A stretch of 64,000 bases of DNA from positions 1,054,001 to 1,118,000 of the forward strand of contig NZ_JALLPK010000001.1 of the NCBI RefSeq assembly GCF_023276375.1, read 5' to 3'. Position 1 is the stretch's first letter. Every line of letters begins with the position of its first letter. Positions 1 through 64,000 of the stretch are shown piece after piece. The notes under the pieces are model-generated. The model saw nothing but the letters and a program-made list of their open reading frames with translations, had not been told where the DNA came from and searched no databases. The position numbers and the translations under genes are program-made. The stretch comes from Halocatena marina. GTDB taxonomy: Archaea; Halobacteriota; Halobacteria; Halobacteriales; Haloarculaceae.

Positions 1-785
1 TCTAACTTCGAGTTGATGCGAACGAGCTTATCGTACAGCATCTCGAACTGGTGAATGAGCTTCGTCTCATTCTTGTAACCGAGGACGTTCATCGTCCCAA
101 GTGTCTCAGCCCACGAGCCTCGTAGCTCCTTTTTGTCGTTTTTCACCTCCACGTTCGTCATCGGCTCGAAATGATAGTAGCCGACGATGTGGTCGGTCCA
201 CCCACTGACCTGATTGTTGTTGTACGCCACGATGTTGGGCATCTGGACGATGGGGTGCATCGGAACGTCTTTGCCGAGTGTCGTCTGGATATCGTGGAGC
301 ATCTGGATCCGCTTTTGCTCGTCTTTTTCCTGTAGCTGCTCCATCAACGTTGGATCGAGATCCTTGTTCGCGTAGCCAGTGAAATTTCCTTGATCGGCCG
401 TAACGTTCGAGGAGTGGAACTGCTCGGGCATCCGGACGCCCGGATCGATACCGAGCCCGCGAGACCAGGTGGCGAATGAAAAGTCGTGCTCCTGAGTGAT
501 CTTCGTGTACAGCGTCCCCCATTCGAACACCTGTACTTTCACATTGAGGCCCAGATTGTTGAGTTGTTCACCGACGAGATTGATCGCGTCGTGGCGAGCA
601 GGGTTGTAATTGGCAGGATTATTCAGATACTTGTACTGTGGAAGCTCACTCCCCGCGTTTTCTGCACCTCCGCTACTACTTTCTAAACTACTGCATCCAG
701 CGAGACTCGCCAATCCACCAAGCCCAGTTGCTGTGGTAAGCTTTAAAAATTCACGTCTATCAACATCATTGTTATCAATTAGCAT
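1..785 (-). CDS. ABC transporter substrate-binding lipoprotein (family 5), N-terminal part only
   Basis: The frame is open from the ATG at 785 down to base 1, so the C-terminal end, or more likely a large part of the protein, lies outside the window. The start gives a twin-arginine motif (DRREFLK, residues 9-15) followed by a lipobox (LASLAGC), so the protein should be exported by Tat and lipid-anchored as a surface solute receptor. What follows resembles the C-terminal lobe of peptide/oligosaccharide-binding SBP_bac_5 proteins (for example the VQVFEWGTLYTKI and KDVPMHPIVQMPNIVAYNN regions). The visible part is therefore short for a full receptor (usually 520-600 aa), so the gene may lack the usual N-terminal lobe. 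The ligand cannot be told. A second, complete system of the same family lies at 26358-32493. Confidence 0.8.
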   Translation of the reverse strand, partial: MLIDNNDVDRREFLKLTTATGLGGLASLAGCSSLESSSGGAENAGSELPQYKYLNNPANYNPARHDAINLVGEQLNNLGLNVKVQVFEWGTLYTKITQEHDFSFATWSRGLGIDPGVRMPEQFHSSNVTADQGNFTGYANKDLDPTLMEQLQEKDEQKRIQMLHDIQTTLGKDVPMHPIVQMPNIVAYNNNQVSGWTDHIVGYYHFEPMTNVEVKNDKKELRGSWAETLGTMNVLGYKNETKLIHQFEMLYDKLVRINSKL

Positions 786-896
786 CTGTACACAGGGTTC
801 AACTGAACGGTAATAAATTGTAGGGAATAAGTGTTATACTATCACACTATTATATCCATGTTAGGTATATAACTAAAAATGAACTCGTAACATCAG

Positions 897-2384
897 CTAT
901 TCCGGGGAAAGACGGGCAGTAAGTCGAATCGCCGGCGCTGTGATTGCGTATGGGACCGTCGAACGATGCTTTGTACACGTACCAGTTACTGTCTCGCGTC
1001 GGCTGCCGAGCATCGAAATGGACTGTATGTCGGACAGAGAGACAATGACAGTCCCATCGGTAAATGGCTGTGCTCGTTCTGCCCCGTCGATTGTATACCC
1101 AATCTGAATCGGGAACGCAAGGGTCTGGTTCGTGGCTTCGTCCGAGAACTCCGAAGGGGTAGTCTCGGCGATATCTTTCGCATACTGAACGCTCGGGGGC
1201 ATCGAGCTCTGGCGCTTTGTCTCTGTTGCATCGTTGAGTAGCCGTGCTGACTCAACCGACTCTATCCGCACCGCTGCTCCCGTACGGAGCGACGTGCGTG
1301 ATGTGTCTCCCGCTGTAACGGAGAGGTGCCGAGAGTGAATCCGCGGCGGACGTTCGTATCCGAGACTCGGGACAACCGTTCCCGCCGGGACCGTCTCCTC
1401 CTCAATAGCCGACGCGGTGTCGTGGAGATGGTTCCGAACGATTCCTTCAGACACGAGCGTTACAGGGGTTGTCGTTCTCCCTTCAGCGTCGAACGCCCGC
1501 GCTGTCCACGAGCCAGCACAGACACCGTCTTCGATCTGAAGCGAACGCGGTCCGATTCGGTCACCGACTGCGAACGGACTCGACCCGAAATACTTCATAT
1601 CGATCTCCAGATAATGGCAAACTTCGTGGAATAGTTCTGCTGCAGCACGCGGACCGAACACGATTTCAGTCGGACTATCGATGTCGGGCGGCGTTCGAAG
1701 ACATCTTGCCTCGCCATTTCTTCGCGCGTGTGATGCCACTTCCTCAAACTGTTTTTCGAGCGTATCGAGAAACGACATTCCGGCTGTGCTCCCGAAATGG
1801 CGCTGCATCTTCGGCGCGTTAGTCGGGTCAACAACTATCTCTACCGACGCGCGCTCAAGCGTCGAGCGGACGGTCGTTCCAGTCGTCGTCAGCAACGCCG
1901 ATTGAATGCGAGTATCGTGATACGATGCCCGTGCTCGTTCGAGGGAGAGACCGTCCATTGCATCTTCGAACGCCGATTGAACGATCTCGAGCTTCTCACT
2001 CGGACTCTGGTTGTCGAGCGATCCGCCAACAGACCATCCCGGATGCATCGCTTGATGGGTCGTTCCCTGGTCGTACCGTGCCGGAGTGTGCTGGTCGAGA
2101 AGACGTGCCGATTGAATCGATCGTCCTACGAGATCAGCGAGGTGTGATTCTTCAAGTGAAGTCGTAAACCGATAGTCTGCACTTCCCTCAACGAACACAC
2201 GCCACCAAACAGCGTTCTGTGAGTGTTCTGTTCCAGGTTCGAGTTCAGCGAGCGTTACTCTTCCCTCTGTGCTTTCTTTCATTACACAACCAACTTCTGC
2301 GTGGCTAACATCCTCCGATTCGAGCCGTGATGTCACCCATTCAGCGGCGTTGAGGCTGTCTCCGAAGCCATCCATATCCGCCAT
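897..2384 (-). CDS. TldD/PmbA family metalloprotease-like protein
   Basis: 495 aa, cytoplasmic, no signal peptide. Its central region matches TldD: a metal-site helix LFHEVCHYLEID, then GDRIGPRSLQIEDGV and EGIVRNHLHDTASA, which correspond to the 'lineage' loop and the conserved GYLHD-like segment of TldD. TldD/TldE proteins form a protease that trims small proteins or modified peptides. The motif here is HEVCH (HExxH), whereas classical TldD has HExxGH, so the spacing is one residue shorter. No PmbA/TldE partner is visible in the window. It is divergent from an M28 peptidase with about 97 bp between the two starts, so they may share a regulatory region. Family assignment is firm; substrate unknown. 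Confidence 0.82.
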   Translation of the reverse strand: MADMDGFGDSLNAAEWVTSRLESEDVSHAEVGCVMKESTEGRVTLAELEPGTEHSQNAVWWRVFVEGSADYRFTTSLEESHLADLVGRSIQSARLLDQHTPARYDQGTTHQAMHPGWSVGGSLDNQSPSEKLEIVQSAFEDAMDGLSLERARASYHDTRIQSALLTTTGTTVRSTLERASVEIVVDPTNAPKMQRHFGSTAGMSFLDTLEKQFEEVASHARRNGEARCLRTPPDIDSPTEIVFGPRAAAELFHEVCHYLEIDMKYFGSSPFAVGDRIGPRSLQIEDGVCAGSWTARAFDAEGRTTTPVTLVSEGIVRNHLHDTASAIEEETVPAGTVVPSLGYERPPRIHSRHLSVTAGDTSRTSLRTGAAVRIESVESARLLNDATETKRQSSMPPSVQYAKDIAETTPSEFSDEATNQTLAFPIQIGYTIDGAERAQPFTDGTVIVSLSDIQSISMLGSRRETVTGTCTKHRSTVPYAITAPAIRLTARLSPE

Positions 2385-2481
2385 TCGCTCGGAACTGGTG
2401 AAGTTCGTTCCGCCTTCGTGAAACCCTCGCTAAACCAAATCTACATTATACTTACTCTCCTTGTCTAGTTCACTACGAACA

Positions 2482-3852
2482 ATGGACACATTACCCACGG
2501 CAATTGTTGGCGATGCATACACGAGTTCTCATCTTTGGAATCTTCTCTGTGATCTTGTCGACCTCGACAATAGAATGGCTGGACAGGAGGGTGAAGCAGA
2601 AGGCGCACAGCTGGTGAAAGACGCGTTCGACTCGTATGGCCTGCGTGATGCTTCGATAACTGAATTCGAGATCCCCGGCTGGTGGCGTGGATCGAGTTCG
2701 CTCACTGTCGAACATGAGCGAACACACGCATTCGATGCACAACACGAGACGGTCGCGCTACCTGGAACACCGAGTGGCGATGTGACCGCCGAAATCATCG
2801 ATATCGGACACGGTCTCCCCGAAGACTTTCAAACGACTGACGTAGCGGGGAAGCTCGTGCTCGCCTCAAGTCTCACCCCAGACGGGTACGGACGATGGAT
2901 TCATCGCGGAGAGAAGTACGGAGCAGCTGTTCGCGGTGGTGCGGCTGGATTCCTCTTTCGTAATCACCTTGACGGGAACCTCCCACCGACTGGGAGTGTC
3001 GGCAACGAGGATGGACCTGGTGACATTCCAGCTATTGGCGTCTCGAAGGAGGTCGGGAAGCGACTCGTCCGCTACTGTGAGGACAGTGAGACTCGCGCTC
3101 GGCTGGCGATTGATTGTCGAAACGAACGGACGACGACCCGAAATATCGAGGCGGTAGTTGGCCCTGAAACCGACGAAGAGGTGCTTGTCACCGCTCACAT
3201 CGATGCCCACGATATCGGTGAAGGAGCCAATGATAACGGTGTTGGGACAGTGCTTGTCACCGAAATTGGTCGTCTCCTCATGCAGATCGCCGACGATATC
3301 GAGACCCGCGTTCGCTGTCTCGTCTTTGGTGCTGAGGAGGTCGGTCTCTACGGAGCGTACGAGTGGACCGAAACGCACGACCTCGCGCGCGTAAAATGCA
3401 TCATCAATTTAGACGGCGCTGGTTACTCCCGCACTGCTGATATCTACACACATGGATACGACGCTATCGGTGAAGCATTCACAGCGGTGCAGGACGAATT
3501 CGGTGTCCCTGTCGAAATATCGTCAGATATTCGCCCACACAGCGACCATTGGCCGTTTGTCCAACGCGGCGTTCCGGGTGCACAAGGCCGTTCGGTTGCA
3601 GATGACAGCGGGCGTGGCTGGGGGCACACGCACGGCGACACGCTCGACAAACTCGATGTACGGGACCTCCGTGATCTGTCTGTTGTTTTCACTGCGGGTA
3701 TCCTCGAACTCGCACGAGCAGATCGAGAGATTCCACACAAACCTGTCTCGGAGATTCGTGCAGCGACGATTGAGCAAGACTACGAAGCGGGGATGCGAAA
3801 TGCCGGCACCTGGCCCTTCGAGGAAACGAATACAACAGAGGACGACGATTGA
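2482..3852 (+). CDS. M28 family zinc aminopeptidase
   Basis: 456 aa from the ATG at 2482; an upstream in-frame TTG at 2461 is less likely. The C-terminal half carries the M28 di-zinc site in order: TAHIDAHD (His ligand), GANDNGVG (bridging Asp), FGAEEVGLYGA (catalytic Glu-Glu pair), NLDGAGY (Asp ligand) and GWGHTHGDTLDK (His ligand). The middle part (about residues 95-190) looks like a PA domain inserted before the catalytic domain. No signal peptide is present, so it should act in the cytoplasm, releasing N-terminal residues from peptides. It is divergent from the TldD-like gene, which suggests a small peptide-degradation module next to the peptide-type binding protein at the left edge. Confidence 0.88.
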   Translation: MDTLPTAIVGDAYTSSHLWNLLCDLVDLDNRMAGQEGEAEGAQLVKDAFDSYGLRDASITEFEIPGWWRGSSSLTVEHERTHAFDAQHETVALPGTPSGDVTAEIIDIGHGLPEDFQTTDVAGKLVLASSLTPDGYGRWIHRGEKYGAAVRGGAAGFLFRNHLDGNLPPTGSVGNEDGPGDIPAIGVSKEVGKRLVRYCEDSETRARLAIDCRNERTTTRNIEAVVGPETDEEVLVTAHIDAHDIGEGANDNGVGTVLVTEIGRLLMQIADDIETRVRCLVFGAEEVGLYGAYEWTETHDLARVKCIINLDGAGYSRTADIYTHGYDAIGEAFTAVQDEFGVPVEISSDIRPHSDHWPFVQRGVPGAQGRSVADDSGRGWGHTHGDTLDKLDVRDLRDLSVVFTAGILELARADREIPHKPVSEIRAATIEQDYEAGMRNAGTWPFEETNTTEDDD

Positions 3853-3965
3853 TGGCTCGATTTGTCCGTGATTGCGTTGCTCGACGTTCGGTCACCGATA
3901 GCAACAGTTGAATGTATATCGGCGATTGATTGTTCCACGATTTTGCCGCTCACAAACACTGTGGC

Positions 3966-4385
3966 GTGGCGCGTACCTTTGTGAGTCGCACCGTTCTCGG
4001 CGATTTTCCATTCTTATTGGAGCTAGTTTCCACGCTTGTTTGGTCGGATACACCATACCAGTTAGTGCTGGTGAACCCCCCTTTCCTCGCCGTCTTAGCG
4101 GCGATCGCTATTGTCGTTGGTGTGGCAATGGTTCATGCCTATCGCAACGATGGGCTGCTCGTGACTACACTGCTGACTGTTGCAGTCGGAGTCGCAGGAA
4201 TCCCCAGGTTGCATCTCGAAGATAGTTTAGGTCCGGTTCTAGCGGTAACGCTGGTTGAGTCTCTCGCACTTATCGTGTGGTTTGCCGGTCTAGGGATTGG
4301 AGCATTTGTTGTCGGGGTTGTCGACGTGTTGTACTTCATATTATGCGAAATCACGATCATCGAAAAGAAATCACCAACGCAGTGA
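3966..4385 (+). CDS. small multi-pass membrane protein, unknown function
   Basis: 139 aa from a GTG at 3966; a TTG at 3930 in the same frame is an alternative. At least three hydrophobic segments are visible: around PPFLAVLAAIAIVVGVAMV, LLVTTLLTVAVGVAGI and a C-terminal pair around AVTLVESLALIVWFAGLG/GAFVVGVVDVLYFIL. The tail ends in the charged EKKSPTQ. I recognise no family. Hydrophobicity periodicity and acidic/basic loop placement support a real gene, but the start is uncertain and no clear ribosome-binding site is visible. Confidence 0.5.
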   Translation: MARTFVSRTVLGDFPFLLELVSTLVWSDTPYQLVLVNPPFLAVLAAIAIVVGVAMVHAYRNDGLLVTTLLTVAVGVAGIPRLHLEDSLGPVLAVTLVESLALIVWFAGLGIGAFVVGVVDVLYFILCEITIIEKKSPTQ

Positions 4386-4532
4386 GTACGAGAATCCACA
4401 CGCCTGTGATGGCCCAACACCGAGAGCGATCGGCTGCACCTAGTGCAGATCAGTACCTCGGGTGCGATGAGATACAAAGCCTTACGAAAGCAATAATGGT
4501 TGGATTGCGGGTCACTGCAAGTACAGCACGTC

Positions 4533-5204
4533 TCAGTACCCGTGTGTTCTTCGAACAATACGCTTGAAGTTTTCAAAGAGCTGTCCGGTAGCGACGTCAT
4601 CGAACGAGAACTGCTCCGATTGCCATCCGAAGTCGTCGATGAGGTCGTCCCGGTGTGTGGCTGTAATCTCTGGATGGAACTGTATCGTCCATAGTGGTGC
4701 AGTCCGGTGGCGAGTCCCAAACACGCGAGCGTGATCGGCTGACGCGATAATTTCCATGTTCTCCCCCGGCTCTGTCACGACGTCGCTGTGTAGCGAAACG
4801 ACAACTGGATCGACTCCGTCGAACAGCGGATCGTCGGCTAAGTTCGCCCCAACGAGTGTCGCCGTGGTTTCGACCTTTTCGACGGTGCTACCGAGCGCCG
4901 AATTGATTACTTGGTGGCCAAAACAGACGCCGAGCGTTGGAATGTCTCGATCAACAAGTTCGCGGACGAGTTCCTCCTGTTCAGTGATCCACGGACGGCT
5001 GTCAGACTCATAAACTGCCGCCGTGCTGCCAGTTAAGATGACGCCGTCTGCCTCGTCGAGAGAGATACGTTCGCCCGCGACAAAATCGACCGCCTCGGCA
5101 GTGGGGAACCGCGCTGTCAACGCGTCGCAGTGATACGCACACTCCGGATCGACCTCGTTGCGAACGACGTACAAATCCAACGAATCTCTATTGCTAACAG
5201 ACAT
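4533..5204 (-). CDS. type 1 glutamine amidotransferase (GMP synthase-like)
   Basis: 223 aa with the complete class I amidotransferase triad: nucleophile Cys94 in GVCFGHQ, and His177/Glu179 in QFHPEI. These enzymes hydrolyse glutamine and pass ammonia to a synthase, but stand-alone relatives also act on gamma-glutamyl compounds. No synthase partner is fused or adjacent, so it is a free-standing member, similar to the haloarchaeal proteins often labelled GMP synthase subunit A-like. No signal peptide. Substrate and partner cannot be told from context. Confidence 0.88.
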   Translation of the reverse strand: MSVSNRDSLDLYVVRNEVDPECAYHCDALTARFPTAEAVDFVAGERISLDEADGVILTGSTAAVYESDSRPWITEQEELVRELVDRDIPTLGVCFGHQVINSALGSTVEKVETTATLVGANLADDPLFDGVDPVVVSLHSDVVTEPGENMEIIASADHARVFGTRHRTAPLWTIQFHPEITATHRDDLIDDFGWQSEQFSFDDVATGQLFENFKRIVRRTHGY

Positions 5205-5785
5205 ATGTTCCAGTCTTCCGCTCTATCGCGCTTTGTCTTTCTGATTATTTAATAACCACTATCCACTCCTTACAACTGTCTGTTCTGTTACTGCCTCGTT
5301 TTGCCCCGTTGACCGTAGAGATCGGTATCCCGCCACGCATTTCATACCTTGTTGAACGACGAGAATTCACGGTGTTTGCTGAACGGACGAACTCTCAGCA
5401 GAGCAACACAGCGATGTTGATCAATCCGTCCGCGATATCGAGCTGAGTGTCCGCTGCTCACTCAGCTCGACCGAACGACAAATCTCACAGCGGTCACTGA
5501 ACAAGCCGATATCGAATAATCATCTAGTTGAAAAGCCGTCACGGATACCTTGCGTACAGTTGCGGTCGTAGCCGCTGTCACGTGGTGTTTCGGGACCCGT
5601 AGACGCCCATTTTATCGGGAATATGACTGCAGAGCAGAGTAAAGCCTGCTCGATACAACCGAGACTGCATGTGGCTTGACGCCAATAGATGCCCAGCCGA
5701 AGGATCGTTCAGTGTGGATCCACCACGAATGGATGACCACTAAGGTCGAATACGAACCGTACCAAACGATAGACTGTCCGCTACC
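5205..5785. other. intergenic region, no convincing gene
   Basis: About 580 bp between a leftward amidotransferase start and the end of a leftward membrane-protein gene. Short open stretches exist but none has a good start or a recognisable family. It contains one strong perfect inverted repeat (5438-5470), listed separately. Confidence 0.5.
5438..5470. repeat. perfect 12-bp inverted repeat with 9-nt loop
   Basis: Left arm tcgagctgagtg (5438-5449) and right arm cactcagctcga (5459-5470) are exact reverse complements around a 9-nt loop. No T-tract follows, so it is not a typical archaeal terminator. It could be an operator or a transcript stem-loop. Confidence 0.6.
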
Positions 5786-7162
5786 TTAGTACGTTATAAG
5801 CCGATTGATGATGTCAGCATAGTCTTCACTGAATGAAATAGCCGTCTTTTCTCCCCGACGTGCACGCTCGATGAGACCATCCGCTTCGAGGCGGTTGAGG
5901 TGGTGTCTAACTGTTGAAATATCGTGCGTGAGCGTCTCTGCGATTGCCGTTGTGGTGGTTGGTTTATCGTCGATTTCGCGGATCGCGTTGAGAATGTCAG
6001 CCTTTGTTCCGTCTTCTTCGGCAGCTATCACGGTTTGAACGTCAGCGGTCAGTGTGTCGTCGACCATGGGATAATAGTGTCGACTCTCCTGTTGGGTTTC
6101 GTGAGCGAGAATCTCCGCGTTAACAAGTATTCGCGCGTGGCGTTCGATAGTCATCCGTGGATACTCTGTCTCCTGAGCCACGGCTGTGAGTGTCTGACCG
6201 GGCGTCACAGTGAGTGTCTCGTACAGTGCACGGCGAGCATCGTTTTCGAGGAGTCGCTGGGGATTCGATCGTCGCGCACCGAGACAGACCCACCACAGCT
6301 GGCCGATGATCTCAAATCCTCTATCAAATACATTGACGCCTCCCACGTGAACGAACTGCGATTGCATCCACGAAAGCCCAATTGCCGAATTCGATACCCC
6401 GAATCCAACCAGTCCTGCAAGCACTATACCCATAACGCCAAGACCGATCAATCCCGGCTCGAATCCGCCTACAATACGTCCAAATAACATCGACTGATCA
6501 TCGGCTGCTTTGGCAACTGGTGTATGCGTATCGTTGTGGTGTCCTCCGCTGTTCGTAGCGATCGAATCATCTGTGGATTGGACGTTGGACGTAGTGGGTG
6601 GACGTGTCGTTGAATCAGTTTCTGCGTGTGTTGGACCTCGATCAGCTGTTGTCTGCGTCGGAGCTGAGTGAGTAGTTGTGGCGGAACTGTTCACTGAGCT
6701 GGGTGTGTTTGGTAGGTGCTCTGTTTTTGCGATGGTGGAGGTCACTGTCGTCGTAGAGGATGGTGATACTCGTGGCTGTGGTGGCGACGAGTGGGTTCGT
6801 GATGGCGTGTCCTCCGGAGGCACTCGTGTTTCACGCGGGGTCGCTGTTGGTGTGGCTGTCGGCGTTGCTGTTGGGGCAGGCGTTATTGTCGGGGGACCAT
6901 CACCTTCGCCGGGGTCATCACCAGAGTCGTCATCACAGCCAACATCGATCGTACCGATGTTGAAGCACAAATAGACAGTCAGTCCACCTTTCGTTCCCCC
7001 CGCACTCGTATTTGAAGTTGTCGTGATATCCTTCTCTGAGACGGTATCCACAGGTATCGAAACAGCACCAAGAGAAAACAAGCCAACCGATATAATAATA
7101 CAAATTATAGATAGTGATACGAAGAATAGTTTACTAGTTGTTTGTAACATGATAGTTGACAT
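5786..7162 (-). CDS. membrane-anchored transcription-factor-like protein with extracellular Thr/Pro stalk
   Basis: 458 aa. Order of parts: hydrophobic N-terminal segment (about residues 10-34, signal peptide or membrane anchor); short region with two Cys (66 and 76); an acidic DDDSGDDPGEGDG stretch; a long Ser/Thr/Pro-rich stalk (about 90-215) with PTATPTATPTATP repeats; a transmembrane helix (about 237-256); then a C-terminal part with two winged-helix-like segments. These are around 305-365 (DARRALYETLTVTPGQTLTAVA..) and 385-445 (TKADILNAIREIDD..HDISTVRHHLNRLEADGLIER), the latter a clear ArsR/MarR-like HTH. The topology predicts an exposed sensor stalk and a cytoplasmic DNA-binding tail. 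Direct one-component membrane signalling is inference. Two stem-loops lie upstream at 7330-7417. Confidence 0.75.
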   Translation of the reverse strand: MSTIMLQTTSKLFFVSLSIICIIISVGLFSLGAVSIPVDTVSEKDITTTSNTSAGGTKGGLTVYLCFNIGTIDVGCDDDSGDDPGEGDGPPTITPAPTATPTATPTATPRETRVPPEDTPSRTHSSPPQPRVSPSSTTTVTSTIAKTEHLPNTPSSVNSSATTTHSAPTQTTADRGPTHAETDSTTRPPTTSNVQSTDDSIATNSGGHHNDTHTPVAKAADDQSMLFGRIVGGFEPGLIGLGVMGIVLAGLVGFGVSNSAIGLSWMQSQFVHVGGVNVFDRGFEIIGQLWWVCLGARRSNPQRLLENDARRALYETLTVTPGQTLTAVAQETEYPRMTIERHARILVNAEILAHETQQESRHYYPMVDDTLTADVQTVIAAEEDGTKADILNAIREIDDKPTTTTAIAETLTHDISTVRHHLNRLEADGLIERARRGEKTAISFSEDYADIINRLITY

Positions 7163-7329
7163 TCAAACCTACTAACAAAGAGCTTTTTGGTTATGTCTGT
7201 TTTATTGTGCAGTTCTATCAACAGAAAGCCAGCATAATTGGATGATATTTTACAATTGGCGGTTTTCTATAAAACACCGACTAGTATGTAAACTCCAGTA
7301 GTCACCACACGTATAGGAATAGGATGGTA

Positions 7330-7351
7330 GATACCCATCAGAGAGGGTATC
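7330..7351. repeat. 7-bp inverted repeat (gataccc/gggtatc)
   Basis: Perfect arms at 7330-7336 and 7345-7351 with an 8-nt loop. It sits only 2 bp before a longer inverted repeat, so the pair forms a tandem of potential hairpins or operator sites about 170-260 bp upstream of the membrane-anchored regulator. Confidence 0.5.
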
Positions 7352-7353
7352 GC

Positions 7354-7417
7354 TCACTCAACGACGGTCGCCAACGGTTGACACAAGATCGCTGATAACC
7401 CGACCGTCGTTGAATGA
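7354..7417. repeat. 17-bp inverted repeat around a 30-bp centre
   Basis: Left arm tcactcaacgacggtcg (7354-7370) and right arm cgaccgtcgttgaatga (7401-7417) match as reverse complements at 16 of 17 positions. The centre is 30 bp. It could be a protein-binding dyad, a transcript hairpin, or the remains of a very small mobile element; no flanking target duplication is evident. Confidence 0.6.
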
Positions 7418-7791
7418 ATACAGATGGGGTAATCCGATATATATTGTGGCAAATCCATCCAACCGTTAAGCCATAGACTGGTGTATCCAAAAGGCGAGTA
7501 TATCACCAGTGAAGCACCGACGTCAGATGCACTCAGGGTATAGTTCGTGACCTGACCATATTCCTCCCACCGATGTGGTATTAAAAGTATAATAATATTG
7601 CCAATTGTCTTCTATTAGATCGGTATCCTCTGAGTGACTAACAGAGATTCAACACAGCAGCGAGGATGCCTCAGCAATCGCTTTCCAGTGTATACCAGAA
7701 CAAATCCCTGGTCGTGACCTGATTGTCTCGATCATGTCTTGCTAATTTTAGCATTTGGTTACATCGATTGCTCACGAGATGGAGCAAATAG

Positions 7792-7842
7792 CCATATGAT
7801 GGTTAGGGTGTATTAAGTGCAACACTATCATTATCAAATAGT
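7792..7842 (+). promoter_or_regulatory. promoter of the first PadR gene, with dyad and TATA-like box
   Basis: A short dyad ccatatgatgg (7792-7802) precedes a TATA-like box tattaag (7811-7817). The box lies about 26 bp before the ATG at 7843, the spacing expected for a leaderless haloarchaeal transcript. The same layout recurs at 9955-10005. PadR proteins often repress their own promoter, so the dyad is a candidate operator (inference). Confidence 0.55.
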
Positions 7843-8202
7843 ATGTCGACAACAGTGTCGGACACATCTGAATTCGGTATTGCACCAGAATTATCCGCGT
7901 TCCAACAGCATATCCTTACAATTCTAGCAAAGAAGCCCCGCTATGGGCTGGCGATCAAGCGCGAACTAGACGCCTACTACGATCAGGAAACCAACCATGG
8001 GCGGCTCTACCAAAATCTTAGTACTCTCGTTGAGTTGGGCCTCGTCGAAAAAAGCGCACGTGATAAACGGACGAACGAGTATGCACTGACTGAGGCTGGG
8101 CGCGACACGATTGCCACGCAACTGTCGTGGGTCTTCTCACGGTTCGTCACCGATGAGGACCGCGCGACGGAACTCGAAACCCTCGTCGACGACGCTCGCT
8201 AG
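7843..8202 (+). CDS. PadR family transcriptional regulator, copy 1
   Basis: 119 aa. The winged-helix core reads FQQHILTILAKKPRYGLAIKREL, then GRLYQNLSTLVELGLVEKSARDKRTNEYALTEAGR, which is the PadR DNA-binding fold; the tail after it is short, so it is a minimal form. It is 87% identical (103 of 119 residues by hand count) to the protein at 10006-10365. Changes cluster in the first helices (residues 11-32) and around residues 57-61 near the recognition helix, so the two copies may prefer different operators or signals. PadR regulators are usually repressors that respond to small ligands. The DsbA-like gene lies between the two copies and is a candidate target. Confidence 0.88.
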   Translation: MSTTVSDTSEFGIAPELSAFQQHILTILAKKPRYGLAIKRELDAYYDQETNHGRLYQNLSTLVELGLVEKSARDKRTNEYALTEAGRDTIATQLSWVFSRFVTDEDRATELETLVDDAR

Positions 8203-8235
8203 GTAGACACAACGGCACCCATTTCCCATCAGCCC

Positions 8236-8259
8236 CCAGCACGTCTGGAGTCGTGCTGG
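8236..8259 (+). terminator. hairpin downstream of PadR copy 1
   Basis: Arms ccagcacg (8236-8243) and cgtgctgg (8252-8259) are perfect, with an 8-nt loop, 34 bp after the stop codon. The hairpin is conserved at the same offset behind the second copy. Only a weak T-tract follows, so it may act in 3'-end formation or RNA stability rather than as a classical terminator. Confidence 0.5.
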
Positions 8260-8262
8260 ATC

Positions 8263-8711
8263 TCCTCGTATTCGATTCGCCGAGAGAAATCTCAGATACC
8301 ATCAGTAATTGACTGAGGAATGCTCAGTCCCCGGCGGTGGCATGTTGGATGATAGTATCAAGAGCCGAAGTCCGGTAGGAATCGGTGTGGGTAGTGTTTT
8401 CTGACATACACAATCTGATAAATTTGTCTGTTTTGATATATCATAAACATAGTAGATTACAAACTATACAATCTTATGATATTTCCTCAGTGTTTTATGA
8501 GAATAGTCAAATAGATTTAGATAGTGCGGTATAATCTTCTTATTGCTATCTAATCTGGACTCATAATGATCATAGAGTGCTGTATACAGAAAATCGAAAA
8601 CATTACATATTTATAGTTACCTATATTCTATTCGCTAAAAGGAGAATATATCACTCAGATATGTGTGGAATAAGTCAATCAAAATTATATAAAATTATCT
8701 AAACAAATAGT
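8263..8711. other. AT-rich intergenic region, no gene seen
   Basis: Strongly AT-rich from about 8400 to 8711, unlike the coding DNA around it. A weak inverted repeat ttagatag/ctatctaa (8517-8524 and 8546-8553) is present. The promoter of the DsbA-like gene should lie in the last 100 bp. Confidence 0.45.
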
Positions 8712-9434
8712 ATGTGTGTCAAACGAACTCGTCGTCAGGTACTTAGATTGTCGAGTACAGCGCTGGTGAGTAGTCTTATCGGGATTAGAAAGCAAGTTCA
8801 TGCCCAAACTGCCACCAAAGAACAGACGTTCGAAGCCGACGATCCGTCGTTGGGCATCGATGTTGCAGCAGCGCCAGACGAGGCCGCCATGCAGTCGTAC
8901 CCGACACTTGGATCGGCCGATGCGCCAAACGAGGTAGTGTTCTATGGAGGATGGAAGTGTCCGTATACCAAAGCCTTCGTAATAAACCAGCTTCCTGATA
9001 TCGTCCAACAGTTCGTTGTTCCCGGCGATTTCCGAATTGAGTTTCAGCCGGTTGTCTATGAGAATGGAGAACCATTTCATGGCTTTGATGAGGTGCGGGT
9101 AGCCCGTGCTGGATTCGCAATCTGGGAGCACGATCCAGAGGCGTTCTGGACATATTTCGAGTATTTCTATGCGAATCAGGTTTCTCGGGCAGGATGGTAC
9201 TCACCTGAGCGCGTGCTGGAGATAGCAGACGCCGCAAATGTGGATGACGAGACAGCCTTACGCGAAAGGATGGAAAGCGAACTGTACGCCGACCGTATCA
9301 CGGCAACAATGAATCGAGTCCGTTCGATTCCCATTCGAGCCGTTCCGCGTCTTGTTCTCGACGATGAGGTATATGCACCGCTCGTTCACGAAGACAAGAC
9401 AATGCAGGCACTCACGGAGCACAAGGACGAATAA
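8712..9434 (+). CDS. secreted DsbA/thioredoxin-like protein with single active-site Cys
   Basis: 240 aa. The N-terminus has a Tat-like TRRQVLRL motif and a hydrophobic segment ending near VHAQT, so export is likely. The fold is DsbA-like: a beta strand EVVFYGGW leads into CPYT (Cys83-Thr86) where DsbA has CPxC, followed by the helical insert (FHGFDEVRVARAGFAIWEHDPEAFWTYFEYFY) and a cis-Pro loop near IPIRAVPRLVLDDEV. With one Cys it cannot form the usual intramolecular disulfide, so a monothiol reductase, isomerase or non-redox role is possible. The gene is bracketed by two near-identical PadR regulator units. Confidence 0.78.
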   Translation: MCVKRTRRQVLRLSSTALVSSLIGIRKQVHAQTATKEQTFEADDPSLGIDVAAAPDEAAMQSYPTLGSADAPNEVVFYGGWKCPYTKAFVINQLPDIVQQFVVPGDFRIEFQPVVYENGEPFHGFDEVRVARAGFAIWEHDPEAFWTYFEYFYANQVSRAGWYSPERVLEIADAANVDDETALRERMESELYADRITATMNRVRSIPIRAVPRLVLDDEVYAPLVHEDKTMQALTEHKDE

Positions 9435-9527
9435 CTCATTTATCGAGAGTCAATCGATAGACACCACACTGCTCGCCAACGGGTTCCTCTGGTTCGATGC
9501 AGGTGTGGTGCCCGGTGTTGTCCTTGT

Positions 9528-9878
9528 TCACTGGTAGATCACTCGGGAAGATAATGGAGCCACCGAATATGCTACACGCGCCAAGGAAGTTCGTATAGAC
9601 AATTGTTGGGACGCCAGCTGGACAAACACCGGATGTCTCCTCAGCTCGGAGCTGGTCCGGACGACCTCCTGACCGTCCACAACGGTTGTTTTGACAGTCA
9701 AAACTGGATCAAAGTTGTCGATATGGCTTGAAGCGATACGACGCTCGATTCGATTATCGAGAAGACGTGTTTGAATGTTACACTGGTTCAGTAACGGCCG
9801 GTAGCGCCCACGCGGAGCGCCAGAGTTCGCGTTTCGGCGAATAGTTTCTAACACGTACTGAGATAAATCGATGCTCAT
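9528..9878 (-). CDS. possible small protein of unknown family
   Basis: From the ATG at 9878 this frame gives 116 aa starting MSIDLSQYVLETIRR. The first 75 residues have a plausible composition (mixed charged and hydrophobic residues, DNFDPVLTVKTTVVDGQEVVRT); the end (SLARVAYSVAPLSSRVIYQ) looks less native, so it may be a decayed 3' end. I recognise no family. It is convergent with the DsbA-like gene and ends 93 bp after it. It could be chance or a pseudogene. Confidence 0.3.
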   Translation of the reverse strand: MSIDLSQYVLETIRRNANSGAPRGRYRPLLNQCNIQTRLLDNRIERRIASSHIDNFDPVLTVKTTVVDGQEVVRTSSELRRHPVFVQLASQQLSIRTSLARVAYSVAPLSSRVIYQ

Positions 9879-9954
9879 GCCCTGATTAGTTTGGTCACAA
9901 ATTGATGATTTTAGCATCTAACTATCTCCATTGCTCACCAGATAGAACAAATAG

Positions 9955-10005
9955 CCATATGATGGTTAGGGTGTATTAAGTGCAACACTACCATTATCAA
10001 ATAGT
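9955..10005 (+). promoter_or_regulatory. promoter of the second PadR gene
   Basis: Same layout as copy 1: dyad ccatatgatgg (9955-9965), TATA-like tattaag (9974-9980) and ATG at 10006. Retention of this block while the protein has changed at 16 positions suggests that the site is under selection, or that the duplication is recent. Confidence 0.55.
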
Positions 10006-10365
10006 ATGTCGACAACAGTGTCGGACACATCTGAATTAGGTGTTGCACCAGAGCTATCTGCCTTCCAACGACAGATACTCGCAGTTCTCGCAGAAGAAGC
10101 CCGCTACGGGCTGGCGATCAAGCGAGAGCTAGAAGCTTACTATGATCAGGAAATCAATCACGGGCGGCTCTATCCGAATCTCGATGATCTCGTTGAGTTG
10201 GGCCTCGTCGAAAAGAGCGCACGTGATCGACGGACGAACGAGTATGCACTGACTGAGGCTGGGCGCGATACGATCACAACCCAGTTGTCGTGGGTCTTCT
10301 CACGGTTTGTCACCGATGAGGACCGCGCGACGGAACTCGAAACCCTTGTCGACGACGCTCGCTAA
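10006..10365 (+). CDS. PadR family transcriptional regulator, copy 2
   Basis: 119 aa, same winged-helix architecture as copy 1 (FQRQILAVLAEEARYGLAIKREL and GRLYPNLDDLVELGLVEKSARDRRTNEYALTEAGR). This copy has the Pro-Asn-Leu-Asp-Asp sequence in and beside the recognition helix, which is the more usual form in PadR proteins (YPNLDxL); copy 1 has QNLST there and looks like the derived one. The C-terminal 28 residues are identical in both, consistent with a conserved dimer interface. Function as a repressor is inferred from family only. Confidence 0.88.
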   Translation: MSTTVSDTSELGVAPELSAFQRQILAVLAEEARYGLAIKRELEAYYDQEINHGRLYPNLDDLVELGLVEKSARDRRTNEYALTEAGRDTITTQLSWVFSRFVTDEDRATELETLVDDAR

Positions 10366-10398
10366 GTAGACACAACGGCACCCATTCCCCATCAGTCC

Positions 10399-10422
10399 CC
10401 AGCACGTCTGGAGTCGTGCTGG
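10399..10422 (+). terminator. hairpin downstream of PadR copy 2
   Basis: Arms ccagcacg (10399-10406) and cgtgctgg (10415-10422) with the same 8-nt loop as the hairpin at 8236-8259, at the same distance from the stop codon. Confidence 0.5.
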
Positions 10423-10425
10423 ATT

Positions 10426-11333
10426 TCCATGTATCTAATTTGTTGCGAGTAGGTTTCATAGCAAGAATCGTGTCGTTATTGCATATGATAGTCTCTTGCC
10501 CGTCTAACTTCGTTGACGAGCAAGATTGTGGTGTAGGACAGCGATCGAGTCTACATCGAGACATATCATTGTTTGTGAGACACGACAGCGGCCGCGGAGA
10601 TCTCCGACTATTCAGGTAGCGAACCGGGCGTGGCGGTGTTTGGAGTGATATGACAGTGCCTACCATGACCGATCACCCACTAGCTATCATATTCCGGCTG
10701 CTCGTTTCGTACTCGAGTCGTCCCCAGAGTGGGCTCCGTCCTGCACGGAAGACGGCTGATCGATACAGCTGTCCGCGACTGTTGTTTCAGTATGGCGGAG
10801 CCAGCGTGAAGCTGTGTTGGTTCTGGAACATCGCACCAAACTGAAAACGAGAAGATAGTGATGTGGTGGTGCTGCCTGCACGGATTAGTCGAATCCTGTC
10901 GTCTGAAGGGGGAGGATCCGATGAACGAGGTTCGATATCATGGAATTAGTGATCCCCCAACAGGAGATGCTCCAGCAGGATCTGTGATAAGTGTTTGGGA
11001 CGATAGTCCCGGTGAGCAAGACGGTTCGCTCCCGTCGCTACTCAGTCGCCATTGCACGAGGGTTCTAAGCCCTTCAACGGTGACGTTCGGACAGACAGTT
11101 GAGTGATCCTACATCGTGTTGGAATGCTTCGTCAGTGTACTCGAACGTCACTAAGAACGGTAGATAGCGCTGTTCGTCGCTGGGACCACGAGCGTGGCTG
11201 TCTGTCGGATTTCGGTTGCAGTTGATCGATGTTCTAGTTTAGCACTCCCACGGCGTCGTAGCGGGTGCATATGTAGTATGCTGGACAGCTGACCAGACGA
11301 ACTCCAGAGCGGCCAGGATAGAAACTGACACAT
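10426..11333. other. intergenic region, no convincing gene
   Basis: About 900 bp. A 61-codon frame starting at 10921 (MNEVRYHGISDPPTGDAPAG...) has a plausible beginning but no recognisable family and no clear promoter; I do not call it. The rest shows stop codons in all frames. It may hold decayed genes. Confidence 0.4.
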
Positions 11334-11978
11334 TCAGTCATTAGACCGGATCGCATTCTCGATTGGTGTGTTGCCGCCGAAGAGTCTGATCGTTTCGCCG
11401 ATTGTTTCTTCGTTTTCAAGACAGGCGACGACCGTCTGGGCGACGTCGGCGCGTGAAATTGCTTCTCTATCCTCATCGCGGTATTCGTAGGCTACTGAAA
11501 CACATCCCACTCCCTCGTCGTCGGTGAGCGTCGTCGGCCGAAGAATAGTGGTATCAAGCGGTGACCTCTCGGTATAGTCGTCAGCGCACCGCTTGGCCAC
11601 CCGATATGGACGTATCGCCTCTGGCTCGGCTATCGGATCACTCGCTTTGTACGCACTGATCATAACGAATCGGTTGATTGCCCGCTCGACACACGCATCA
11701 ACGCTCCGTCGTGCTCCCCAGAGGTCGATCAGGAGCGTCTTGTCCCAGCCGGTGGCACCACCGGAGCCAGCAGCGAATACGACGGCATCGGCGCCCCGGA
11801 GTGTGCCCGTGAACGCTCCCTCAAGGTCGCCTAACCGTGGCTCTCCGCCACGTTCGCGGATGGCTTCAAACTGTGATTTGTCCCGCACGACTCCGATCGG
11901 GTCGTGCCCAGCATCCGCGAGTCGGGGGAGTAACTCGCGGCCGATACCACCGTTTGCACCGATCACTGCGACTTGCAT
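11334..11978 (-). CDS. NAD(P)-binding atypical short-chain reductase (NmrA/YwnB-like)
   Basis: 214 aa. The N-terminus MQVAVIGANGGIGREL is a Rossmann motif of the form GxxGxxG; the body (GDLEGAFTGTLRGADAVVFAAGSGG, RFVMISAYKA, YRVAKRCADDYTERSPLDTTILRPTTL, ISRADVAQTVVACLE) follows the atypical SDR family that includes flavin reductase/YwnB and NmrA-like proteins. These bind NAD(P)H and reduce small substrates or sense redox state. The usual Tyr-x-x-x-Lys is visible as YRVAK. No neighbour specifies the substrate. Confidence 0.85.
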   Translation of the reverse strand: MQVAVIGANGGIGRELLPRLADAGHDPIGVVRDKSQFEAIRERGGEPRLGDLEGAFTGTLRGADAVVFAAGSGGATGWDKTLLIDLWGARRSVDACVERAINRFVMISAYKASDPIAEPEAIRPYRVAKRCADDYTERSPLDTTILRPTTLTDDEGVGCVSVAYEYRDEDREAISRADVAQTVVACLENEETIGETIRLFGGNTPIENAIRSND

Positions 11979-12322
11979 CGTGTGCTGTGTCTACCGCCAT
12001 GTCAATAGATACTGGGGTTCCCGAACCCCGTGTCAGCAATCGGCTCCTCGATACGCATCCCACTTGAGAAGTTTGTTCGGTCACTCCGCTATGAACCATG
12101 CAACGTCACTGTGCCGAATTCGGTTTCCATATTCAGCACTGGCAGAGATGACGAATCATCAGGGTGAATCTCTCGTCAGGAATCGAGATCTGCATTCTTG
12201 AGATTCGGACGATTCGTGAACCGTCTCGATGTCAAGCCCGAAGCGCTCGATCTGCTCCGCCTGTCGAACAGTTGGTCCTTCTTTGAGAGGAACTATAACT
12301 ATCCATCGAGCGAAGGTGAGGT
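11979..12322. other. divergent promoter region, no gene seen
   Basis: 344 bp between the leftward reductase and the rightward monooxygenase. The last 40 bp contain an AT-rich stretch (aactataactatcc around 12290-12303) suitable as a promoter for the monooxygenase. Nothing else is recognisable. Confidence 0.4.
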
Positions 12323-13582
12323 ATGTCTGATAGAACCGAGCGTTCTGATGTCGTTATCGTCGGTTGCGGTCCCGGAGGCGCTGTTCTCGCGTACCTCCTT
12401 GCTCGGAGCGGCGTGGACGTTGCCCTTATCGAACGGGCTGCGACTTTTGAGCGAGAATACAGGGGATTTGGCTGGAATCCGGGCGTCATTCGGTTATTCG
12501 ACGAGATGGACCTCCTTGACGACATTCTCGCTCTTGCCCACGAGACTGTCACCGAGGGGGCGTTATCGCTCTACGGTAAAAACGTCCCGGTGCTTGATTT
12601 CGATCTACTCGAAACGGACTATCCCTATGCGCTGATGATGGAGCAGCCGGCACTGCTCGAGTGCCTCGTCGACCACGCTATGACGTACGATGGATTTTCC
12701 TTTTATCCTGCAACGACCGTTACGGATATCGAACGGGACGGATCGAGCAGCGGTAACGGTGTTCGGGCACACGACCGTACAACCGACCAGGAGGTCACAT
12801 TCGAGGCGCGTGTCGTGGTGGGTGCCGATGGTCGATACTCGACTGTCCGCTCTACTGCTGACATTGCCCCCGGTCTGTTCGAGTCGCCGATTGACCTCGT
12901 CTGGTTCAAACTTCCGCGAGGGGCGGTTGATGCCAGCGCAGAGGGACGAATCGACCGTGACGGCATTCTCATGTATTTCGGACTGGATGGTGGTGAGCTT
13001 CAGATCGGCTACTTGGTTCGGAATGATGAATGGCCTGCAATCAAGGATGCGGGCTTCAGTGCGTTTCGGAATCGGGTAGCAGCGATCGACCCGGAGGTTG
13101 CCGAGGCTGTTACTACCCATTTGGATGGTTTCCGCGACACTACGCTCTTGAATATCGCACCAGGACTCGCGGATACGTGGACCCAGGACGGTCTCTTGTT
13201 GCTTGGCGACGCTGCCCACGTTGCAAGCCCAGTGGGAGCACAAGGAAATCCTCTCGCTGTTGAGGATGCTGTCGTCGCTCACGACGTCCTCGTCAGAGCC
13301 CTCTCCGAGTCTTCGGGAAACCTGTCTGGTCAGGTTCTTGACGAATTCGAAGCGCGACGGCGTCCAAGCGTTGAACGAGTCATCTCACTCCAACGGCGTG
13401 CAGCGGACAACTTCGCGTTTTGGCTGACGTACGGAGAGTACGTCCCGACGTGGTTGGTTCGTGGCTCTGCGACAGTTTTCAAACGGGTGGTCCCTCATTC
13501 ACGTATCATTCAGAGGTTGGTCGAATCGTTCGCACTCGGAGATCAGACTGTCTCTGTCGGCCGATCGCACTTTACGGACTGA
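12323..13582 (+). CDS. FAD-dependent aromatic/class A monooxygenase-like protein
   Basis: 419 aa. Dinucleotide-binding motif VVIVGCGPGGAVLAYLLARSG at the N-terminus, a central substrate region, and the FAD ribityl motif LLLGDAAHVASPVGAQGNPLAVEDAVVAHDVL are diagnostic of the p-hydroxybenzoate hydroxylase/UbiH group. The C-terminal RRRPSVERVISLQRRAADNF also fits. Members hydroxylate or epoxidise aromatic or isoprenoid compounds using NAD(P)H and oxygen. No signal peptide. No pathway genes adjoin it, so the substrate is open. Confidence 0.88.
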   Translation: MSDRTERSDVVIVGCGPGGAVLAYLLARSGVDVALIERAATFEREYRGFGWNPGVIRLFDEMDLLDDILALAHETVTEGALSLYGKNVPVLDFDLLETDYPYALMMEQPALLECLVDHAMTYDGFSFYPATTVTDIERDGSSSGNGVRAHDRTTDQEVTFEARVVVGADGRYSTVRSTADIAPGLFESPIDLVWFKLPRGAVDASAEGRIDRDGILMYFGLDGGELQIGYLVRNDEWPAIKDAGFSAFRNRVAAIDPEVAEAVTTHLDGFRDTTLLNIAPGLADTWTQDGLLLLGDAAHVASPVGAQGNPLAVEDAVVAHDVLVRALSESSGNLSGQVLDEFEARRRPSVERVISLQRRAADNFAFWLTYGEYVPTWLVRGSATVFKRVVPHSRIIQRLVESFALGDQTVSVGRSHFTD

Positions 13583-13896
13583 TCCACGTTGCTGCGGTTC
13601 AAAAGAGGGTTCTATCCAAACCGTGTCGTACTTCTCTCGTTGGTCAACGAGGTGCTGGATATTCGTCTCCTCGTTATTGATACGAGCAGTGAACTGGACA
13701 GCATATCGGCAAGATGTATCAGGGGTTGCTGCGGCGGCAGGGACGAAAATCTACGAATTCCTTTGCTGATCTTTCGAGATAGGTGCTCTGAGACGATTTC
13801 TAATGGCTCCTGGGTATATTCAACGAAATGGTTAAATACTCATAGTTCCGTATATTCAAACAGATGGTTAAGCAACTATCAGGAGCACGATGAAGC
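13583..13896. other. intergenic region before the DoxX-like gene
   Basis: 314 bp with no convincing gene. Its 3' end is AT-rich and contains the two repeated operator-like sites at 13814-13871 and a ribosome-binding site. Confidence 0.45.
13814..13871 (+). promoter_or_regulatory. two 22-bp imperfect direct repeats, candidate operators of the DoxX/YdeI pair
   Basis: gtatattcaacgaaatggttaa (13814-13835) is repeated as gtatattcaaacagatggttaa (13850-13871), 36 bp apart, with 18-19 of 22 positions matching. Each copy has a loose dyad (ttcaa...ggttaa). A purine-rich aggag (13881-13885) follows, 11 nt before the ATG at 13897. Such paired sites suggest binding by a repressor dimer; no regulator gene adjoins. 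Confidence 0.5.
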
Positions 13897-14364
13897 ATGA
13901 CGACAGATACTATCGGTGAAGCAGAACCAATGCCTGAGACCACCGCAACAGGAAAAACAACCACAAACAACATCAAAAAGGATGGTCATAAAAGAAATAA
14001 GATTATTTACTGGGTCACCACCGGATTTCTAGCGTTTGGAATGCTGGCAGGTGGTGTCCAACAACTACTGCAAATTGGCTATGTTGAGATATTCACTCAA
14101 TTGGGCTATCCGTTGTTTCTAATGCCTATTCTTGGCGTCTGGAAGATTTTGGGAGTTGTAGCCGTGCTTGTTCCCAAATACCCACTACTGAAGGAGTGGG
14201 CTTATGCAGGCTTTTTCTTTGTTATGTCGGGAGCTGCCATTTCACACATCATGGTAAGTCAACCGATATATGAAGCACTTCCTGCGTTGGTGTTGCTAAT
14301 TGTGACAGTGGTATCCTGGTATTTCAGACCTGAGAGTAGAAAACTAAGTTCGCGCAAGCAATAA
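13897..14364 (+). CDS. DoxX-like membrane protein
   Basis: 155 aa. After a 30-residue polar, Lys/Asn/Thr-rich N-terminus there are four hydrophobic segments (IIYWVTTGFLAFGMLAGG, YPLFLMPILGVWKILGVVAVLV, EWAYAGFFFVMSGAAISHIM, LPALVLLIVTVVSWYF), the four-helix plan of DoxX-like proteins. The composition (KTTTNNIKKDGHKRNK, few acidic residues) and AT-rich codons are unlike haloarchaeal neighbours and point to transfer from a lower-GC bacterium. A ribosome-binding site aggag precedes the start. It is followed after 4 bp by a YdeI-like gene, so the two are probably co-transcribed. Function unknown. Confidence 0.82.
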   Translation: MTTDTIGEAEPMPETTATGKTTTNNIKKDGHKRNKIIYWVTTGFLAFGMLAGGVQQLLQIGYVEIFTQLGYPLFLMPILGVWKILGVVAVLVPKYPLLKEWAYAGFFFVMSGAAISHIMVSQPIYEALPALVLLIVTVVSWYFRPESRKLSSRKQ

Positions 14365-14368
14365 CTAT

Positions 14369-14620
14369 ATGAATAAAAAAGAAATTTCTAATGGAGTGGT
14401 GCACGAAGTTCCAGAGGATTTACGAAAATCCCTGACGTCTGCGAAAGCGGCGGTGGAAGCTTGGGAGGATATTACACCACTTGCACGCAACGAGTTTATC
14501 TGCTGGGTCGAAGACGCTAAGAAAACTGAGACGAGAGAACGCCGGATCAAGCGAACGCGTGATGAGCTTATAGATGGAAAGCGCCGACCTTGTTGTTGGC
14601 CTGGTTGCTCGCACCGTTGA
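14369..14620 (+). CDS. YdeI/OmpD-associated family small protein
   Basis: 83 aa: VPEDLRKSLTSAKAAVEAWEDITPLARNEFICWVEDAKKTETRERRIKRTRDELIDGKRRPCCWPGC. The pattern 'W..LTP..RNEFI.WVEDAK..ETR..RI..T...L..G.RRPCCWPGC' matches the C-terminal region of the YdeI/bacteriocin-protection family. Here it stands alone without the longer N-terminal domain. It starts 4 bp after the DoxX-like stop codon and shares its AT-rich start (atgaataaaaaag), so the pair was probably acquired together. The biochemical role of the family is not settled. Confidence 0.8.
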   Translation: MNKKEISNGVVHEVPEDLRKSLTSAKAAVEAWEDITPLARNEFICWVEDAKKTETRERRIKRTRDELIDGKRRPCCWPGCSHR

Positions 14621-14940
14621 AATAAGCGGAGAGATTCGTGATCAAATTGTCAATGATTGCTAGTATACATCAGCAATACGGTAAATATAGACATCTACCA
14701 TATTCCTGTAGGCACATAGCTGTGAAAATGTGAATGTATACACGCGCTGTTCACCGGTCGAAAGCGCTGTCACTAGCGTTCAAACACGAACAACCAGCCA
14801 GCAGCCAAGATGGAGAGATGCTTCGGCGGTCGCTATCAGTGGTGAATCACTCCGAAACTACGATTCCAAAGAGCAAATGTATCTACTCACAACAGCTGTA
14901 GCCAGTACTACTATGTCCTGTTGATGAAGACTTTCATGAT
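14621..14940. other. intergenic region, no gene seen
   Basis: 320 bp between the YdeI-like gene and the glycosyltransferase. No repeat or coding frame stands out. Confidence 0.4.
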
Positions 14941-15564
14941 ATGAGTTCATCGACAGTGACGGTTATTATTCCCGCTTACAATGAAGCAGCGCGGATCAGC
15001 TCGGTCATTCGCACGATAACCGACATGTACGACTACGAGGTGCTCGTGATCGATGATTGTTCGATAGACGATACCGCAGCGATCGCTGCTGAGCACGGTG
15101 CCAGTGTCATAACGAACGAGCAGAATTACGGCTATCTAGAAACACTCCAACGAGGATTACGAGCAGCTGACGGTGACATTCTTGTTACGATGGACGCCGA
15201 TGGTGAGCACCGTCCTGTCGATATCGAGCCTCTCGTCGCTCCCATAGCAAGTGGGCAAAAAGATCTCATGTTCGGCAAACGCGAGGGGTATCCACGTCCA
15301 TCCGAGCGGCTGTTTAGTTGGCTCGTGAGGCTGAGAGTCGATGTCACCGATTCAGGGTCGGGATTTCGCGCCCTGCGCCAGGAACTCGCCGAGCAGTTAA
15401 CGCTCCCCGGTGAATGTACTTGCGGAACGCTTGTCCTCGAAGCGCACGAAGCGGGAGCTCGCATTGGGGAGGTTCCGACACCGGCAGGCGACACTGATAA
15501 GCCACGACGAACAGGCTGGTGGCATTGGAAGCACCTTCCCTACGTCCTGAAATCGTTACTGTAA
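14941..15564 (+). CDS. family 2 glycosyltransferase (DPM1-like), soluble
   Basis: 207 aa. The GT-A fold is plain: TVIIPAYNEAARISSVI at the N-terminus, VLVIDDCSIDDTAAIA, NYGYLETLQRGLRAADGDILVTMDADGEH with the metal-binding DAD motif, then DSGSGFRALRQELAEQL as the acceptor-side region. It resembles dolichol-phosphate mannose/glucose synthases but lacks the C-terminal membrane helices, so it would act at the cytoplasmic face without an anchor. No other sugar-nucleotide or AglB-type glycosylation genes adjoin it. Donor and acceptor are not determinable. Confidence 0.85.
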   Translation: MSSSTVTVIIPAYNEAARISSVIRTITDMYDYEVLVIDDCSIDDTAAIAAEHGASVITNEQNYGYLETLQRGLRAADGDILVTMDADGEHRPVDIEPLVAPIASGQKDLMFGKREGYPRPSERLFSWLVRLRVDVTDSGSGFRALRQELAEQLTLPGECTCGTLVLEAHEAGARIGEVPTPAGDTDKPRRTGWWHWKHLPYVLKSLL

Positions 15565-16526
15565 ATTGAGGCACATCGGTCTTGCTCTGTGGTGAGTGGC
15601 CTCTCGAATCAGAACTCGGTCGCTTCGAGGCCATCGTGTTCATGGCCCATTATTTCTAAGGAGATGTACAATACCTCAGCGCTACGGTACTCCATCCAGT
15701 GAGACGCAGTGACTGTAACGGAGTCGCCTGTCTCACGTTCTCCCATTTTCGAGTGATTAGATCTGATGAGAAATACAAACGCTGGCGATCTTTCTCAGAG
15801 AGCCTTGTGTAGTAGAGCACCGACAATTCCACACGTAATGCGAACACGGAGCTATAACACTCTGTCCGAAGACAGTGGTCTGTATTTTCATCGGCATACC
15901 CCCGAGAATGCAGCCAATTGAAGTCCTAAGAGACAACTACGAGACATTAAACAATCACTGCGAATCTGGACAGAGCTGACTCCTCTCTCTGATAGCCTCG
16001 ATGAAAAATAGGGAAATTTGGATATTTACATCATTATAATCTGCTCATTAATTGGATAATCGTTTTCCATCACTAACACCGTGGACACCTTGATCGTGCA
16101 CGGAGGATTCGAAGCGACAACTGTCTCGGAGAACGTTCATGATCTCCGATCGAACTTAACCAGTCTGTGATATTTTGCCTGATTGCTATCGTGTCGTTTG
16201 GGATGTCGTTCTGTCGGGTTGCTGAGTAAGATTGGTGTGAAGACTCTGACCACAGATACCGAAATCCCTCGTTGTTCCCAGCACCTCAGAGGACGCATCA
16301 CCCCAAACGAATCCATACATCATGAATTTCCATCAGGGATAAAATTTTTAATCATTTAGATTTGAACATTTTATAGGTCTAACAGAGAATACAAACCAGT
16401 GTGTTCCATTGAAAGGATGATCACGTCGTGGGATCAACCTCGGTGATGGGATCGTCCGGTCAGCGAGCACGCACGAGGTTGTATATGACCTACAGGCAAC
16501 ACTGTGGCGAAACTGCCACACTAAAC
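15565..16526. other. long intergenic region upstream of the GH81 gene, no gene seen
   Basis: About 960 bp, AT-rich towards its 3' half (16000-16380). No frame is convincing. The promoter of the secreted glucanase should lie in the last 150 bp; aaaatttttaatcatttaga around 16340-16360 is the best TATA-like stretch. Confidence 0.4.
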
Positions 16527-19490
16527 ATGACGTCAGAGAACACAGATTCAGAACGGTGGAGGGTATCGCGCAGGAACTACGTAAGAGGGCTAGCTGGCAT
16601 GACAGCACTCGCGGCACTCGGGACCCGTGCTACTGGGACCATCCCGGATTCGAGCGTCACTCCGGTCGGGAATGGGAGCTACGCGACCGAGATGCCAGAC
16701 GACAGTAACATAACGGCTGATTACGCGAACCCACCGTCGACAAGCGAGGTGTACACCACAGCGAACGCGTCAGGACCGATTCCAACGAATGACTGGTGGA
16801 CAACAATTGCCTTGGGAACCAACGGTGACCCGCACGGTCAGGGAGCCGTCGTCGGCCTCCCCTACTACGCAGACACAAATGCACGTGGGCTAACGGTGCA
16901 GTACCCGACTGACTGGTTTGGGAATCCCGCTGATCAGGGATTTCTCAAAATGGACTACCTAAACACGCCACAGCTGACGATCGGAAACACCAATCAGAGC
17001 AGCTACGCGCAATCGGCTGCTGATGACTGGGGCGACTGGCACGTACGAACAACATGGGGTGAAGGAACCGGCGCAGCAATGGATGTAACGATGGCGCGTG
17101 GCTGTCCGTTGTTTTTCGTCGAGTACGGCGGTGGCAACGCCAGTCTGACCTTCGAAACCAAGGATAGTAGGCCCTCGAACGTGGTGCTGGCAGACGACGC
17201 GAACGTCTCCGTTTGGGCTGACCGAGGAAACGTCCTTGGTGTGTCTGTTGATGGTATCACAGCGGATAATTACACCAAACACTACGGTATTTTCGCACCG
17301 GCCAACACTAGTTGGTCTGGAACCGGGACCTCGACGCTGACGTCGTCGCTCAATGGCCAAGGCTATCTCACCGTAGCACTTCTGCCAGAGGCCAGCACGT
17401 CGGTCCTTGACCTTTTCGAGACGTACGCCTACAACTTCGTTCGCGGAACATCGGTCGACTGGACGTATACCGACACAGACTCGAACGGAAATGTCGTCTC
17501 TTCGGTCCGATCGACATTCTCATTCCAAACCGAGGAGAAAGCAGAGAGCACTGCCGGTGATAATGAGACGCTCACGTGTCTGTTCCCGCACCAATGGAAG
17601 CATTCCAGTGCTCCGCTGACAGACTATTCGTACTTTTCTCCTCGAGGGACGCTGAAGCTGCTCGCGGGAGCATCGTTCGAGACGGAGATGACCTACCCGG
17701 GAATTCTTCCCTTCTTAAACGACGAAGGAACCTACGACACGGGAACACTCGCCGGGTACGTCGACCGGCTGGAATCCAACGCACTCTGGCAGAATGGGAC
17801 CGGGAGTAATACGAACACCTACTGGACTGGCAAGGATTACAACCGAAACTGGCAGGTGATTCCGATCACCCAGCAGGTCGGTGACACCGCAGCACGCGAT
17901 TTCTTCCTCAACGGCATCAAGGATCGGTTGGGCGCTTGGCTGACAGCCAAAGACACGAGCCACAACACAGCCGAAGAAGAAGAGCTGTTCTACTACCACG
18001 ATACGGTTGGTTCATTGATCGGCTTTCCGGACGGCTTTGGTTCTGCTTCGATCTTGAACGACCACCACTTTCACTACGGCTACTTCGTGAACGCGGCGGC
18101 AGAGATCGCTCGCATGGACGAGCAGTGGGTTTCGGAATACGGCGCTATGGTGGACCTGCTCGTGCGTGAGTACGCCAACTGGGAGCACGCAAGTGGAGCC
18201 ACCCCATCGGGAACGCTACCGAAAGAGTCTCCGAAAGATGCGTTCCCATTCATGCGGAACTTCGATCCGTACGGTGGTCATTCGTTCGCAGGCGGGGACG
18301 ATGCCGCTGCAGATGGGAACAACCAAGAATCGTCTTCCGAGGCAGTCAACGCCTACGCTGGGATGATCAAGTGGGCCGAGATGACCGACAACACAGCCAT
18401 GCGAGACGCTGCGATCGCTGCCTACACTCACGAAGTCAACGCAATCTGGGACTACTGGTTCGATCCGAACCACGATTCATTCCCTGCAACGTGGGGCGAC
18501 ACCACGTCCTCGGGTGACGCCTGCAACGACGCCAACGCACCGCCATGGGGTGCGCCAGACTTCAATTACGCCTCGATTGTCTGGTCAACTGGATACGACC
18601 ATCACGTCTTTTGGGGTCCCCTCGATACGGTCGAAATCTTCGGGATCAACTGGCTTCCCATCAACGGGCATTCGCTGTATCTCGGTTGGGATCAGACCTA
18701 CGCTCGTGAAAACTGGAACGACATGACGCGCACACGAGAGCTGGAAACGACGTGTAAATCGGGTGTTGGTGCCCCAGACACGGACTTTCTGGGCGGCTGG
18801 AAAACCGCCGCGTGGGGCTATCGGTCACTGCACGACGCTGCGAACGCAGTTTCCCTCATGGAAGCCGAACTCCCGCTCGACGATTCGGGTGGTGGCGGTT
18901 CTTCGACGCCGTTCACCTACCACTGGGTGCACAATATGGACGCGCTCGGTACCGTCGACACCTCGATCGTGGCTGACGTTTCGATGTTCGCTGTCTTCGA
19001 CAACGGCGGTTCGAAGACCTACATCGCGTACAACCCGACCGATTCAACGACGACAGTGACGTTCTCTGATGGGTTCTCAATGGACGTGCCAGCCAACGCT
19101 CAGAAGACCTCTACTGGTTCGGTCACCAGCGGTCTGGCTGGTGGTTCGAACGGCGGAGGCGGCGGCGATTGTACGTCTAACTATTCGGGAACCACAGGCG
19201 ATGGCTGGTCGTTGACCACCTCTGATAGCACGAGCACCAACGAAACAGTCTGGGAGTTTGAACCCAGCAATACGGCAGGATGGGTAGACATTCAGTTCTA
19301 CGAGGACGCAAACGGCGACGGTAGCAAAGAGTGGGTTGGCTACCGGATGGACGATACAGACGGCGACAACGTTCATACGCACACTCGAAGCAACGCTGGT
19401 GACGGCGGTAGTATCGACGTCAGGTTCGTCTGGGACAGCGGCGCTGGTAGTCAGTACATGTCCAGTACACAGACGCACACCTACTGTTAG
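16527..19490 (+). CDS. secreted GH81 endo-1,3-beta-glucanase with C-terminal accessory domain
   Basis: 987 aa from the ATG at 16527, chosen because it places the Tat signal (SRRNYVRGLAG, residues 14-24) at the N-terminus; the frame extends upstream to 16428 without motifs. The catalytic domain spans roughly 60-800 and shows GH81 landmarks: NDWWTTI, PLFFVEYGG, a candidate catalytic acid Asp512 in NDHHFHYGYF, and Glu601/Glu605 in NNQESSSEA, then the WLPINGHSLYLGWD segment. GH81 enzymes invert and hydrolyse beta-1,3-glucans. After a GGGGG linker (about 875-880) follows a domain starting at Cys882 and ending in Cys987, unrecognised and possibly substrate binding. It faces the GH3 gene tail to tail. 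Confidence 0.92.
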   Translation: MTSENTDSERWRVSRRNYVRGLAGMTALAALGTRATGTIPDSSVTPVGNGSYATEMPDDSNITADYANPPSTSEVYTTANASGPIPTNDWWTTIALGTNGDPHGQGAVVGLPYYADTNARGLTVQYPTDWFGNPADQGFLKMDYLNTPQLTIGNTNQSSYAQSAADDWGDWHVRTTWGEGTGAAMDVTMARGCPLFFVEYGGGNASLTFETKDSRPSNVVLADDANVSVWADRGNVLGVSVDGITADNYTKHYGIFAPANTSWSGTGTSTLTSSLNGQGYLTVALLPEASTSVLDLFETYAYNFVRGTSVDWTYTDTDSNGNVVSSVRSTFSFQTEEKAESTAGDNETLTCLFPHQWKHSSAPLTDYSYFSPRGTLKLLAGASFETEMTYPGILPFLNDEGTYDTGTLAGYVDRLESNALWQNGTGSNTNTYWTGKDYNRNWQVIPITQQVGDTAARDFFLNGIKDRLGAWLTAKDTSHNTAEEEELFYYHDTVGSLIGFPDGFGSASILNDHHFHYGYFVNAAAEIARMDEQWVSEYGAMVDLLVREYANWEHASGATPSGTLPKESPKDAFPFMRNFDPYGGHSFAGGDDAAADGNNQESSSEAVNAYAGMIKWAEMTDNTAMRDAAIAAYTHEVNAIWDYWFDPNHDSFPATWGDTTSSGDACNDANAPPWGAPDFNYASIVWSTGYDHHVFWGPLDTVEIFGINWLPINGHSLYLGWDQTYARENWNDMTRTRELETTCKSGVGAPDTDFLGGWKTAAWGYRSLHDAANAVSLMEAELPLDDSGGGGSSTPFTYHWVHNMDALGTVDTSIVADVSMFAVFDNGGSKTYIAYNPTDSTTTVTFSDGFSMDVPANAQKTSTGSVTSGLAGGSNGGGGGDCTSNYSGTTGDGWSLTTSDSTSTNETVWEFEPSNTAGWVDIQFYEDANGDGSKEWVGYRMDDTDGDNVHTHTRSNAGDGGSIDVRFVWDSGAGSQYMSSTQTHTYC

Positions 19491-19514
19491 GCGTCCCTCT
19501 TTTCTGCGGTTTTT
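19491..19514 (+). terminator. T-rich terminator after GH81
   Basis: Directly after the stop codon come tttt (19500-19503) and ttttt (19510-19514), the kind of T-tracts that end archaeal transcripts without a hairpin. Confidence 0.5.
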
Positions 19515-19542
19515 ACTGACTGCTAGCGGCAATTACAATCGC

Positions 19543-21894
19543 TTATTCACCAGTTTCTGAATCGGGGGTCCAGTCGGTGTAGCCTGACGTTCCAACGGTA
19601 ATCGTCTCGGTTAGATTACCAACGGTAATCTCGTACTTCCCTTCTTCCAGCACGAGTCCCCTTTTCTCGCCTGTGATGTCGCCGGGAACGGTGAGGAGGG
19701 TTGAGAGTGATGCTTCGATTGTCACGCGCTTGCTCTGGCCCGCTTCGAGTGAGACACGCTCGAATCCCATGAGGCGTCTATCGGGACGAATAACCGAGCC
19801 ATATCCGTTCGTATTGAATACGTGGACGACCGCTGTTCCGTCACGGCCACCGGTGTTCGTGACGGTTACCGTGACTGTGAGTGATCCCCGTTCGGAGTGG
19901 CTCGGGAGCTTCCCCGGCGCGAGTCGAAGATTCGAATACTCGAACTCCGTATAACTGAGTCCGTATCCGAACGGATAGAGCGGCTCGTGGCTTTCAGAGG
20001 TGCTCGGGGCTCGCGGTGGACGTTGGTTGTGCACGTTCACAAGTTGGCCAGTGGATTGTGGCCACGTGAACGGTAGCTTTCCGGACGGATTCGTCTCACC
20101 GAAGATCACATTCGCAACGGCGGAGCCGGCCGCCGTGCCGGGCTGATAGGCCATAAGAACGGCGTCCAACTGATCGATCACCGTCTTCGTCCCCCGTGGT
20201 CGACCAGCGATGAGAACGCCAACGGCATTCGTATCCGTCTCGGCTACTGTGTCCACGAGTCGCTGTTGTGCGTCCGGGAGTGCTATCGTATTCACGTTTC
20301 CAAATCCTTCCGAGTACGGGCCTTCTCCGAGAACGAGAACCACCGCATCCGACGCTTCGGCAGCTGATCGGATCTCATCTTCGTTTGTGAACTCCCAGAT
20401 ATCGTCTCCGTACGGTTTGAACGTGTGTGCAGTCGGGATATGGGTAACCGTAGCTCTCGATCGAACGGCATCCCGAATCCCGTCGAGAACCGTCGTGGCT
20501 GCTGGTTCAGCGTCGATTCCCTTCGAAAGCCCCTGCCAACCGAGCGTCCATCCGCCCATCTGGTTTCGGACGCTGTCTGCGCTTGGGCCGGTCACCAACA
20601 GAGAATTCACATCCTGTGGGAGAGGAAGCACACCCTCGTTCTTGAGCAGTGTCATCGATTCGGTAGCCGCCTGCTCGCTGAGTTCGCGGTTGCTACCGAC
20701 AGCCTGCTCGGACTTTGAATGGAATGGCCGCGCAAACAGTCCAAGCCGCTCTTTGAGTCGGAGGACGCGACGAACCGCTTCATCAATCCGTGCCATCGGT
20801 ATCTCGCCGGTACGGATCAAATCGAGAAGCGTACTGACGAATCGTTCGGGATTGTCTGGCTCCATATACACATCGACGCCCGCAGTAACACCCTCACGAA
20901 CGGCATCGCGGAACGTTGGGACGTATTCGTGCATGTTCACCATTCGTTCGAAGTCATCCCAATCGGAGATAACGACACCCTCATACCCCCACTGATCACG
21001 GAGAATGTCTGTCAGAAGTTCTTTGGAGGCATGGGCAGGAACTCCGTTGACTGACCCGCTGTTCACCATGATCGATGCGCTCCCGGCATCGATCCCTGAT
21101 TTGAACGGAGGAAAGACCTTCTGTCGAAGTTCACGTAGTGGAATTAGGGCTGGACTTCGATCGTTGCCGTTCATCGGTTGGGAATAGCCGGCAAAATGCT
21201 TGGTCGTCGCACCGACCCGGATGCCGTTTCGCATCTCTTGGATCCCTTTCACCATCGATGAAACCATCTCTGACGTCAAGAACGGATCCTCACTGAAACC
21301 TTCGTAGTATCGACCCCACCGAGGATCTCGTTGAAGGTCTGCATCCGGTGCGAAATTCCAGTGAGCACCAATCGCCCGCACCGATTTACCGGTCTCACGC
21401 CCAATCTTCGAGGCGAGGTCTGGATTGCGCGTCGCACCGAGGCCGAGATTGTGCGGGTACGCGGTTGCACCATCGACAGACACGTTTCCGTGAACCGCAT
21501 CAATCCCGAACGCAAAAGGGATTCCGTGATCGGTGTTTGCTATCGCAAACCGCTGTAGATCATCAATGTTTCGCCGTAGTTCGTTTGGATCGAACGTCGG
21601 AGGATTGGCCCCACCTGTCAGTACGGATCCAACGTGAAGATCTGTGAATAGATGTCCGACCTCGGCGGGGTCGAGACTCTCTACGTTCACTTGGAGCATC
21701 TGACCGACTTTCTCTTCAATCGAGAGACCAGACAGAATCGATTCGACACGCTCTGATTGTCCCTGAGTTGTCGCTGATTTCGCGCTACTTGCTGTGAGTG
21801 CCACAGATCCAGTCAGCTGTAGAAACCGCCGCCGACTCGTCTGTAGGAACGCTTCGATTGACTGCTTGCTTTTTTCATTCATGGATGCTTTCAC
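19543..21894 (-). CDS. Tat-exported GH3 beta-glucosidase
   Basis: 783 aa; a second in-frame ATG at 21882 would shorten it by 4 residues. Tat motif SRRRFLQLTG (20-29) without lipobox, so a secreted soluble enzyme. The GH3 N-terminal barrel includes GIDAVHGNVSV, WNFAPDADLQRDPRWGRYYEGFSEDP, KHFAGYSQPMNGNDR and the nucleophile Asp311 in VVISDWDD. The alpha/beta sandwich (LLVTGPSADSVRNQMGGWTLGWQG, VLVLGEGPYSEGFGN) and an FN3-like C-terminus follow (GYGLSYTEFEYSNL..GRDGTAVVHVF). It removes glucose from the non-reducing end of beta-glucan oligosaccharides, complementing GH81. A TrmB regulator gene lies 92 bp upstream in the same direction, possibly in one transcript. Confidence 0.92.
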   Translation of the reverse strand: MKASMNEKSKQSIEAFLQTSRRRFLQLTGSVALTASSAKSATTQGQSERVESILSGLSIEEKVGQMLQVNVESLDPAEVGHLFTDLHVGSVLTGGANPPTFDPNELRRNIDDLQRFAIANTDHGIPFAFGIDAVHGNVSVDGATAYPHNLGLGATRNPDLASKIGRETGKSVRAIGAHWNFAPDADLQRDPRWGRYYEGFSEDPFLTSEMVSSMVKGIQEMRNGIRVGATTKHFAGYSQPMNGNDRSPALIPLRELRQKVFPPFKSGIDAGSASIMVNSGSVNGVPAHASKELLTDILRDQWGYEGVVISDWDDFERMVNMHEYVPTFRDAVREGVTAGVDVYMEPDNPERFVSTLLDLIRTGEIPMARIDEAVRRVLRLKERLGLFARPFHSKSEQAVGSNRELSEQAATESMTLLKNEGVLPLPQDVNSLLVTGPSADSVRNQMGGWTLGWQGLSKGIDAEPAATTVLDGIRDAVRSRATVTHIPTAHTFKPYGDDIWEFTNEDEIRSAAEASDAVVLVLGEGPYSEGFGNVNTIALPDAQQRLVDTVAETDTNAVGVLIAGRPRGTKTVIDQLDAVLMAYQPGTAAGSAVANVIFGETNPSGKLPFTWPQSTGQLVNVHNQRPPRAPSTSESHEPLYPFGYGLSYTEFEYSNLRLAPGKLPSHSERGSLTVTVTVTNTGGRDGTAVVHVFNTNGYGSVIRPDRRLMGFERVSLEAGQSKRVTIEASLSTLLTVPGDITGEKRGLVLEEGKYEITVGNLTETITVGTSGYTDWTPDSETGE

Positions 21895-21986
21895 TACTTT
21901 TATTTTCCACTGTTATACGCCTCTGTAACTGACAGCTTAGGATACAAATACATTGGGGTCGGAAAAACGACCTAAGCGATGCGTAG

Positions 21987-23063
21987 CTATCGTTCGTCGA
22001 GTCGAACGTCTTTGAGAATGATTTTTTGTGCCTCGATATCTTCAAAGACAGCGCCCCAACTCCCAACAGCGAGTCGATCCTGTCCGGTGTCCAAGAAAAC
22101 GGTCGAATACGTCGAAAGCTCTTCGAGCGACGGCTGGCTGACGCCATCGAGGAGGCCAGGATAGAAGAGTCCTGAGATGGTCCCCGTAACAGTCCGTTCA
22201 CGTTCTGTTTCGATGTCAATCGCATCAATTTGAACAGTGACCGTTGCTCCGTCGTGATAGAGTGGTGCAACGTCTCGAATGAACTCCTCTAAGCTGATAT
22301 ACGTGGGAGATACTCTCCTGGTCGACTCAATTGGCTCGTACATCGACCACAGACACGTCTGGAAGTACCAGTGGTTGATTAGAGAGAGTATTTCATCGTT
22401 AATGAGAATGCCGTAGGTTTCTGGTGCACGCGAGTTTGGCATAAAATACGTGTGGTGTCGATCAAGCACCGCAAGAAATGGACCGGGAATTGTTACGACA
22501 CGAAGTTCGAGTGATTGATCGAGGAGGCCAGCTTCGTGGCAGCGTTTCCCTACTTTGTGTCCTTCATAGACGGATACACGGACGAACACACCGCGTTCGA
22601 TCGTAGCTCGAAGATCTGGTGCGAGTGATTCGAGCTGGTCAATAGTAAGCGCCATCTCGACACCGTGTGATGTCTCCGAGAGGCGATTTCGAACGCGCTC
22701 GATAACCGTATCGGAATTCTTGACAACACTGACACGGTAACTGTTTACCGCCGGTTGTTCCCACCGCTCTACCAACTCATCTGCGGCGTCAGTAAGTAAC
22801 GTACTACGATCACGCAGATGTGCAAAGATCTCGGTCGGTTCGCGGGGTTCTGCATGCAGTGTGTCTTGCTCGATGGTATCGACGAAACCCATGCTTTCGA
22901 GCGATCGAAGGGTGCTGTACACCTGTGATGTAGAGACCGTCGATCGGTTCGCTACGTCTGTCGCTGACAGTCGACCATGCTTGAGGAGTGTGAGATATGC
23001 ATCTGCTTGCGCACTCGTGAGGTCGGCGTGTTCTAACGCTTGCTGCAGCGTGGTTCGTTCCAT
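21987..23063 (-). CDS. TrmB family sugar-sensing transcriptional regulator
   Basis: 358 aa. N-terminal winged helix (LTSAQADAYLTLLKHGRLSATDVANRSTVSTSQVYSTLRSLESMGFVD, about residues 14-62), a coiled linker (RDRSTLLTDAADELVERWE), then the TrmB effector domain (about 105-355) with its second part rich in beta strands (TGTISGLFYPGLLDGVSQPSLEEL). TrmB proteins bind sugars and repress or activate sugar transport and metabolism genes. It sits immediately upstream of the GH3 gene on the same strand, so control of the GH81/GH3 pair and the ABC importer is a reasonable inference. I found no clear copy of the Halobacterium TrmB site TACT-N7/8-GAGTA nearby. Confidence 0.9.
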   Translation of the reverse strand: MERTTLQQALEHADLTSAQADAYLTLLKHGRLSATDVANRSTVSTSQVYSTLRSLESMGFVDTIEQDTLHAEPREPTEIFAHLRDRSTLLTDAADELVERWEQPAVNSYRVSVVKNSDTVIERVRNRLSETSHGVEMALTIDQLESLAPDLRATIERGVFVRVSVYEGHKVGKRCHEAGLLDQSLELRVVTIPGPFLAVLDRHHTYFMPNSRAPETYGILINDEILSLINHWYFQTCLWSMYEPIESTRRVSPTYISLEEFIRDVAPLYHDGATVTVQIDAIDIETERERTVTGTISGLFYPGLLDGVSQPSLEELSTYSTVFLDTGQDRLAVGSWGAVFEDIEAQKIILKDVRLDER

Positions 23064-24122
23064 AGTATCACTTATGTTTGTTATGTATGAAGATGTATCG
23101 ACAACAGAGGTTCGATCGGATACGATTTAGATCAGTCCCTCACGGCATTTCTTGTTCTCGTGCTGATGAACGTTCTACACGGCGAATACTTTGTCTATCG
23201 TGGTCTGCGCCCATATTATTAGATAATTGTCTAAACAGGGGTGAAATGTATCCACTTCGCCAATTACAGACGTGATACGTGAACTGTTTTCGCCCCGTTT
23301 GATTAATGGATAAATATGTGGGTGTTACTATACTATTGTTGGTTAGTTGGCATCCATACCTTTGATCTATAGCTATATTCTCCACCAACCGCTATTAATT
23401 CACTGTCTAAGAAATTGATGGTAAAACCGTATGATTCATACCAATGGAAATTTCAATGGGTAATAGGTGGGTCACAACGGTAGCACTGGACACTCTCCAA
23501 GAAAACTAATCGTTACGAGTGTACAATCGTAATGGACATGCGATGCGATTCATATTATTGGGACGTTGTATGAATCTTACAATGCCAGATTCCGTCAGAC
23601 GGTTCAATTTCGACGAGAGGAACACACCACCGAACGTCGTCATTTACACATTGATTATTGTACCTGAACAATGAGCTCTACCGTGAATACCACAGGGGGA
23701 TGAATTGTAGATGTTAACGAAATTGAGGTTGTAGTAACTCGTGCATGCTGTATATCTCGACTTAATTGCTATTAGTAACTGAATGTTGCATACTATTCGT
23801 GGTTGGTCCATTCAATCCGTTCTCCGGGTGTCAGTGTGGACTAATTAGAGAGATGCACACAGCGTCGATTATCCGTACTAATATCCCCATTTGAATAGCT
23901 TAGACTCTCAATCGACTTGAGATTAAACCGAGGGTTAGATAGCTATGAATGGAAGATTTTTTGTAATATATCTATTTATTTCTGTCGAGCTGAGTATATG
24001 GTCTAGACACGATACGTTGGTATCTCGTTGTCGAGGAGTATTGCCAAACGATATAGAATCGAGATCCCTCTGCCCTAAACGTCGACGTACTCCTCGCCGG
24101 GTGACAACACCTTCGCAGAGAG
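23064..24122. other. long intergenic region between TrmB and IclR genes, no gene seen
   Basis: 1.06 kb of mostly AT-rich DNA. Both flanking genes point left, so it holds the TrmB promoter (near 23064-23150) and the 3' end of the IclR transcript. An inverted repeat at 24032-24096 is the only structure noted. Short frames are not supported by composition or family. Confidence 0.45.
24032..24096. repeat. 9-bp inverted repeat around a 47-bp centre
   Basis: cgaggagta (24032-24040) pairs with tactcctcg (24088-24096); just outside, gttgtc and gacaac also pair with a 6-nt bulge. It lies 27 bp beyond the IclR stop codon and could fold in the 3' end of that transcript. Confidence 0.35.
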
Positions 24123-24902
24123 TTATTCAATCCAATTAAGGTATGCCGTATTAATTTCGATGACTCCTGCGATGTTACGAATTTCCTGTGGAATGTCCTT
24201 GTAGAATGTCTCGTCGTCGATGCTCTCTACAGGGCCGTTCACGCTAATCGCACCAAGTAGATTGTCGACTTCTGTGGCGAGCGCCGTCGCAACGCACCGA
24301 ACACCATCAAACTGTTCTTCGTCGTCGAACGCAATCCCGCGTGACCGTATCTCCTCGAGCTCGGAACGAAGTTCACCCACATCGAATGTTGCCGTGTCGG
24401 TTTGTTCGGAGACGTTGTATTCGAGAATCGTATCGACGCGTTCGTCGTCCATCACCGAGAGCATCGCTTTCCCGGCGGCGGTGCTATGGAGCTCTTCTTG
24501 TGTCCCGAGATGTGTCCGGACCGAATCACGGTTGTGGCGGGTCGCTTGATAGAGTGTAATACCATTTCCCTGCCGCTCAACGACGAGCCGCACCGTCTCG
24601 CCAGTTGTTCTCGCCAGTCTGTCGACTCCTTCCTTGGCAATTTGGAAGAGATGCTCTCGTTCCCGGGCGGCACCACCATATGTCAGCGGACGAAGTCCAA
24701 GTTGGTACTTATTATCACGCTTTTCAACAAAATTCTGCTCTCGGAGGGTTGCAAGATAGTGATAGACGGTACCCTTTGAGAGACCAACTGCGTGACTGAG
24801 CTCTGTTACACCTGCATGCTCGCAGCGTCGTAACTCTTCAAGGATTCGAAGGGCGTTTTCGACCGATTGTATCGTTTTGCGATTTCCCTTATCTTGCTTC
24901 AT
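24123..24902 (-). CDS. IclR family transcriptional regulator
   Basis: 259 aa from the ATG at 24902 (MKQDKGNRKTIQSVENALRILEELRR); the frame extends to 24929 but that region overlaps a candidate operator and codes for nothing family-like. Winged HTH at residues 15-75 (VTELSHAVGLSKGTVYHYLATLREQNFVEK), then the IclR effector domain (LDRLARTTGETVRLVVERQGNG.., HSTAAGKAMLS.., RGIAFDDEEQFDGVRCVATAL). IclR proteins typically control sugar or aromatic catabolism. It lies 70 bp downstream of a Gfo/Idh/MocA gene in the same direction, so the two probably form a unit, with autoregulation through the dyad at 24906-24934. Confidence 0.9.
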   Translation of the reverse strand: MKQDKGNRKTIQSVENALRILEELRRCEHAGVTELSHAVGLSKGTVYHYLATLREQNFVEKRDNKYQLGLRPLTYGGAAREREHLFQIAKEGVDRLARTTGETVRLVVERQGNGITLYQATRHNRDSVRTHLGTQEELHSTAAGKAMLSVMDDERVDTILEYNVSEQTDTATFDVGELRSELEEIRSRGIAFDDEEQFDGVRCVATALATEVDNLLGAISVNGPVESIDDETFYKDIPQEIRNIAGVIEINTAYLNWIE

Positions 24903-24905
24903 ACA

Positions 24906-24934
24906 GGTTCCTGTATCGCGCTGATACAAGAACC
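24906..24934 (-). promoter_or_regulatory. 12-bp near-perfect dyad directly upstream of the IclR start, candidate operator
   Basis: ggttcctgtatc (24906-24917) and gatacaagaacc (24923-24934) match as reverse complements at 11 of 12 positions around a 5-bp centre. The site ends 3 bp before the ATG at 24902. A second partial dyad, gacacaggttctgtc, lies just upstream. The length and symmetry suit an IclR dimer or tetramer. Confidence 0.6.
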
Positions 24935-24972
24935 CTCGACACAGGTTCTGTCTCGTTCAATCGTTCAGCGAT

Positions 24973-26040
24973 TCACGCATTGTCTGCATAGATGCGGTCC
25001 ACAACGCGCTGAACCGCAAGTGCTTGCTCGGCTGTGTTGATTGACAGTGGTTCGTCGTTGGCAACAGCAGTGATGAACGTCTCCATCTGTTCTCGGTACG
25101 GATCATTCCGGTTCGTCGTGACAGAGCTGTCGAGATAGTGATCTGCGCCGCCGTTCCGTGCTTCATAGAGCTGGAGGGATTGATGAACAGCGTTGTCTGT
25201 GTTCAGTAAATCCGTAATGTCAAGCAGTGCACCGGCGTCTGTTCCGTGAATATGATACGCGTGGACTGATTCTGCATTGACTGCCCACGCCACTTCCATC
25301 GTCCCAGTAGTTTCGTTCTCAAACTCCATGAATGCCGACACAGAATCCTCGACATCGAAGATATTTGCGTCGTCGTCGTTACCCCACATATCAATATACG
25401 TGTATGATTCCCGATTTCCGAAATCGCTGCGGGTCGTTGAGGTGATATCGAGTACTGTCGGTTCATCAAGGAAGTACAACAGAAGATCGATAACGTGTAT
25501 CCCGATATCGATCAGTGCACCACCACCAGCGATCTCTTTCGAAGTGTACCACGATCCACGACTTGGAACTCCGCGTCGACGCATGTATGCCGACTGAACG
25601 TGTCTGATCTCTCCAAAATACCCCTGATCGATATACCACTTGAGGATCTTACAGACGTTCAGGAATCGACTCTGATAACCGACCATACAGATTCGCCCAG
25701 TCTCCTCAGCGGTGGTTGCGATCTGCTCGGCATCGTCGAGCGTGTGTGCCAACGGTTTTTCAATGAACACGTCGATACCGCGCTCCATCGCCGCCGTTGC
25801 AACCGGCTCGTGGAATTTGTTCGGTGTTGTGATGACAACCGCGTCGGGATCCTGCTCGAAGAGAGCTGTTGGTGTTTCGAAATGGTCGCTCCGGAAGCGT
25901 TGTTCGAATTCGTGTCGTGCTTCTGGACTGGCGTCTGATCCGTACACTCTCTGGTCGAAATTGGTTAGAATCTCTGCCCGATTTAATCCATGCGGTCCGA
26001 GACCAACGATCCCGATATCGAGTCGCGCGTCCATGCTCAT
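24973..26040 (-). CDS. Gfo/Idh/MocA family oxidoreductase
   Basis: 355 aa. N-terminal Rossmann domain with GIVGLGPHGLNR (nucleotide motif GxGxxG) and the family motif EKPLAHT (Lys is the usual catalytic residue); then the beta-sheet substrate domain with ALIDIGIHVIDLLLYFL, the conserved Asp-x-x-x-His arrangement. These enzymes oxidise or reduce sugars and inositols with NAD(P). No signal peptide. The IclR gene lies 70 bp downstream, the ABC importer upstream on the same strand, and a second member of the family at 34913, all consistent with a role in processing imported sugars. Substrate unknown. Confidence 0.9.
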   Translation of the reverse strand: MSMDARLDIGIVGLGPHGLNRAEILTNFDQRVYGSDASPEARHEFEQRFRSDHFETPTALFEQDPDAVVITTPNKFHEPVATAAMERGIDVFIEKPLAHTLDDAEQIATTAEETGRICMVGYQSRFLNVCKILKWYIDQGYFGEIRHVQSAYMRRRGVPSRGSWYTSKEIAGGGALIDIGIHVIDLLLYFLDEPTVLDITSTTRSDFGNRESYTYIDMWGNDDDANIFDVEDSVSAFMEFENETTGTMEVAWAVNAESVHAYHIHGTDAGALLDITDLLNTDNAVHQSLQLYEARNGGADHYLDSSVTTNRNDPYREQMETFITAVANDEPLSINTAEQALAVQRVVDRIYADNA

Positions 26041-26357
26041 GACCGTCTGTCCGATGCGACGACCATACAGCTTTCGACCAAGAACACGTTCGAAGCATAT
26101 TGGTTAGTAGATGTATATGAAAGCGTAGATATAATTGGCCTGATACATTACATATATGTCTATCCTTTCTATGGTTTGATGACATTATTTGACTACTTCA
26201 CGTTGAACGCGTCTTTCGAACGCTTTAACGATTCATTCGAGATATTTTAATGTCTATGTGACATATAGTCTAAAAACTACACAATCAACATTCCACAATT
26301 ATATCTACAATTTTGCATAAAATTGGTCTAATATGTGTCAATTAGACTGCAATAGTT
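26041..26357. other. AT-rich promoter region of the Gfo/Idh/MocA gene
   Basis: 317 bp between the importer's last gene and the oxidoreductase start, both leftward. It is markedly AT-rich. It should hold the 3' end of the importer transcript and the promoter for the oxidoreductase-IclR unit. No gene seen. Confidence 0.45.
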
Positions 26358-27470
26358 TCAGTCTGTACTCGATGCCTCGGTGGATTCTGTGAAGTCGGCA
26401 CCACGATTGGCACCATCGAGCGGCTCGCTGTCCCAGTATTCGCTATCTGGTTGCGCACGGAAGCAGTGCACTCTCGCGTTGTCGGAAACAACGGTGTCGG
26501 GGCTCACCGTACGACAGTGCTCTCGTGCTTCCGGACAGCGCGTGTGGAACCGGCAGCCACTGGGTGGATTCACCGGATCGGGAATGTCGATCGTCCGCAT
26601 TGGCATCGTTTCGACAGTTGCCTCCTTTTGTGCGAGGTTCGGTGTCGCCCAGCGAAGCACCGTGGTATAGGGGTGTTGTGGTGAATGAATGAGCTGTTCG
26701 GCAGGACCGAGTTCGGCGATTTCCCCCAAGTACATCACGCCGATCTTCCCACCACCGTGTTGTGTGAAGTATCGTGCGTTGGAGAGATCGTGTGAGATGA
26801 ACACGTAGGAAGTGTCGAACACGTCCTGAAGTTCGAGCATGAGATCCATCATCTCGACGCGGAGTGAAACGTCGAGCGCGCTAATGGCCTCGTCAGCGAG
26901 GATCACATCCGGATTCATCAACAGCGCCCGACTGAGCACAACGCGCTGTTGTTCACCGCCCGAGAGCTGGTGTGGGTAGCGTTCAGCGAAATCAGGAGCT
27001 GGATTCATACCAACTCGTTCGAGCAGCGAGTAGATGCGTTCGCGGCGCTCTCCGGCGCTCAGGTCAGGGCTGACCTGACGTAGTGGCTCGGAGAGGATAG
27101 ATACGATTCGGCGATTGGGATTCAGTGAACTTCCGGGATCTTGGTGGATAATTTGTAGCGATCGACGGATATCACTCCACGCGATGTCAGCAGTGTTGCC
27201 GTCACGGATGTCCCAGATGTCGTGTCCGCGGTACATGACACGACCAGCGGTTGGTCGCTGGAGACCAATGGCTGTTTTACCGAGAGTGGTTTTCCCACAA
27301 CCGCTCTCACCGACCAACGAGATGACATCGTTCTCCTCTATTTCTAACGATACACCATCGACAGCGCGGACGGTTTGGGTCTCCTCACCGATATCGAGCA
27401 GGCCAGAATCATTCTCGAAGTGAACCTCGACGTTCTCGAGAGAGAGGAGGGGGCTATCGTCGCTCACCAA
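26358..27470 (-). CDS. oligopeptide/oligosaccharide ABC transporter ATP-binding protein (DppF/OppF type)
   Basis: 370 aa. Walker A GESGCGKTT (54-62), ABC signature LSGGEQQRV, Walker B VILADEAISALD, and the C-terminal oligopeptide-transporter extension with its Cys cluster (CRFHTRCPEAREHCR). It supplies half of the ATPase pair at the cytoplasmic face. Its start overlaps the end of the upstream ATPase gene by 7 bp, showing translational coupling. It is the last gene of the importer operon. Confidence 0.93.
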   Translation of the reverse strand: MVSDDSPLLSLENVEVHFENDSGLLDIGEETQTVRAVDGVSLEIEENDVISLVGESGCGKTTLGKTAIGLQRPTAGRVMYRGHDIWDIRDGNTADIAWSDIRRSLQIIHQDPGSSLNPNRRIVSILSEPLRQVSPDLSAGERRERIYSLLERVGMNPAPDFAERYPHQLSGGEQQRVVLSRALLMNPDVILADEAISALDVSLRVEMMDLMLELQDVFDTSYVFISHDLSNARYFTQHGGGKIGVMYLGEIAELGPAEQLIHSPQHPYTTVLRWATPNLAQKEATVETMPMRTIDIPDPVNPPSGCRFHTRCPEAREHCRTVSPDTVVSDNARVHCFRAQPDSEYWDSEPLDGANRGADFTESTEASSTD

Positions 27471-28543
27471 TCGTCACCTCCTCTGATTTCCGAGTCATGC
27501 TGTAGTAGCTCCTCGTAGTTCAACTCGATCACTTCTTGTGCTTCCTCTTGATGGAAGCAGGCGGCAGTATGTTCATTCTCAGTCATCTCGAACGGTGGCT
27601 TGTCCTCTCTGCACTTCTCGGTCGCAAGCGGACAACGCGGATGGTACGCGCAGCTATCCGGCACATTGATGGGGGCTGGACTCTGTCCCTCGATGGGACG
27701 CATCTCTTCGAGCGGTGCATTCAGATTCGGTGTCGAGTTGAGTAGTGCCCGCGTGTACGGGTGGGCTGGATGTTCAATGAGTTCCTCGGCTGGGGCGACC
27801 TCGATCAAATTGAAGGCGTACATCACCGCGAGCCGGTCTGCCAGCGTGGCTACGAGCGGGAGATCGTGGGTGATAAACACCATGGTGAGGTCGTACTTTG
27901 TCTGGAGCTCCCGTAACAGTATCAGGATGGACTGTTGCATCAGGAGATCGAGGGCGGCAGTCGGCTCGTCCATCACTAAGACATCGGGATCGAGAACGAG
28001 AGACAGCGCAATGAGTGCGCGCTGTTGCATCCCACCGCTCAGCTCGTGTGGATAGGAGTTCAGCACGCGATCCGGATCGAGATAGAGATCTTTGAGTAGT
28101 TCGCGTGCCCGGTCTATCCCCTCGGAGACGTCTGCGTCGTGGGTCTCTACCGTCTCTATGAAGTGTTCCTTAATCGACATTGTAGGGTTGAACGAGCTCA
28201 TCGCCCCCTGAAACACCATCGAGATGTCTTCCCAGCGTAGCTTGCGGAGTTCATCTTTCGTGAGGTTGAGGATGTCAATCGTCGTCTCAGCATCCGGATG
28301 ATACAGAATCTCACCGGAAAGAACGCCGGGATCAGGCACCGCATCGAGCATCGACTCCGCGAACATCGACTTCCCGGAACCGCTCTCGCCAACCACACCG
28401 ACGATCTCATTGCGTTCAATATCGAGGCTGACACCGTCGAGAACGTACGATTGACCGTCATCGTACGTAACAGACGCCTCGTGTATACTGATGATCGGAT
28501 CCGTCGCTTCTGGTAGATCTTCGTGGGTTTGTTCAACAGCCAT
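27464..28543 (-). CDS. oligopeptide/oligosaccharide ABC transporter ATP-binding protein (DppD/OppD type)
   Basis: 359 aa with Walker A GESGSGKSM, signature LSGGMQQRA, Walker B VLVMDEPTAALD, the switch His in FITHDLPL, and the C-terminal Cys cluster CAYHPRCPLATEKCREDKPPF, which in this subfamily can hold an iron-sulfur cluster. It pairs with the DppF-type ATPase. The end of the upstream permease gene and this start share base 28543, so translation is coupled. Confidence 0.93.
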   Translation of the reverse strand: MAVEQTHEDLPEATDPIISIHEASVTYDDGQSYVLDGVSLDIERNEIVGVVGESGSGKSMFAESMLDAVPDPGVLSGEILYHPDAETTIDILNLTKDELRKLRWEDISMVFQGAMSSFNPTMSIKEHFIETVETHDADVSEGIDRARELLKDLYLDPDRVLNSYPHELSGGMQQRALIALSLVLDPDVLVMDEPTAALDLLMQQSILILLRELQTKYDLTMVFITHDLPLVATLADRLAVMYAFNLIEVAPAEELIEHPAHPYTRALLNSTPNLNAPLEEMRPIEGQSPAPINVPDSCAYHPRCPLATEKCREDKPPFEMTENEHTAACFHQEEAQEVIELNYEELLQHDSEIRGGDDW

Positions 28544-29649
28544 TAGGGCATCATCTCCGTCTTCGAAGATTCTTCAGTTTCTTCGCTCCGAACCGATTCA
28601 GACTCACCAGCGAGGCGGGTCCGAACGCGCGGGTTGAACACTCGATCGAGTCCCTGCGCGAGGAGGATGAGACTGAGCGCGATTCCCATGATAGAAACCA
28701 TCGGAACCAATAGCTGATACAACGCGCCAGTACCGACGAGTGCGCCGGCCTGTGTGTATGCGTTTTCCAGCTGAAGTCCCCAATTTTCGACCGAACTGGG
28801 GAGAATTCCGAGATAGTAGAGTCCGACCGATGCGAAGACCACATAGCGAGCCGCATTAGCGAAATTGACCAGTACGAACGGCATTAGATTCGGAATAATA
28901 TCCTTTGTCAAAATTCGTCGCGTACTCACGCCCATTGTTCGGGAGGCCTCTACGTAGGGTTCTTCACGGAGCGTAAGTACCTGCGAACGGATCGATCGGC
29001 CAAGTCCTGCCCAGTAGTTGATCGTGAGCAGTATACCAATGAGTATGGGATTTCTCGGTCTGAACACAACCGCGAGAACCATGATGAGCGGGAGTCCGGG
29101 GATCGACATTGCTACATCCGAGAACGAAGTCACCGCACGATCGACGCTTCCGCCTTTGTAGCCCGCAAGCGTCCCGGTGAGAACCGCGACTCCCGTTGCG
29201 AAGATGCCACCGGCCGTGACCATAATGAGCATCTCTGGGGTGGCGTGGATCGCCATTGCGAGAACGTCTTCGCCCGACTGTGTCGTTCCAAGCGGTGCAT
29301 CCAACGTCTGAAACGGCTGCAGTCCACGCTCTGCTTGGTTCGTTGTTGGCTCGGGATAAAATCCCAGCCACGCTCCAAGCCACGCGATGACACCCATCGA
29401 CACGTAGACGAACATAATGGCTGCTCCGATGCGCGTTCGACGGTCGTCCCACGCGACGAGTCCAGGTTTATAGATGAATTCCTCATAGAAGTCCCGTAGT
29501 CGCTCGTTCCACGTGACCTCAATGTTCGAACTACTAGTTTCGAACGAGAATGAACTGGTCTTTGAACCAGATCCGTCGGTGACAATTGATTCGGACGCAG
29601 ACTCGGAACTGGAATCAGTAGGCTTCACTTGCATCACCCGATTTGACAC
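28543..29649 (-). CDS. ABC transporter permease (DppC/OppC type)
   Basis: 368 aa. A Ser-rich cytoplasmic N-terminus of about 75 residues precedes the first membrane helix (IGAAIMFVYVSMGVIAWLGAWLGFY); five more helices follow, with the coupling-helix EAA-like segment around EASRTMGVSTRRILTKDIIPNLMPF. The start overlaps the DppB-type gene by 35 bp; a second ATG at 29634 would reduce this to 20 bp. It forms the channel with the DppB-type permease. Confidence 0.92.
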   Translation of the reverse strand: MSNRVMQVKPTDSSSESASESIVTDGSGSKTSSFSFETSSSNIEVTWNERLRDFYEEFIYKPGLVAWDDRRTRIGAAIMFVYVSMGVIAWLGAWLGFYPEPTTNQAERGLQPFQTLDAPLGTTQSGEDVLAMAIHATPEMLIMVTAGGIFATGVAVLTGTLAGYKGGSVDRAVTSFSDVAMSIPGLPLIMVLAVVFRPRNPILIGILLTINYWAGLGRSIRSQVLTLREEPYVEASRTMGVSTRRILTKDIIPNLMPFVLVNFANAARYVVFASVGLYYLGILPSSVENWGLQLENAYTQAGALVGTGALYQLLVPMVSIMGIALSLILLAQGLDRVFNPRVRTRLAGESESVRSEETEESSKTEMMP

Positions 29650-30619
29650 GAGGGTCGATTAGTCCGTACGTCAGGTCAGCAATGTATACCGCCAGTACCA
29701 GTGCAACTGTGATTACGAGGAAGATACCCATCATCAGTGGATAGTCGCGGTTTTCGAGGGCCTGAAACATGTAGAACCCAATACCTGTGTAGTGGAACAC
29801 TTGTTCGAGGATGATTGACCCTCCGAGATTGAACCCGATGAGCGTTAGAAAACCAGTGTACATCGGGAGGATCGCGTTCCGAGCAACATAGCGCACGGAA
29901 ATCCGTCGGTCGGAGAGTCCGCGGAGTCGAGCAACGCGAACGAAGTCCGCGCCGAGCACCTGAATACTGTTCCCGCGCATTGCAAGTGCCTGTAAGCCAG
30001 CTCCGGTAACGACCATCGATACGATCGGTAAGAGCGCATGATAGAGCGCATCCATGACAAACGTGAGTGATAATCCAGGCTCAACTCCTGGACTCTTTCG
30101 ATATCCGGTTGGAAGCAGCTCCAACTGATATCCAAAGACGACGACGAGTGCAATCGCCAGTACGTAAAACGGAACCGACGCAAAGAGAATTGACGCACTG
30201 CTAGAGAACAGATCGAACGTACTCCCTTCGTTGTACGCCATCAGCGCACCCCAGACGACAGCAATGACGAAAATTAAAATCGTTGCTGTTACCATGATGA
30301 ACACCGTCCACGGGAGCGCATCAGCAATGATCGCTGTAACGGTACGCGAATCTGAGAACGATTTACCGAGATCGCCCGTTAGAAGCGATGTGATGTAATC
30401 GTAGTATTGAATATAAATTGGCTGATCAGGACGAACGTTCTGATACGTCTCGAGCATCGCATTTATCCGAGAGGATGAGATTCCCTGACGGATTAATTTT
30501 GCACGAAGCTGCACTAGTGGGCCACCGGGAAGCAACCGAATCATCCCAAATGTAACTGTGATCACAACCCATATGGTTAATACAGCCCGTATTGTACGTT
30601 GAACGTAATAGTTACTCAT
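29615..30619 (-). CDS. ABC transporter permease (DppB/OppB type)
   Basis: 334 aa: first helix at residues 10-30 (IRAVLTIWVVITVTFGMIRLLPGGP), the periplasm-side GDLGKSFSDSRTVTAII segment typical of DppB, and the cytoplasmic loop ADFVRVARLRGLSDRRISVRYVARNAILP, which contacts the ATPase. Six membrane helices are expected. It lies 83 bp downstream of the substrate-binding protein gene, first of the four membrane/ATPase genes. Confidence 0.92.
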   Translation of the reverse strand: MSNYYVQRTIRAVLTIWVVITVTFGMIRLLPGGPLVQLRAKLIRQGISSSRINAMLETYQNVRPDQPIYIQYYDYITSLLTGDLGKSFSDSRTVTAIIADALPWTVFIMVTATILIFVIAVVWGALMAYNEGSTFDLFSSSASILFASVPFYVLAIALVVVFGYQLELLPTGYRKSPGVEPGLSLTFVMDALYHALLPIVSMVVTGAGLQALAMRGNSIQVLGADFVRVARLRGLSDRRISVRYVARNAILPMYTGFLTLIGFNLGGSIILEQVFHYTGIGFYMFQALENRDYPLMMGIFLVITVALVLAVYIADLTYGLIDPRVKSGDASEAY

Positions 30620-30702
30620 AGGTACTCTGTAAATATGTTTTGCATGTTCATATCTATCGGAATAAAGCTGATTGGTAATATGAGTTTCGGTAAGTGCTTC
30701 GG

Positions 30703-32493
30703 TTAGTTTCCAGTGTACTTCATTTCACCCATACGTGGAAGCCACGTGTTGGCCCACCGAACCTGTGCAACGTCGGCGTCTGGCTTGGGGATATCCCATT
30801 TGTCGCCGGCAGTGAGGAACGTCTGCTCGAGCTTTTCGAGAACGGGGATCATCGGAAGGTCCTGATTGGTGACCCACGCCTGTTCAACGACGATCTCTTT
30901 GATTTTTGCTTCCTCTGTGTTTGTGGCCATCTCGTTGAGACGCTTGGATGGATTGACTGTCATCGTGCCTGAACCGGTACGAGACGGAACGGTCACGTCG
31001 TTTCGACTCCCACCCCGAGATTGGTCGGCCGCTGGGTAATTGTATGTGAACCCACGGAAGTTCTTAACGAGCTGATGATGGAGTGAAAAGTACGGATAAG
31101 CCCCTTGTGGTGCGCCATCGAGCCAGCCACCAGCCGAAATCGCGTAGTCGCCGTTCGGCCATATGTTGCCCTGCAGGTTTCCAAAGCTCCGCCCGTCGAC
31201 AGTCGCCTCGAAGCCAAACGATGTGAGCTGATCGACAATCGTCTGTGTTGCGGTGTTCCAGTCGGTCCAATCTGATGGAACAAGAATTGGAAGTTTAACA
31301 GCGGTACCATCCTTGTCCGTCCAGGTACCACCCTGTTTCGAGTATCCGGCTTCTTTGAGGACTGCAGCGGCTTTTTTAGTCTGGGAGCTGTCAACTCCAT
31401 ACGTTTCGAAGGAACTCATTGCATCGCCCAACCACTGCTTTTGATTGGACGAAGCGATCCCAATCGGGATTTCAGGAACCTGCTTCGAATCCGCGGAGAC
31501 GTTGTTCATCACCTGCTTCCGGTTGATAACGTACTGAATCGCCTGCCGCACGGCTCGGTCTCCAGCGTGACGGTGCGAGTGGTTCGGAACCAACCCATAC
31601 CCCCAGTTTCCTGGAAGCTGAATTTGTTTAACAGAGTCCGGTAGCTCCTCAACGATGCGCGTCGGCATGAACAAGGAAAATGCCGAGTCGATGGTTTGGT
31701 TCTGTAGTGCCTGTTGAACCGCCTCATTCCCGTCCTTGTAGACGAAGACGTATTCGCCGAAGTTGATCTTTTTCGAGTCTGGATGATCATCTCGCAGCGT
31801 GAGGAGTAATTGCTGTTGTCCAGCGCTGTCGAATTCGAACGGGCCGCTGGCAATCGGCTCTTGCCACGCAAACTCCTGCAGTTCCCTGATACCTTCTTTC
31901 TTGTTTTTCTTGATCTTCTCGAGATACTCGCCGAATACGCTCTTTTTTTGCCTGACGAATCGACCACTGAGTATCTGGAACTGGACGATCTTCTTGTTGA
32001 TCGTCGAGTTGAACTTCATCACGACGGTTTTGTCGTCGGGTGTCTCGATCGAATCAGTGTAATCAGCGTAGGTTTCTCCCGTATGCAATCCGATTCGGAG
32101 CTGTGTGGCGACGTCGGCGGATGTGACATCGTCACCGTTTGCCCACGTCAGCCCGTCACGAATCGTCATCTTGAACGTGTTTCCACCGTATTCCCAATCT
32201 GAAATCGCGTATGGTTTGAACTCGCTCGTGGCGAAGTTGTACTTCGCAAAGGCATCGAACAGCACCTGTCCCGAAATTTCGGCGAGCTTCGATGGATTGC
32301 TCGGATTCCACTGCATGTTCTTCGGGATGATGTTGGTATAGCTCGTGTGCCGACCGTTCTCTCCACCTCCCCCGTCACCACCATTGTTGCCGAATGTACA
32401 GCCTGCAAGGGCGGCAGCCCCCGAAACTCCAACTAATCCGACAAATTGGCGACGATTGAGTATATCTCTATGGCTCGTGGCTTTCTCTACCAT
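30703..32493 (-). CDS. ABC transporter substrate-binding lipoprotein (SBP_bac_5)
   Basis: 596 aa. Tat motif NRRQFVGLVG (13-22) followed by a lipobox ALAGC, so it is exported folded and lipid-anchored. The family 5 fold is complete: FKPYAISDWEYGGNTFKMTIRDGLTWANGDDVTSADV near the N-terminus, VPNHSHRHAGDRAVRQAIQYVINRKQVM in the middle, and a C-terminal lobe ending near MGEMKYTGN. Family 5 receptors bind oligopeptides but, in several archaea, beta-glucan oligosaccharides such as cellobiose. Location between a GH3/TrmB unit and a cellulase cluster favours an oligosaccharide ligand (inference). Confidence 0.92.
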   Translation of the reverse strand: MVEKATSHRDILNRRQFVGLVGVSGAAALAGCTFGNNGGDGGGGENGRHTSYTNIIPKNMQWNPSNPSKLAEISGQVLFDAFAKYNFATSEFKPYAISDWEYGGNTFKMTIRDGLTWANGDDVTSADVATQLRIGLHTGETYADYTDSIETPDDKTVVMKFNSTINKKIVQFQILSGRFVRQKKSVFGEYLEKIKKNKKEGIRELQEFAWQEPIASGPFEFDSAGQQQLLLTLRDDHPDSKKINFGEYVFVYKDGNEAVQQALQNQTIDSAFSLFMPTRIVEELPDSVKQIQLPGNWGYGLVPNHSHRHAGDRAVRQAIQYVINRKQVMNNVSADSKQVPEIPIGIASSNQKQWLGDAMSSFETYGVDSSQTKKAAAVLKEAGYSKQGGTWTDKDGTAVKLPILVPSDWTDWNTATQTIVDQLTSFGFEATVDGRSFGNLQGNIWPNGDYAISAGGWLDGAPQGAYPYFSLHHQLVKNFRGFTYNYPAADQSRGGSRNDVTVPSRTGSGTMTVNPSKRLNEMATNTEEAKIKEIVVEQAWVTNQDLPMIPVLEKLEQTFLTAGDKWDIPKPDADVAQVRWANTWLPRMGEMKYTGN

Positions 32494-33917
32494 GTTCCAC
32501 TCTGACTGCGGGGAGTACTCCGTAATAAGTGTTGTGGTGACATTCTCCTGAGACGTATGTAAGAAAGGATACCAATGTGGCTAACCTAGGCCTTGATCAG
32601 CGATTGTCCAACCGAAGCGAGTTGAAAAACCGCTGGCGGCGATTGTTTAGCCCTCACATTTGCCACCACTTAGATTAATCCTGTTATCGTCGATGGCCTG
32701 GATGATTGCGGTATTCCGTGTTCGTTCAAGCAACGAACTCCATAGTTCGCTTCGACTTCTCACGGAGTATTATCTCAAAGTTGTGGCTTCTATCTACTAT
32801 GAGTCGATCGCCGGTGGTGGTGACCCATACCATTCCCCGACAAAGCACGAGAGATCCTTCCATTACAGTATCTTCGAGATCAGAATGAGTAGTGCCGAAA
32901 CTGAAGCCAACTCCCGATTGAGCACATTTCATTTGATATGGTCAAACAACTCCGTTGTAGCGAATATACTCGAAATCTGTGTTGATAATATAGAACGATC
33001 ATCGATATTATACCATCCTTCGGACGCGAGAGCAACATGAGATGAACCTAACTGAATCTCCTGAGAAGCGTGTTGATTTGTTCGCGTCGTCTCAGTTGGG
33101 CACTCATCATCGATATCAGAAGCTGAATTCTAACTCTTCACACTGTCCCCGAGACGTGGTCGTCTTTCTCGTGAACGGGTAACCCGACTGTACGACATGG
33201 TGAAAAACCCCAGCAACTGAGTTCCCAGATCTTGACAGTGCTCACTCGCAGCATTACACTAGTACTCCTGTAACGCCAAACAGTGGCAATCTCACTCCCG
33301 GTGTGTTTACTATATGGAAACGATGGATGTCTGGTGTGACATTATTATAAGCCAGCGTGTCGCCGTCTTTGACAGATTCGGATCTACTCGCAGATATTCG
33401 AGTTGCCAGCAACTCGATGACGGTAGGGCTTTCGTAGACCCTGTCCACACTGCAGGGGCGATTGAACCGTGTAATGAACGATGCTATCATCTCGATCGAG
33501 ACAGTGTTGTGAATCGATGCGACCTTAGTTTACACGGAGCAGAATTGCTTGTTCAATAGAGTTCCCAACTGTTATGTAATCGAGAGAACTGTGGCGCTCT
33601 GTCAACTGTACTGAAGACGAATCAGATAGGATTTGCCATTATAGAACATGATCGAGGAGAATCGAGACAGCAATTACTACGGCAAATCGGTTCAGTGACA
33701 GCTCGAATCGTATCATTCACGACGGAGCTGCCATCGTTACAGTCCATTTTGCCATTGCGCTTTCGGCACCAGCGATTGCTGCGGATTAGTCACAAACTGT
33801 AATCAATATCTGGGATGAGACACAGTAACACCTTCAATTTGATATTTATCCGACTACATTCGAACCGGCACCCACTGACGACCCAGTAGCGGTACCTGAC
33901 GGTTGTTGCGACCGTCG
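32494..33917. other. 1.4-kb intergenic region, no convincing gene
   Basis: The first 100 bp should hold the importer promoter (leftward). Beyond that I see short frames on both strands, none with family similarity or a good start. The region lies in the middle of the glucan locus, so it may hold a decayed gene. Confidence 0.4.
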
Positions 33918-34649
33918 TCAGCGATCAAGCACTGTTGCGCCGTGTTCCAGCGATTCGAGCGGGTCATTCGGTTCATCGTGTTCGTACACGAATGCTGTCA
34001 CATCATTGGTACGGGCTGCGTCGAGACATTGTTCGATGTCGACATCACCAGTCCCAACTTCGACCGGTGTTGCGGTTGCGGCATCACAGTCCGTGATATG
34101 GACCAAATCGATGCGGTCAGCGTACGTCTCGATGAACGCCACTGGATCACTCCCACCCGCTTCGACCCACCCAGTATCGACCTCAATCCCGAGTGCGTCG
34201 CTGCTCTGTTGTACGAGTTCGTCGAGAGCGGTCTGCCCCTCGACAGCGACGAGTTCGTGATCGTGATTGTGATAATGGAGCGTTCTGCCGGAATCAGCCA
34301 CCTGTTCAGCGAGGTTCGTCAACCGAGTTGCAGTCTCTGTCACAGCGTCGACATCAGCAAAGAGCTCTTGGTCGAGCCATGGAACGACAAGCGTGTCACA
34401 ACCGACCTCAGCGTATGCTTCGATTGTGCCTTCGAGGTCCGATTCCAGTGCTTCGATACCGACGTGTGCGGATACCGCTTCGAGATTAGTCCGATCAAGA
34501 GCGTCTGCGACTGCCGTCGTATCAGCATCTGCGAATCGATGGGCGAACTCGACGCCGTCAAAACTCGTCTCACCCACTCTGTCGAGCAGTGACGGGAGTG
34601 ATTCATCGATGTTGCGAAGTGTGTACAACTGTATTGCTGTTGTGCTCAC
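33918..34649 (-). CDS. sugar phosphate isomerase/epimerase-like TIM-barrel protein
   Basis: 243 aa of the xylose isomerase-like/AP endonuclease 2 fold: MSTTAIQLYTLRN (strand 1), FDGVEFAH, AVSAHVGIEAL, DTLVVPWLDQELF, LHYHNHDHELV (metal-ligand His/Glu region), GIEVDTGWVEAGG and LVHITDCD. Such proteins isomerise or epimerise sugars, and some cleave 3-keto-glycosides. No signal peptide. It is divergent from a Gfo/Idh/MocA oxidoreductase across 263 bp, a pairing common in inositol and keto-sugar pathways. Confidence 0.87.
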   Translation of the reverse strand: MSTTAIQLYTLRNIDESLPSLLDRVGETSFDGVEFAHRFADADTTAVADALDRTNLEAVSAHVGIEALESDLEGTIEAYAEVGCDTLVVPWLDQELFADVDAVTETATRLTNLAEQVADSGRTLHYHNHDHELVAVEGQTALDELVQQSSDALGIEVDTGWVEAGGSDPVAFIETYADRIDLVHITDCDAATATPVEVGTGDVDIEQCLDAARTNDVTAFVYEHDEPNDPLESLEHGATVLDR

Positions 34650-34667
34650 AGATGAACGTTCATCCCT

Positions 34668-34680
34668 GGTATTAAATAAC
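34668..34680 (-). promoter_or_regulatory. TATA-like box for the TIM-barrel gene
   Basis: On the minus strand the sequence reads gttatttaatacc, a TATA-like element 20-30 bp before the ATG at 34649, implying a leaderless or nearly leaderless transcript. Confidence 0.45.
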
Positions 34681-34912
34681 CACGGCTCGACGCGGAGTCG
34701 ACTCCTACTTCGATGAAACCGGTACCACTCGTCGACACGTCACCCTCCAGCCGTGGCCAGTGTTTGACTGATCAGCATCGACACGGCACGTGGTTCGCTC
34801 ACGCACAACCGACAACCATCGAATGCACGACTTCGTTGGAACTGTCGTACGCCGAACCTAATCGTCGAACGAAATCACTATCTAGGTGGTCGTTCAATGT
34901 AACTATTAGCGG

Positions 34913-36013
34913 ATGAGTCAGTACACAGTTGCAATTATTGGAACGGGTCCGGATCCAAAGAATCCAACCGTTGATGGATTCGCTATGGGATACCGACACG
35001 CAGAAGCGTACCGGAACAATGAACAGTGTCGCCTCGTCGCTTGCGCGGATATCGTCCGTGAGAACGCCGAGGCGTTCGCTGACGAGTTCAGCCTCAATAC
35101 GGACCAGATCTACGAGGATTACGAAACGATGTTCACTGAGGCCGAACCAGATCTTGTCAGCGTAACCGTTCCGCCAGCGATTCACGAGGATATTGTCGTC
35201 GACTGCGCCCGGAGTAATGCCGTTGAGGCCGTTCACTGCGAGAAACCGATGGGCCACACGTGGAAAAGTGCCGAACGGATGGTCCAGTCGTGTTGGAGAC
35301 ACAATACACAGCTCACGTTCAACCGACAGCGTCGGTTCGGCCGACCCTTCACGGAGGCAAAGCGACTTCTCGATGAGGGGACCATCGGCTCACTCCAGCG
35401 CGTGGAAATTGGGTGGGGTGATTTCTTCGACACTGGTGCTCACATGGTCGATCTTGCCGTGATGTTCAACGGCGATCGCCCTGCCGATTGGGTTATCGCA
35501 CAGCTGGACTATCGAGAGGAAGACGTCAGATTCGGAGCACACCAAGAGAATCAGATGTGGGCTCAGTGGCAGTACGACAACGGTGTCTATGGGACGCTCT
35601 CGACCGGGGCGGGTTCGTCGTTGGTCGGTGCTGCGCTCCTTTTGCGCGGGACTGCCGGGACGATCCGAATCGATGTCGACGGCGGTCCGATGCTCGAACT
35701 CGAACACGATGGGACACGAGAGAGTATCGATGTCGGTGGCGAGACAATCCACGGCACTCCGCAAGATGGTGACCGATTCGGCTCTCATCTTCACGACCGA
35801 GCTGTCAGTGATATCATCAGCGCCCTCCAACACGATGACGAATCACAGCTTTGTGGTCGTATCGGCCTCAACACTGCCGAAATTCTCTTTGCTGGATACG
35901 AATCTGTTCGTCGCCGAAAGCGAATCGATCTCCCACTCGATCTCGACGACAACCCAATCGAACAGATGGTCGAATCGGGAGCGCTCTCGCCGATGCCGGA
36001 GAGCAAAGAGTAA
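34913..36013 (+). CDS. Gfo/Idh/MocA family oxidoreductase, second
   Basis: 366 aa. TVAIIGTGPDPKNPTVDGFAMGYRHAEAY gives the Rossmann start with an insertion after the glycine motif; CEKPMGHT is the family motif with the catalytic Lys; FNRQRRFGRPFTEAKRLLDEGTIGSLQRVEIGWGDFFDTGAHMVDLAVMF continues into the substrate domain with the conserved Asp and His. It is only distantly related to the member at 24973. Its divergent partner is a TIM-barrel isomerase/epimerase and the glycanase cluster starts 620 bp downstream, so it probably acts on a sugar released from glucan or mannan. The exact reaction is unknown. Confidence 0.9.
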   Translation: MSQYTVAIIGTGPDPKNPTVDGFAMGYRHAEAYRNNEQCRLVACADIVRENAEAFADEFSLNTDQIYEDYETMFTEAEPDLVSVTVPPAIHEDIVVDCARSNAVEAVHCEKPMGHTWKSAERMVQSCWRHNTQLTFNRQRRFGRPFTEAKRLLDEGTIGSLQRVEIGWGDFFDTGAHMVDLAVMFNGDRPADWVIAQLDYREEDVRFGAHQENQMWAQWQYDNGVYGTLSTGAGSSLVGAALLLRGTAGTIRIDVDGGPMLELEHDGTRESIDVGGETIHGTPQDGDRFGSHLHDRAVSDIISALQHDDESQLCGRIGLNTAEILFAGYESVRRRKRIDLPLDLDDNPIEQMVESGALSPMPESKE

Positions 36014-36226
36014 GACACTCAAACAGTACGAACGCCGCTCACAGCCGCATTACTCTCTGAGGAATCGACGTTTGTTTCTATGGCTCTCCTTTGCGTCTCG
36101 GCTTTCGATCGCGTACCACAGTGTCGTCTGGAATGAAGTGGTATACACCGATCAGAGATCAAACTCGGAGGTACATAATTTTGTTACTAAACGTAACTAT
36201 TATTATACGCGAGTATAGTGTGTATT

Positions 36227-36252
36227 GACGTACCACATCATCGTGTATACCA
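36227..36252 (+). promoter_or_regulatory. candidate operator, distal copy
   Basis: gacgtaccacatcatcgtgt (first 20 bases; the site ends in atacca) matches 36580-36605 at 19 of 26 positions. Its core GTACCAC...GTGTATAC is a loose dyad. Confidence 0.4.
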
Positions 36253-36579
36253 GAGTGATTCGAAACGATCGCTCACAGTATCACAGAGTAGTCGCTGTAA
36301 TCACGTACGGCATGTTGAGCTCGCAACTCTCGACTGTGGGGTTGATCGGACGAGTCAAGACTGGGACGTCACGCAACCACTCGATACTGAAACAGCGTCC
36401 AAAAGCGCTGGAAGCTGGCGATCTCCAGCTTCCAATCCATTCAGATGCTTGCTACCGATCATCCCTCCTTACGAGCAGCACGAAGCACCCCTAATCCTCA
36501 TTTTGTATTTAATTCACTAGATATTTTATAATCTTTACACTAGTAGAAAATATTATTAGTATAGAGTTTATTGTATGGT

Positions 36580-36605
36580 GATGTACCACGTAACAGTGTG
36601 TACCC
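36580..36605 (+). promoter_or_regulatory. candidate operator, proximal copy
   Basis: gatgtaccacgtaacagtgt (first 20 bases; the site ends in gtaccc) forms a dyad GTACCAC/GTGTGTAC and lies 31-56 bp before the first glycanase start codon, overlapping the likely transcription start. Binding there would be expected to block or tune transcription of the cluster. Confidence 0.45.
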
Positions 36606-36635
36606 AAGCAATGGAGGCCTATACCATATCTTACC

Positions 36636-38690
36636 ATGAGTGGAAACACAGAACGGAACAGAACGAATGAATCGACACGGATCCGATCGAAGGTCCAAAA
36701 CTGGTCAACATCGCGGCGGAATTTCCTGCGAGCGGCCGTAGCGGCAGGGGGACTTGCTTCGGGCTTCAGTTCAGTTGCGGTCAACGACGCTGCAGCGGCA
36801 GGCATTCCGACGCCGTGGCTCCACCGGGACGGCAACTTGATCAAGGATCCAGACGGCAACACGGTTACGCTTCGCGGTGTCAACATTGCGGATCCAAAGC
36901 GAATCGACGTCACCGCACCCGCACGTGGGATGACTGCCGTTCAGGTCATCGACATGCTCACCAACGAGAGTAACGGTTGGTATCCACGAATGATCCGGCT
37001 ACCGGTTCAACCCGTCGACATCGGTGAGTACGAACCCGGTTCGGGACCACCGATACCGGCGTTCGATCAGAGCCAACTGGAGAGTTACTTGAACGACCAT
37101 CTCGACGCGGCGGTCCAGCGATGTGCCGAGCGTGGCGTCTACTGTATCATCGACTATCATCGACACAGAGACGTTCAGTGGGCAGAGGGACAGTCGGGCC
37201 CCGTCAACACGGCCCTCCAAGACGAAGTCAACATGTTTTGGGACATCGTCGCCCCGCGCTACGCCGATCAGTCTCACGTCTTATACGAGGTGTACAACGA
37301 GCCACAGGAGCCGGGGATGTGGAATGATCCAACGACCACCGAGTGGGTAGCCGATATTTGGCGACTCTGGCTGGATATGGCTCAGCCATGGGTTGATACG
37401 ATCCGATCTCATGCTGATAACCTGATCCTCATGGGATCGCCCAGTTGGTCCCAGAGCCCGGAAGGTGCGCTCGTTGAGGAGTTCTCTGGCAGTGATATCG
37501 CCTACACCTACCACGTCTATCCGGGTCACAATGTGAGTGCTGAGAGCTGTCACTGCTGGGATGACGCCACAGTGAATGGCGAAGGCGTCGCGCAGGTGTA
37601 TGAACAGGCTCCACTGTTCGTCACTGAATTCGGTTGGGAACAGAACGCTGGACGGTACATCGGCGGCACGGATACGTTCGGCAATGCGTTCCTCGATTGG
37701 CTCGGACAGAGCGATGCGATCCACTGGACCGCATGGGTTGCCGATCCCGTCTGGCAGCCAGTCATGTTCGATCGCCCGTTTGCCGATAATGCAGACGACT
37801 CAGTTGGAGATCCGTACAACGGGACCGTCCCCGAGGACTGTCCAAACGTGCCCTGTGAGTGGTCTCTCAACACAGGAAGCGGATTTATGGGCGATACCAT
37901 CAAGACCACGCTGTCGAATCTTCGCAACGATGGCGTTCCCGGTAGTGGCGGTGGTGGTGGCGATACGACCGCACCGACAGCGCCCTCAAATCTCTCGGTG
38001 ACGGAGACGACCAGTTCCTCAGTCACTGTGAGCTGGGACGGCTCCACTGATTCCGGTGGGAGCGGGCTGGCTCATTATGCGGTGTCGGTCGACGGAAGCC
38101 AGAACCAGACCGTCTCCGCTGGCACCACCTCGACGACGGTCGATTCGCTCGCTTCGGAGACGAGCTACGAGATCGGTGTCACCGCGGTCGATGGCGCGGG
38201 GAACACCTCCGGTGCGGTGACGACGACGGCGGCGACGGATGGCGGATCGACAGGCGGGTTGGTGATCAACGACTACGACGGCTCGCCCGCGTGGTCGTCA
38301 AACACGAACGATCTGGGCCAATGGTGTGGCGGTGGCTCGTTCCAGAACGGCGGTGGGGCAGTCTCTGGGGACGCCCTCGTTCTCGAGTACAACAACGGCG
38401 GATGGATACAAGAACAGATCAACCAGGACATCAGCGATTACACGACGCTCGTTCTCACCGCGAAAGGCGCATCTGGCGGCGAGGAAAGCGGCATTCAGTT
38501 CGAGATGGGCGGCGTGAGCACGTCACTTTCGAACGTCACCACCGACAGCATCGGCACGAGCGCTGCGGACGTGGCAGTTGATCTGGAGTCGGCGGGCGTC
38601 GATCGCTCTGCCTCCTCGTTGTCGCTCCGACTGAACTTCTGGGGAGCCGGAAGCAGTACTCTCTCCATCCAAGAACTCAGACTCGAATAG
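36636..38690 (+). CDS. secreted GH5 endoglucanase with FN3 and C-terminal binding-like module
   Basis: 684 aa. Tat signal SRRNFLRAAVAAGG (27-40). GH5 barrel about 56-440: LRGVNIADPKR, YCIIDYHRHRDVQW, acid/base Glu222 in VYNEPQEPG, HVYPGH, nucleophile Glu331 in FVTEFGW. The barrel includes two Cys pairs (SCHCWDD and CPNVPC) that may form disulfides outside the cell. A Gly-rich linker leads to one FN3 domain (about 447-532) and a 143-residue C-terminal module (LVINDYDGSPAW...LRLE, 542-684). The family suggests cleavage of beta-1,4-glucan. The C-terminal module is nearly identical at DNA level to that of the GH12 gene. First gene of the cluster. Confidence 0.92.
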   Translation: MSGNTERNRTNESTRIRSKVQNWSTSRRNFLRAAVAAGGLASGFSSVAVNDAAAAGIPTPWLHRDGNLIKDPDGNTVTLRGVNIADPKRIDVTAPARGMTAVQVIDMLTNESNGWYPRMIRLPVQPVDIGEYEPGSGPPIPAFDQSQLESYLNDHLDAAVQRCAERGVYCIIDYHRHRDVQWAEGQSGPVNTALQDEVNMFWDIVAPRYADQSHVLYEVYNEPQEPGMWNDPTTTEWVADIWRLWLDMAQPWVDTIRSHADNLILMGSPSWSQSPEGALVEEFSGSDIAYTYHVYPGHNVSAESCHCWDDATVNGEGVAQVYEQAPLFVTEFGWEQNAGRYIGGTDTFGNAFLDWLGQSDAIHWTAWVADPVWQPVMFDRPFADNADDSVGDPYNGTVPEDCPNVPCEWSLNTGSGFMGDTIKTTLSNLRNDGVPGSGGGGGDTTAPTAPSNLSVTETTSSSVTVSWDGSTDSGGSGLAHYAVSVDGSQNQTVSAGTTSTTVDSLASETSYEIGVTAVDGAGNTSGAVTTTAATDGGSTGGLVINDYDGSPAWSSNTNDLGQWCGGGSFQNGGGAVSGDALVLEYNNGGWIQEQINQDISDYTTLVLTAKGASGGEESGIQFEMGGVSTSLSNVTTDSIGTSAADVAVDLESAGVDRSASSLSLRLNFWGAGSSTLSIQELRLE

Positions 38691-38713
38691 CAGTACGATC
38701 CCTACACGAGTAA

Positions 38714-38767
38714 TCGACAATCACGTTGTCGATAGTCGGCCTCAGTGCTGGCGTCTCCAGCGCTGAG
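38714..38767 (+). repeat. two stem-loops in the gap between the first two GH5 genes
   Basis: tcgacaa/ttgtcga (38714-38720 and 38726-38732; loop 5 nt) is followed by ctcagtgctgg/ccagcgctgag (38741-38751 and 38757-38767; loop 5 nt, one G-U pair). Both are compact enough to fold in RNA. They could separate transcripts, stabilise ends or mark processing. Confidence 0.55.
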
Positions 38768-38800
38768 ATCAAATCATTTCATTGGTCAATTCGACGAATA

Positions 38801-41122
38801 ATGTCACACGACAATCAAACGAACGAAAGCAACACTGGATCGCATAGCAACCGAACGATCGACACGCTATCCCGGCGCGATGTCCTGAAGTCCACGGTTG
38901 CGGCTGGTGCATTTGCGACTGGTATTGGCACAGGCGTTGTCGGTACAGCTGGAGCAGCGGTGATCCCGACGCCACCGCTGCACGTCGACGGTAACCTGAT
39001 CAAAGATCCCGACGGCGCAACGGTTTCACTGCGCGGCGTCAACATTGCGGATCCAAAGCGAATCAACGTAACGTCGCAGGCACGCGGAAAGACAGCCGAG
39101 CAGGTCGTCACTATGCTGACCGACACCAGCCAGAACTGGCATTCGCGGGCGATTCGAATACCAGTTCAGCCAGTCGATATTGGCGAACATCCACCCGGAG
39201 AGGGGCCATCACCGGTGGCGTTCACTCAAAGCCAACTCGAAAGCTACCTCACAGATCACCTCGATCCGCTGATCGAGCACTGCTTAGCGCGAGGGGCGTA
39301 CGCCATCGTTGACTATCACCGTCACCGCGATATCCAGTGGACGAACACGTCGCTCCACGACGAGGTCGAACTGTTCTGGGATACGGTCGCACCACGGTAT
39401 GCCGATCAGCCACACGTCATGTACGAACTGTACAACGAACCACAGGAACCCGGTATGTGGGGTGATCCGACGCAAAAGTCCAACTGGGCGGATGTCTGGC
39501 GCGACTGGAAATCCACGGCCCAGCCGTGGGTCGACCTGATCCGCTCACACGCACCGGACAACCTCGTCCTGATCGGGTCACCGAGCTGGACCCAGAGTCC
39601 CGAGGGTGCGCTCGTCGAACCATTTGATGGCAGTAATCTCGCCTATACCTACCACGTCTATCCAGGCCATCAAGTGAGCCAATCCAGCTGTCACTGCTGG
39701 GACGATGCCACAGTGAATGGCGAGGGCGTCGCGCAGGTGTACGAAGAGTATCCTCTGTTTGTCACGGAGTTCGGCTGGCAAGAGGGTGCTGGGCGGTGGA
39801 TCGGCGGTACGGATACGTTTGGTTCGGCGTTTCTCGACTGGCTCGAACAGAGCGATGCGATCCACTGGACTGCGTGGGTTGGCGACCCGGTCTGGTTGCC
39901 AGCAATGTTCGACATGCCGTTCACTGATATCAGCTGGGAGGACAACATCGGAAATCCGTACGAAGAAGACGTTCCGACGGAGTGTCCGAATCTCCCCTGT
40001 GAGTGGTCTGTGCTCAGCGGCGACGGGCAGATGGGTGATGACATCAAGAACACGCTGAACAGTCTCCGTAATGACAACCCACCAACTGTCCCCTACGACG
40101 AACAGCTGCCGCCGGTGCCGTCTGGTCTCACTGTCGATGGTGTGACCGAGGTCACCGTCGACATCTCGTGGTCAGCCGTGACGGATAACGGCGACGCCGG
40201 ATTGAGCCACTACAACATCACTCTCGATGGGACGAAGCGCACAGAGGCCCCGAAGGGGACAACAAGCACTACGATCTCAGAACTCACTGCTGATACGACG
40301 TACACGATCGGCGTATCGGCGGTTGACCGCGCGCGTAACGAATCCTCGACGGTAACTGCGCAAGCGACGACGGACGTTTTCGAGGATTCAACGGCACCGT
40401 CGGTGCCAGCAAATCTCTCCTCGCCATCGAACACCTACCGATCGGTGACAATCTCGTGGGACGCCTCGACCGATGCGGGGGATGCAGAGACAGCTGGACT
40501 TGGTCACTACAACGTCTACATGGACGGTACCAAAGAAACAGAAATCGAAGCAGGAACAACGGAGGCGATTCTGACCGGATTGGACTCGGACACCACCTAC
40601 GAATTCGGTGTGTCGGCGGTCGACCGTGCGGGCAACGAGTCCACACAATCGACGCTGTCGGTGACGACCGATCTGGCTGGGGCGGGTCCAGATGACTTGC
40701 TGATCAACGACTTCGATGGATCGCCAGCGTGGCCAACCTCGAACGACCTCGGCAACTGGACGGGTTCGGGTGGCTTTGAGAGCATCGGTGTGACTGATGG
40801 CACACTGCGCATCGACTACAACGCCAGCGGCTGGTACGGCACCAAGGTGGCCCAAGACATCTCGAACTACTCGGCGCTCCGGATGAAGGTCGTCGGCGAC
40901 AACGGCGGCGAACACAGAGATATTCAGCTCTCATTCGGTGGCGTCCAGCAGATGCTCCCTCAAGTGACCGACAACACGATCGAGACGACGCCGACGATCG
41001 TCTCGGTTGATCTCGAAGCCGCAGGCGTGGACCGTGCATCACCCGGTCAGCTCGATCTCCAGTTCTACAACGGGGGCAACAGCGCTATCGAAATCGAGGA
41101 GCTCTGGCTCGAACAGAGCTGA
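38801..41122 (+). CDS. secreted GH5 endoglucanase with two FN3 domains and C-terminal binding-like module
   Basis: 773 aa from the ATG at 38801; the frame runs back to 38726 but that stretch covers stem-loops and shows no signal. Tat signal LSRRDVLKSTVAAGA (24-38). The GH5 barrel is a close paralogue of the preceding protein (VNIADPKRINVTSQARGKTAEQV, YNEPQEPG acid/base, FVTEFGW nucleophile, SCHCWDD). Two FN3 domains follow (PVPSGLTVDGVTEVTVDISW.. and PSVPANLSSPSNTYRSVTISW..), then the same type of C-terminal module in a diverged form (LLINDFDGSPAWPTSNDLGNW). Tandem duplication with later divergence is the simplest history. Confidence 0.92.
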   Translation: MSHDNQTNESNTGSHSNRTIDTLSRRDVLKSTVAAGAFATGIGTGVVGTAGAAVIPTPPLHVDGNLIKDPDGATVSLRGVNIADPKRINVTSQARGKTAEQVVTMLTDTSQNWHSRAIRIPVQPVDIGEHPPGEGPSPVAFTQSQLESYLTDHLDPLIEHCLARGAYAIVDYHRHRDIQWTNTSLHDEVELFWDTVAPRYADQPHVMYELYNEPQEPGMWGDPTQKSNWADVWRDWKSTAQPWVDLIRSHAPDNLVLIGSPSWTQSPEGALVEPFDGSNLAYTYHVYPGHQVSQSSCHCWDDATVNGEGVAQVYEEYPLFVTEFGWQEGAGRWIGGTDTFGSAFLDWLEQSDAIHWTAWVGDPVWLPAMFDMPFTDISWEDNIGNPYEEDVPTECPNLPCEWSVLSGDGQMGDDIKNTLNSLRNDNPPTVPYDEQLPPVPSGLTVDGVTEVTVDISWSAVTDNGDAGLSHYNITLDGTKRTEAPKGTTSTTISELTADTTYTIGVSAVDRARNESSTVTAQATTDVFEDSTAPSVPANLSSPSNTYRSVTISWDASTDAGDAETAGLGHYNVYMDGTKETEIEAGTTEAILTGLDSDTTYEFGVSAVDRAGNESTQSTLSVTTDLAGAGPDDLLINDFDGSPAWPTSNDLGNWTGSGGFESIGVTDGTLRIDYNASGWYGTKVAQDISNYSALRMKVVGDNGGEHRDIQLSFGGVQQMLPQVTDNTIETTPTIVSVDLEAAGVDRASPGQLDLQFYNGGNSAIEIEELWLEQS

Positions 41123-41220
41123 GATGATACCTGAATGATGTCTCCATCAGGCATCCGCTCTATCGACGTGATGTATCGATCCCGAATCACACCCACGATA
41201 ACAAAACAGATCCGATCGAC

Positions 41221-42471
41221 ATGACACACGACATGAACGCAGAACGAACCGACACACTGCCAGAAGGAGACGAATCCACAGCCCGTGACCAGCGGATTGT
41301 ACGGAACACGAGCCGGCGCGTCTTCCTACAGGCTGTCGGTGCCGGTGCAGTGCTCGGGGCCTTCACGATTGGCCACGCAGAAGCGGCTGGAATTCCGACG
41401 CCGTGGCTCCATCGGGACAGGAATCTTATCCGAGATCCAAGCGGAAATAAGGTGATTCTCCGTGGGGTAAACATCCCCGACGTGAGCCGTCTGAACGCGG
41501 ACAACTACTACTCCTACACAGCTGCGGAGTATATCGATTGGGCCACGAACGGGAACGCTCCCCCTGGGACCGACGATCCGAACGGCTGGTACGCTCGGGT
41601 GATTCGGTTGCCTGCACAACCAGTCGATATCGGTGGCCACTCGCCCGGCGCGGCGCCTCCCGCACCGGCGTTCACCCAGAGTCAACTCGATAGCTACGTG
41701 ACGAATCATCTTCGCCCCGCAGTTGACCACTGCCGTGATCGGGGTGTCTACTGCATCGTCGATTATCACCGTCACCGCGGCCAGTACGACGAGAATCTCT
41801 GGTTCACGAGCGACGCTATCGACAATGAGGTCCAACTGTTCTGGAACACTGTTGCTCCCGAGTTCGCCAACGACTCGCACGTCCTATTCGAGGTGTACAA
41901 CGAGCCGACCGAGCCGTATCCCGACGACGTGGACCCGGCCTCGGATTCGCAGGCGGCGCTGGACGCGTGGAATCAGTGGAAGCAGAACGCTCAGCCGTGG
42001 GTCGATACGATCCGCCAGCACGCGCCACAGAACCTCGTACTCATCGGATCGCCACGGTGGTCCCAGTGGACCGCTCAAGCCCCTCGAAACGAGTTCGATG
42101 GAGATAATCTCGCGTATACAGGCCACGTGTACGGCCAAGACAATCTCAAGCCGTTCGCTGACTCGTTCGGCGCACCGTCCCAAGACGTGCCCGTCTTCCT
42201 GACTGAATGGGGATACAAGACCGGTCGAGCACCCTACTTGTCTGGTACAACGGCTGTGGAGGGCCAGATGTTTCTGGATCTCTTCGACAACTACCCGATC
42301 CATCCCATTCCATGGGCCTTCGACTTCCGGTGGGTGCCCCAGTTCTTCAACAGGCAGACGCGCGACGATTGGGAACTGCTCCGCAACAACGAGACCCACG
42401 GTGGACTCGTGAAGGATCTGCTCTATGAGAACCGAAACAACGATCTCCCGACCGATGGAGGGAGCGCTTGA
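41221..42471 (+). CDS. secreted GH5 glycanase, catalytic domain only
   Basis: 416 aa. Tat signal TSRRVFLQAVGAGA (30-43). The GH5 barrel shares the start AAGIPTPWLHRDRNLI with the first GH5 enzyme, keeps YCIVDYHRHRG, acid/base Glu in VYNEPTEPY and nucleophile Glu in FLTEWGY, but lacks the SCHCWDD Cys pair and all C-terminal modules. An extra loop near YPDDVDPASDSQAALDAWNQWKQ follows the acid/base. It probably cleaves soluble or shorter glucans released by the modular enzymes. The next gene starts 33 bp after its stop. Confidence 0.9.
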   Translation: MTHDMNAERTDTLPEGDESTARDQRIVRNTSRRVFLQAVGAGAVLGAFTIGHAEAAGIPTPWLHRDRNLIRDPSGNKVILRGVNIPDVSRLNADNYYSYTAAEYIDWATNGNAPPGTDDPNGWYARVIRLPAQPVDIGGHSPGAAPPAPAFTQSQLDSYVTNHLRPAVDHCRDRGVYCIVDYHRHRGQYDENLWFTSDAIDNEVQLFWNTVAPEFANDSHVLFEVYNEPTEPYPDDVDPASDSQAALDAWNQWKQNAQPWVDTIRQHAPQNLVLIGSPRWSQWTAQAPRNEFDGDNLAYTGHVYGQDNLKPFADSFGAPSQDVPVFLTEWGYKTGRAPYLSGTTAVEGQMFLDLFDNYPIHPIPWAFDFRWVPQFFNRQTRDDWELLRNNETHGGLVKDLLYENRNNDLPTDGGSA

Positions 42472-42504
42472 CACCCTCCGACCGATGGACGTAGAATACA
42501 GACA

Positions 42505-43926
42505 ATGACAGAAGACACACACGATACCGGCTCGACAGAGGACCGAGAGACGAACAGCGCTACCAGTAAACAGCGATCGAGCAATCGATTTGTCGACGTA
42601 TTCGGTGGTGCTTCACGCCGGGATTTCCTGAAGGCGGGTGCCGCCATCGGGGTCGGCAGTCTCGCACTCGGTTTCGGAAGTTCGGCGATGGCCGCGAAAG
42701 TCGAGGAAAAGTGCAACACTGATTACGGCAAGATCGACGTCGGGAACGGGTTCACGCTGATGGACAACCAGTGGGGGATGGCAGGTGCCGATCAGTGTAT
42801 CTGGCTCAACGACGACGGAAGCTATGGGTACGACTTCGACGCATCGAACGCAGGCGGCGGGATCAACTATCCAGAGGTGTTCATCGGAACGCGACCGTGG
42901 GGTGACGACACGGGCGTCGCCGAGTTCCCTCTCCAGCGCCAAGACGTTGATGAGTTTGTGATGGAGGTTGATGCCGACAGCAATATCTCTGGCGGCGAGT
43001 GGGACTGGGCCGAAGAGTGGTGGTTGATGGAACAGCCCCCTGACCAGCAGACCGAAACACACCAGTACGAGATCATGCTGTTGCTCGATTGGGGTGGTGG
43101 CCACGATCACGGAGGTGTGCAGGTTCCCGGTGCCTGGACCGACCGCTTTGGCAACACGGTTGATCTCTGGACCGTCTATAACTCCGGTGGAACGAGCGCC
43201 AAGTTCTACATCTTCCGGATTCAGGGTGGTCACGATGGCGGCAAGATCGACATGGCAGAGATCATCGAGTATCTCAGTACGAACGAGGGAATCCGAGGCG
43301 ACCTGTGGCTTTCGGGTATCGAACTCGGAAACGAGTACTGGAGTGGTGCCGTGGGACAGACCACCTACAACACGTTCAATGTCACTATCAACGGCTCGAC
43401 GTACACGAGCGGGAGCAGCGACGGAGCCGAGACGCCAACAGCAACACCGACAGACACACCCACCGACACACCAACTGACACGCCGGGTGGCGGGCTAGTG
43501 ATCAACGACTACGACGGCTCACCCGCGTGGTCGTCGAACACGAACGATCTGGGCCAGTGGTGTGGCGGCGGCTCGTTCCAGAACGGCGGTGGGGCAGTCT
43601 CTGGGGACGCCCTCGTTCTCGAGTACAACAACGGCGGGTGGATGCAAGAACAGATCAACCAGGACATCAGCGATTACACGACGCTCGTTCTCACCGTGAA
43701 AGGCGCATCTGGCGGCGAGGAAAGCGGCATTCAGTTCGAGATGGGCGGCGTGAGCACGTCACTTGCTGCGGTGACAAGCGACAGCATCGGCACGAGTTAC
43801 TCTGATCTCACCGTCGATCTGGAGTCGGCGGGCGTCGATCGCTCTGCCTCCTCGCTGTCGCTGCGACTGAACTTCTGGGGAGCCGGAAGCAGCACTCTCT
43901 CCATCCAAGAACTCAGACTCGAATAG
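42505..43926 (+). CDS. secreted GH12 endoglucanase with C-terminal binding-like module
   Basis: 473 aa. Tat signal ASRRDFLKAGAAIG (36-49). The catalytic domain (about 68-300) has the GH12 landmarks: NQWGM, nucleophile Glu189 in QYEIMLLLDWGG, and acid/base Glu277 in SGIELGNEYWSG. GH12 enzymes are retaining beta-1,4-glucanases or xyloglucanases. A TPTATPTDTPTDTPTDTP linker leads to a 143-residue module (LVINDYDG...) that at DNA level differs from the one in the first GH5 gene at only about 32 of 432 bases. Spacing of 33 bp before and 27 bp after suggests operon membership. Confidence 0.9.
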   Translation: MTEDTHDTGSTEDRETNSATSKQRSSNRFVDVFGGASRRDFLKAGAAIGVGSLALGFGSSAMAAKVEEKCNTDYGKIDVGNGFTLMDNQWGMAGADQCIWLNDDGSYGYDFDASNAGGGINYPEVFIGTRPWGDDTGVAEFPLQRQDVDEFVMEVDADSNISGGEWDWAEEWWLMEQPPDQQTETHQYEIMLLLDWGGGHDHGGVQVPGAWTDRFGNTVDLWTVYNSGGTSAKFYIFRIQGGHDGGKIDMAEIIEYLSTNEGIRGDLWLSGIELGNEYWSGAVGQTTYNTFNVTINGSTYTSGSSDGAETPTATPTDTPTDTPTDTPGGGLVINDYDGSPAWSSNTNDLGQWCGGGSFQNGGGAVSGDALVLEYNNGGWMQEQINQDISDYTTLVLTVKGASGGEESGIQFEMGGVSTSLAAVTSDSIGTSYSDLTVDLESAGVDRSASSLSLRLNFWGAGSSTLSIQELRLE

Positions 43927-43953
43927 CCAAGTAACCACACGTCCAACAGAACA

Positions 43954-45573
43954 ATGACACCAGACGATACATTCAAGCAGCAATCGAACGACAACATCAG
44001 AAGCGAAGACGAATCGTTCGGTACTGTTCATTCGAAATCGACTCGTGACAGTACCGCAGTTCGTTCGAGTTTGTCGTTCAGACGTCGGACTGTTTTACGA
44101 GCAGTGGGTGGCGGTATGGCACTCGGGCTTTTCGGCAGCAGTCCGACGAGCGGGGCAGCGGCCTCGTTCGGTGATGGGGTCAATCTCCAGCCCTCGTATT
44201 TCTGTCGCGGTGACCAGAATTTGGGCTGGGGTCTCATGAACCAGTATCCGGATATCCAGACGGTACGGATCGAAATTGAGCCGTTCTCGTTCAACGAGAT
44301 CAGCACGACGAGAGACGACGCAAAGCGATGGATCGACGAGGCCAACAGTCACGGATACGAAGTGATCGCAAGCTACCATCACTATCCGGATAACGGCTCG
44401 TCCAACGCGTCTGCACTGCAGACCGCGGCCGACTGGTGGGTCGATCACTATAGCTACCTCTCACAAGACTCGCCGTTCACCATTAATATGATGAACGAGT
44501 GGGGTGATCACAGCGTCACGGCTAGCCAGTACGCGTCGGCGTACAACGATGCACTCAGTACAGTTCGGTCGGGGACGAACTACTCCGGTCCAATTGTCTG
44601 TGACGCCCCCGGCTGGGGACAGGAGACACACCGACTTGCCGACGCTACATCACAGATCGACGATGACAACATCATTTGCTCGGTACACGTGTACCCGAGC
44701 GGATGGAATCAAGAGGTCAACGAGGCGCTACAGCCGTCCCATCTGGATGTGGTGGACGAGACGGGGTATCCCTGTATGGTTGGAGAGTTCGGAAACTGGG
44801 CATCGAGTCCCAGTGGGGCCGACTGGTCCGCGATTGTCGACCACGCTAAATCCTTGGGCTGGCCGGTGATCGGATGGGCATGGAACGGTGATGGCTCTGG
44901 CGATCCGATGAATATGTCGTCTCCTTACTGGGGCGACGACTGTGGTGCGACCTCGTATTCGGCATCTTCGTACTTCGATGTCGTGTACAACAAGCTCGGT
45001 AACGGCGGGAATGGCGGTGATGACACGACGGCTCCGAGCCGACCCCCTAATCTCTCGGTGACGGGCACAACAAGCTCTTCAGTTAGTGTGAGCTGGGACG
45101 GGTCCACTGATTCTGGCGGAAGCGGGCTGGCTCATTACGCAGTGTCGGTCGATGGCTTGCAGGACCAGACCGTCTCTGCTGGGACCACTACAGCAACCGT
45201 CGACTCACTTGCTGCGGAGACGAGCTACGAGATCGGCGTCTCTGCGGTTGATGGCGCAGGGAACGCATCGAACACGAGTACCGTTACAGCGACAACTTCC
45301 ACAGGGGATGGTGCAGGAGACGTGCTCGCGGAGGTAGAGCCGAGCACGACGACTGCGACCGTTGGCGAGCGGATCACGTTCCAAGTCGCGGACACTTCCG
45401 GCGATGAGCGGTGGATCACAGCTCTTGACTGGACGTTCGGGGACGGCACGACCGCGAGGGGCTGGTGGAACGAACACGCCTACGCGGCCGCAGGCACTTA
45501 CACGGTCGCGGTGACGGCCACCGCTAACGACGGAGACACGACCACTGACGAGGTGACCATCACTGTCTCCTGA
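43954..45573 (+). CDS. secreted GH5 mannanase-like enzyme with FN3 and PKD domains
   Basis: 539 aa. Signal around FRRRTVLRAVGGGMALGLFG (Tat). The barrel (about 72-350) has FGDGVNLQPSYF, YEVIASYHHYPDNG, acid/base Glu in NMMNEWGD, HVYPSGW and nucleophile Glu in MVGEFGNW. This compact form resembles GH5 beta-mannanases more than the neighbouring cellulase-like GH5s. It is followed by an FN3 domain nearly identical to that of the first GH5 protein and by a PKD domain (WTFGDGTTARGWWNEHAYAAAGTYTVAVTAT). Substrate (mannan or glucomannan) is inferred from family resemblance only. Confidence 0.87.
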   Translation: MTPDDTFKQQSNDNIRSEDESFGTVHSKSTRDSTAVRSSLSFRRRTVLRAVGGGMALGLFGSSPTSGAAASFGDGVNLQPSYFCRGDQNLGWGLMNQYPDIQTVRIEIEPFSFNEISTTRDDAKRWIDEANSHGYEVIASYHHYPDNGSSNASALQTAADWWVDHYSYLSQDSPFTINMMNEWGDHSVTASQYASAYNDALSTVRSGTNYSGPIVCDAPGWGQETHRLADATSQIDDDNIICSVHVYPSGWNQEVNEALQPSHLDVVDETGYPCMVGEFGNWASSPSGADWSAIVDHAKSLGWPVIGWAWNGDGSGDPMNMSSPYWGDDCGATSYSASSYFDVVYNKLGNGGNGGDDTTAPSRPPNLSVTGTTSSSVSVSWDGSTDSGGSGLAHYAVSVDGLQDQTVSAGTTTATVDSLAAETSYEIGVSAVDGAGNASNTSTVTATTSTGDGAGDVLAEVEPSTTTATVGERITFQVADTSGDERWITALDWTFGDGTTARGWWNEHAYAAAGTYTVAVTATANDGDTTTDEVTITVS

Positions 45574-45811
45574 TCAGTCTGGAGTCGTTGGTTCCGGTCG
45601 TTCGAACCGAACGACTCAGTCTCGAGATTCCATAGCATACCTCGCTCAGAATCAAATCTGAGAACGACCACGCGGGCGAAATCGGCCAACCCAAGACATC
45701 GAATCCAAACAGCCGAGTCGGTCTTAGTCCCACTATTTGCATATACAGAAAAGTAATATAATATTCATATCTAGAAATAAAATTTAAGGTTTAGTAAAAT
45801 AATTGGTTCGT

Positions 45812-47071
45812 ATGGTCAAACGAAGGGCCATACTGAAAAGTAGTATCGCATTCGGAACCCTTGGACTAGCAGGCAAAGTCGTGGGACAGCAGTCGACAGG
45901 ATCTCTCGAAACGACGCCAGCAGCTGACGATCAGCTGCCGTCGACAATAACGGCAGAGACGACGATTGCCGAGCTGTGTCCTCAGTACAACGACCCATAC
46001 TATGTCCCGCGTGACTTCCTCGATTACCTTCCGGGACAGAGTTCATCAAGCTCCGTAGCAGGAATGACAGATTCCGAGAAGGCAGAGCGGTTCGACTACA
46101 ATATCGAGGCAGTTCGGAATAAAGTTGAGGATGGTACGCTCACACTCGGTGAGTTGGGCACGCAAGCCTTGCCATTTGTCCAGACTCTTGCGGCCGCTGA
46201 TTTCCCGGCTCACGCAACCGTCAAGCTCCTTCCACGGCTTGCGTTGGTTCCCGACGAAACAGAACAACTGTCTCTTCACAATCAACCCCAGAGTGTTTGG
46301 GATGAGACTGCGGGTCCCGTCACTGCAAACAACAATCCGGCACAGTTCACGCAGAATCAGTGGCCGACCGATGCCCGCACATACAGTCCCGAGGAGGTCG
46401 CTATTCGCGATCGAGTTCACGACCAGCCAATGAACGAGGAGTGGGGAAGTGCTGCTCCGCTTCCAGACGATGTGCTTTACAGCGACACAAACCCCGTTCT
46501 CGATGCGGCGAGTCAGAAGGTTCATCCGGTGACTGGTGAGTCTCTCGATGGTGACGGTTTTACCGCCACTGCACCGATGGTAGCTGAGATCAAAATGCAC
46601 GTTCTCAACGACGGCTACTGGTATCAGTATCTCAAATTCAAGAACGTTAGTTCGATTCCCTACCATCTCGATGGTGCCATTCTCTGGTGGTTAGGACCGT
46701 CGGGAATGGGTCGAAACCTAGCAGACGGTCACTACAACAATGTTCAGCGTCCGAATCCATCTCTCGGTCATCCACAACGAGACGTCATTGAGGTCATCCA
46801 CGACGGTTACGAGGGTCTCTCTGTGTACGCGATTCGACTGGCCTACCACGATCAGCCCTACCACATGCGGACTGCCTACCCAAACCAGTGTTGGTCACTC
46901 GAAATTGGTACGCCCGCGTATGCGACGACCGTATCGTATCCGACGCCCGCGGAGCGCCAACAGCTCGTCGATACGATGTTGGATTCACTCCACGTCGAGC
47001 TGGAGACGAATATGGATATGAATGATGATCTCTTAGAGGCGGTTGACCTCAAACATCGGGTCCCAAACTAG
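45812..47071 (+). CDS. exported protein of unknown function next to the glycanase cluster
   Basis: 419 aa from the ATG at 45812 (MVKRRAILKSSIAFGTLGLAG, a Tat-like signal with KRRAILK; cleavage near VVGQQ). I recognise no family. Features: a Ser/Thr-rich early region, SEKAERFDYNIEAVRNKVEDGTLTLGELG (helical), then a region rich in aromatic residues and His: MHVLNDGYWYQYLKFKNVSSIPYHLDGAILWWLGP, HYNNVQRPNPSLGHPQRDVIEVIHDGYEGLSVYAIRLAYHDQPYHM. The many Trp/Tyr/His could line a sugar- or metal-binding site. It follows the mannanase-like gene by 238 bp on the same strand, with its own AT-rich upstream region. Confidence 0.75.
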   Translation: MVKRRAILKSSIAFGTLGLAGKVVGQQSTGSLETTPAADDQLPSTITAETTIAELCPQYNDPYYVPRDFLDYLPGQSSSSSVAGMTDSEKAERFDYNIEAVRNKVEDGTLTLGELGTQALPFVQTLAAADFPAHATVKLLPRLALVPDETEQLSLHNQPQSVWDETAGPVTANNNPAQFTQNQWPTDARTYSPEEVAIRDRVHDQPMNEEWGSAAPLPDDVLYSDTNPVLDAASQKVHPVTGESLDGDGFTATAPMVAEIKMHVLNDGYWYQYLKFKNVSSIPYHLDGAILWWLGPSGMGRNLADGHYNNVQRPNPSLGHPQRDVIEVIHDGYEGLSVYAIRLAYHDQPYHMRTAYPNQCWSLEIGTPAYATTVSYPTPAERQQLVDTMLDSLHVELETNMDMNDDLLEAVDLKHRVPN

Positions 47072-47952
47072 CTGTGTTCCCAACGCGAAGAACTCGGGAC
47101 TGTTGTATGCAATCTCAAGCAGACTGTTCGGGCAGGCCACCGTGGCCGCGATCGACGCTGGGAACTGATTGGGAGGATCGCTGGTCTAACTCTCGTGATC
47201 ACCAACCGGACCGAGGCTGTTTGACAACAGTTCTAACACGAGAGCGTGAGTGTGACCGATCTTGGGAGAGCACTCTTGACCTTCCGTATGCGAACAGACC
47301 TGACGGTGATGTATTATACGAACATATATAATATCTTAGTGAAATAAGTCGTTATTCTACAACTACTACCGCGCAAAGTATAGATTCCGACCAATCAACT
47401 CGTATAACACTCGATCGACCATAACTGAGTTAGCATTCGACTGTGGAACATCATTTAGTTGGTATAATTAAAATCAGGTATGCTTAACAAAGCGACATAT
47501 GGTTGTCAACACATCAGAGATCAAATATCCCAATAAAATGCTATTTACCAGCGCAAACCAACGAATCCACTCCATAGAACTTGATGAAATACTCGTTAAT
47601 AGCACTTCTTTGACTGTTACTAATGTAATACGTGTAAAACACCAACCTTAATATATAGCTACAATTATCAAATAATATACATTTTTGAGAGTGTCTGACA
47701 GATGTATCAGCTAATGCCCATTACCTTCTATATCCTGATAGCTCCCATGATATGATTAATAGGTGTTATTTATTGCTCTGCAAGGACACTGCTCACAGAG
47801 TAGATAGTATCGTTGCCAGTACATTCACTTTCGCCTCGCTTAGCAGTTCTATATACCGTCTCGGGGCCACGAATGTAGTGGGTCGCTCCTGTCCTACAAC
47901 TGCAAAACGTTACCATGCCATTAATCGAAACAAACCAAATGAGGAGAGACCG
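47072..47952. other. AT-rich intergenic region, no gene called
   Basis: About 880 bp. The second half (47330-47750) is very AT-rich. An 85-codon frame at 47074-47331 has an unlikely composition (Arg/Cys/Trp-rich) and is not called. The frame of the following gene extends upstream to 47752 without family similarity. Confidence 0.4.
47941..47946 (+). promoter_or_regulatory. ribosome-binding site fixing the DUF899 start
   Basis: gaggag sits 6 nt before a GTG at 47953. This supports the GTG as the true start rather than the ATG at 47752, because DUF899 proteins begin close to the (V/L)P(D/E)VVSR segment. Confidence 0.6.
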
Positions 47953-48699
47953 GTGAATCTTCCAGATGTCGTCTCACGAGATGAGTGGCGAGTCGCCCGT
48001 GAGGAGTTGCTGGCCAAAGAAAAGGAACTTACCAAAGCACGGGATGAACTGAACACCGCACGCCGTCAGCTTCCGATGGTCGAGATTGAGTCAGATTACG
48101 TCTTTGAGGGCACGGCTGGCGAGGCTAGCCTCCTCGATCTATTCGAGGGCCGTCGTCAGCTCATCATTTATCATTTCATGTTCGATCCAAATTGGGATGA
48201 GGGCTGTTCAAGCTGCTCGTCCGGAGCTGACGAAGTTTCGGAGGGGCTTCTCGAGCACTTACACTCCCGCGACACGACATTGGCGTATGTTTCCCGCGCG
48301 CCGCTAACCAAACTAGAACTATTCAAACAGCGCAAAGGATGGACGTTTCCCTGGTACTCATCGTACGATAGCGACTTCAACTACGACTTTCATGTCACTC
48401 TGGATGAGTCCGCTGCTCCTATCGAGTATAACTATCGAACCACATCCGACCACGAGAAAGCAGGGACGTCATACTACGTCGAGGGCGAGCAACCCATCGA
48501 ACGCCACGGACATAGCTGCTTTTTACGTGATGGCGACAGCGTCTTTCACACCTACTCCACGTACGGCCGTGGTGCCGAAATGGTCGGAGGCTCGTACTAC
48601 TTCCTTGATCTGACTGCGCTGGGTCGACAGGAAGATTGGGAGAAGCCAGAGGGCCGCGTGAACCGCAAACGACCACCCGACCCAGACCTTTCGACGTAG
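47953..48699 (+). CDS. DUF899 family thioredoxin-like protein
   Basis: 248 aa from GTG 47953. The order NLPDVVSRDEWRVAREELLAKEKELTKARDELNTARRQLP (helical N-terminus), then the thioredoxin-like core with LLDLFEGRRQLIIYHFMFDPNWDEGCSSCSSGADE and FPWYSSYDSDFNYDF, and the C-terminal SCFLRDGDSVFHTYSTYGRGAEMVGGSYYFLDLTALGRQEDWE, is typical of the DUF899 family. The Cys-x-x-Cys in GCSSCSSG could be redox active. Cytoplasmic. Its biological role is not established and the neighbours do not help. Confidence 0.85.
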   Translation: MNLPDVVSRDEWRVAREELLAKEKELTKARDELNTARRQLPMVEIESDYVFEGTAGEASLLDLFEGRRQLIIYHFMFDPNWDEGCSSCSSGADEVSEGLLEHLHSRDTTLAYVSRAPLTKLELFKQRKGWTFPWYSSYDSDFNYDFHVTLDESAAPIEYNYRTTSDHEKAGTSYYVEGEQPIERHGHSCFLRDGDSVFHTYSTYGRGAEMVGGSYYFLDLTALGRQEDWEKPEGRVNRKRPPDPDLST

Positions 48700-49049
48700 A
48701 CTGGATTCATTGTTGTCATCCAGGTTTTCGCGCGGATAGGATGGTTTCTGTGATCGTTCCAACTGCCATTCTCAAAAATAGCAAGTATTCGACATATACT
48801 TGTACACAGAATGTGAGATAACACTAAAGACGGCTAACTGTGATTTGGATCTCTAATCGATTCTGGCCCATGAAATCATTTTCATTGCACCATCTACCCA
48901 AACTGATTAAATTCGATATAGCGATATACACTGTAGCACTGAGGTGGGACAGAATATAAATGATACACGCCTGATTTATCTCACACAATTACCGTCGAGA
49001 TTGAGAATGTCTAATCAGTTTGTTGAACGCTACCGGAAACTACTGCCCT
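48700..49049. other. convergent intergenic region, no gene seen
   Basis: 350 bp between the convergent 3' ends of the DUF899 and MFS genes. No terminator hairpin stands out. Confidence 0.4.
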
Positions 49050-50255
49050 TCATGCGTCACTTGAGCGTGGCATCACCATTCGATCTCCTGTCACATACAG
49101 ATACGAAACGGCCCCCAGTCCTCCGACACCGATCAGCGCACCGACTAAACCAAGACTGGCGTACGAGTCAAGAACAGTGAGCGTTACACTTCCGATCGCC
49201 GACCCGAGCGCGATCCCTAAAAACTGTCCTGAGAGCGTAAGTGCCAAGACAACTTCTCGTGACTCTGGTGCGGCCTGAAGCAGGCGGTTCTGTTGGGTCG
49301 GAATCAGTGCGAACACTGCGCTTGCGCCAATCATGAGTGCTGCTATTGCACCCACAATCGCTCCGATCGATCCAGCAACCGGAGCCAGCAACCAGAATGG
49401 GAAAATGCCGAGAATCACACCGACGAAGATGCCAAGCAGCATTTTCGTTGTATTCCAGTGATCTGATCCATAGCCGCCAACAGTGGCTCCCCCGATGCCC
49501 CCGACGCCGAGAAGAAGCTGTAGTAAGCTAACACCAGTGTTGCCGAATCCTGTGATGTTACGCAGCAACGGCCCGATGAATGTGACACCGACAAACACAC
49601 TTGTGAACGCTGTCGTGATCAATCCAATATTCACGATGACTGCTGGTCGCCTGATAACCTGTAATGCTTGAAGTCCGACAGTTGAGTCTGTAGCCTCAAC
49701 TGATGGTAAGAACACCCACAATCCGATGAATGCGAGAAGAGCGATGCTACCGACAAAGGCAAAGGTTGCGCGCCACCCACCGTATCCACCAATAAGCGTC
49801 CCCAGTGGAAGTCCCACGACGAATGATCCTGCTGAGCCTGCAACGACAAGTCCAATTGCCTGACCTTTCTTTCCGGCTGGTGCGAGCGCGGCGGCGACTG
49901 AAACGGCAACAGGAACAAAGATCGCTGCCCCAACAGCAATGATTGCCCGATCGAACACGAGTAATTCGAACGTGGGAAGAATAGCGGCAACTGCGTTTGT
50001 AACACCGTATAACAGAACTGTCCCGAGGAGGAGACGTTTCCGAGCGACGGTTCCAGTGAGCGAGACGAGTATCGGTGAACCGACGATGACAACAACAGCG
50101 TAGATCGTTACGAGCAAGCCAGCACTTCCTTCCGAGACGCCAAGATCTCCCGCAAGTTCACCGAGCACCCCCGTGAAGACGAGATTACCCGTTCCCATGA
50201 CGAATGTTCCGAAGGTTAGCACCAACAATCGCTTGTGCGGAGTGGTGTCACTCAT
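49050..50255 (-). CDS. MFS transporter, drug-efflux-like (DHA1 type)
   Basis: 401 aa with twelve hydrophobic segments. The loop between helices 2 and 3 reads GTVARKRLLLGTVLLYG, a variant of the MFS motif A, and the helix 5 region GLPLGTLIGGYGGWRATFAFVG is the motif C-like signature of drug:proton antiporters. It resembles AraJ/CmlA-like exporters of small hydrophobic compounds or sugars. No adjacent regulator or enzyme specifies the substrate. Confidence 0.87.
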   Translation of the reverse strand: MSDTTPHKRLLVLTFGTFVMGTGNLVFTGVLGELAGDLGVSEGSAGLLVTIYAVVVIVGSPILVSLTGTVARKRLLLGTVLLYGVTNAVAAILPTFELLVFDRAIIAVGAAIFVPVAVSVAAALAPAGKKGQAIGLVVAGSAGSFVVGLPLGTLIGGYGGWRATFAFVGSIALLAFIGLWVFLPSVEATDSTVGLQALQVIRRPAVIVNIGLITTAFTSVFVGVTFIGPLLRNITGFGNTGVSLLQLLLGVGGIGGATVGGYGSDHWNTTKMLLGIFVGVILGIFPFWLLAPVAGSIGAIVGAIAALMIGASAVFALIPTQQNRLLQAAPESREVVLALTLSGQFLGIALGSAIGSVTLTVLDSYASLGLVGALIGVGGLGAVSYLYVTGDRMVMPRSSDA

Positions 50256-50636
50256 CGGTTATCTATCCCCCCGACCACGACTGATCGATTGTTAGTCTAT
50301 CGTCGGTTATCTCGATAATGAAGAGAGTAGCCGTCGAGAACAGTGTTGATACCAATGCTGTACAGCTTTGAGTTGATAATTTATCCATGACGTACTATCT
50401 CCTCGCGCACTACTTTTTATCCACAGGTGGTATAAATTAACTAGCTTATAACTAGTTTAATCGTGGTGGTTTATGATACTCACTCGGTTTCGGAAAATCG
50501 TTCAAAGAGTAGAACTGTCGTTTTACGCTTGCGCTCTGAGTCCGATGTTATTTCTCTGAATATTATAATTTTCCGGATCTAAATAATTGCAATATATAGT
50601 GTACGAACGAGGATACGGATTCCACGTGTTGGTTAA
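50256..50636. other. AT-rich promoter region of the MFS gene
   Basis: 381 bp between two leftward genes. A short AT-rich dyad aactag/ctagtt (around 50440-50460) and ggtggtataaattaac (50427-50442) are present; nothing else is recognisable. Confidence 0.35.
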
Positions 50637-51368
50637 TCAATAGCGAGGGGTCGTTAGCATGATGCGTGCATAGTGACTCCATACCCATATGACTATATTG
50701 ATGCATTTGGCCGACACCAGCAGGAGGACGAATCCAAGCGCAGAAATGAGGAGTGCGCTGGTGAGTGTTTCAATCTGCCACGCTCCGAGCGCGAATGTCG
50801 TTGTGAGACCAACGAGGAGGGAGTCCCAACCGAACAAAAGCTGAAGGGTAATATCAGTACGTGGAATCGGTCCAAACACGACGACAGAAGTACTCTCGTA
50901 GTACAGAGGTGCTAGCAAGAAGCTGACTGTCGTCGCCAACAGCGACCCCACCACCCCAAACGCGACACTACCGTACGCGAACTCACTCAGCAGATACACC
51001 ACCGCCGTCCACGTTTGCAGACGAGTCACAAGCTGCTTCGTTCGGGACCAGAGTCCTCGGGTCTTCTCAGCCGGAGTCGGGTGGATATCGACAGCTAACA
51101 ACGTCCGAAGGATCATTCGTTCGAACGCTGCCAACGCAACCACCACGACGAGTAATCCGACGAGAATAGGGATCCCAACGAAGATGGATACGAGTGGCAG
51201 CCCCAGTAGAAATCCGGTTGTGAGTAGGGTGAAGTAACAGATTCCAAGCGGAAACATAACTACGAGATAACAAAGATTGCGGTACGTCTGCGTTCGTACT
51301 AGATCTTTGAGGAGATGGGAGAGCAGCCGAGAAATAGTCTTTGAGTGAGATGAGATTTTAATTGACAT
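50637..51368 (-). CDS. multi-pass membrane protein with putative sensor domain
   Basis: 243 aa. Hydrophobic segments at about 32-75 (a long pair, YLVVMFPLGICYFTLLTTGFLLGLPLVSIFVGIPILVGLLVVVVALAAFERMIL), 115-165 and 180-230. The plan of two helical pairs with an internal short linker (RTLLAVDIHPTPAEKTRGLWSR) matches the 'putative sensor' domain found at the N-terminus of some actinobacterial histidine kinases and as stand-alone haloarchaeal proteins. No kinase is attached, so it may sense or transport rather than signal directly. Confidence 0.72.
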   Translation of the reverse strand: MSIKISSHSKTISRLLSHLLKDLVRTQTYRNLCYLVVMFPLGICYFTLLTTGFLLGLPLVSIFVGIPILVGLLVVVVALAAFERMILRTLLAVDIHPTPAEKTRGLWSRTKQLVTRLQTWTAVVYLLSEFAYGSVAFGVVGSLLATTVSFLLAPLYYESTSVVVFGPIPRTDITLQLLFGWDSLLVGLTTTFALGAWQIETLTSALLISALGFVLLLVSAKCINIVIWVWSHYARIMLTTPRY

Positions 51369-51664
51369 TTTGATACTCTACCCGTTCGAAATGTTCTCGT
51401 TCAACCGATAGACTGTGTGCATCCTTAATCGATCCGGTTCGACTAAATTGATGTCTGTTTCAAAATCAGGCGTGGTGATGCTGTGATAGTAGTGAGAGAC
51501 ACGGAATTAGTGGTAGCGTGATCAGCTGTGTATGCTAGCATGCAAAAGAGGCGACGCTGATCACGTCGCCATATATAACTATTTCCCAGAACTGCTCCGA
51601 TAGCGACTCTGCTCCTCTGATTATACTGCGCTCCTTCAATCGAACAAATGGAGCGAAACAACGT

Positions 51665-52240
51665 ATGGCTGAGACAGAGACAAACCGAAACCAGAAGCTG
51701 GCGTCATCCAGATCACAACCCGAGAAATCGTGTTATTTTGCGACAGATCGGCGAAATTTCCTACGTGCGGTGGGTGGTCTCACCACTCTCGGTTTGCTAG
51801 CAGGATGTATTGGTGGAATGAGCGAAAACGCAAACGCAGACGATAAAAGTGCAAGTAGCGTCGATGGCTGGCTCGCTGAGTCAGACAATTACGATTCGAT
51901 CACGGACATGACGGGAGAAGCTGCTGTCACTATCGAAGTCGGTCCCGAGAGTAACGAACACGTGTTCGCCCCAGCAGCAGTCCGTATCGATCCAGAAACG
52001 ACGGTCACGTGGAAGTGGATCGGCAGTGGATATCACAATGTTGTCGATAGGGATGGGCAGTTCGAAAGCGGGGAACCAGAGGAAACGGCCACGTTCGAAC
52101 ATGAATTCAAAACGACAGGAATGTACTTCTACTACTGCACACCGCATAAATCGGTTGGGATGAAGGGTGTGCTCATCGTCGGAAATGACAGTGACAGTAC
52201 ATCCAGCAATAGTACGGAAACTGGTACGGGTAGTGAATGA
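51665..52240 (+). CDS. halocyanin-like blue copper lipoprotein
   Basis: 191 aa. Tat motif DRRNFLRAVGG (28-38) then lipobox LLAGC (Cys48), so membrane-anchored on the outside. The plastocyanin fold carries a complete type 1 copper site: His124 (GYHNVV), Cys158, His161 and Met166 (YYCTPHKSVGMKG). It would carry electrons at the cell surface, as halocyanin does. A Ser/Thr tail of 18 residues follows the domain. It stands alone, with no oxidase or reductase gene nearby. Confidence 0.92.
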   Translation: MAETETNRNQKLASSRSQPEKSCYFATDRRNFLRAVGGLTTLGLLAGCIGGMSENANADDKSASSVDGWLAESDNYDSITDMTGEAAVTIEVGPESNEHVFAPAAVRIDPETTVTWKWIGSGYHNVVDRDGQFESGEPEETATFEHEFKTTGMYFYYCTPHKSVGMKGVLIVGNDSDSTSSNSTETGTGSE

Positions 52241-52339
52241 ATCACGGACAACCCTACTCAGATGGGTTTTGCGGATTCGGAAAAATGCTTGTTCTGCCGT
52301 TTGAGCGTACTGGCTCTTGAATCGAGAAAATTTCTCGAA

Positions 52340-53356
52340 TTACGGTTCGAGCACCGCTCGGAACCGGACCTCATTCTCCATCATCCGGTTGTACGCATCA
52401 GAGACCTCTGTCAGGTCATATACTTCCACTTCGGGCGTGATATCGCGAAGCGCGCTGAACTCCAACGCATCCTGAGAGTCACGGGCGTGTCCAGACGCCC
52501 AGCCGCGAACAGATCCACGTGTTCCAACCAATGTTGCTCCAGACACTTCGATTGGCTCGTCAGGAACCCCCACGACAACAACTTCACCGTCCATCCCCAA
52601 GCCAGGAACAATTGACGAGATAGCGGCTGCGTTCGGCGCTGTTGCGAGGATTGCTGTCGCACCACCCAACTCTGAGAGTGCGTTTGCGGCGTCTTCTGCT
52701 TCGGTATCAACGAAATGATCGGCGCCCAATTCGAACGCGTACTCTTTTTTATCAGTTCCACGTGAGATTGCAACCGTTTCGAATCCTGCCTGACATGCAT
52801 ACTGCACACCGAGATGACCGAGACCACCAATCCCCTGCACTGCGACGAGATCCCCCGCCCGAGCGTCTGTGTGCCGGAGGGCGTTATACGTTGTTACGCC
52901 AGCACATAGAAGGGGTGCAGCATCTACTGCATCGAGTTCACTGGGTACCCGAGCGAGTACCTCTGCGTTGATTGTAGCGTATTCAGCATACCCGCCATCG
53001 ATTGTTACGCCGTGAATTTCTTCGTTTTCACACTGCTGGAACTCACCGCGCCTGCAGGCTTCACAGACAAAACAATGGCCTGCGTGCCAGCCCGCACCAA
53101 CACGGTCACCTTCTGTCCACATTTCAACGTCCGATCCGACTGCATCCACCCGTCCGACAATTTCGTGGCCCGGGATTCGTGGATAGGAGAGACCGGGATA
53201 GCCACCGGTCTTCGCGTACGCATCGCTATGACAAACGCCACAGGCGTCGATCTCGACACGAACTTCTGTTGTGTCGGGGGCTGGAACTGCTAGCTCGACC
53301 AGTTCAAACGATGCACCAGGTTCAGGGACTTCTACTGCACGCATCGTATCGGACAT
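52340..53356 (-). CDS. zinc-dependent alcohol dehydrogenase (MDR family)
   Basis: 338 aa. Catalytic zinc ligands in GVCHSD (Cys42) and PGHEIVG; the structural zinc lobe GHCFVCEACRRGEFQQC has the four Cys pattern; the cofactor motif VQGIGGLGHLGVQYA follows the APLLCAGVTTYNAL segment. This matches class I/AdhP-like alcohol dehydrogenases that interconvert alcohols and aldehydes with NAD(P). Cytoplasmic, monocistronic and convergent with the halocyanin gene. Confidence 0.93.
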   Translation of the reverse strand: MSDTMRAVEVPEPGASFELVELAVPAPDTTEVRVEIDACGVCHSDAYAKTGGYPGLSYPRIPGHEIVGRVDAVGSDVEMWTEGDRVGAGWHAGHCFVCEACRRGEFQQCENEEIHGVTIDGGYAEYATINAEVLARVPSELDAVDAAPLLCAGVTTYNALRHTDARAGDLVAVQGIGGLGHLGVQYACQAGFETVAISRGTDKKEYAFELGADHFVDTEAEDAANALSELGGATAILATAPNAAAISSIVPGLGMDGEVVVVGVPDEPIEVSGATLVGTRGSVRGWASGHARDSQDALEFSALRDITPEVEVYDLTEVSDAYNRMMENEVRFRAVLEP

Positions 53357-53576
53357 AGCGTCTTACTCATCGAGCGCGTCATCAATAAAGATGCTTCAGC
53401 GGATATTACGTTGCGAAAGCAGGTAAACCGAATGCCTCCCATCACAAAGGAGAGAAGCTGAACCAAATCACGTATCTGAAAGTTGTAGTCTCGTATACAA
53501 CTGTGAGTAAATTTCATAATAGACACACTAGATAGATGGTGTATGAAGTAGTATCACAAAACGCTTGGATAGTAAA

Positions 53577-54632
53577 ATGGATCTTGAATCCAGTCTCAAT
53601 AAACCACTACTCGTTATTGTGGTCGTGTTCTTGGTGGTAAGCACTGTCGTTCTCTGTGTCATTGCCTTTGATCGACCTCGCATTACGGCAGTCAACACTG
53701 AGTGGGGAACCGTTACGGAGGATCGGACTGAGATTGTGACACAACTCGCGATCGAAAACCCGCGTATACTGGGAATAATCGAACTCTTCGTCGACGTTGA
53801 GTACTCCGTTTCTTTGAACACCGTCGAAATTGCTCGTGGTGAGAAGCAGTCAATCCAACCGTCGGGGAAACAGAACGTTGTTACCGTTTCGACGTGGGCC
53901 AACAACGACGATATCCCAAAGTGGTGGGTAACACACATTAACAATAACCAGACAACGACAGTGCGAGTGAATACGGACGTGGTTCTCACGCACGATGATC
54001 TGAGAGTCCCGCTTAATTCGTGGACACGAACGCGAACAGTGAGAACGAATATACTCGAACCGCTACAGAATAATGAAACGCGCACGCTCCGTACATTCGA
54101 TCAACCACTTTTCATCGTCAATCGAACAGCGGCCCATTGGGGACAGGCTACTGCCAGACAGACACCGCTTATTGCGTCTGCAACGATTACTAATCCACTT
54201 CCGAATGCGATTCCGATCCTCAATATAGGCTATACGATACGAATGAACGACATCCGCGTTGGAAGCGATGTCGTCGATCAGCGAACTGACATTCCGCCCG
54301 GTAGCACGCGAACGATCGAGACACGAGCGATAATTAACAATACTCGGCTGGATGAGTGGTGGGTGACGCATCTCCAACGTAACGAAACGACACAGCTGAC
54401 TGTTGATTTCTACGCAACGATCGAGTACAATGGCGTCCAACGTCGCATTCCTCTCGATTTCCTCACGTATCAGCGAACGATTCACACACAACTTTTCAGC
54501 AAAAATAATTCAACGGAACGCGGTCGTGATAGTATATCTGATTTACCGCGGACACCTGCTCATTTATTTCCCAGCGACCGAAGACGGTTCTTGATGGAGA
54601 ATCCTTCCGAACGACTTCAGCGAAATCGATGA
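53577..54632 (+). CDS. membrane-anchored protein with two LEA14/WHy-like domains
   Basis: 351 aa from the ATG at 53577 (a TTG at 53565 is also in frame). One N-terminal membrane helix (PLLVIVVVFLVVSTVVLCVIAF) is followed by two similar repeats of about 130 residues. Each begins near a '..W G..T....TEIVTQLAIENP' or 'AHWGQATARQTPLIASATITNP' segment and ends in a WWVTH motif (PKWWVTHINNNQTTTVRV; DEWWVTHLQRNETTQLTVDF). This is the water-stress/LEA14 beta-sandwich arrangement found in many haloarchaeal exported proteins. A charged tail rich in Arg ends the protein. Function unknown; protective or structural roles are guesses. Confidence 0.75.
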   Translation: MDLESSLNKPLLVIVVVFLVVSTVVLCVIAFDRPRITAVNTEWGTVTEDRTEIVTQLAIENPRILGIIELFVDVEYSVSLNTVEIARGEKQSIQPSGKQNVVTVSTWANNDDIPKWWVTHINNNQTTTVRVNTDVVLTHDDLRVPLNSWTRTRTVRTNILEPLQNNETRTLRTFDQPLFIVNRTAAHWGQATARQTPLIASATITNPLPNAIPILNIGYTIRMNDIRVGSDVVDQRTDIPPGSTRTIETRAIINNTRLDEWWVTHLQRNETTQLTVDFYATIEYNGVQRRIPLDFLTYQRTIHTQLFSKNNSTERGRDSISDLPRTPAHLFPSDRRRFLMENPSERLQRNR

Positions 54633-54907
54633 ACTGCTTCGGACGAATGCGGTCAGACTCACGAAATCAGCATAAACGAATGGAAGCTGTGTCGTTCGGT
54701 GGACTACCAATGGAGCTCTCATTGAAGCAGTTGTAGGCATACTAAATATAATATTTCAGACCTTATTATTTTTCACAGGTCAAAAGTTCGTCACTGTATC
54801 AGCAGTATATATCAGATTCTCATCTGTTGTAATAGCCATCACGTGACGTGATATGGTTGACAATCCAAAAGTGATTTAACGAATTCAATGAATGGCTTCG
54901 ATAACAC

Positions 54908-56218
54908 ATGCGGAAACAATCAACTCGTCGTACATTTCTCGCTACCGTTGGTGTTGTTGGAGTCACGTCATTCGCTGGATGTTCGTCGCTCTCGGGTGGA
55001 GAGGATGCAGCGTCTCCCACGCCTGGAAACAAGACGGGCACTCCTGCTCCCACGAAGAGTACGAAATCTCAAAAGAAAACCAAGACCACTGCTAATTCAA
55101 AAGGCGGGACTGGTGGATCTCAGGGTCCCGGCACATCGATTGATGCGTTCGATGATCTCTCTCAGTGGGAAGTCGATTACGGCAAAGTAACGACGATCAA
55201 GCAGGACAGCTTTCAAGGAGGTCAGTCTGTTTCTCTCGAACCAAAAAAGAGCGGAGATGAGCCTATCGCTCGGATTAAGCGGTCTTTCTACCCGAAAACG
55301 TTAGATCTGAGTAAGCACGATCTCTCGTTGGCAGCGAAGGTGAACGATCCTGATGGCATCAAGGTGCGAGCAGAGGTCATCGCACCGGCTGAAAGTTCTA
55401 TGCTCACCGCTGTTCGTCGGATTCCTCGTGATCTGGGTGATTGGGTTCGCTTTGATCTCGGTTACACGGCAAGTAATGGTACTCCGGTGATGGACAAAGT
55501 CACAGAGATACGACTCCAAATCGGACCGTTACAGGACGCAACTGACTTTCAGGTGCTGATCGACGATCTTCGTAAGGTCCCAAAATCCACGAAGGGTAAA
55601 GTGATGTTCCAGTTTGATGATGGGCACGTCAGCGCGTACGAAACGGCGTATCCGATCCTGAAGGAGAAGGACTGGCCCGGATCTGTGGCCGTCATTCCCG
55701 AAATCATCGGCAAGGACGTCCGTGTTGACGAACCGATGATGCGCGAAATGGGCAAGAGTGGATGGGATATGATGGTCCACTCCGGAGAGCCACTTCCGGA
55801 ACATTCGGAGAAACAACAGCGCAAAATCCTTCAATCCAGTCAGCAGGCCCTCGAACTTCTGGGCTTCAAAAAAGGAGCGCGCCATATCGTTGCGCCTTAC
55901 AATCGTATGAATAAGACGACGCTCAGGCTTGTCGATGAGCTCTTTGAGACGGGCTATCTCCAAGGAGGGTGTCCAAACAACGCCCGCCATCCGAGCAATC
56001 CGAATTTCATCTCACGCGTTGACGGAGACGATATCCGAGGAACGAAACGAGCACTCGACACTGCAGCCAAATTCAACCAGCTTGCCGTCGTCTATTTCCA
56101 CGTTATCGGTGACGATGGGCTCCCCGTAAGCAAGTTTGAGGAAATTATCAACTATGTCGAGGAGACGGATTTAGAGGTCATTACTCCATCTCAACTCGTT
56201 GATGGAGACAATTATTGA
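54908..56218 (+). CDS. polysaccharide deacetylase family lipoprotein
   Basis: 436 aa. Tat motif TRRTFLATVG and lipobox FAGC (Cys25), then a Ser/Thr/Pro/Lys linker (30-75). A beta-sandwich region (78-225, SIDAFDDLSQWEVDYGKVTTIKQDSFQGGQSVSL..) resembles a carbohydrate-binding fold. The NodB-like domain begins at KVMFQFDDGH (catalytic FDDGH at 236-240). The metal His pair is probably HSGEPLPEH (His291, His299), more widely spaced than the usual HxxxxH, so metal geometry may differ. It probably modifies surface or environmental polysaccharide outside the cell. Confidence 0.82.
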   Translation: MRKQSTRRTFLATVGVVGVTSFAGCSSLSGGEDAASPTPGNKTGTPAPTKSTKSQKKTKTTANSKGGTGGSQGPGTSIDAFDDLSQWEVDYGKVTTIKQDSFQGGQSVSLEPKKSGDEPIARIKRSFYPKTLDLSKHDLSLAAKVNDPDGIKVRAEVIAPAESSMLTAVRRIPRDLGDWVRFDLGYTASNGTPVMDKVTEIRLQIGPLQDATDFQVLIDDLRKVPKSTKGKVMFQFDDGHVSAYETAYPILKEKDWPGSVAVIPEIIGKDVRVDEPMMREMGKSGWDMMVHSGEPLPEHSEKQQRKILQSSQQALELLGFKKGARHIVAPYNRMNKTTLRLVDELFETGYLQGGCPNNARHPSNPNFISRVDGDDIRGTKRALDTAAKFNQLAVVYFHVIGDDGLPVSKFEEIINYVEETDLEVITPSQLVDGDNY

Positions 56219-56491
56219 TTTCAGGGATAGTAGGACTGTTTTCGGGTGGATGTGTATCAGTACTGGCTCCACGTAATCGCCTGTTCACGACAGCTTGATA
56301 GTTCGAGTGTGTTGAGGTCACAAATATCCTGACTCTGCTCAGAGAATGCTCTGTGTCTCTGTGTTCCGAAAAACAACATCAATCAATGATTTCTCGTCTA
56401 CTTCATCAGCGATTTTCTAAGATTGTGAACGACGTCACATTGTGTCTCTTTAGCACAGGTGGAAAATAGTGAAGGCAACATCTGTCCAGCG

Positions 56492-58321
56492 TTATTCGAG
56501 ATGGTGATACTCGAGTTCGTATCCTTCATCGATCGCCGACTCGATCGCTGAGGAGGGACGTCCCGGTTCTCGACACCACAGCGTCGAACCAGTGTTCGCG
56601 TGCGCAGAGAGGATGTTCTTCTGCCACACTTTGCGTGTCTCAGGAAAATCGGTTCGGAAGTGCGCACCACGGGATTCCTTTCGCTTCAGCGCCCCCCGGA
56701 GAACTCCTTCTGCGACAGTGAGCATGTACGAGAGATCGATAGCGAGTTCGAACGCTTCGCTCGTGAGGCCTCCCGTGAATCGGAGTGTCGTCGTGCGGTC
56801 TGCGATGTCATTGACCATTTCGAGACCCTGCTGAAGCGTTCTCTCGTCGCGAAAAATGCCCGCGTGTTCATCCATTACCCGGCGGAGGTCAGCGATTAAC
56901 GCAGAGGGATGAACGTTACCGTCGCTCTCGACGAACGACACGAGTGCGCTCATTGTTCGCTCGGCGTCAGCAAGTACGCCATCAGGCATCGTCGATTCAC
57001 CGACACCGTGCGCCGCAATATGACTTCCAACGATCTGACCGACAACAACAGTCTCTGCGAGGGAGTTACCACCGAGTCGGTTCGCACCGTGAAGTCCGGC
57101 AGCCGTTTCACCGACGGCAAAGAGACCATCAATAGCTGTTCGTCCGGTCGTCCAGTCGATATCGACGCCGCCCATCGAGTAGTGGGCGGTCGGGGCCACT
57201 TCGATCGGCTGTTCGCTGATGTCCACTCCGAGGCTCTGGAATCGCTCAAACATACGGGGGAGTCGCTCGCGGATGAACGCTGTGTCCTGATGGCTGATGT
57301 CGAGATACACGCCGCCGTTGTCGGTTCCTCGCCCCTCGTCGATCTCGGTTGCGATGGCGCGAGCGACAACATCGCGGGCGTCCAATTCTAGCTGGACGGG
57401 TGAGTACCGCTTCATGAACCGCTCACCGTGACTATTGTACAGCCGACCACCCTCTCCGCGAACGGCTTCGGTGACCAATCGACCATCCCACGTCTCACCA
57501 TACCGATCCCCGACCATCCCCGTCGGGTGAAACTGCACGAACTCCAAATCGAGGAGATCTGCGCCAGCACGGTACGCAAGCGCGGGTCCATCGGCCGTAT
57601 TCTCATCGTCGCGTGAAGAGTGCCGTCCGTACAACGCTGAACAACCACCAGCTGCGAGAACAACGTGAGCAGTCTCAAAGAGAAGGAACTGCCCAGTCTC
57701 TACATCAATAGCAATGGCGCCATACACTCGATTGCCATCGCTGATCAGCTCGGTCACGAGAACGTTTTCTCGATAGGGAATGTGGAGGGATTTGGCACGC
57801 TCGATCAATGTATCGAGCAGTGCCTTTCCGGTTCGGTCGCCAACGAATGCCGTTCGGCGAAATGACTGGGCTCCGAAGTACCGCTGGTCGATGCGGCCAC
57901 CGTTGGTTCGATCGAACGGCATTCCCCACTCAGCAAGCTCACGTAGACGCTCAGGCATTGCCTCTGTGACTACCTCCACAGCCACGGGATCGTTGATGAA
58001 GTGACCTTCTTGCAGCGTGTCTGCAGCGTGTATCCGCCAGTCATCATCAGGATCGTGACTTCCGAGCGCGGCATTAATCCCGCCGGCAGCCCACGTCGTA
58101 TGAGCATCGCCGTGGTCACGTTTGCCGATTACCAGCGGTTCGATGCCGTGCTCGGCCAGTTCGATGGCGGTTCGAACGCCAGCAGCCCCGGCGCCGATAA
58201 TCAACACAGGGGTAGTGATGTGCTCGTAGTCGGACGTTCGTGCGGTCTGCTCACACTCGGAGATCACACTGGATGGACTCTGGTCCCAGCGTGGATTCGG
58301 TCGTTCAGGAGGCACTGGCAT
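56492..58321 (-). CDS. FAD-dependent oxidoreductase of the SdhA/FrdA/NadB family
   Basis: 609 aa from the ATG at 58321; the frame runs to 58363 without family similarity. FAD motif PVLIIGAGAAGVRTAIELAEHG, the TTWAAGGINAALG segment, flavin-domain RTAFVGDRTGKALLDTL, active-site region LEFVQFHPTGMVG, TEAVRGEGGRLYN and the HYSMGGVDIDWTTG His, plus the C-terminal helical domain with SRGAHFRTDFPE, are shared by succinate dehydrogenase, fumarate reductase and L-aspartate oxidase. There is no SdhB, SdhC or NadA gene nearby, so it is an orphan subunit and could be a soluble aspartate oxidase or fumarate reductase-like enzyme. The adjacent HTH-10 gene may regulate it. Confidence 0.85.
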   Translation of the reverse strand: MPVPPERPNPRWDQSPSSVISECEQTARTSDYEHITTPVLIIGAGAAGVRTAIELAEHGIEPLVIGKRDHGDAHTTWAAGGINAALGSHDPDDDWRIHAADTLQEGHFINDPVAVEVVTEAMPERLRELAEWGMPFDRTNGGRIDQRYFGAQSFRRTAFVGDRTGKALLDTLIERAKSLHIPYRENVLVTELISDGNRVYGAIAIDVETGQFLLFETAHVVLAAGGCSALYGRHSSRDDENTADGPALAYRAGADLLDLEFVQFHPTGMVGDRYGETWDGRLVTEAVRGEGGRLYNSHGERFMKRYSPVQLELDARDVVARAIATEIDEGRGTDNGGVYLDISHQDTAFIRERLPRMFERFQSLGVDISEQPIEVAPTAHYSMGGVDIDWTTGRTAIDGLFAVGETAAGLHGANRLGGNSLAETVVVGQIVGSHIAAHGVGESTMPDGVLADAERTMSALVSFVESDGNVHPSALIADLRRVMDEHAGIFRDERTLQQGLEMVNDIADRTTTLRFTGGLTSEAFELAIDLSYMLTVAEGVLRGALKRKESRGAHFRTDFPETRKVWQKNILSAHANTGSTLWCREPGRPSSAIESAIDEGYELEYHHLE

Positions 58322-58431
58322 ACTTGATATTCGATACAGAGGAGTATGAGGTCGGTACCTCACAATGACGGTGTGAACGCGCGTAGTACGATTTCGCCAG
58401 AAAAGCTGGCTGATACGGCCTGTTTTATCAG

Positions 58432-59148
58432 TCAGTGAAACTCAATTCCCGTAAGGAGCTCTCGTTCTGCTTTGCGCAGATGTTCGAGGAATGTCGTTCG
58501 TGAGACTTCAAACTCCTCTGCGAGAGCTTGTGCGGTGACATCCCGTGGATAGTTATAGTAGCCTCGGGCTCGGGCAAGTTGAAATGCTTCTCGCTGACGG
58601 GGAGACAATCCATCGCTCGGCAAGTCACGTATTCCACTCGGCGTGTGCGTGGTCGTGAACCGCTCAATAGTGAGGTCGGCGTCGTAGGACGCCTCGATAT
58701 CCGAAAGCATCTGATACACCGTCTCTCGGTCTGAGATGGTGAGGAGCGTTCGGCGCTCCCTTCCATTCTCGTGTTGTGACGGACCGTAGTGCATGAAACC
58801 GCGAGACGCAAAAGCGTCTCGGGTGCCTGGTACTGGGTTACATTCGACCAGTATATCCTGTGTAACTGGGCCGAATGCTCTCGAATCGGGTGCCGTCGAT
58901 GGTGATAAAACAACCACCTCTTCGGTCAAATCAGTCTCGTCTACGGCTTCGATCAGTTCCTCAACAGCCTCCCGAGAATCGCCGTACGCTCGGTACAGCC
59001 TGAAGCGGTCTGCAAATTCGCTATTCGATACAGTCATTTCGTATCCGAGTAAGCCTGCATCAACCGCTTGGGTAACGTGCAGCGTCCAGCAGTCTGGGTG
59101 CCACATATCAACAGTCACATATATGAGCTCAGCACCGGACGAGTTCAT
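58432..59148 (-). CDS. bacterio-opsin activator-type HTH-10 regulator
   Basis: 238 aa. The C-terminal LSPRQREAFQLARARGYYNYPRDVTAQALAEEFEVSRTTFLEHLRKAERELL is a textbook HTH-10 (Bat) domain. The N-terminal two thirds (MWHPDCWTLHVTQAVDAGLLGYEM..) form the usual Bat-associated sensor region without a recognisable PAS or GAF domain. These haloarchaeal regulators respond to redox, metals or oxygen. It ends upstream of the flavoprotein gene on the same strand (110 bp between stop and start), so co-expression is possible. Confidence 0.9.
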   Translation of the reverse strand: MNSSGAELIYVTVDMWHPDCWTLHVTQAVDAGLLGYEMTVSNSEFADRFRLYRAYGDSREAVEELIEAVDETDLTEEVVVLSPSTAPDSRAFGPVTQDILVECNPVPGTRDAFASRGFMHYGPSQHENGRERRTLLTISDRETVYQMLSDIEASYDADLTIERFTTTHTPSGIRDLPSDGLSPRQREAFQLARARGYYNYPRDVTAQALAEEFEVSRTTFLEHLRKAERELLTGIEFH

Positions 59149-59370
59149 GGTTGTATTTTGCCCTCGAAGCGTCTAACCTCTGTTGGCCTCTGTTTAGTTC
59201 TATTGAGATCCTACTGAAACCGGCACAATGAGATCCCACAGACGATACTAGTGCGGGTTCGGCGGAGGACAGTCCCGCCGTAAAAATATTCGAGTTGATT
59301 CTGTGGCGGTTAGCCGGAATAATAGATTCGTCTCGACTCTCGTCAACAACCACCGATCACATCCTCGTAT

Positions 59371-60933
59371 CTATAATAGTGTGTCGATGAACGATTCTAT
59401 TGCTTGTTCGAGCACATTCTGGTCGTTCGAAGGGGTGTCTGTGTTCGGTGTAGATTTGGAGACTTTGTTGGCAGCCTTTTTCGGGCTGTTTGGCGTGGGC
59501 GATGATGCGCCGATATTTTTCGGGAGCGATTTCCCTGAGTGTCTGATGTTTTTCAACTGTCCTGTCGAGGTGTCGATATCGACAGCTTTCGCGTTGACAT
59601 CGATGACACTGTTCTGGACGAGGGAACCTTGGGAGTTCGGTAACGCGATACCCTGTCGTCCGTTGCCAGTTTGTTCGATATAGCAATTTTTGATCTTTGT
59701 TTTGTTGGCTTCTTCGGCAAGGATGGTCGGTCCCTCTGCTGCAGCGCCAGTGATCTGGACGGTGTCCATGTGGAGCCACCGCGCGCCCGAACTTGCGCTG
59801 TGACTGCCTTGTGAGGTTTTCCCCTCGCGGTAGATCGCAGGCGCACCATTGTTATTGAAGACAATCTTGGTGTCCGATATGGTAAGCGTCCGGCCACCGG
59901 TCCACATAGAGATGGCTTGCCCGGTGGTTGGGTTGTCTTGAATGGTGATATCTGTGTTCCGGACCTTTGCGCCAGCATCGTCAAACCCGCCTGTGTCACT
60001 GTTTCCTTGTTCGATGACAATACCGCGCAGTTTGAACGAGTCATCCTCCATTGTGCGGGGACCGGAGTACTTGCTCGGGTCGACTTCGATGGTTGCACCG
60101 TCGACGTAGCTGCCTTTCCCCGAAAAGCGGATGCCACAAACGTTGTTGTTGCGGTAGGTGCCGCCCTCGACCTGAACCGCGCTGTGCGATCGGCTCGCGT
60201 AGATGCCGTTGTTGCCGAACTCTTCGAGATGACAGTCGATGACTTTGACCGTCCCCTCGCCGCCGTACACCGAGATCCCGACCCGGCCGTCACCGCCTTT
60301 GTAATGCGCCCACGCCGAGCCTTTCTTCGCAACGAAGTTTTTCACGACGCCTGTCGCATTCGGGTCGTTCACACGAAGTTGCCAACAGCGGGTGACGTCT
60401 TTCGAATCGGCAGTGCCGCGCCCGATGTGCTCGATGTTCTCGATGTGGAAACCTCGCTCGGAAGCAACTCGAATGCCCGTCGCGGTGTTCTCTGGTCGCA
60501 CATCGACATCGAAGTTCTCATACAGTGCTCGATCACACGAGCCGTTGATGAAGAATTCGTTGTATCCTTCGGGGAATGTGAACAGCACGTCGTCGCTCGT
60601 CCCGCGAATCCCGATCCGATCGGTATCGAGCGTTACCGACTCGTCCCAGTGATACGTCCCCGAAGGGAATTCGACGAGTGTTTTCCCATCGAGGGCCGAC
60701 TTGACCTTGCTTGAGACGTCCGCGTTTCCCTTTGGATCACAGCCCAGATCAGCGACCGCATCGACAACGCGATCGAATGTGATCCCGTGGTGGGTCGCTG
60801 CGCGTGCACGCCCAATCTGCGTTGTACCGACCGCGGAACCGGTGATAACGGCCCCGGTAAGCTTCATATACCCACGTCTGCCTAAATATACGCTCTCCTT
60901 ATTCTCTCGCTTGCTCTCTGCATCAGATGACAT
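59371..60933 (-). CDS. exported right-handed parallel beta-helix protein
   Basis: 520 aa. Tat-like signal LGRRGYMKLTGAVITGSAVG (18-37) with cleavage near ARAA. Residues 50-450 show the pectin-lyase-like beta-helix pattern: SSKVKSALDGKTLVEFPSGTYHWDESVTLD, then repeats such as VKVIDCHLEEFGNNGIYASRSHSAVQVEGGTYRNNNVCGIRFSG and NCYIEQTGNGRQGIALPNSQGSLVQNSVIDVN. Similar proteins are polysaccharide lyases, hydrolases or surface adhesins. No active-site residues can be assigned. The tail (460-520) is Ser/Pro/Lys-rich and ends in an amphipathic VLEQAIESFIDTLL. Confidence 0.82.
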   Translation of the reverse strand: MSSDAESKRENKESVYLGRRGYMKLTGAVITGSAVGTTQIGRARAATHHGITFDRVVDAVADLGCDPKGNADVSSKVKSALDGKTLVEFPSGTYHWDESVTLDTDRIGIRGTSDDVLFTFPEGYNEFFINGSCDRALYENFDVDVRPENTATGIRVASERGFHIENIEHIGRGTADSKDVTRCWQLRVNDPNATGVVKNFVAKKGSAWAHYKGGDGRVGISVYGGEGTVKVIDCHLEEFGNNGIYASRSHSAVQVEGGTYRNNNVCGIRFSGKGSYVDGATIEVDPSKYSGPRTMEDDSFKLRGIVIEQGNSDTGGFDDAGAKVRNTDITIQDNPTTGQAISMWTGGRTLTISDTKIVFNNNGAPAIYREGKTSQGSHSASSGARWLHMDTVQITGAAAEGPTILAEEANKTKIKNCYIEQTGNGRQGIALPNSQGSLVQNSVIDVNAKAVDIDTSTGQLKNIRHSGKSLPKNIGASSPTPNSPKKAANKVSKSTPNTDTPSNDQNVLEQAIESFIDTLL

Positions 60934-61689
60934 CGTTGGGTAATACAGGATTACTAAAAAGTAACTTTTGGCTATATACGTCTATTTTTCCCTGATAAAC
61001 GTCAAAAATTGGAATCGATTACCCACAGTTGTATACCACGTGAGTATAATGTAGAAATTTCTATAAGACTAGTGGATAATCAGTGCTTATCGGTTGTAAG
61101 GTGCGGCTACCGCTTAAAATCGAGGTTCTCAGTGGAAAATCACTGTCCGATAGCGATTCACACCCACGTCTGAGGCGCAAGAATTAAAATGAAAAATGGT
61201 GTGGGAATGGGGAGTGGGTGTTCGGTGGATGTCCCACGAATAAGGTGGTCTTAATTGAATATGAGGAATGTATCCCAGTACATACGATAGCCAGACGTGA
61301 TCCGATGGTACGTACCGCAATAATCCTACGCGGCATTTGCTCTCGAGTGGATCTTTTGACTCAGTACAGAAACGAAAGCATTCTCTCGTCAGTTACATCT
61401 GCACAGTACTGAGGATCGAACGAACGATTCGTATCCGCTTATCATCGCTTCGTTCTGGACGGGGCGGCTGTTGCAGTGTGCATGCCTTTCCTTCAAGAGA
61501 CGGAGATACTCGTCAAAAGACGTCTTCAGTGCCTTAGGCCATACAATTCCAGTAATCGTGTATCAATGATATTGGGAGTTAAGCAAACACTACTGGTAAT
61601 AGAAGATGTCTACATAGGTGACCGATATGCTCTGTATACATATCACTTCGTCTATTATTGCCCTCTCTCTTGATTTATTTATCATTGTT
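60934..61689. other. intergenic region, no gene seen
   Basis: About 756 bp upstream of the beta-helix gene (leftward) and the pseudogene (rightward). The first 150 bp are AT-rich and should contain the leftward promoter. No coding frame is convincing. Confidence 0.4.
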
Positions 61690-62316
61690 ATGGTGGTTTT
61701 TTCAGAGTGCACCAGCCTCATCACAGACAACGTGGGTGCTGATATCAACGTAACAGAAGCAACAGTTGCGTCGGTAGCCGATAAGACAGTCGGTCAATCT
61801 CCATCACGAACCCAGCTATCGACACGCACCACCTCATCAACACCAGCGGACATTCAGCCACGACAGTCATCGTGGTTCCGGACAATCCGTAGGGCGAGTC
61901 AACGCTGATGGTAGGAATCAGAGACAAAAAAGCGGCACTCGACAGCTCAACCCAGAGATACAGGAAGCATTGACTTACTGGGAACAAAACAGCGAGCAGT
62001 ACGGTGGATATCTCATTGAGTTCAATCTCAAACCAGAGGCGGAAACTCCAGACATTTTCATCTCGTACGTTTCACGCAATGAGGAGTATGGAGACAAGAG
62101 CGAGTCGCGTATCGCTGAGTGCACGCTATCGGGATCTCCTGTGCTAGTACAGAGAGACGGGACACACAGTCGAATCGATTTTATGTTACTGTTAACGAAT
62201 TGGAGGATCGTCCCGGTCGACTCATCAAGTGTGACCGAAGACAGTACCGTGACACGCTCAGGTGTTACTGGGTGCTCCGTTCTATCTATCTCGGATCAGT
62301 CGTAGTTCCCTCATAA
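61690..62316 (+). pseudogene. decayed secreted metalloprotease-like gene, broken by stop and frameshifts
   Basis: Pieces of one protein appear in different frames. VIVVPDNP is followed by a TAG at 61890-61892 and then GESTLMVGIRDKK; in related haloarchaeal proteins a Trp (TGG) is expected at that stop. In another frame follows NPEIQEALTYWEQNSEQYGGYLIEFNLKPEAETPDIFISYV, the segment that precedes the catalytic region in haloarchaeal matrixin-like proteins ('PDI.I.FV'). The reading then shifts again near 62110-62140. The expected HExxH zinc site is absent. The family match is from memory of sequence patterns, so it is moderate. The 3' end overlaps the end of the convergent subtilase gene. Confidence 0.5.
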
Positions 62317-63344
62317 TCAGCTATTCCCGATCCGTCGCGTGGTTGATCGGGTATATCGCGGGCAGCTGTCTCGAAATCGTTCATGATCTTCGCCGGTGGC
62401 GTATCTGGATGGACAGAGAGATACTTCGCGACCATTCCTGCCACCTCCGGAGCAGAAAACGAGGTTCCGGACGCCTTGACCCATGGGCCGTCGAGGGCAG
62501 TCCCCATCGTTGTCCCCGAAGCTTGCGCGAGACGGTTATCTTTGCCAATGGCGGCCACGTCGGGATTGTCTCGGTTGGGGTTGTACGAGGAAAACTCGGC
62601 GACGGTGCCCTCCTCAGTACAGGCGGCGATACTGAACGCACGCGCTGCGGTTGCGGGACTCCCCGCCTTCTTGCCTGAGTTGCCGGCTGCAACTACATCT
62701 CGAACGCCCTTCGTGATGAGTTCATTGTGCACCCGATCTGTCTGCTTTGAACGTTCTCGTGACCCCCACGACATGTTCACGATATCGTACTTCTCCGTAT
62801 TGTTGTGGAGCCACTCGTACGCGCGCATGATGACACTGTTTTTGGTTCGACCGTCGCTGCCGAAGATTCTGAGTGCGATGAGATCTGCTTTCGGAGCGAG
62901 TCGGGTGACCTGACCGAGCACACCTGTTCCGTGGCCGACGGCATCACCCTCTCCAGCGCCCGTCACGTCTACCTGTTCAATGGTGACGTTCTCGAATACT
63001 GGATGCTTCGGATCGATACCTGAGTCCATTGCCACAACGGTGAGTCCTTCTCCAGTAGCGTCGTCGTCCGGCACGTCGTGTACGTGACGAACGTCCTCAA
63101 TGGTGGCTACAGCGTCTGGATCTTCGCTCACGTGTTCCGGTTCGAGGCATGGCTCGATCAGCAGGTTTCGTTCGATTCCGACGACACGGTCGTCGTCCAT
63201 AATAGCTGATTCGTGATCTGGTTCACATCCAATGAGTGCTGCTCCCCCGATGCTGTCTCCGAAGTAATACGTTTCAATGACATCGCACTCTATCTCCTCG
63301 AGGAACGTAGCCGATTCGCGCGCAAAGACGATGCGCTCGTTCAT
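62286..63344 (-). CDS. intracellular subtilisin-family serine protease (S8)
   Basis: 352 aa. The catalytic triad is complete: Asp107 (VVAMDSGID), His138 (GHGTGV) and Ser295 (ASGTSFSAP), with oxyanion Asn222 (AAGNSG). There is no signal peptide, and about 95 residues precede the catalytic domain, including an I9-like inhibitor region (VVGIERNLLIEP). Absence of Tat or Sec signals suggests an intracellular subtilase, unlike the Tat-exported halolysins; it also lacks their C-terminal extension. It overlaps the end of the pseudogene on the other strand. Confidence 0.9.
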   Translation of the reverse strand: MNERIVFARESATFLEEIECDVIETYYFGDSIGGAALIGCEPDHESAIMDDDRVVGIERNLLIEPCLEPEHVSEDPDAVATIEDVRHVHDVPDDDATGEGLTVVAMDSGIDPKHPVFENVTIEQVDVTGAGEGDAVGHGTGVLGQVTRLAPKADLIALRIFGSDGRTKNSVIMRAYEWLHNNTEKYDIVNMSWGSRERSKQTDRVHNELITKGVRDVVAAGNSGKKAGSPATAARAFSIAACTEEGTVAEFSSYNPNRDNPDVAAIGKDNRLAQASGTTMGTALDGPWVKASGTSFSAPEVAGMVAKYLSVHPDTPPAKIMNDFETAARDIPDQPRDGSGIADYEGTTTDPR

Positions 63345-63640
63345 ACCTCATGTTATCCATCTAGCTACCTTACGTTGTTGGTCAAAGTACAATCCAACAT
63401 AGAATTAATTCAGAGATACCGTCTTGATTCTGTATTCGTAGCTATTCCACATGAATTGAATTCGGTCCTGGAATGCTCTTGCTGTGATGTTGTGCAAAGC
63501 ACGCCCAGTTGCAGACAACCAGACCGACGGGGACAACCTACTGTGGTACTGCGTATCAGCCATAACGTAGACATCCATTGTGAGGGTCCCAGAGTAATCA
63601 GACAAGCGAACCTTTTTAGTTATGTTTGACAGTCATCAGT

Positions 63641-64000
63641 ATGAACATTCCAGAGGGTTGGACGACAGAGACTGTGTCTGTAAACGGGGTCGATTTACAG
63701 TACTACAGAACTGGGAACGGTCCACCGTTGGTTATGGCCCATGGATTTTTCGACAACGGGCGCTGTTGGGCCCCACTAGCTGACGATCTCGCAGACGATT
63801 ACGACGTGATAATGTACGATGCTCGCGGCCACGGACTATCAGACGCTCCCGAAACTGGGTACGATACCGAAAGTCGGGTCGCCGACCTCGTTGGAATCGT
63901 CACAGAGTTGGATCTCAACGATCCGATTCTACTCGGACACTCGATGGGCGGCGCGACGGCGGCGTCGACGGCAGCAAAACATCCTACTCTTCCGCGTGCA
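63641..64000 (+). CDS. alpha/beta hydrolase, N-terminal part
   Basis: The first 120 residues are visible before the window ends. PPLVMAHGFFDNGRCWAPLADDLADDYDVIMYDARGHGLSDAP contains the oxyanion HGF loop and the usual strand order, and LLGHSMGGA holds the nucleophile Ser101. This is the alpha/beta hydrolase 1 family (esterases, haloperoxidase-like, lactonases). The start at the ATG 63641 fits the family. The catalytic Asp and His lie outside the window. Confidence 0.9.
   Translation, partial: MNIPEGWTTETVSVNGVDLQYYRTGNGPPLVMAHGFFDNGRCWAPLADDLADDYDVIMYDARGHGLSDAPETGYDTESRVADLVGIVTELDLNDPILLGHSMGGATAASTAAKHPTLPRA

Follow-up and report, generated by a model that had tools for sequence, protein, structure and literature searches.

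A candidate glycan utilization locus of Halocatena marina and a proposed C3-oxidation/elimination route for imported oligosaccharides

Gene content and extent of the locus

The window, a stretch of 64,000 nt from Halocatena marina (contig NZ_JALLPK010000001.1, positions 1,054,001 to 1,118,000), was compared by sequence for gene content, gene order, conservation, family relations and active-site residues. All genes originally predicted in 16527..47071 were confirmed at their positions:

16527..19490, +: GH81 endo-beta-1,3-glucanase, Tat-type signal (PF17652 C-terminal domain, 1e-37)
19543..21894, -: GH3, Tat-type signal (Pfam, 8.9e-78)
21987..23063, -: TrmB sugar-responsive regulator (PF11495, 4e-37; PF01978, 8.3e-15)
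24123..24929, -: IclR-family regulator, outermost core gene (Pfam; same position in relatives)
24973..26040, -: GfoA, Gfo/Idh/MocA, proposed glycoside 3-dehydrogenase (PDB, NCBIfam, motifs)
26358..27470, -: Opp-type ABC ATPase 2 (Pfam)
27464..28543, -: Opp-type ABC ATPase 1 (Pfam)
28543..29649, -: ABC permease, DppC-like (Pfam)
29615..30619, -: ABC permease, DppB-like (Pfam)
30703..32493, -: SBP_bac_5 lipoprotein receptor, Tat-type signal, lipobox seen by eye (PF00496, 3.1e-42)
33918..34649, -: TIM barrel, proposed 3-keto-O-glycoside beta-eliminase (AtOGE 8bvk, 9.3e-27; five residues kept)
34913..36013, +: GfoB, Gfo/Idh/MocA, proposed 3-keto-glucose reductase, often paired with the TIM gene (Pfam, adjacency)
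36636..38690, +: GH5 with fn3 and module X (38253-38687), Tat-type signal (Pfam, motif)
38726..41122, +: GH5 with two fn3 and module X (40688-41119), Tat-type signal (Pfam, motif)
41221..42471, +: GH5, Tat-type signal, no accessory domain found (Pfam, motif)
42505..43926, +: GH12 with module X (43492-43923), Tat-type signal (Pfam near cut-off, PDB)
43954..45573, +: GH5-like mannanase with fn3 and PKD, Tat-type signal (PDB matches)
45803..47071, +: UNK422, secreted-type protein of an unnamed family, Tat-type motif (no significant Pfam/NCBIfam match)

The seven glycoside hydrolases predicted to be exported all carry twin-arginine motifs; a script found these in six of them, in the receptor and in the last gene (45803..47071), while the motif of the GH81 (SRRNYVRG), like the receptor lipobox, was recognized by eye. 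The TrmB and IclR regulators and the full family 5 importer, comprising the SBP_bac_5 receptor, permeases and ATPases, score above their Pfam cut-offs, and the two predicted Gfo/Idh/MocA oxidoreductases are likewise present. The three GH5 genes match PF00150 (1.5e-29, 2.7e-35 and 5.1e-29); the GH12 reaches 26.9 bits against a cut-off of 27 and matches a GH12 xyloglucanase in PDB (2.7e-4). The mannanase-like assignment of 43954..45573, which has no GH family match in Pfam, comes from PDB: the top hit, at 1.5e-12, is 4fk9, a GH5_8 mannanase whose deposited name is 'Cellulose-binding family II', and 3wsu, 'Beta-mannanase', is also matched (1.5e-8). The GH81 tail has a weak CBM56 likeness (CBM_56, 23.6 bits vs a cut-off of 27), and the best NCBIfam score of the GH3 is to an exo-beta-1,3/1,6-glucosidase model (422 bits, under the cut-off of 1330).

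This region, first proposed to be one beta-glucan utilization locus of 30 kb, consists of two parts, a conserved core and a GH81-GH3-TrmB group. The core (24123-45573, from the IclR gene to the GH5 genes) was found again in five other Halocatena-clade genomes: the order GH5, GfoB, TIM, receptor, GfoA, IclR is kept in H. salina, H. pleomorpha, Actinarchaeum halophilum and YIM A00013, and YIM A00010 has the same order from GfoB onward, where a contig end interrupts the core. Because the same gene order recurs in relatives, the gene set is not due to chance. Past the IclR gene, TrmB, GH3 and GH81 had no match over ~9 kb in H. salina and ~11 kb in A. halophilum (G227), so 16527-47071 as a single conserved unit was too broad and was rejected; the ~1 kb compared beyond IclR in H. 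pleomorpha, YIM A00010 and YIM A00013 is too short to judge this linkage. Most likely, the GH81-GH3-TrmB group (16527-23063) is a separate beta-1,3-glucan unit. Elsewhere, TrmB and GH3 genes adjoin related importers or a GfoB-TIM pair (H. urmianum, N. aibiense, G223, G086), and a functional link to the core may thus still exist.

We found what characterizes a haloarchaeal glycan utilization locus, namely clustered secreted glycoside hydrolases, a glycan-type importer and a regulator, conserved across species, and the prediction of such a locus is well supported; 'beta-glucan' is too narrow a name, given the mannanase-like enzyme and the related cores in mannan-type loci. Bacteroidetes PULs similarly cluster secreted hydrolases, a glycan receptor, an importer and a regulator, whereas the window locus has ABC import, Tat-type export and archaeal regulators, and the Pfam scan of 38 window ORFs showed no SusC/SusD pair.

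A TrmB motif, TACT-N7/8-GAGTA, had 0 matches in the window. A palindrome between TIM and GfoB, TGAACGTTCA, has a single occurrence in the window, where 0.10 would be expected; allowing two mismatches on 12 bases it occurs 3 times against 3.77 expected, and it has 12 exact places genome-wide, for which reasons it was dropped as a regulatory motif. Aligned upstream regions shared only short conserved blocks, which may be promoters.

The Gfo dehydrogenases and the TIM barrel

The best PDB match of GfoA is DgpA, from the 3''-oxo-puerarin pathway (7xr9, 2e-34), followed by DgpA1 (9m3d, 1.6e-32), and its EKP and DxGxH motifs are present. Among NCBIfam models it matches levoglucosan dehydrogenase (2.7e-31, under the cut-off) and falls far under the cut-offs for glycoside/disaccharide 3-dehydrogenases (44.9 vs 750 and 34.8 vs 650 bits). 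GfoB, which adjoins the TIM gene at the locus, also has DgpA as its best PDB match (1.4e-16).

The protein at 33918..34649 was originally taken for a TIM-barrel isomerase or epimerase; the barrel is there, but the closest solved relative is the beta-eliminase AtOGE (8BVK), to which it aligns over residues 5-231, with the next PDB chain at only 1e-8. According to the available part of PMC10628242, AtOGE, an O-glycoside beta-eliminase that depends on Mn, acts on 3'-keto-cellobiose but leaves 3'-keto-maltose uncleaved. The TIM protein is identical to AtOGE at H132, H134, D163, H189 and E233, counted by eye along the alignment, and by this comparison it has an AtOGE-type metal and catalytic site. 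All 28 of the 28 rows aligned, of which two are the window's own protein, retain these five residues, whether or not an importer is linked; a site conserved across the whole family is not specific to this locus.

GfoB was found in 19 of the 80 named TIM loci, at most 1.3 kb away in 18 of these 19, and in all 11 loci with an importer permease (hypergeometric 7e-9, a value that ignores kinship and near-duplicate loci). The remaining 61 TIM loci were without GfoB at the threshold used, some of them ending at contig ends. GfoB-linked TIMs are spread over several clades (9 label changes, at least 8 of them forced).

A proposed route for imported oligosaccharides and its alternatives

We propose, with a probability of roughly 0.5, that the core is a Halocatena-clade locus for the utilization of beta-1,4-linked plant glycans, with import followed by a C3-oxidation/elimination route; the enzyme activities and the order of the steps are predictions from family relations. 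The substrate would be a cellulose-type glucan, probably together with glucomannan. Secreted GH5, GH12 and mannanase-like enzymes would cut the polymer outside, and the lipoprotein receptor and Opp-type ABC transporter would bring the oligosaccharides in. GfoA, with NAD+, would then oxidize the chain end at C3; the putative Mn-dependent TIM beta-eliminase would cleave the 3-keto end, giving a shortened chain and 2-hydroxy-3-keto-glucal. Addition of water to the latter would yield 3-keto-glucose, which GfoB would convert to glucose using NADH. With the NAD+ step balanced by the NADH step, the net reaction would be a redox-neutral hydrolysis. The hydration step might fall to a TIM paralog or to the TIM protein itself, an activity that LgdB2 has in part; no second TIM family, as a hydratase candidate, was seen among the scanned locus genes, and five TIM homologs lie elsewhere in the genome (6 matches including its own). 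The oxidative entry of sugars contained in the original prediction thus gains support from the similarity to AtOGE and DgpA, and becomes concrete as C3 oxidation, beta-elimination, hydration and reduction.

If this holds, an archaeal cellulose degrader would use oxidation/beta-elimination instead of phosphorolysis or hydrolysis. Since the C2 configuration is lost on elimination, one intermediate could arise from both glucosyl and mannosyl ends, which might be useful on glucomannan. The locus bears on haloarchaeal cellulose use, whose mechanisms are called almost unexplored in the available part of PMC10267330, where the import of cellulose-derived sugars is described as poorly studied.

As far as the available part of PMC10628242 describes it, the AtOGE operon of Agrobacterium tumefaciens shares with the window locus a TIM beta-eliminase with equal metal and catalytic residues, a Gfo reductase and the logic of oxidation, elimination, hydration and reduction. 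It differs in that C3 oxidation is done by a flavoenzyme, which the second Gfo may replace here, and in having a second sugar-phosphate-isomerase-like protein, AtHYD (a hydratase on preliminary evidence), none being seen here; conversely, the window locus is archaeal and has secreted cellulases. The levoglucosan cluster lgdA-B1-B2-C of Bacillus smithii, from what is available of PMC7676230, likewise includes a dehydrogenase (LgdA), a Gfo protein (LgdC), a TIM-type eliminase (so called from annotation as sugar phosphate isomerases) and an ABC importer; however, it has two TIM-type genes against one in the window locus, its importer is annotated as a sugar ABC transporter, and it acts on an anhydrosugar. 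Haloarchaeal cellulase and mannan clusters (PMC10267330 and PMC10963439, available parts) share GH5/GH12 cellulases or exported mannanases and a proposed import of oligosaccharides, and the mannan cluster also an IclR and a 'GH109' protein described as a sugar dehydrogenase homolog. In contrast, the word 'Gfo' has 0 matches in either main text, and the mannan paper, in its available part, proposes GH2 hydrolysis and ManD/Entner-Doudoroff entry and no keto-glycoside route. In a literature search thin on subscription papers, no prior work on this route in archaea was recognized.

In line with the original prediction on GH94 phosphorylases, neither GH94 nor GH1 had a match genome-wide at E<=1e-3; the genome's single GH2 match has a Tat-type signal (by eye). 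The predicted lack of a cytoplasmic beta-glucosidase stands less firmly, because a leaderless GH3 lies ~120-130 kb off (G000:C1:1204882), and this enzyme could hydrolyze the imported oligosaccharides while the Gfo/TIM trio handles other glycosides (aryl-glucosides, levoglucosan) or a side product. The trio does co-occur with leaderless glycosidases, with GH2 near the same genes in G070, G249, G230, G279 and H. turkmenica, GH3 in G005 and G228, and both in G179, which indicates that it is not a simple replacement of hydrolysis. Likewise, AtOGE favors 3-keto-phlorizin over 3'-keto-cellobiose by ~61-fold in kcat/Km (PMC10628242, available part). Against this, the leaderless GH3 sits beside another importer of SBP_bac_5/Opp type, its best score is to a beta-xylosidase/arabinosidase model (under the cut-off), and the genes flanking the core, in the window as in H. 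salina and G227, included no cytoplasmic exo-glycosidase that could be seen. We regard hydrolysis by this GH3 as possible, if somewhat doubtful. Also counting against the C3-oxidation/elimination route, the stretches read in G271 and G265 contain the importer without TIM and GfoB.

Ketone-assisted elimination is chemistry common to keto-glycoside and inositol-type routes, and the Gfo genes and TIM could form an inositol-type pathway, with an IolG-like dehydrogenase and an IolE-like dehydratase, unrelated to the glucan enzymes. The scores for iolE (66.9 bits, TIM) and iolG (89.4 bits, GfoA) are nevertheless far under the thresholds of the two models (290 and 355), the top matches of known structure are AtOGE and DgpA, the Pfam scan of 38 window ORFs turned up no other iol-type family and the genes are linked to glycan importers, all of which makes such a pathway improbable. 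It is also conceivable, although very improbable, that the exported GH3 finishes cellulose outside, glucose enters by other carriers and the importer serves peptides: the GH3 (19543..21894) has its Tat-type signal, both ATPases have an oligopeptide C-terminal domain and the PDB matches of the receptor (30703..32493), all weak, are to oligopeptide-binding chains, including the top one, although one is also named mannoside-binding. Nonetheless, related importers in other haloarchaea adjoin mannan-, xylan- or GH3/TrmB-type genes, and GH2, GH3, alpha-glucuronidase and mannan-type genes lie next to relatives of the receptor; both speak against an importer for peptides only. In H. salina and G227, moreover, the GH3 gene does not adjoin the core. 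A search of the genome_contigs set with the receptor gave no relative.

UNK422 and module X

The only Pfam line for UNK422 is EutK_C (E 0.037, under its cut-off), and its profile, A3, matched no PDB chain at E<=10. As to a possible LPMO, UNK422 has no LPMO match in Pfam and no similarity to solved LPMOs, and LPMO_10 has no match in the genome. Histidines 266, 323, 349 and 397 of UNK422 are invariant. Module X, of 143 aa, is found on three of the glycoside hydrolases (two GH5 and the GH12) without a significant family match; its profile gave seven chance-looking matches in PDB, the strongest of which, at 6e-4, is with a chain called spike protein/5HB-H2. We suggest very tentatively, as an unlikely reading, that UNK422 represents a new secreted class attacking or loosening insoluble beta-1,4-linked polysaccharides (cellulose, chitin), with module X as a companion cellulose-binding module; as part of this same speculative proposal, UNK422 would fill the place of LPMOs in most haloarchaea that carry it. 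Were both this and the keto-glycoside route true, cellulose use in haloarchaea would have two oxidative or non-hydrolytic steps. Both UNK422 and module X represent unnamed families tied to polysaccharide degradation: relatives of UNK422 are located near cellulases or chitinases in other genomes, the UNK422 family occurs in 33 of 293 genomes, and the 16 genomes with module X are all among these 33.

Extent and content of the locus

The window (G000:C1:1054001-1118000) lies on a 3.9-Mb contig in a haloarchaeal assembly flagged as 9% contaminated. Another assembly of this species, G283, has an equally long contig, and the locus genes searched occupy the same places in both. As to gene content the original prediction was correct as a whole: each gene it named was found in the window, and the seven glycoside hydrolases said to be Tat-exported all carry a twin-arginine motif (by eye for GH81). 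Its interpretation as a beta-glucan utilisation locus is right in outline, and the keto-glycoside route proposed below (C3 oxidation, beta-elimination, hydration and reduction of imported oligosaccharides) gives it a more specific form.

The nearest named relatives of the TIM-barrel gene (TIM) are in Halocatena salina, H. pleomorpha and Actinarchaeum halophilum. The H. salina locus, on a 532-kb plasmid, reads IclR, the Gfo/Idh/MocA gene GfoA, two ATPases, two permeases, the receptor, a small protein, TIM and a second Gfo/Idh/MocA gene, GfoB, followed by three GH5, a GH12-like gene, GH5, a PKD protein, GH10, GH5 and a homologue of UNK422. The order IclR, GfoA, receptor, TIM, GfoB, GH5 is kept in A. 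halophilum, H. pleomorpha and YIM A00013, and also, without the GH5 end, in YIM A00010, whose locus ends at the contig end; the stretches from the latter three strains reach only about 1 kb past IclR. The 30-kb span proposed as one locus thus holds in part: 24123-45573 recurs, but no counterpart of TrmB, GH3 or GH81 was found in the stretch beyond IclR in H. salina (about 9 kb) or A. halophilum (about 11 kb), so that this trio looks like a neighbour. It is probably a unit for beta-1,3-glucan, given GH81, a GH3 with its top score, below the cut-off, to exo-beta-1,3/1,6-glucosidase, and a weak CBM56-like tail. We estimate a probability of about 0.9 that the recurring unit is a locus for glycan use. 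G+C is 0.56-0.59 across the hydrolase block (38001-46000, 2-kb steps) vs. 0.46-0.57 elsewhere in the window.

The proposed keto-glycoside module and intracellular hydrolysis

The locus would be a haloarchaeal glycan locus with a proposed keto-glycoside module of a kind that the papers cited here describe from bacteria. TIM residues 5-231 align (9.3e-27) with 8bvk, AtOGE, described in passages of PMC10628242 as a Mn2+ O-glycoside beta-eliminase acting on 3'-keto-cellobiose. AtOGE positions H132, H134, D163, H189 and E233, counted along the alignment, are identical in TIM; since they are kept in 28/28 TIM rows, importer-linked or not (two being the window's own protein), they identify the family and not the locus. 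The closest solved relative of GfoA is DgpA (2e-34), and DgpABC is described as processing puerarin via 3''-oxo-puerarin. Sections of PMC7676230 report a Bacillus smithii levoglucosan cluster with a dehydrogenase (LgdA), a Gfo reductase (LgdC), an ABC importer, and LgdB1 and LgdB2, both with a sugar phosphate isomerase annotation. The locus gave no hydratase gene. The chances that the complete pathway operates here appear evenly balanced.

A profile scan of GTDB genomes gave 426 TIM relatives. Among the best 80 of these, GfoB is present at 19 loci (at 18, no more than 1.3 kb from TIM) and an importer permease at 11, all 11 with GfoB (hypergeometric 7e-9, a figure ignoring kinship). On a TIM tree of 94 rows (93 different, some genomes entered twice; 33 GfoB-linked) the GfoB label changes nine times, at least eight forced by well-supported branches, against a shuffled mean of 27.6; therefore, pairing with GfoB spans more than one TIM lineage, the label changes counting gains and losses alike. 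The window's genome also has, by homology, a second, diverged cassette with importer, Gfo genes, a GfoB-like gene, TIM and IclR (L148:4235-15932 = G000:C1:1669234-1680931), near a Glycoamylase/DUF3131 protein.

Intracellular hydrolysis is an alternative to this proposed module. The lack of GH94 originally remarked on extends to the whole genome, and GH1 likewise has no match genome-wide (both at E<=1e-3). The sole GH2 match has a Tat-type signal, by eye, and GH116 scores under the cut-off. The genome has three GH3, among them the window's exported enzyme and a leaderless GH3 that adjoins another importer. The latter has its top score to beta-xylosidase/arabinosidase (690 bits vs. a cut-off of 1050), and we infer it to be xylan-type because of a fused ATPase, as in other xylan-type loci. 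Leaderless GH2 or GH3 genes do lie near GfoA, TIM and GfoB in other haloarchaea, which counts against the three simply replacing hydrolysis.

Receptor contexts

The receptor is found in 72/293 genomes of the order at E<=1e-60 and, with at least 50% identity, in 13 beyond the window's species. Twelve of the 13 were read (11 fetched, plus G240 via plasmid pHTUR02; G156 left out), and in 10/12 GfoA, TIM and GfoB all lie within the stretch, the TIM genes of G090 and A. halophilum being counted from a separate homologue retrieval. In the 20 kb read, G271 lacks TIM and GfoB and G265 all three genes; a second G265 copy, on the H. urmianum plasmid, lacks them in the 25 kb examined, with a TIM gene elsewhere on the plasmid (two G265 copies were read, two further left out). 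Receptor contexts are mannan-type (GH2, AGE epimerase, mannonate dehydratase, alpha-galactosidase), GH3/TrmB, or xylan-type (alpha-glucuronidase, GH3, xylose dehydrogenase or glucuronate isomerase). This range speaks against an importer binding peptides only, the outcome named as fatal to the original prediction, and argues for oligosaccharides as the likely substrate.

Close to the glycan importer, 10/11 fetched relatives and L093-L096 encode a 77-aa protein, of two-helix membrane type by eye (L004:17130-17363, L045:25961-26194 and others); the window, when searched, gave no convincing match. HEAT-repeat-annotated proteins lie near xylan-type importers on three haloarchaeal plasmids (L094:7831-8739; L095:10074-10982; L096:12409-13317), and, judged by eye, the genome of the window may encode a similar protein at L146:11198-12097.

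Module X and UNK422

Module X and UNK422 in the window
38253-38687: module X, about 143 aa, C-terminal in GH5a
40688-41119: module X, about 143 aa, C-terminal in GH5b
43492-43923: module X, about 143 aa, C-terminal in GH12
45803-47071: UNK422, secreted-type, no significant Pfam or NCBIfam match

The three copies of module X gave no line in Pfam even at E<=10, nor did the one copy searched in NCBIfam. DNA identity between those of GH5a and GH12 is 92.9% across 439 bases, which points to recent copying or gene conversion. Module X occurs in 16/293 genomes (two being assemblies of the window's species), with up to 10 matches per genome, and all 16 also carry UNK422, itself found in 33/293 genomes of the order. 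Beyond the window, UNK422 and module X share one reading frame in 7/10 loci read. Neighbours, scanned in part, include cellulase-type GH genes in 5/10 loci and GH18 chitinases with CBM5/12 in 2/10 (G005, G024); the G265 and G003 loci have just a separate module-X protein nearby, by homology to window genes, and that of A. halophilum shows none of these among the neighbours checked. LPMO_10 is absent from the window's genome and present in 4/293 genomes and 3/33 of those with UNK422. The 75 invariant positions in 15 aligned UNK422 sequences include four histidines (H266, H323, H349, H397), which suggests that UNK422 may be an enzyme or a protein with a metal site.
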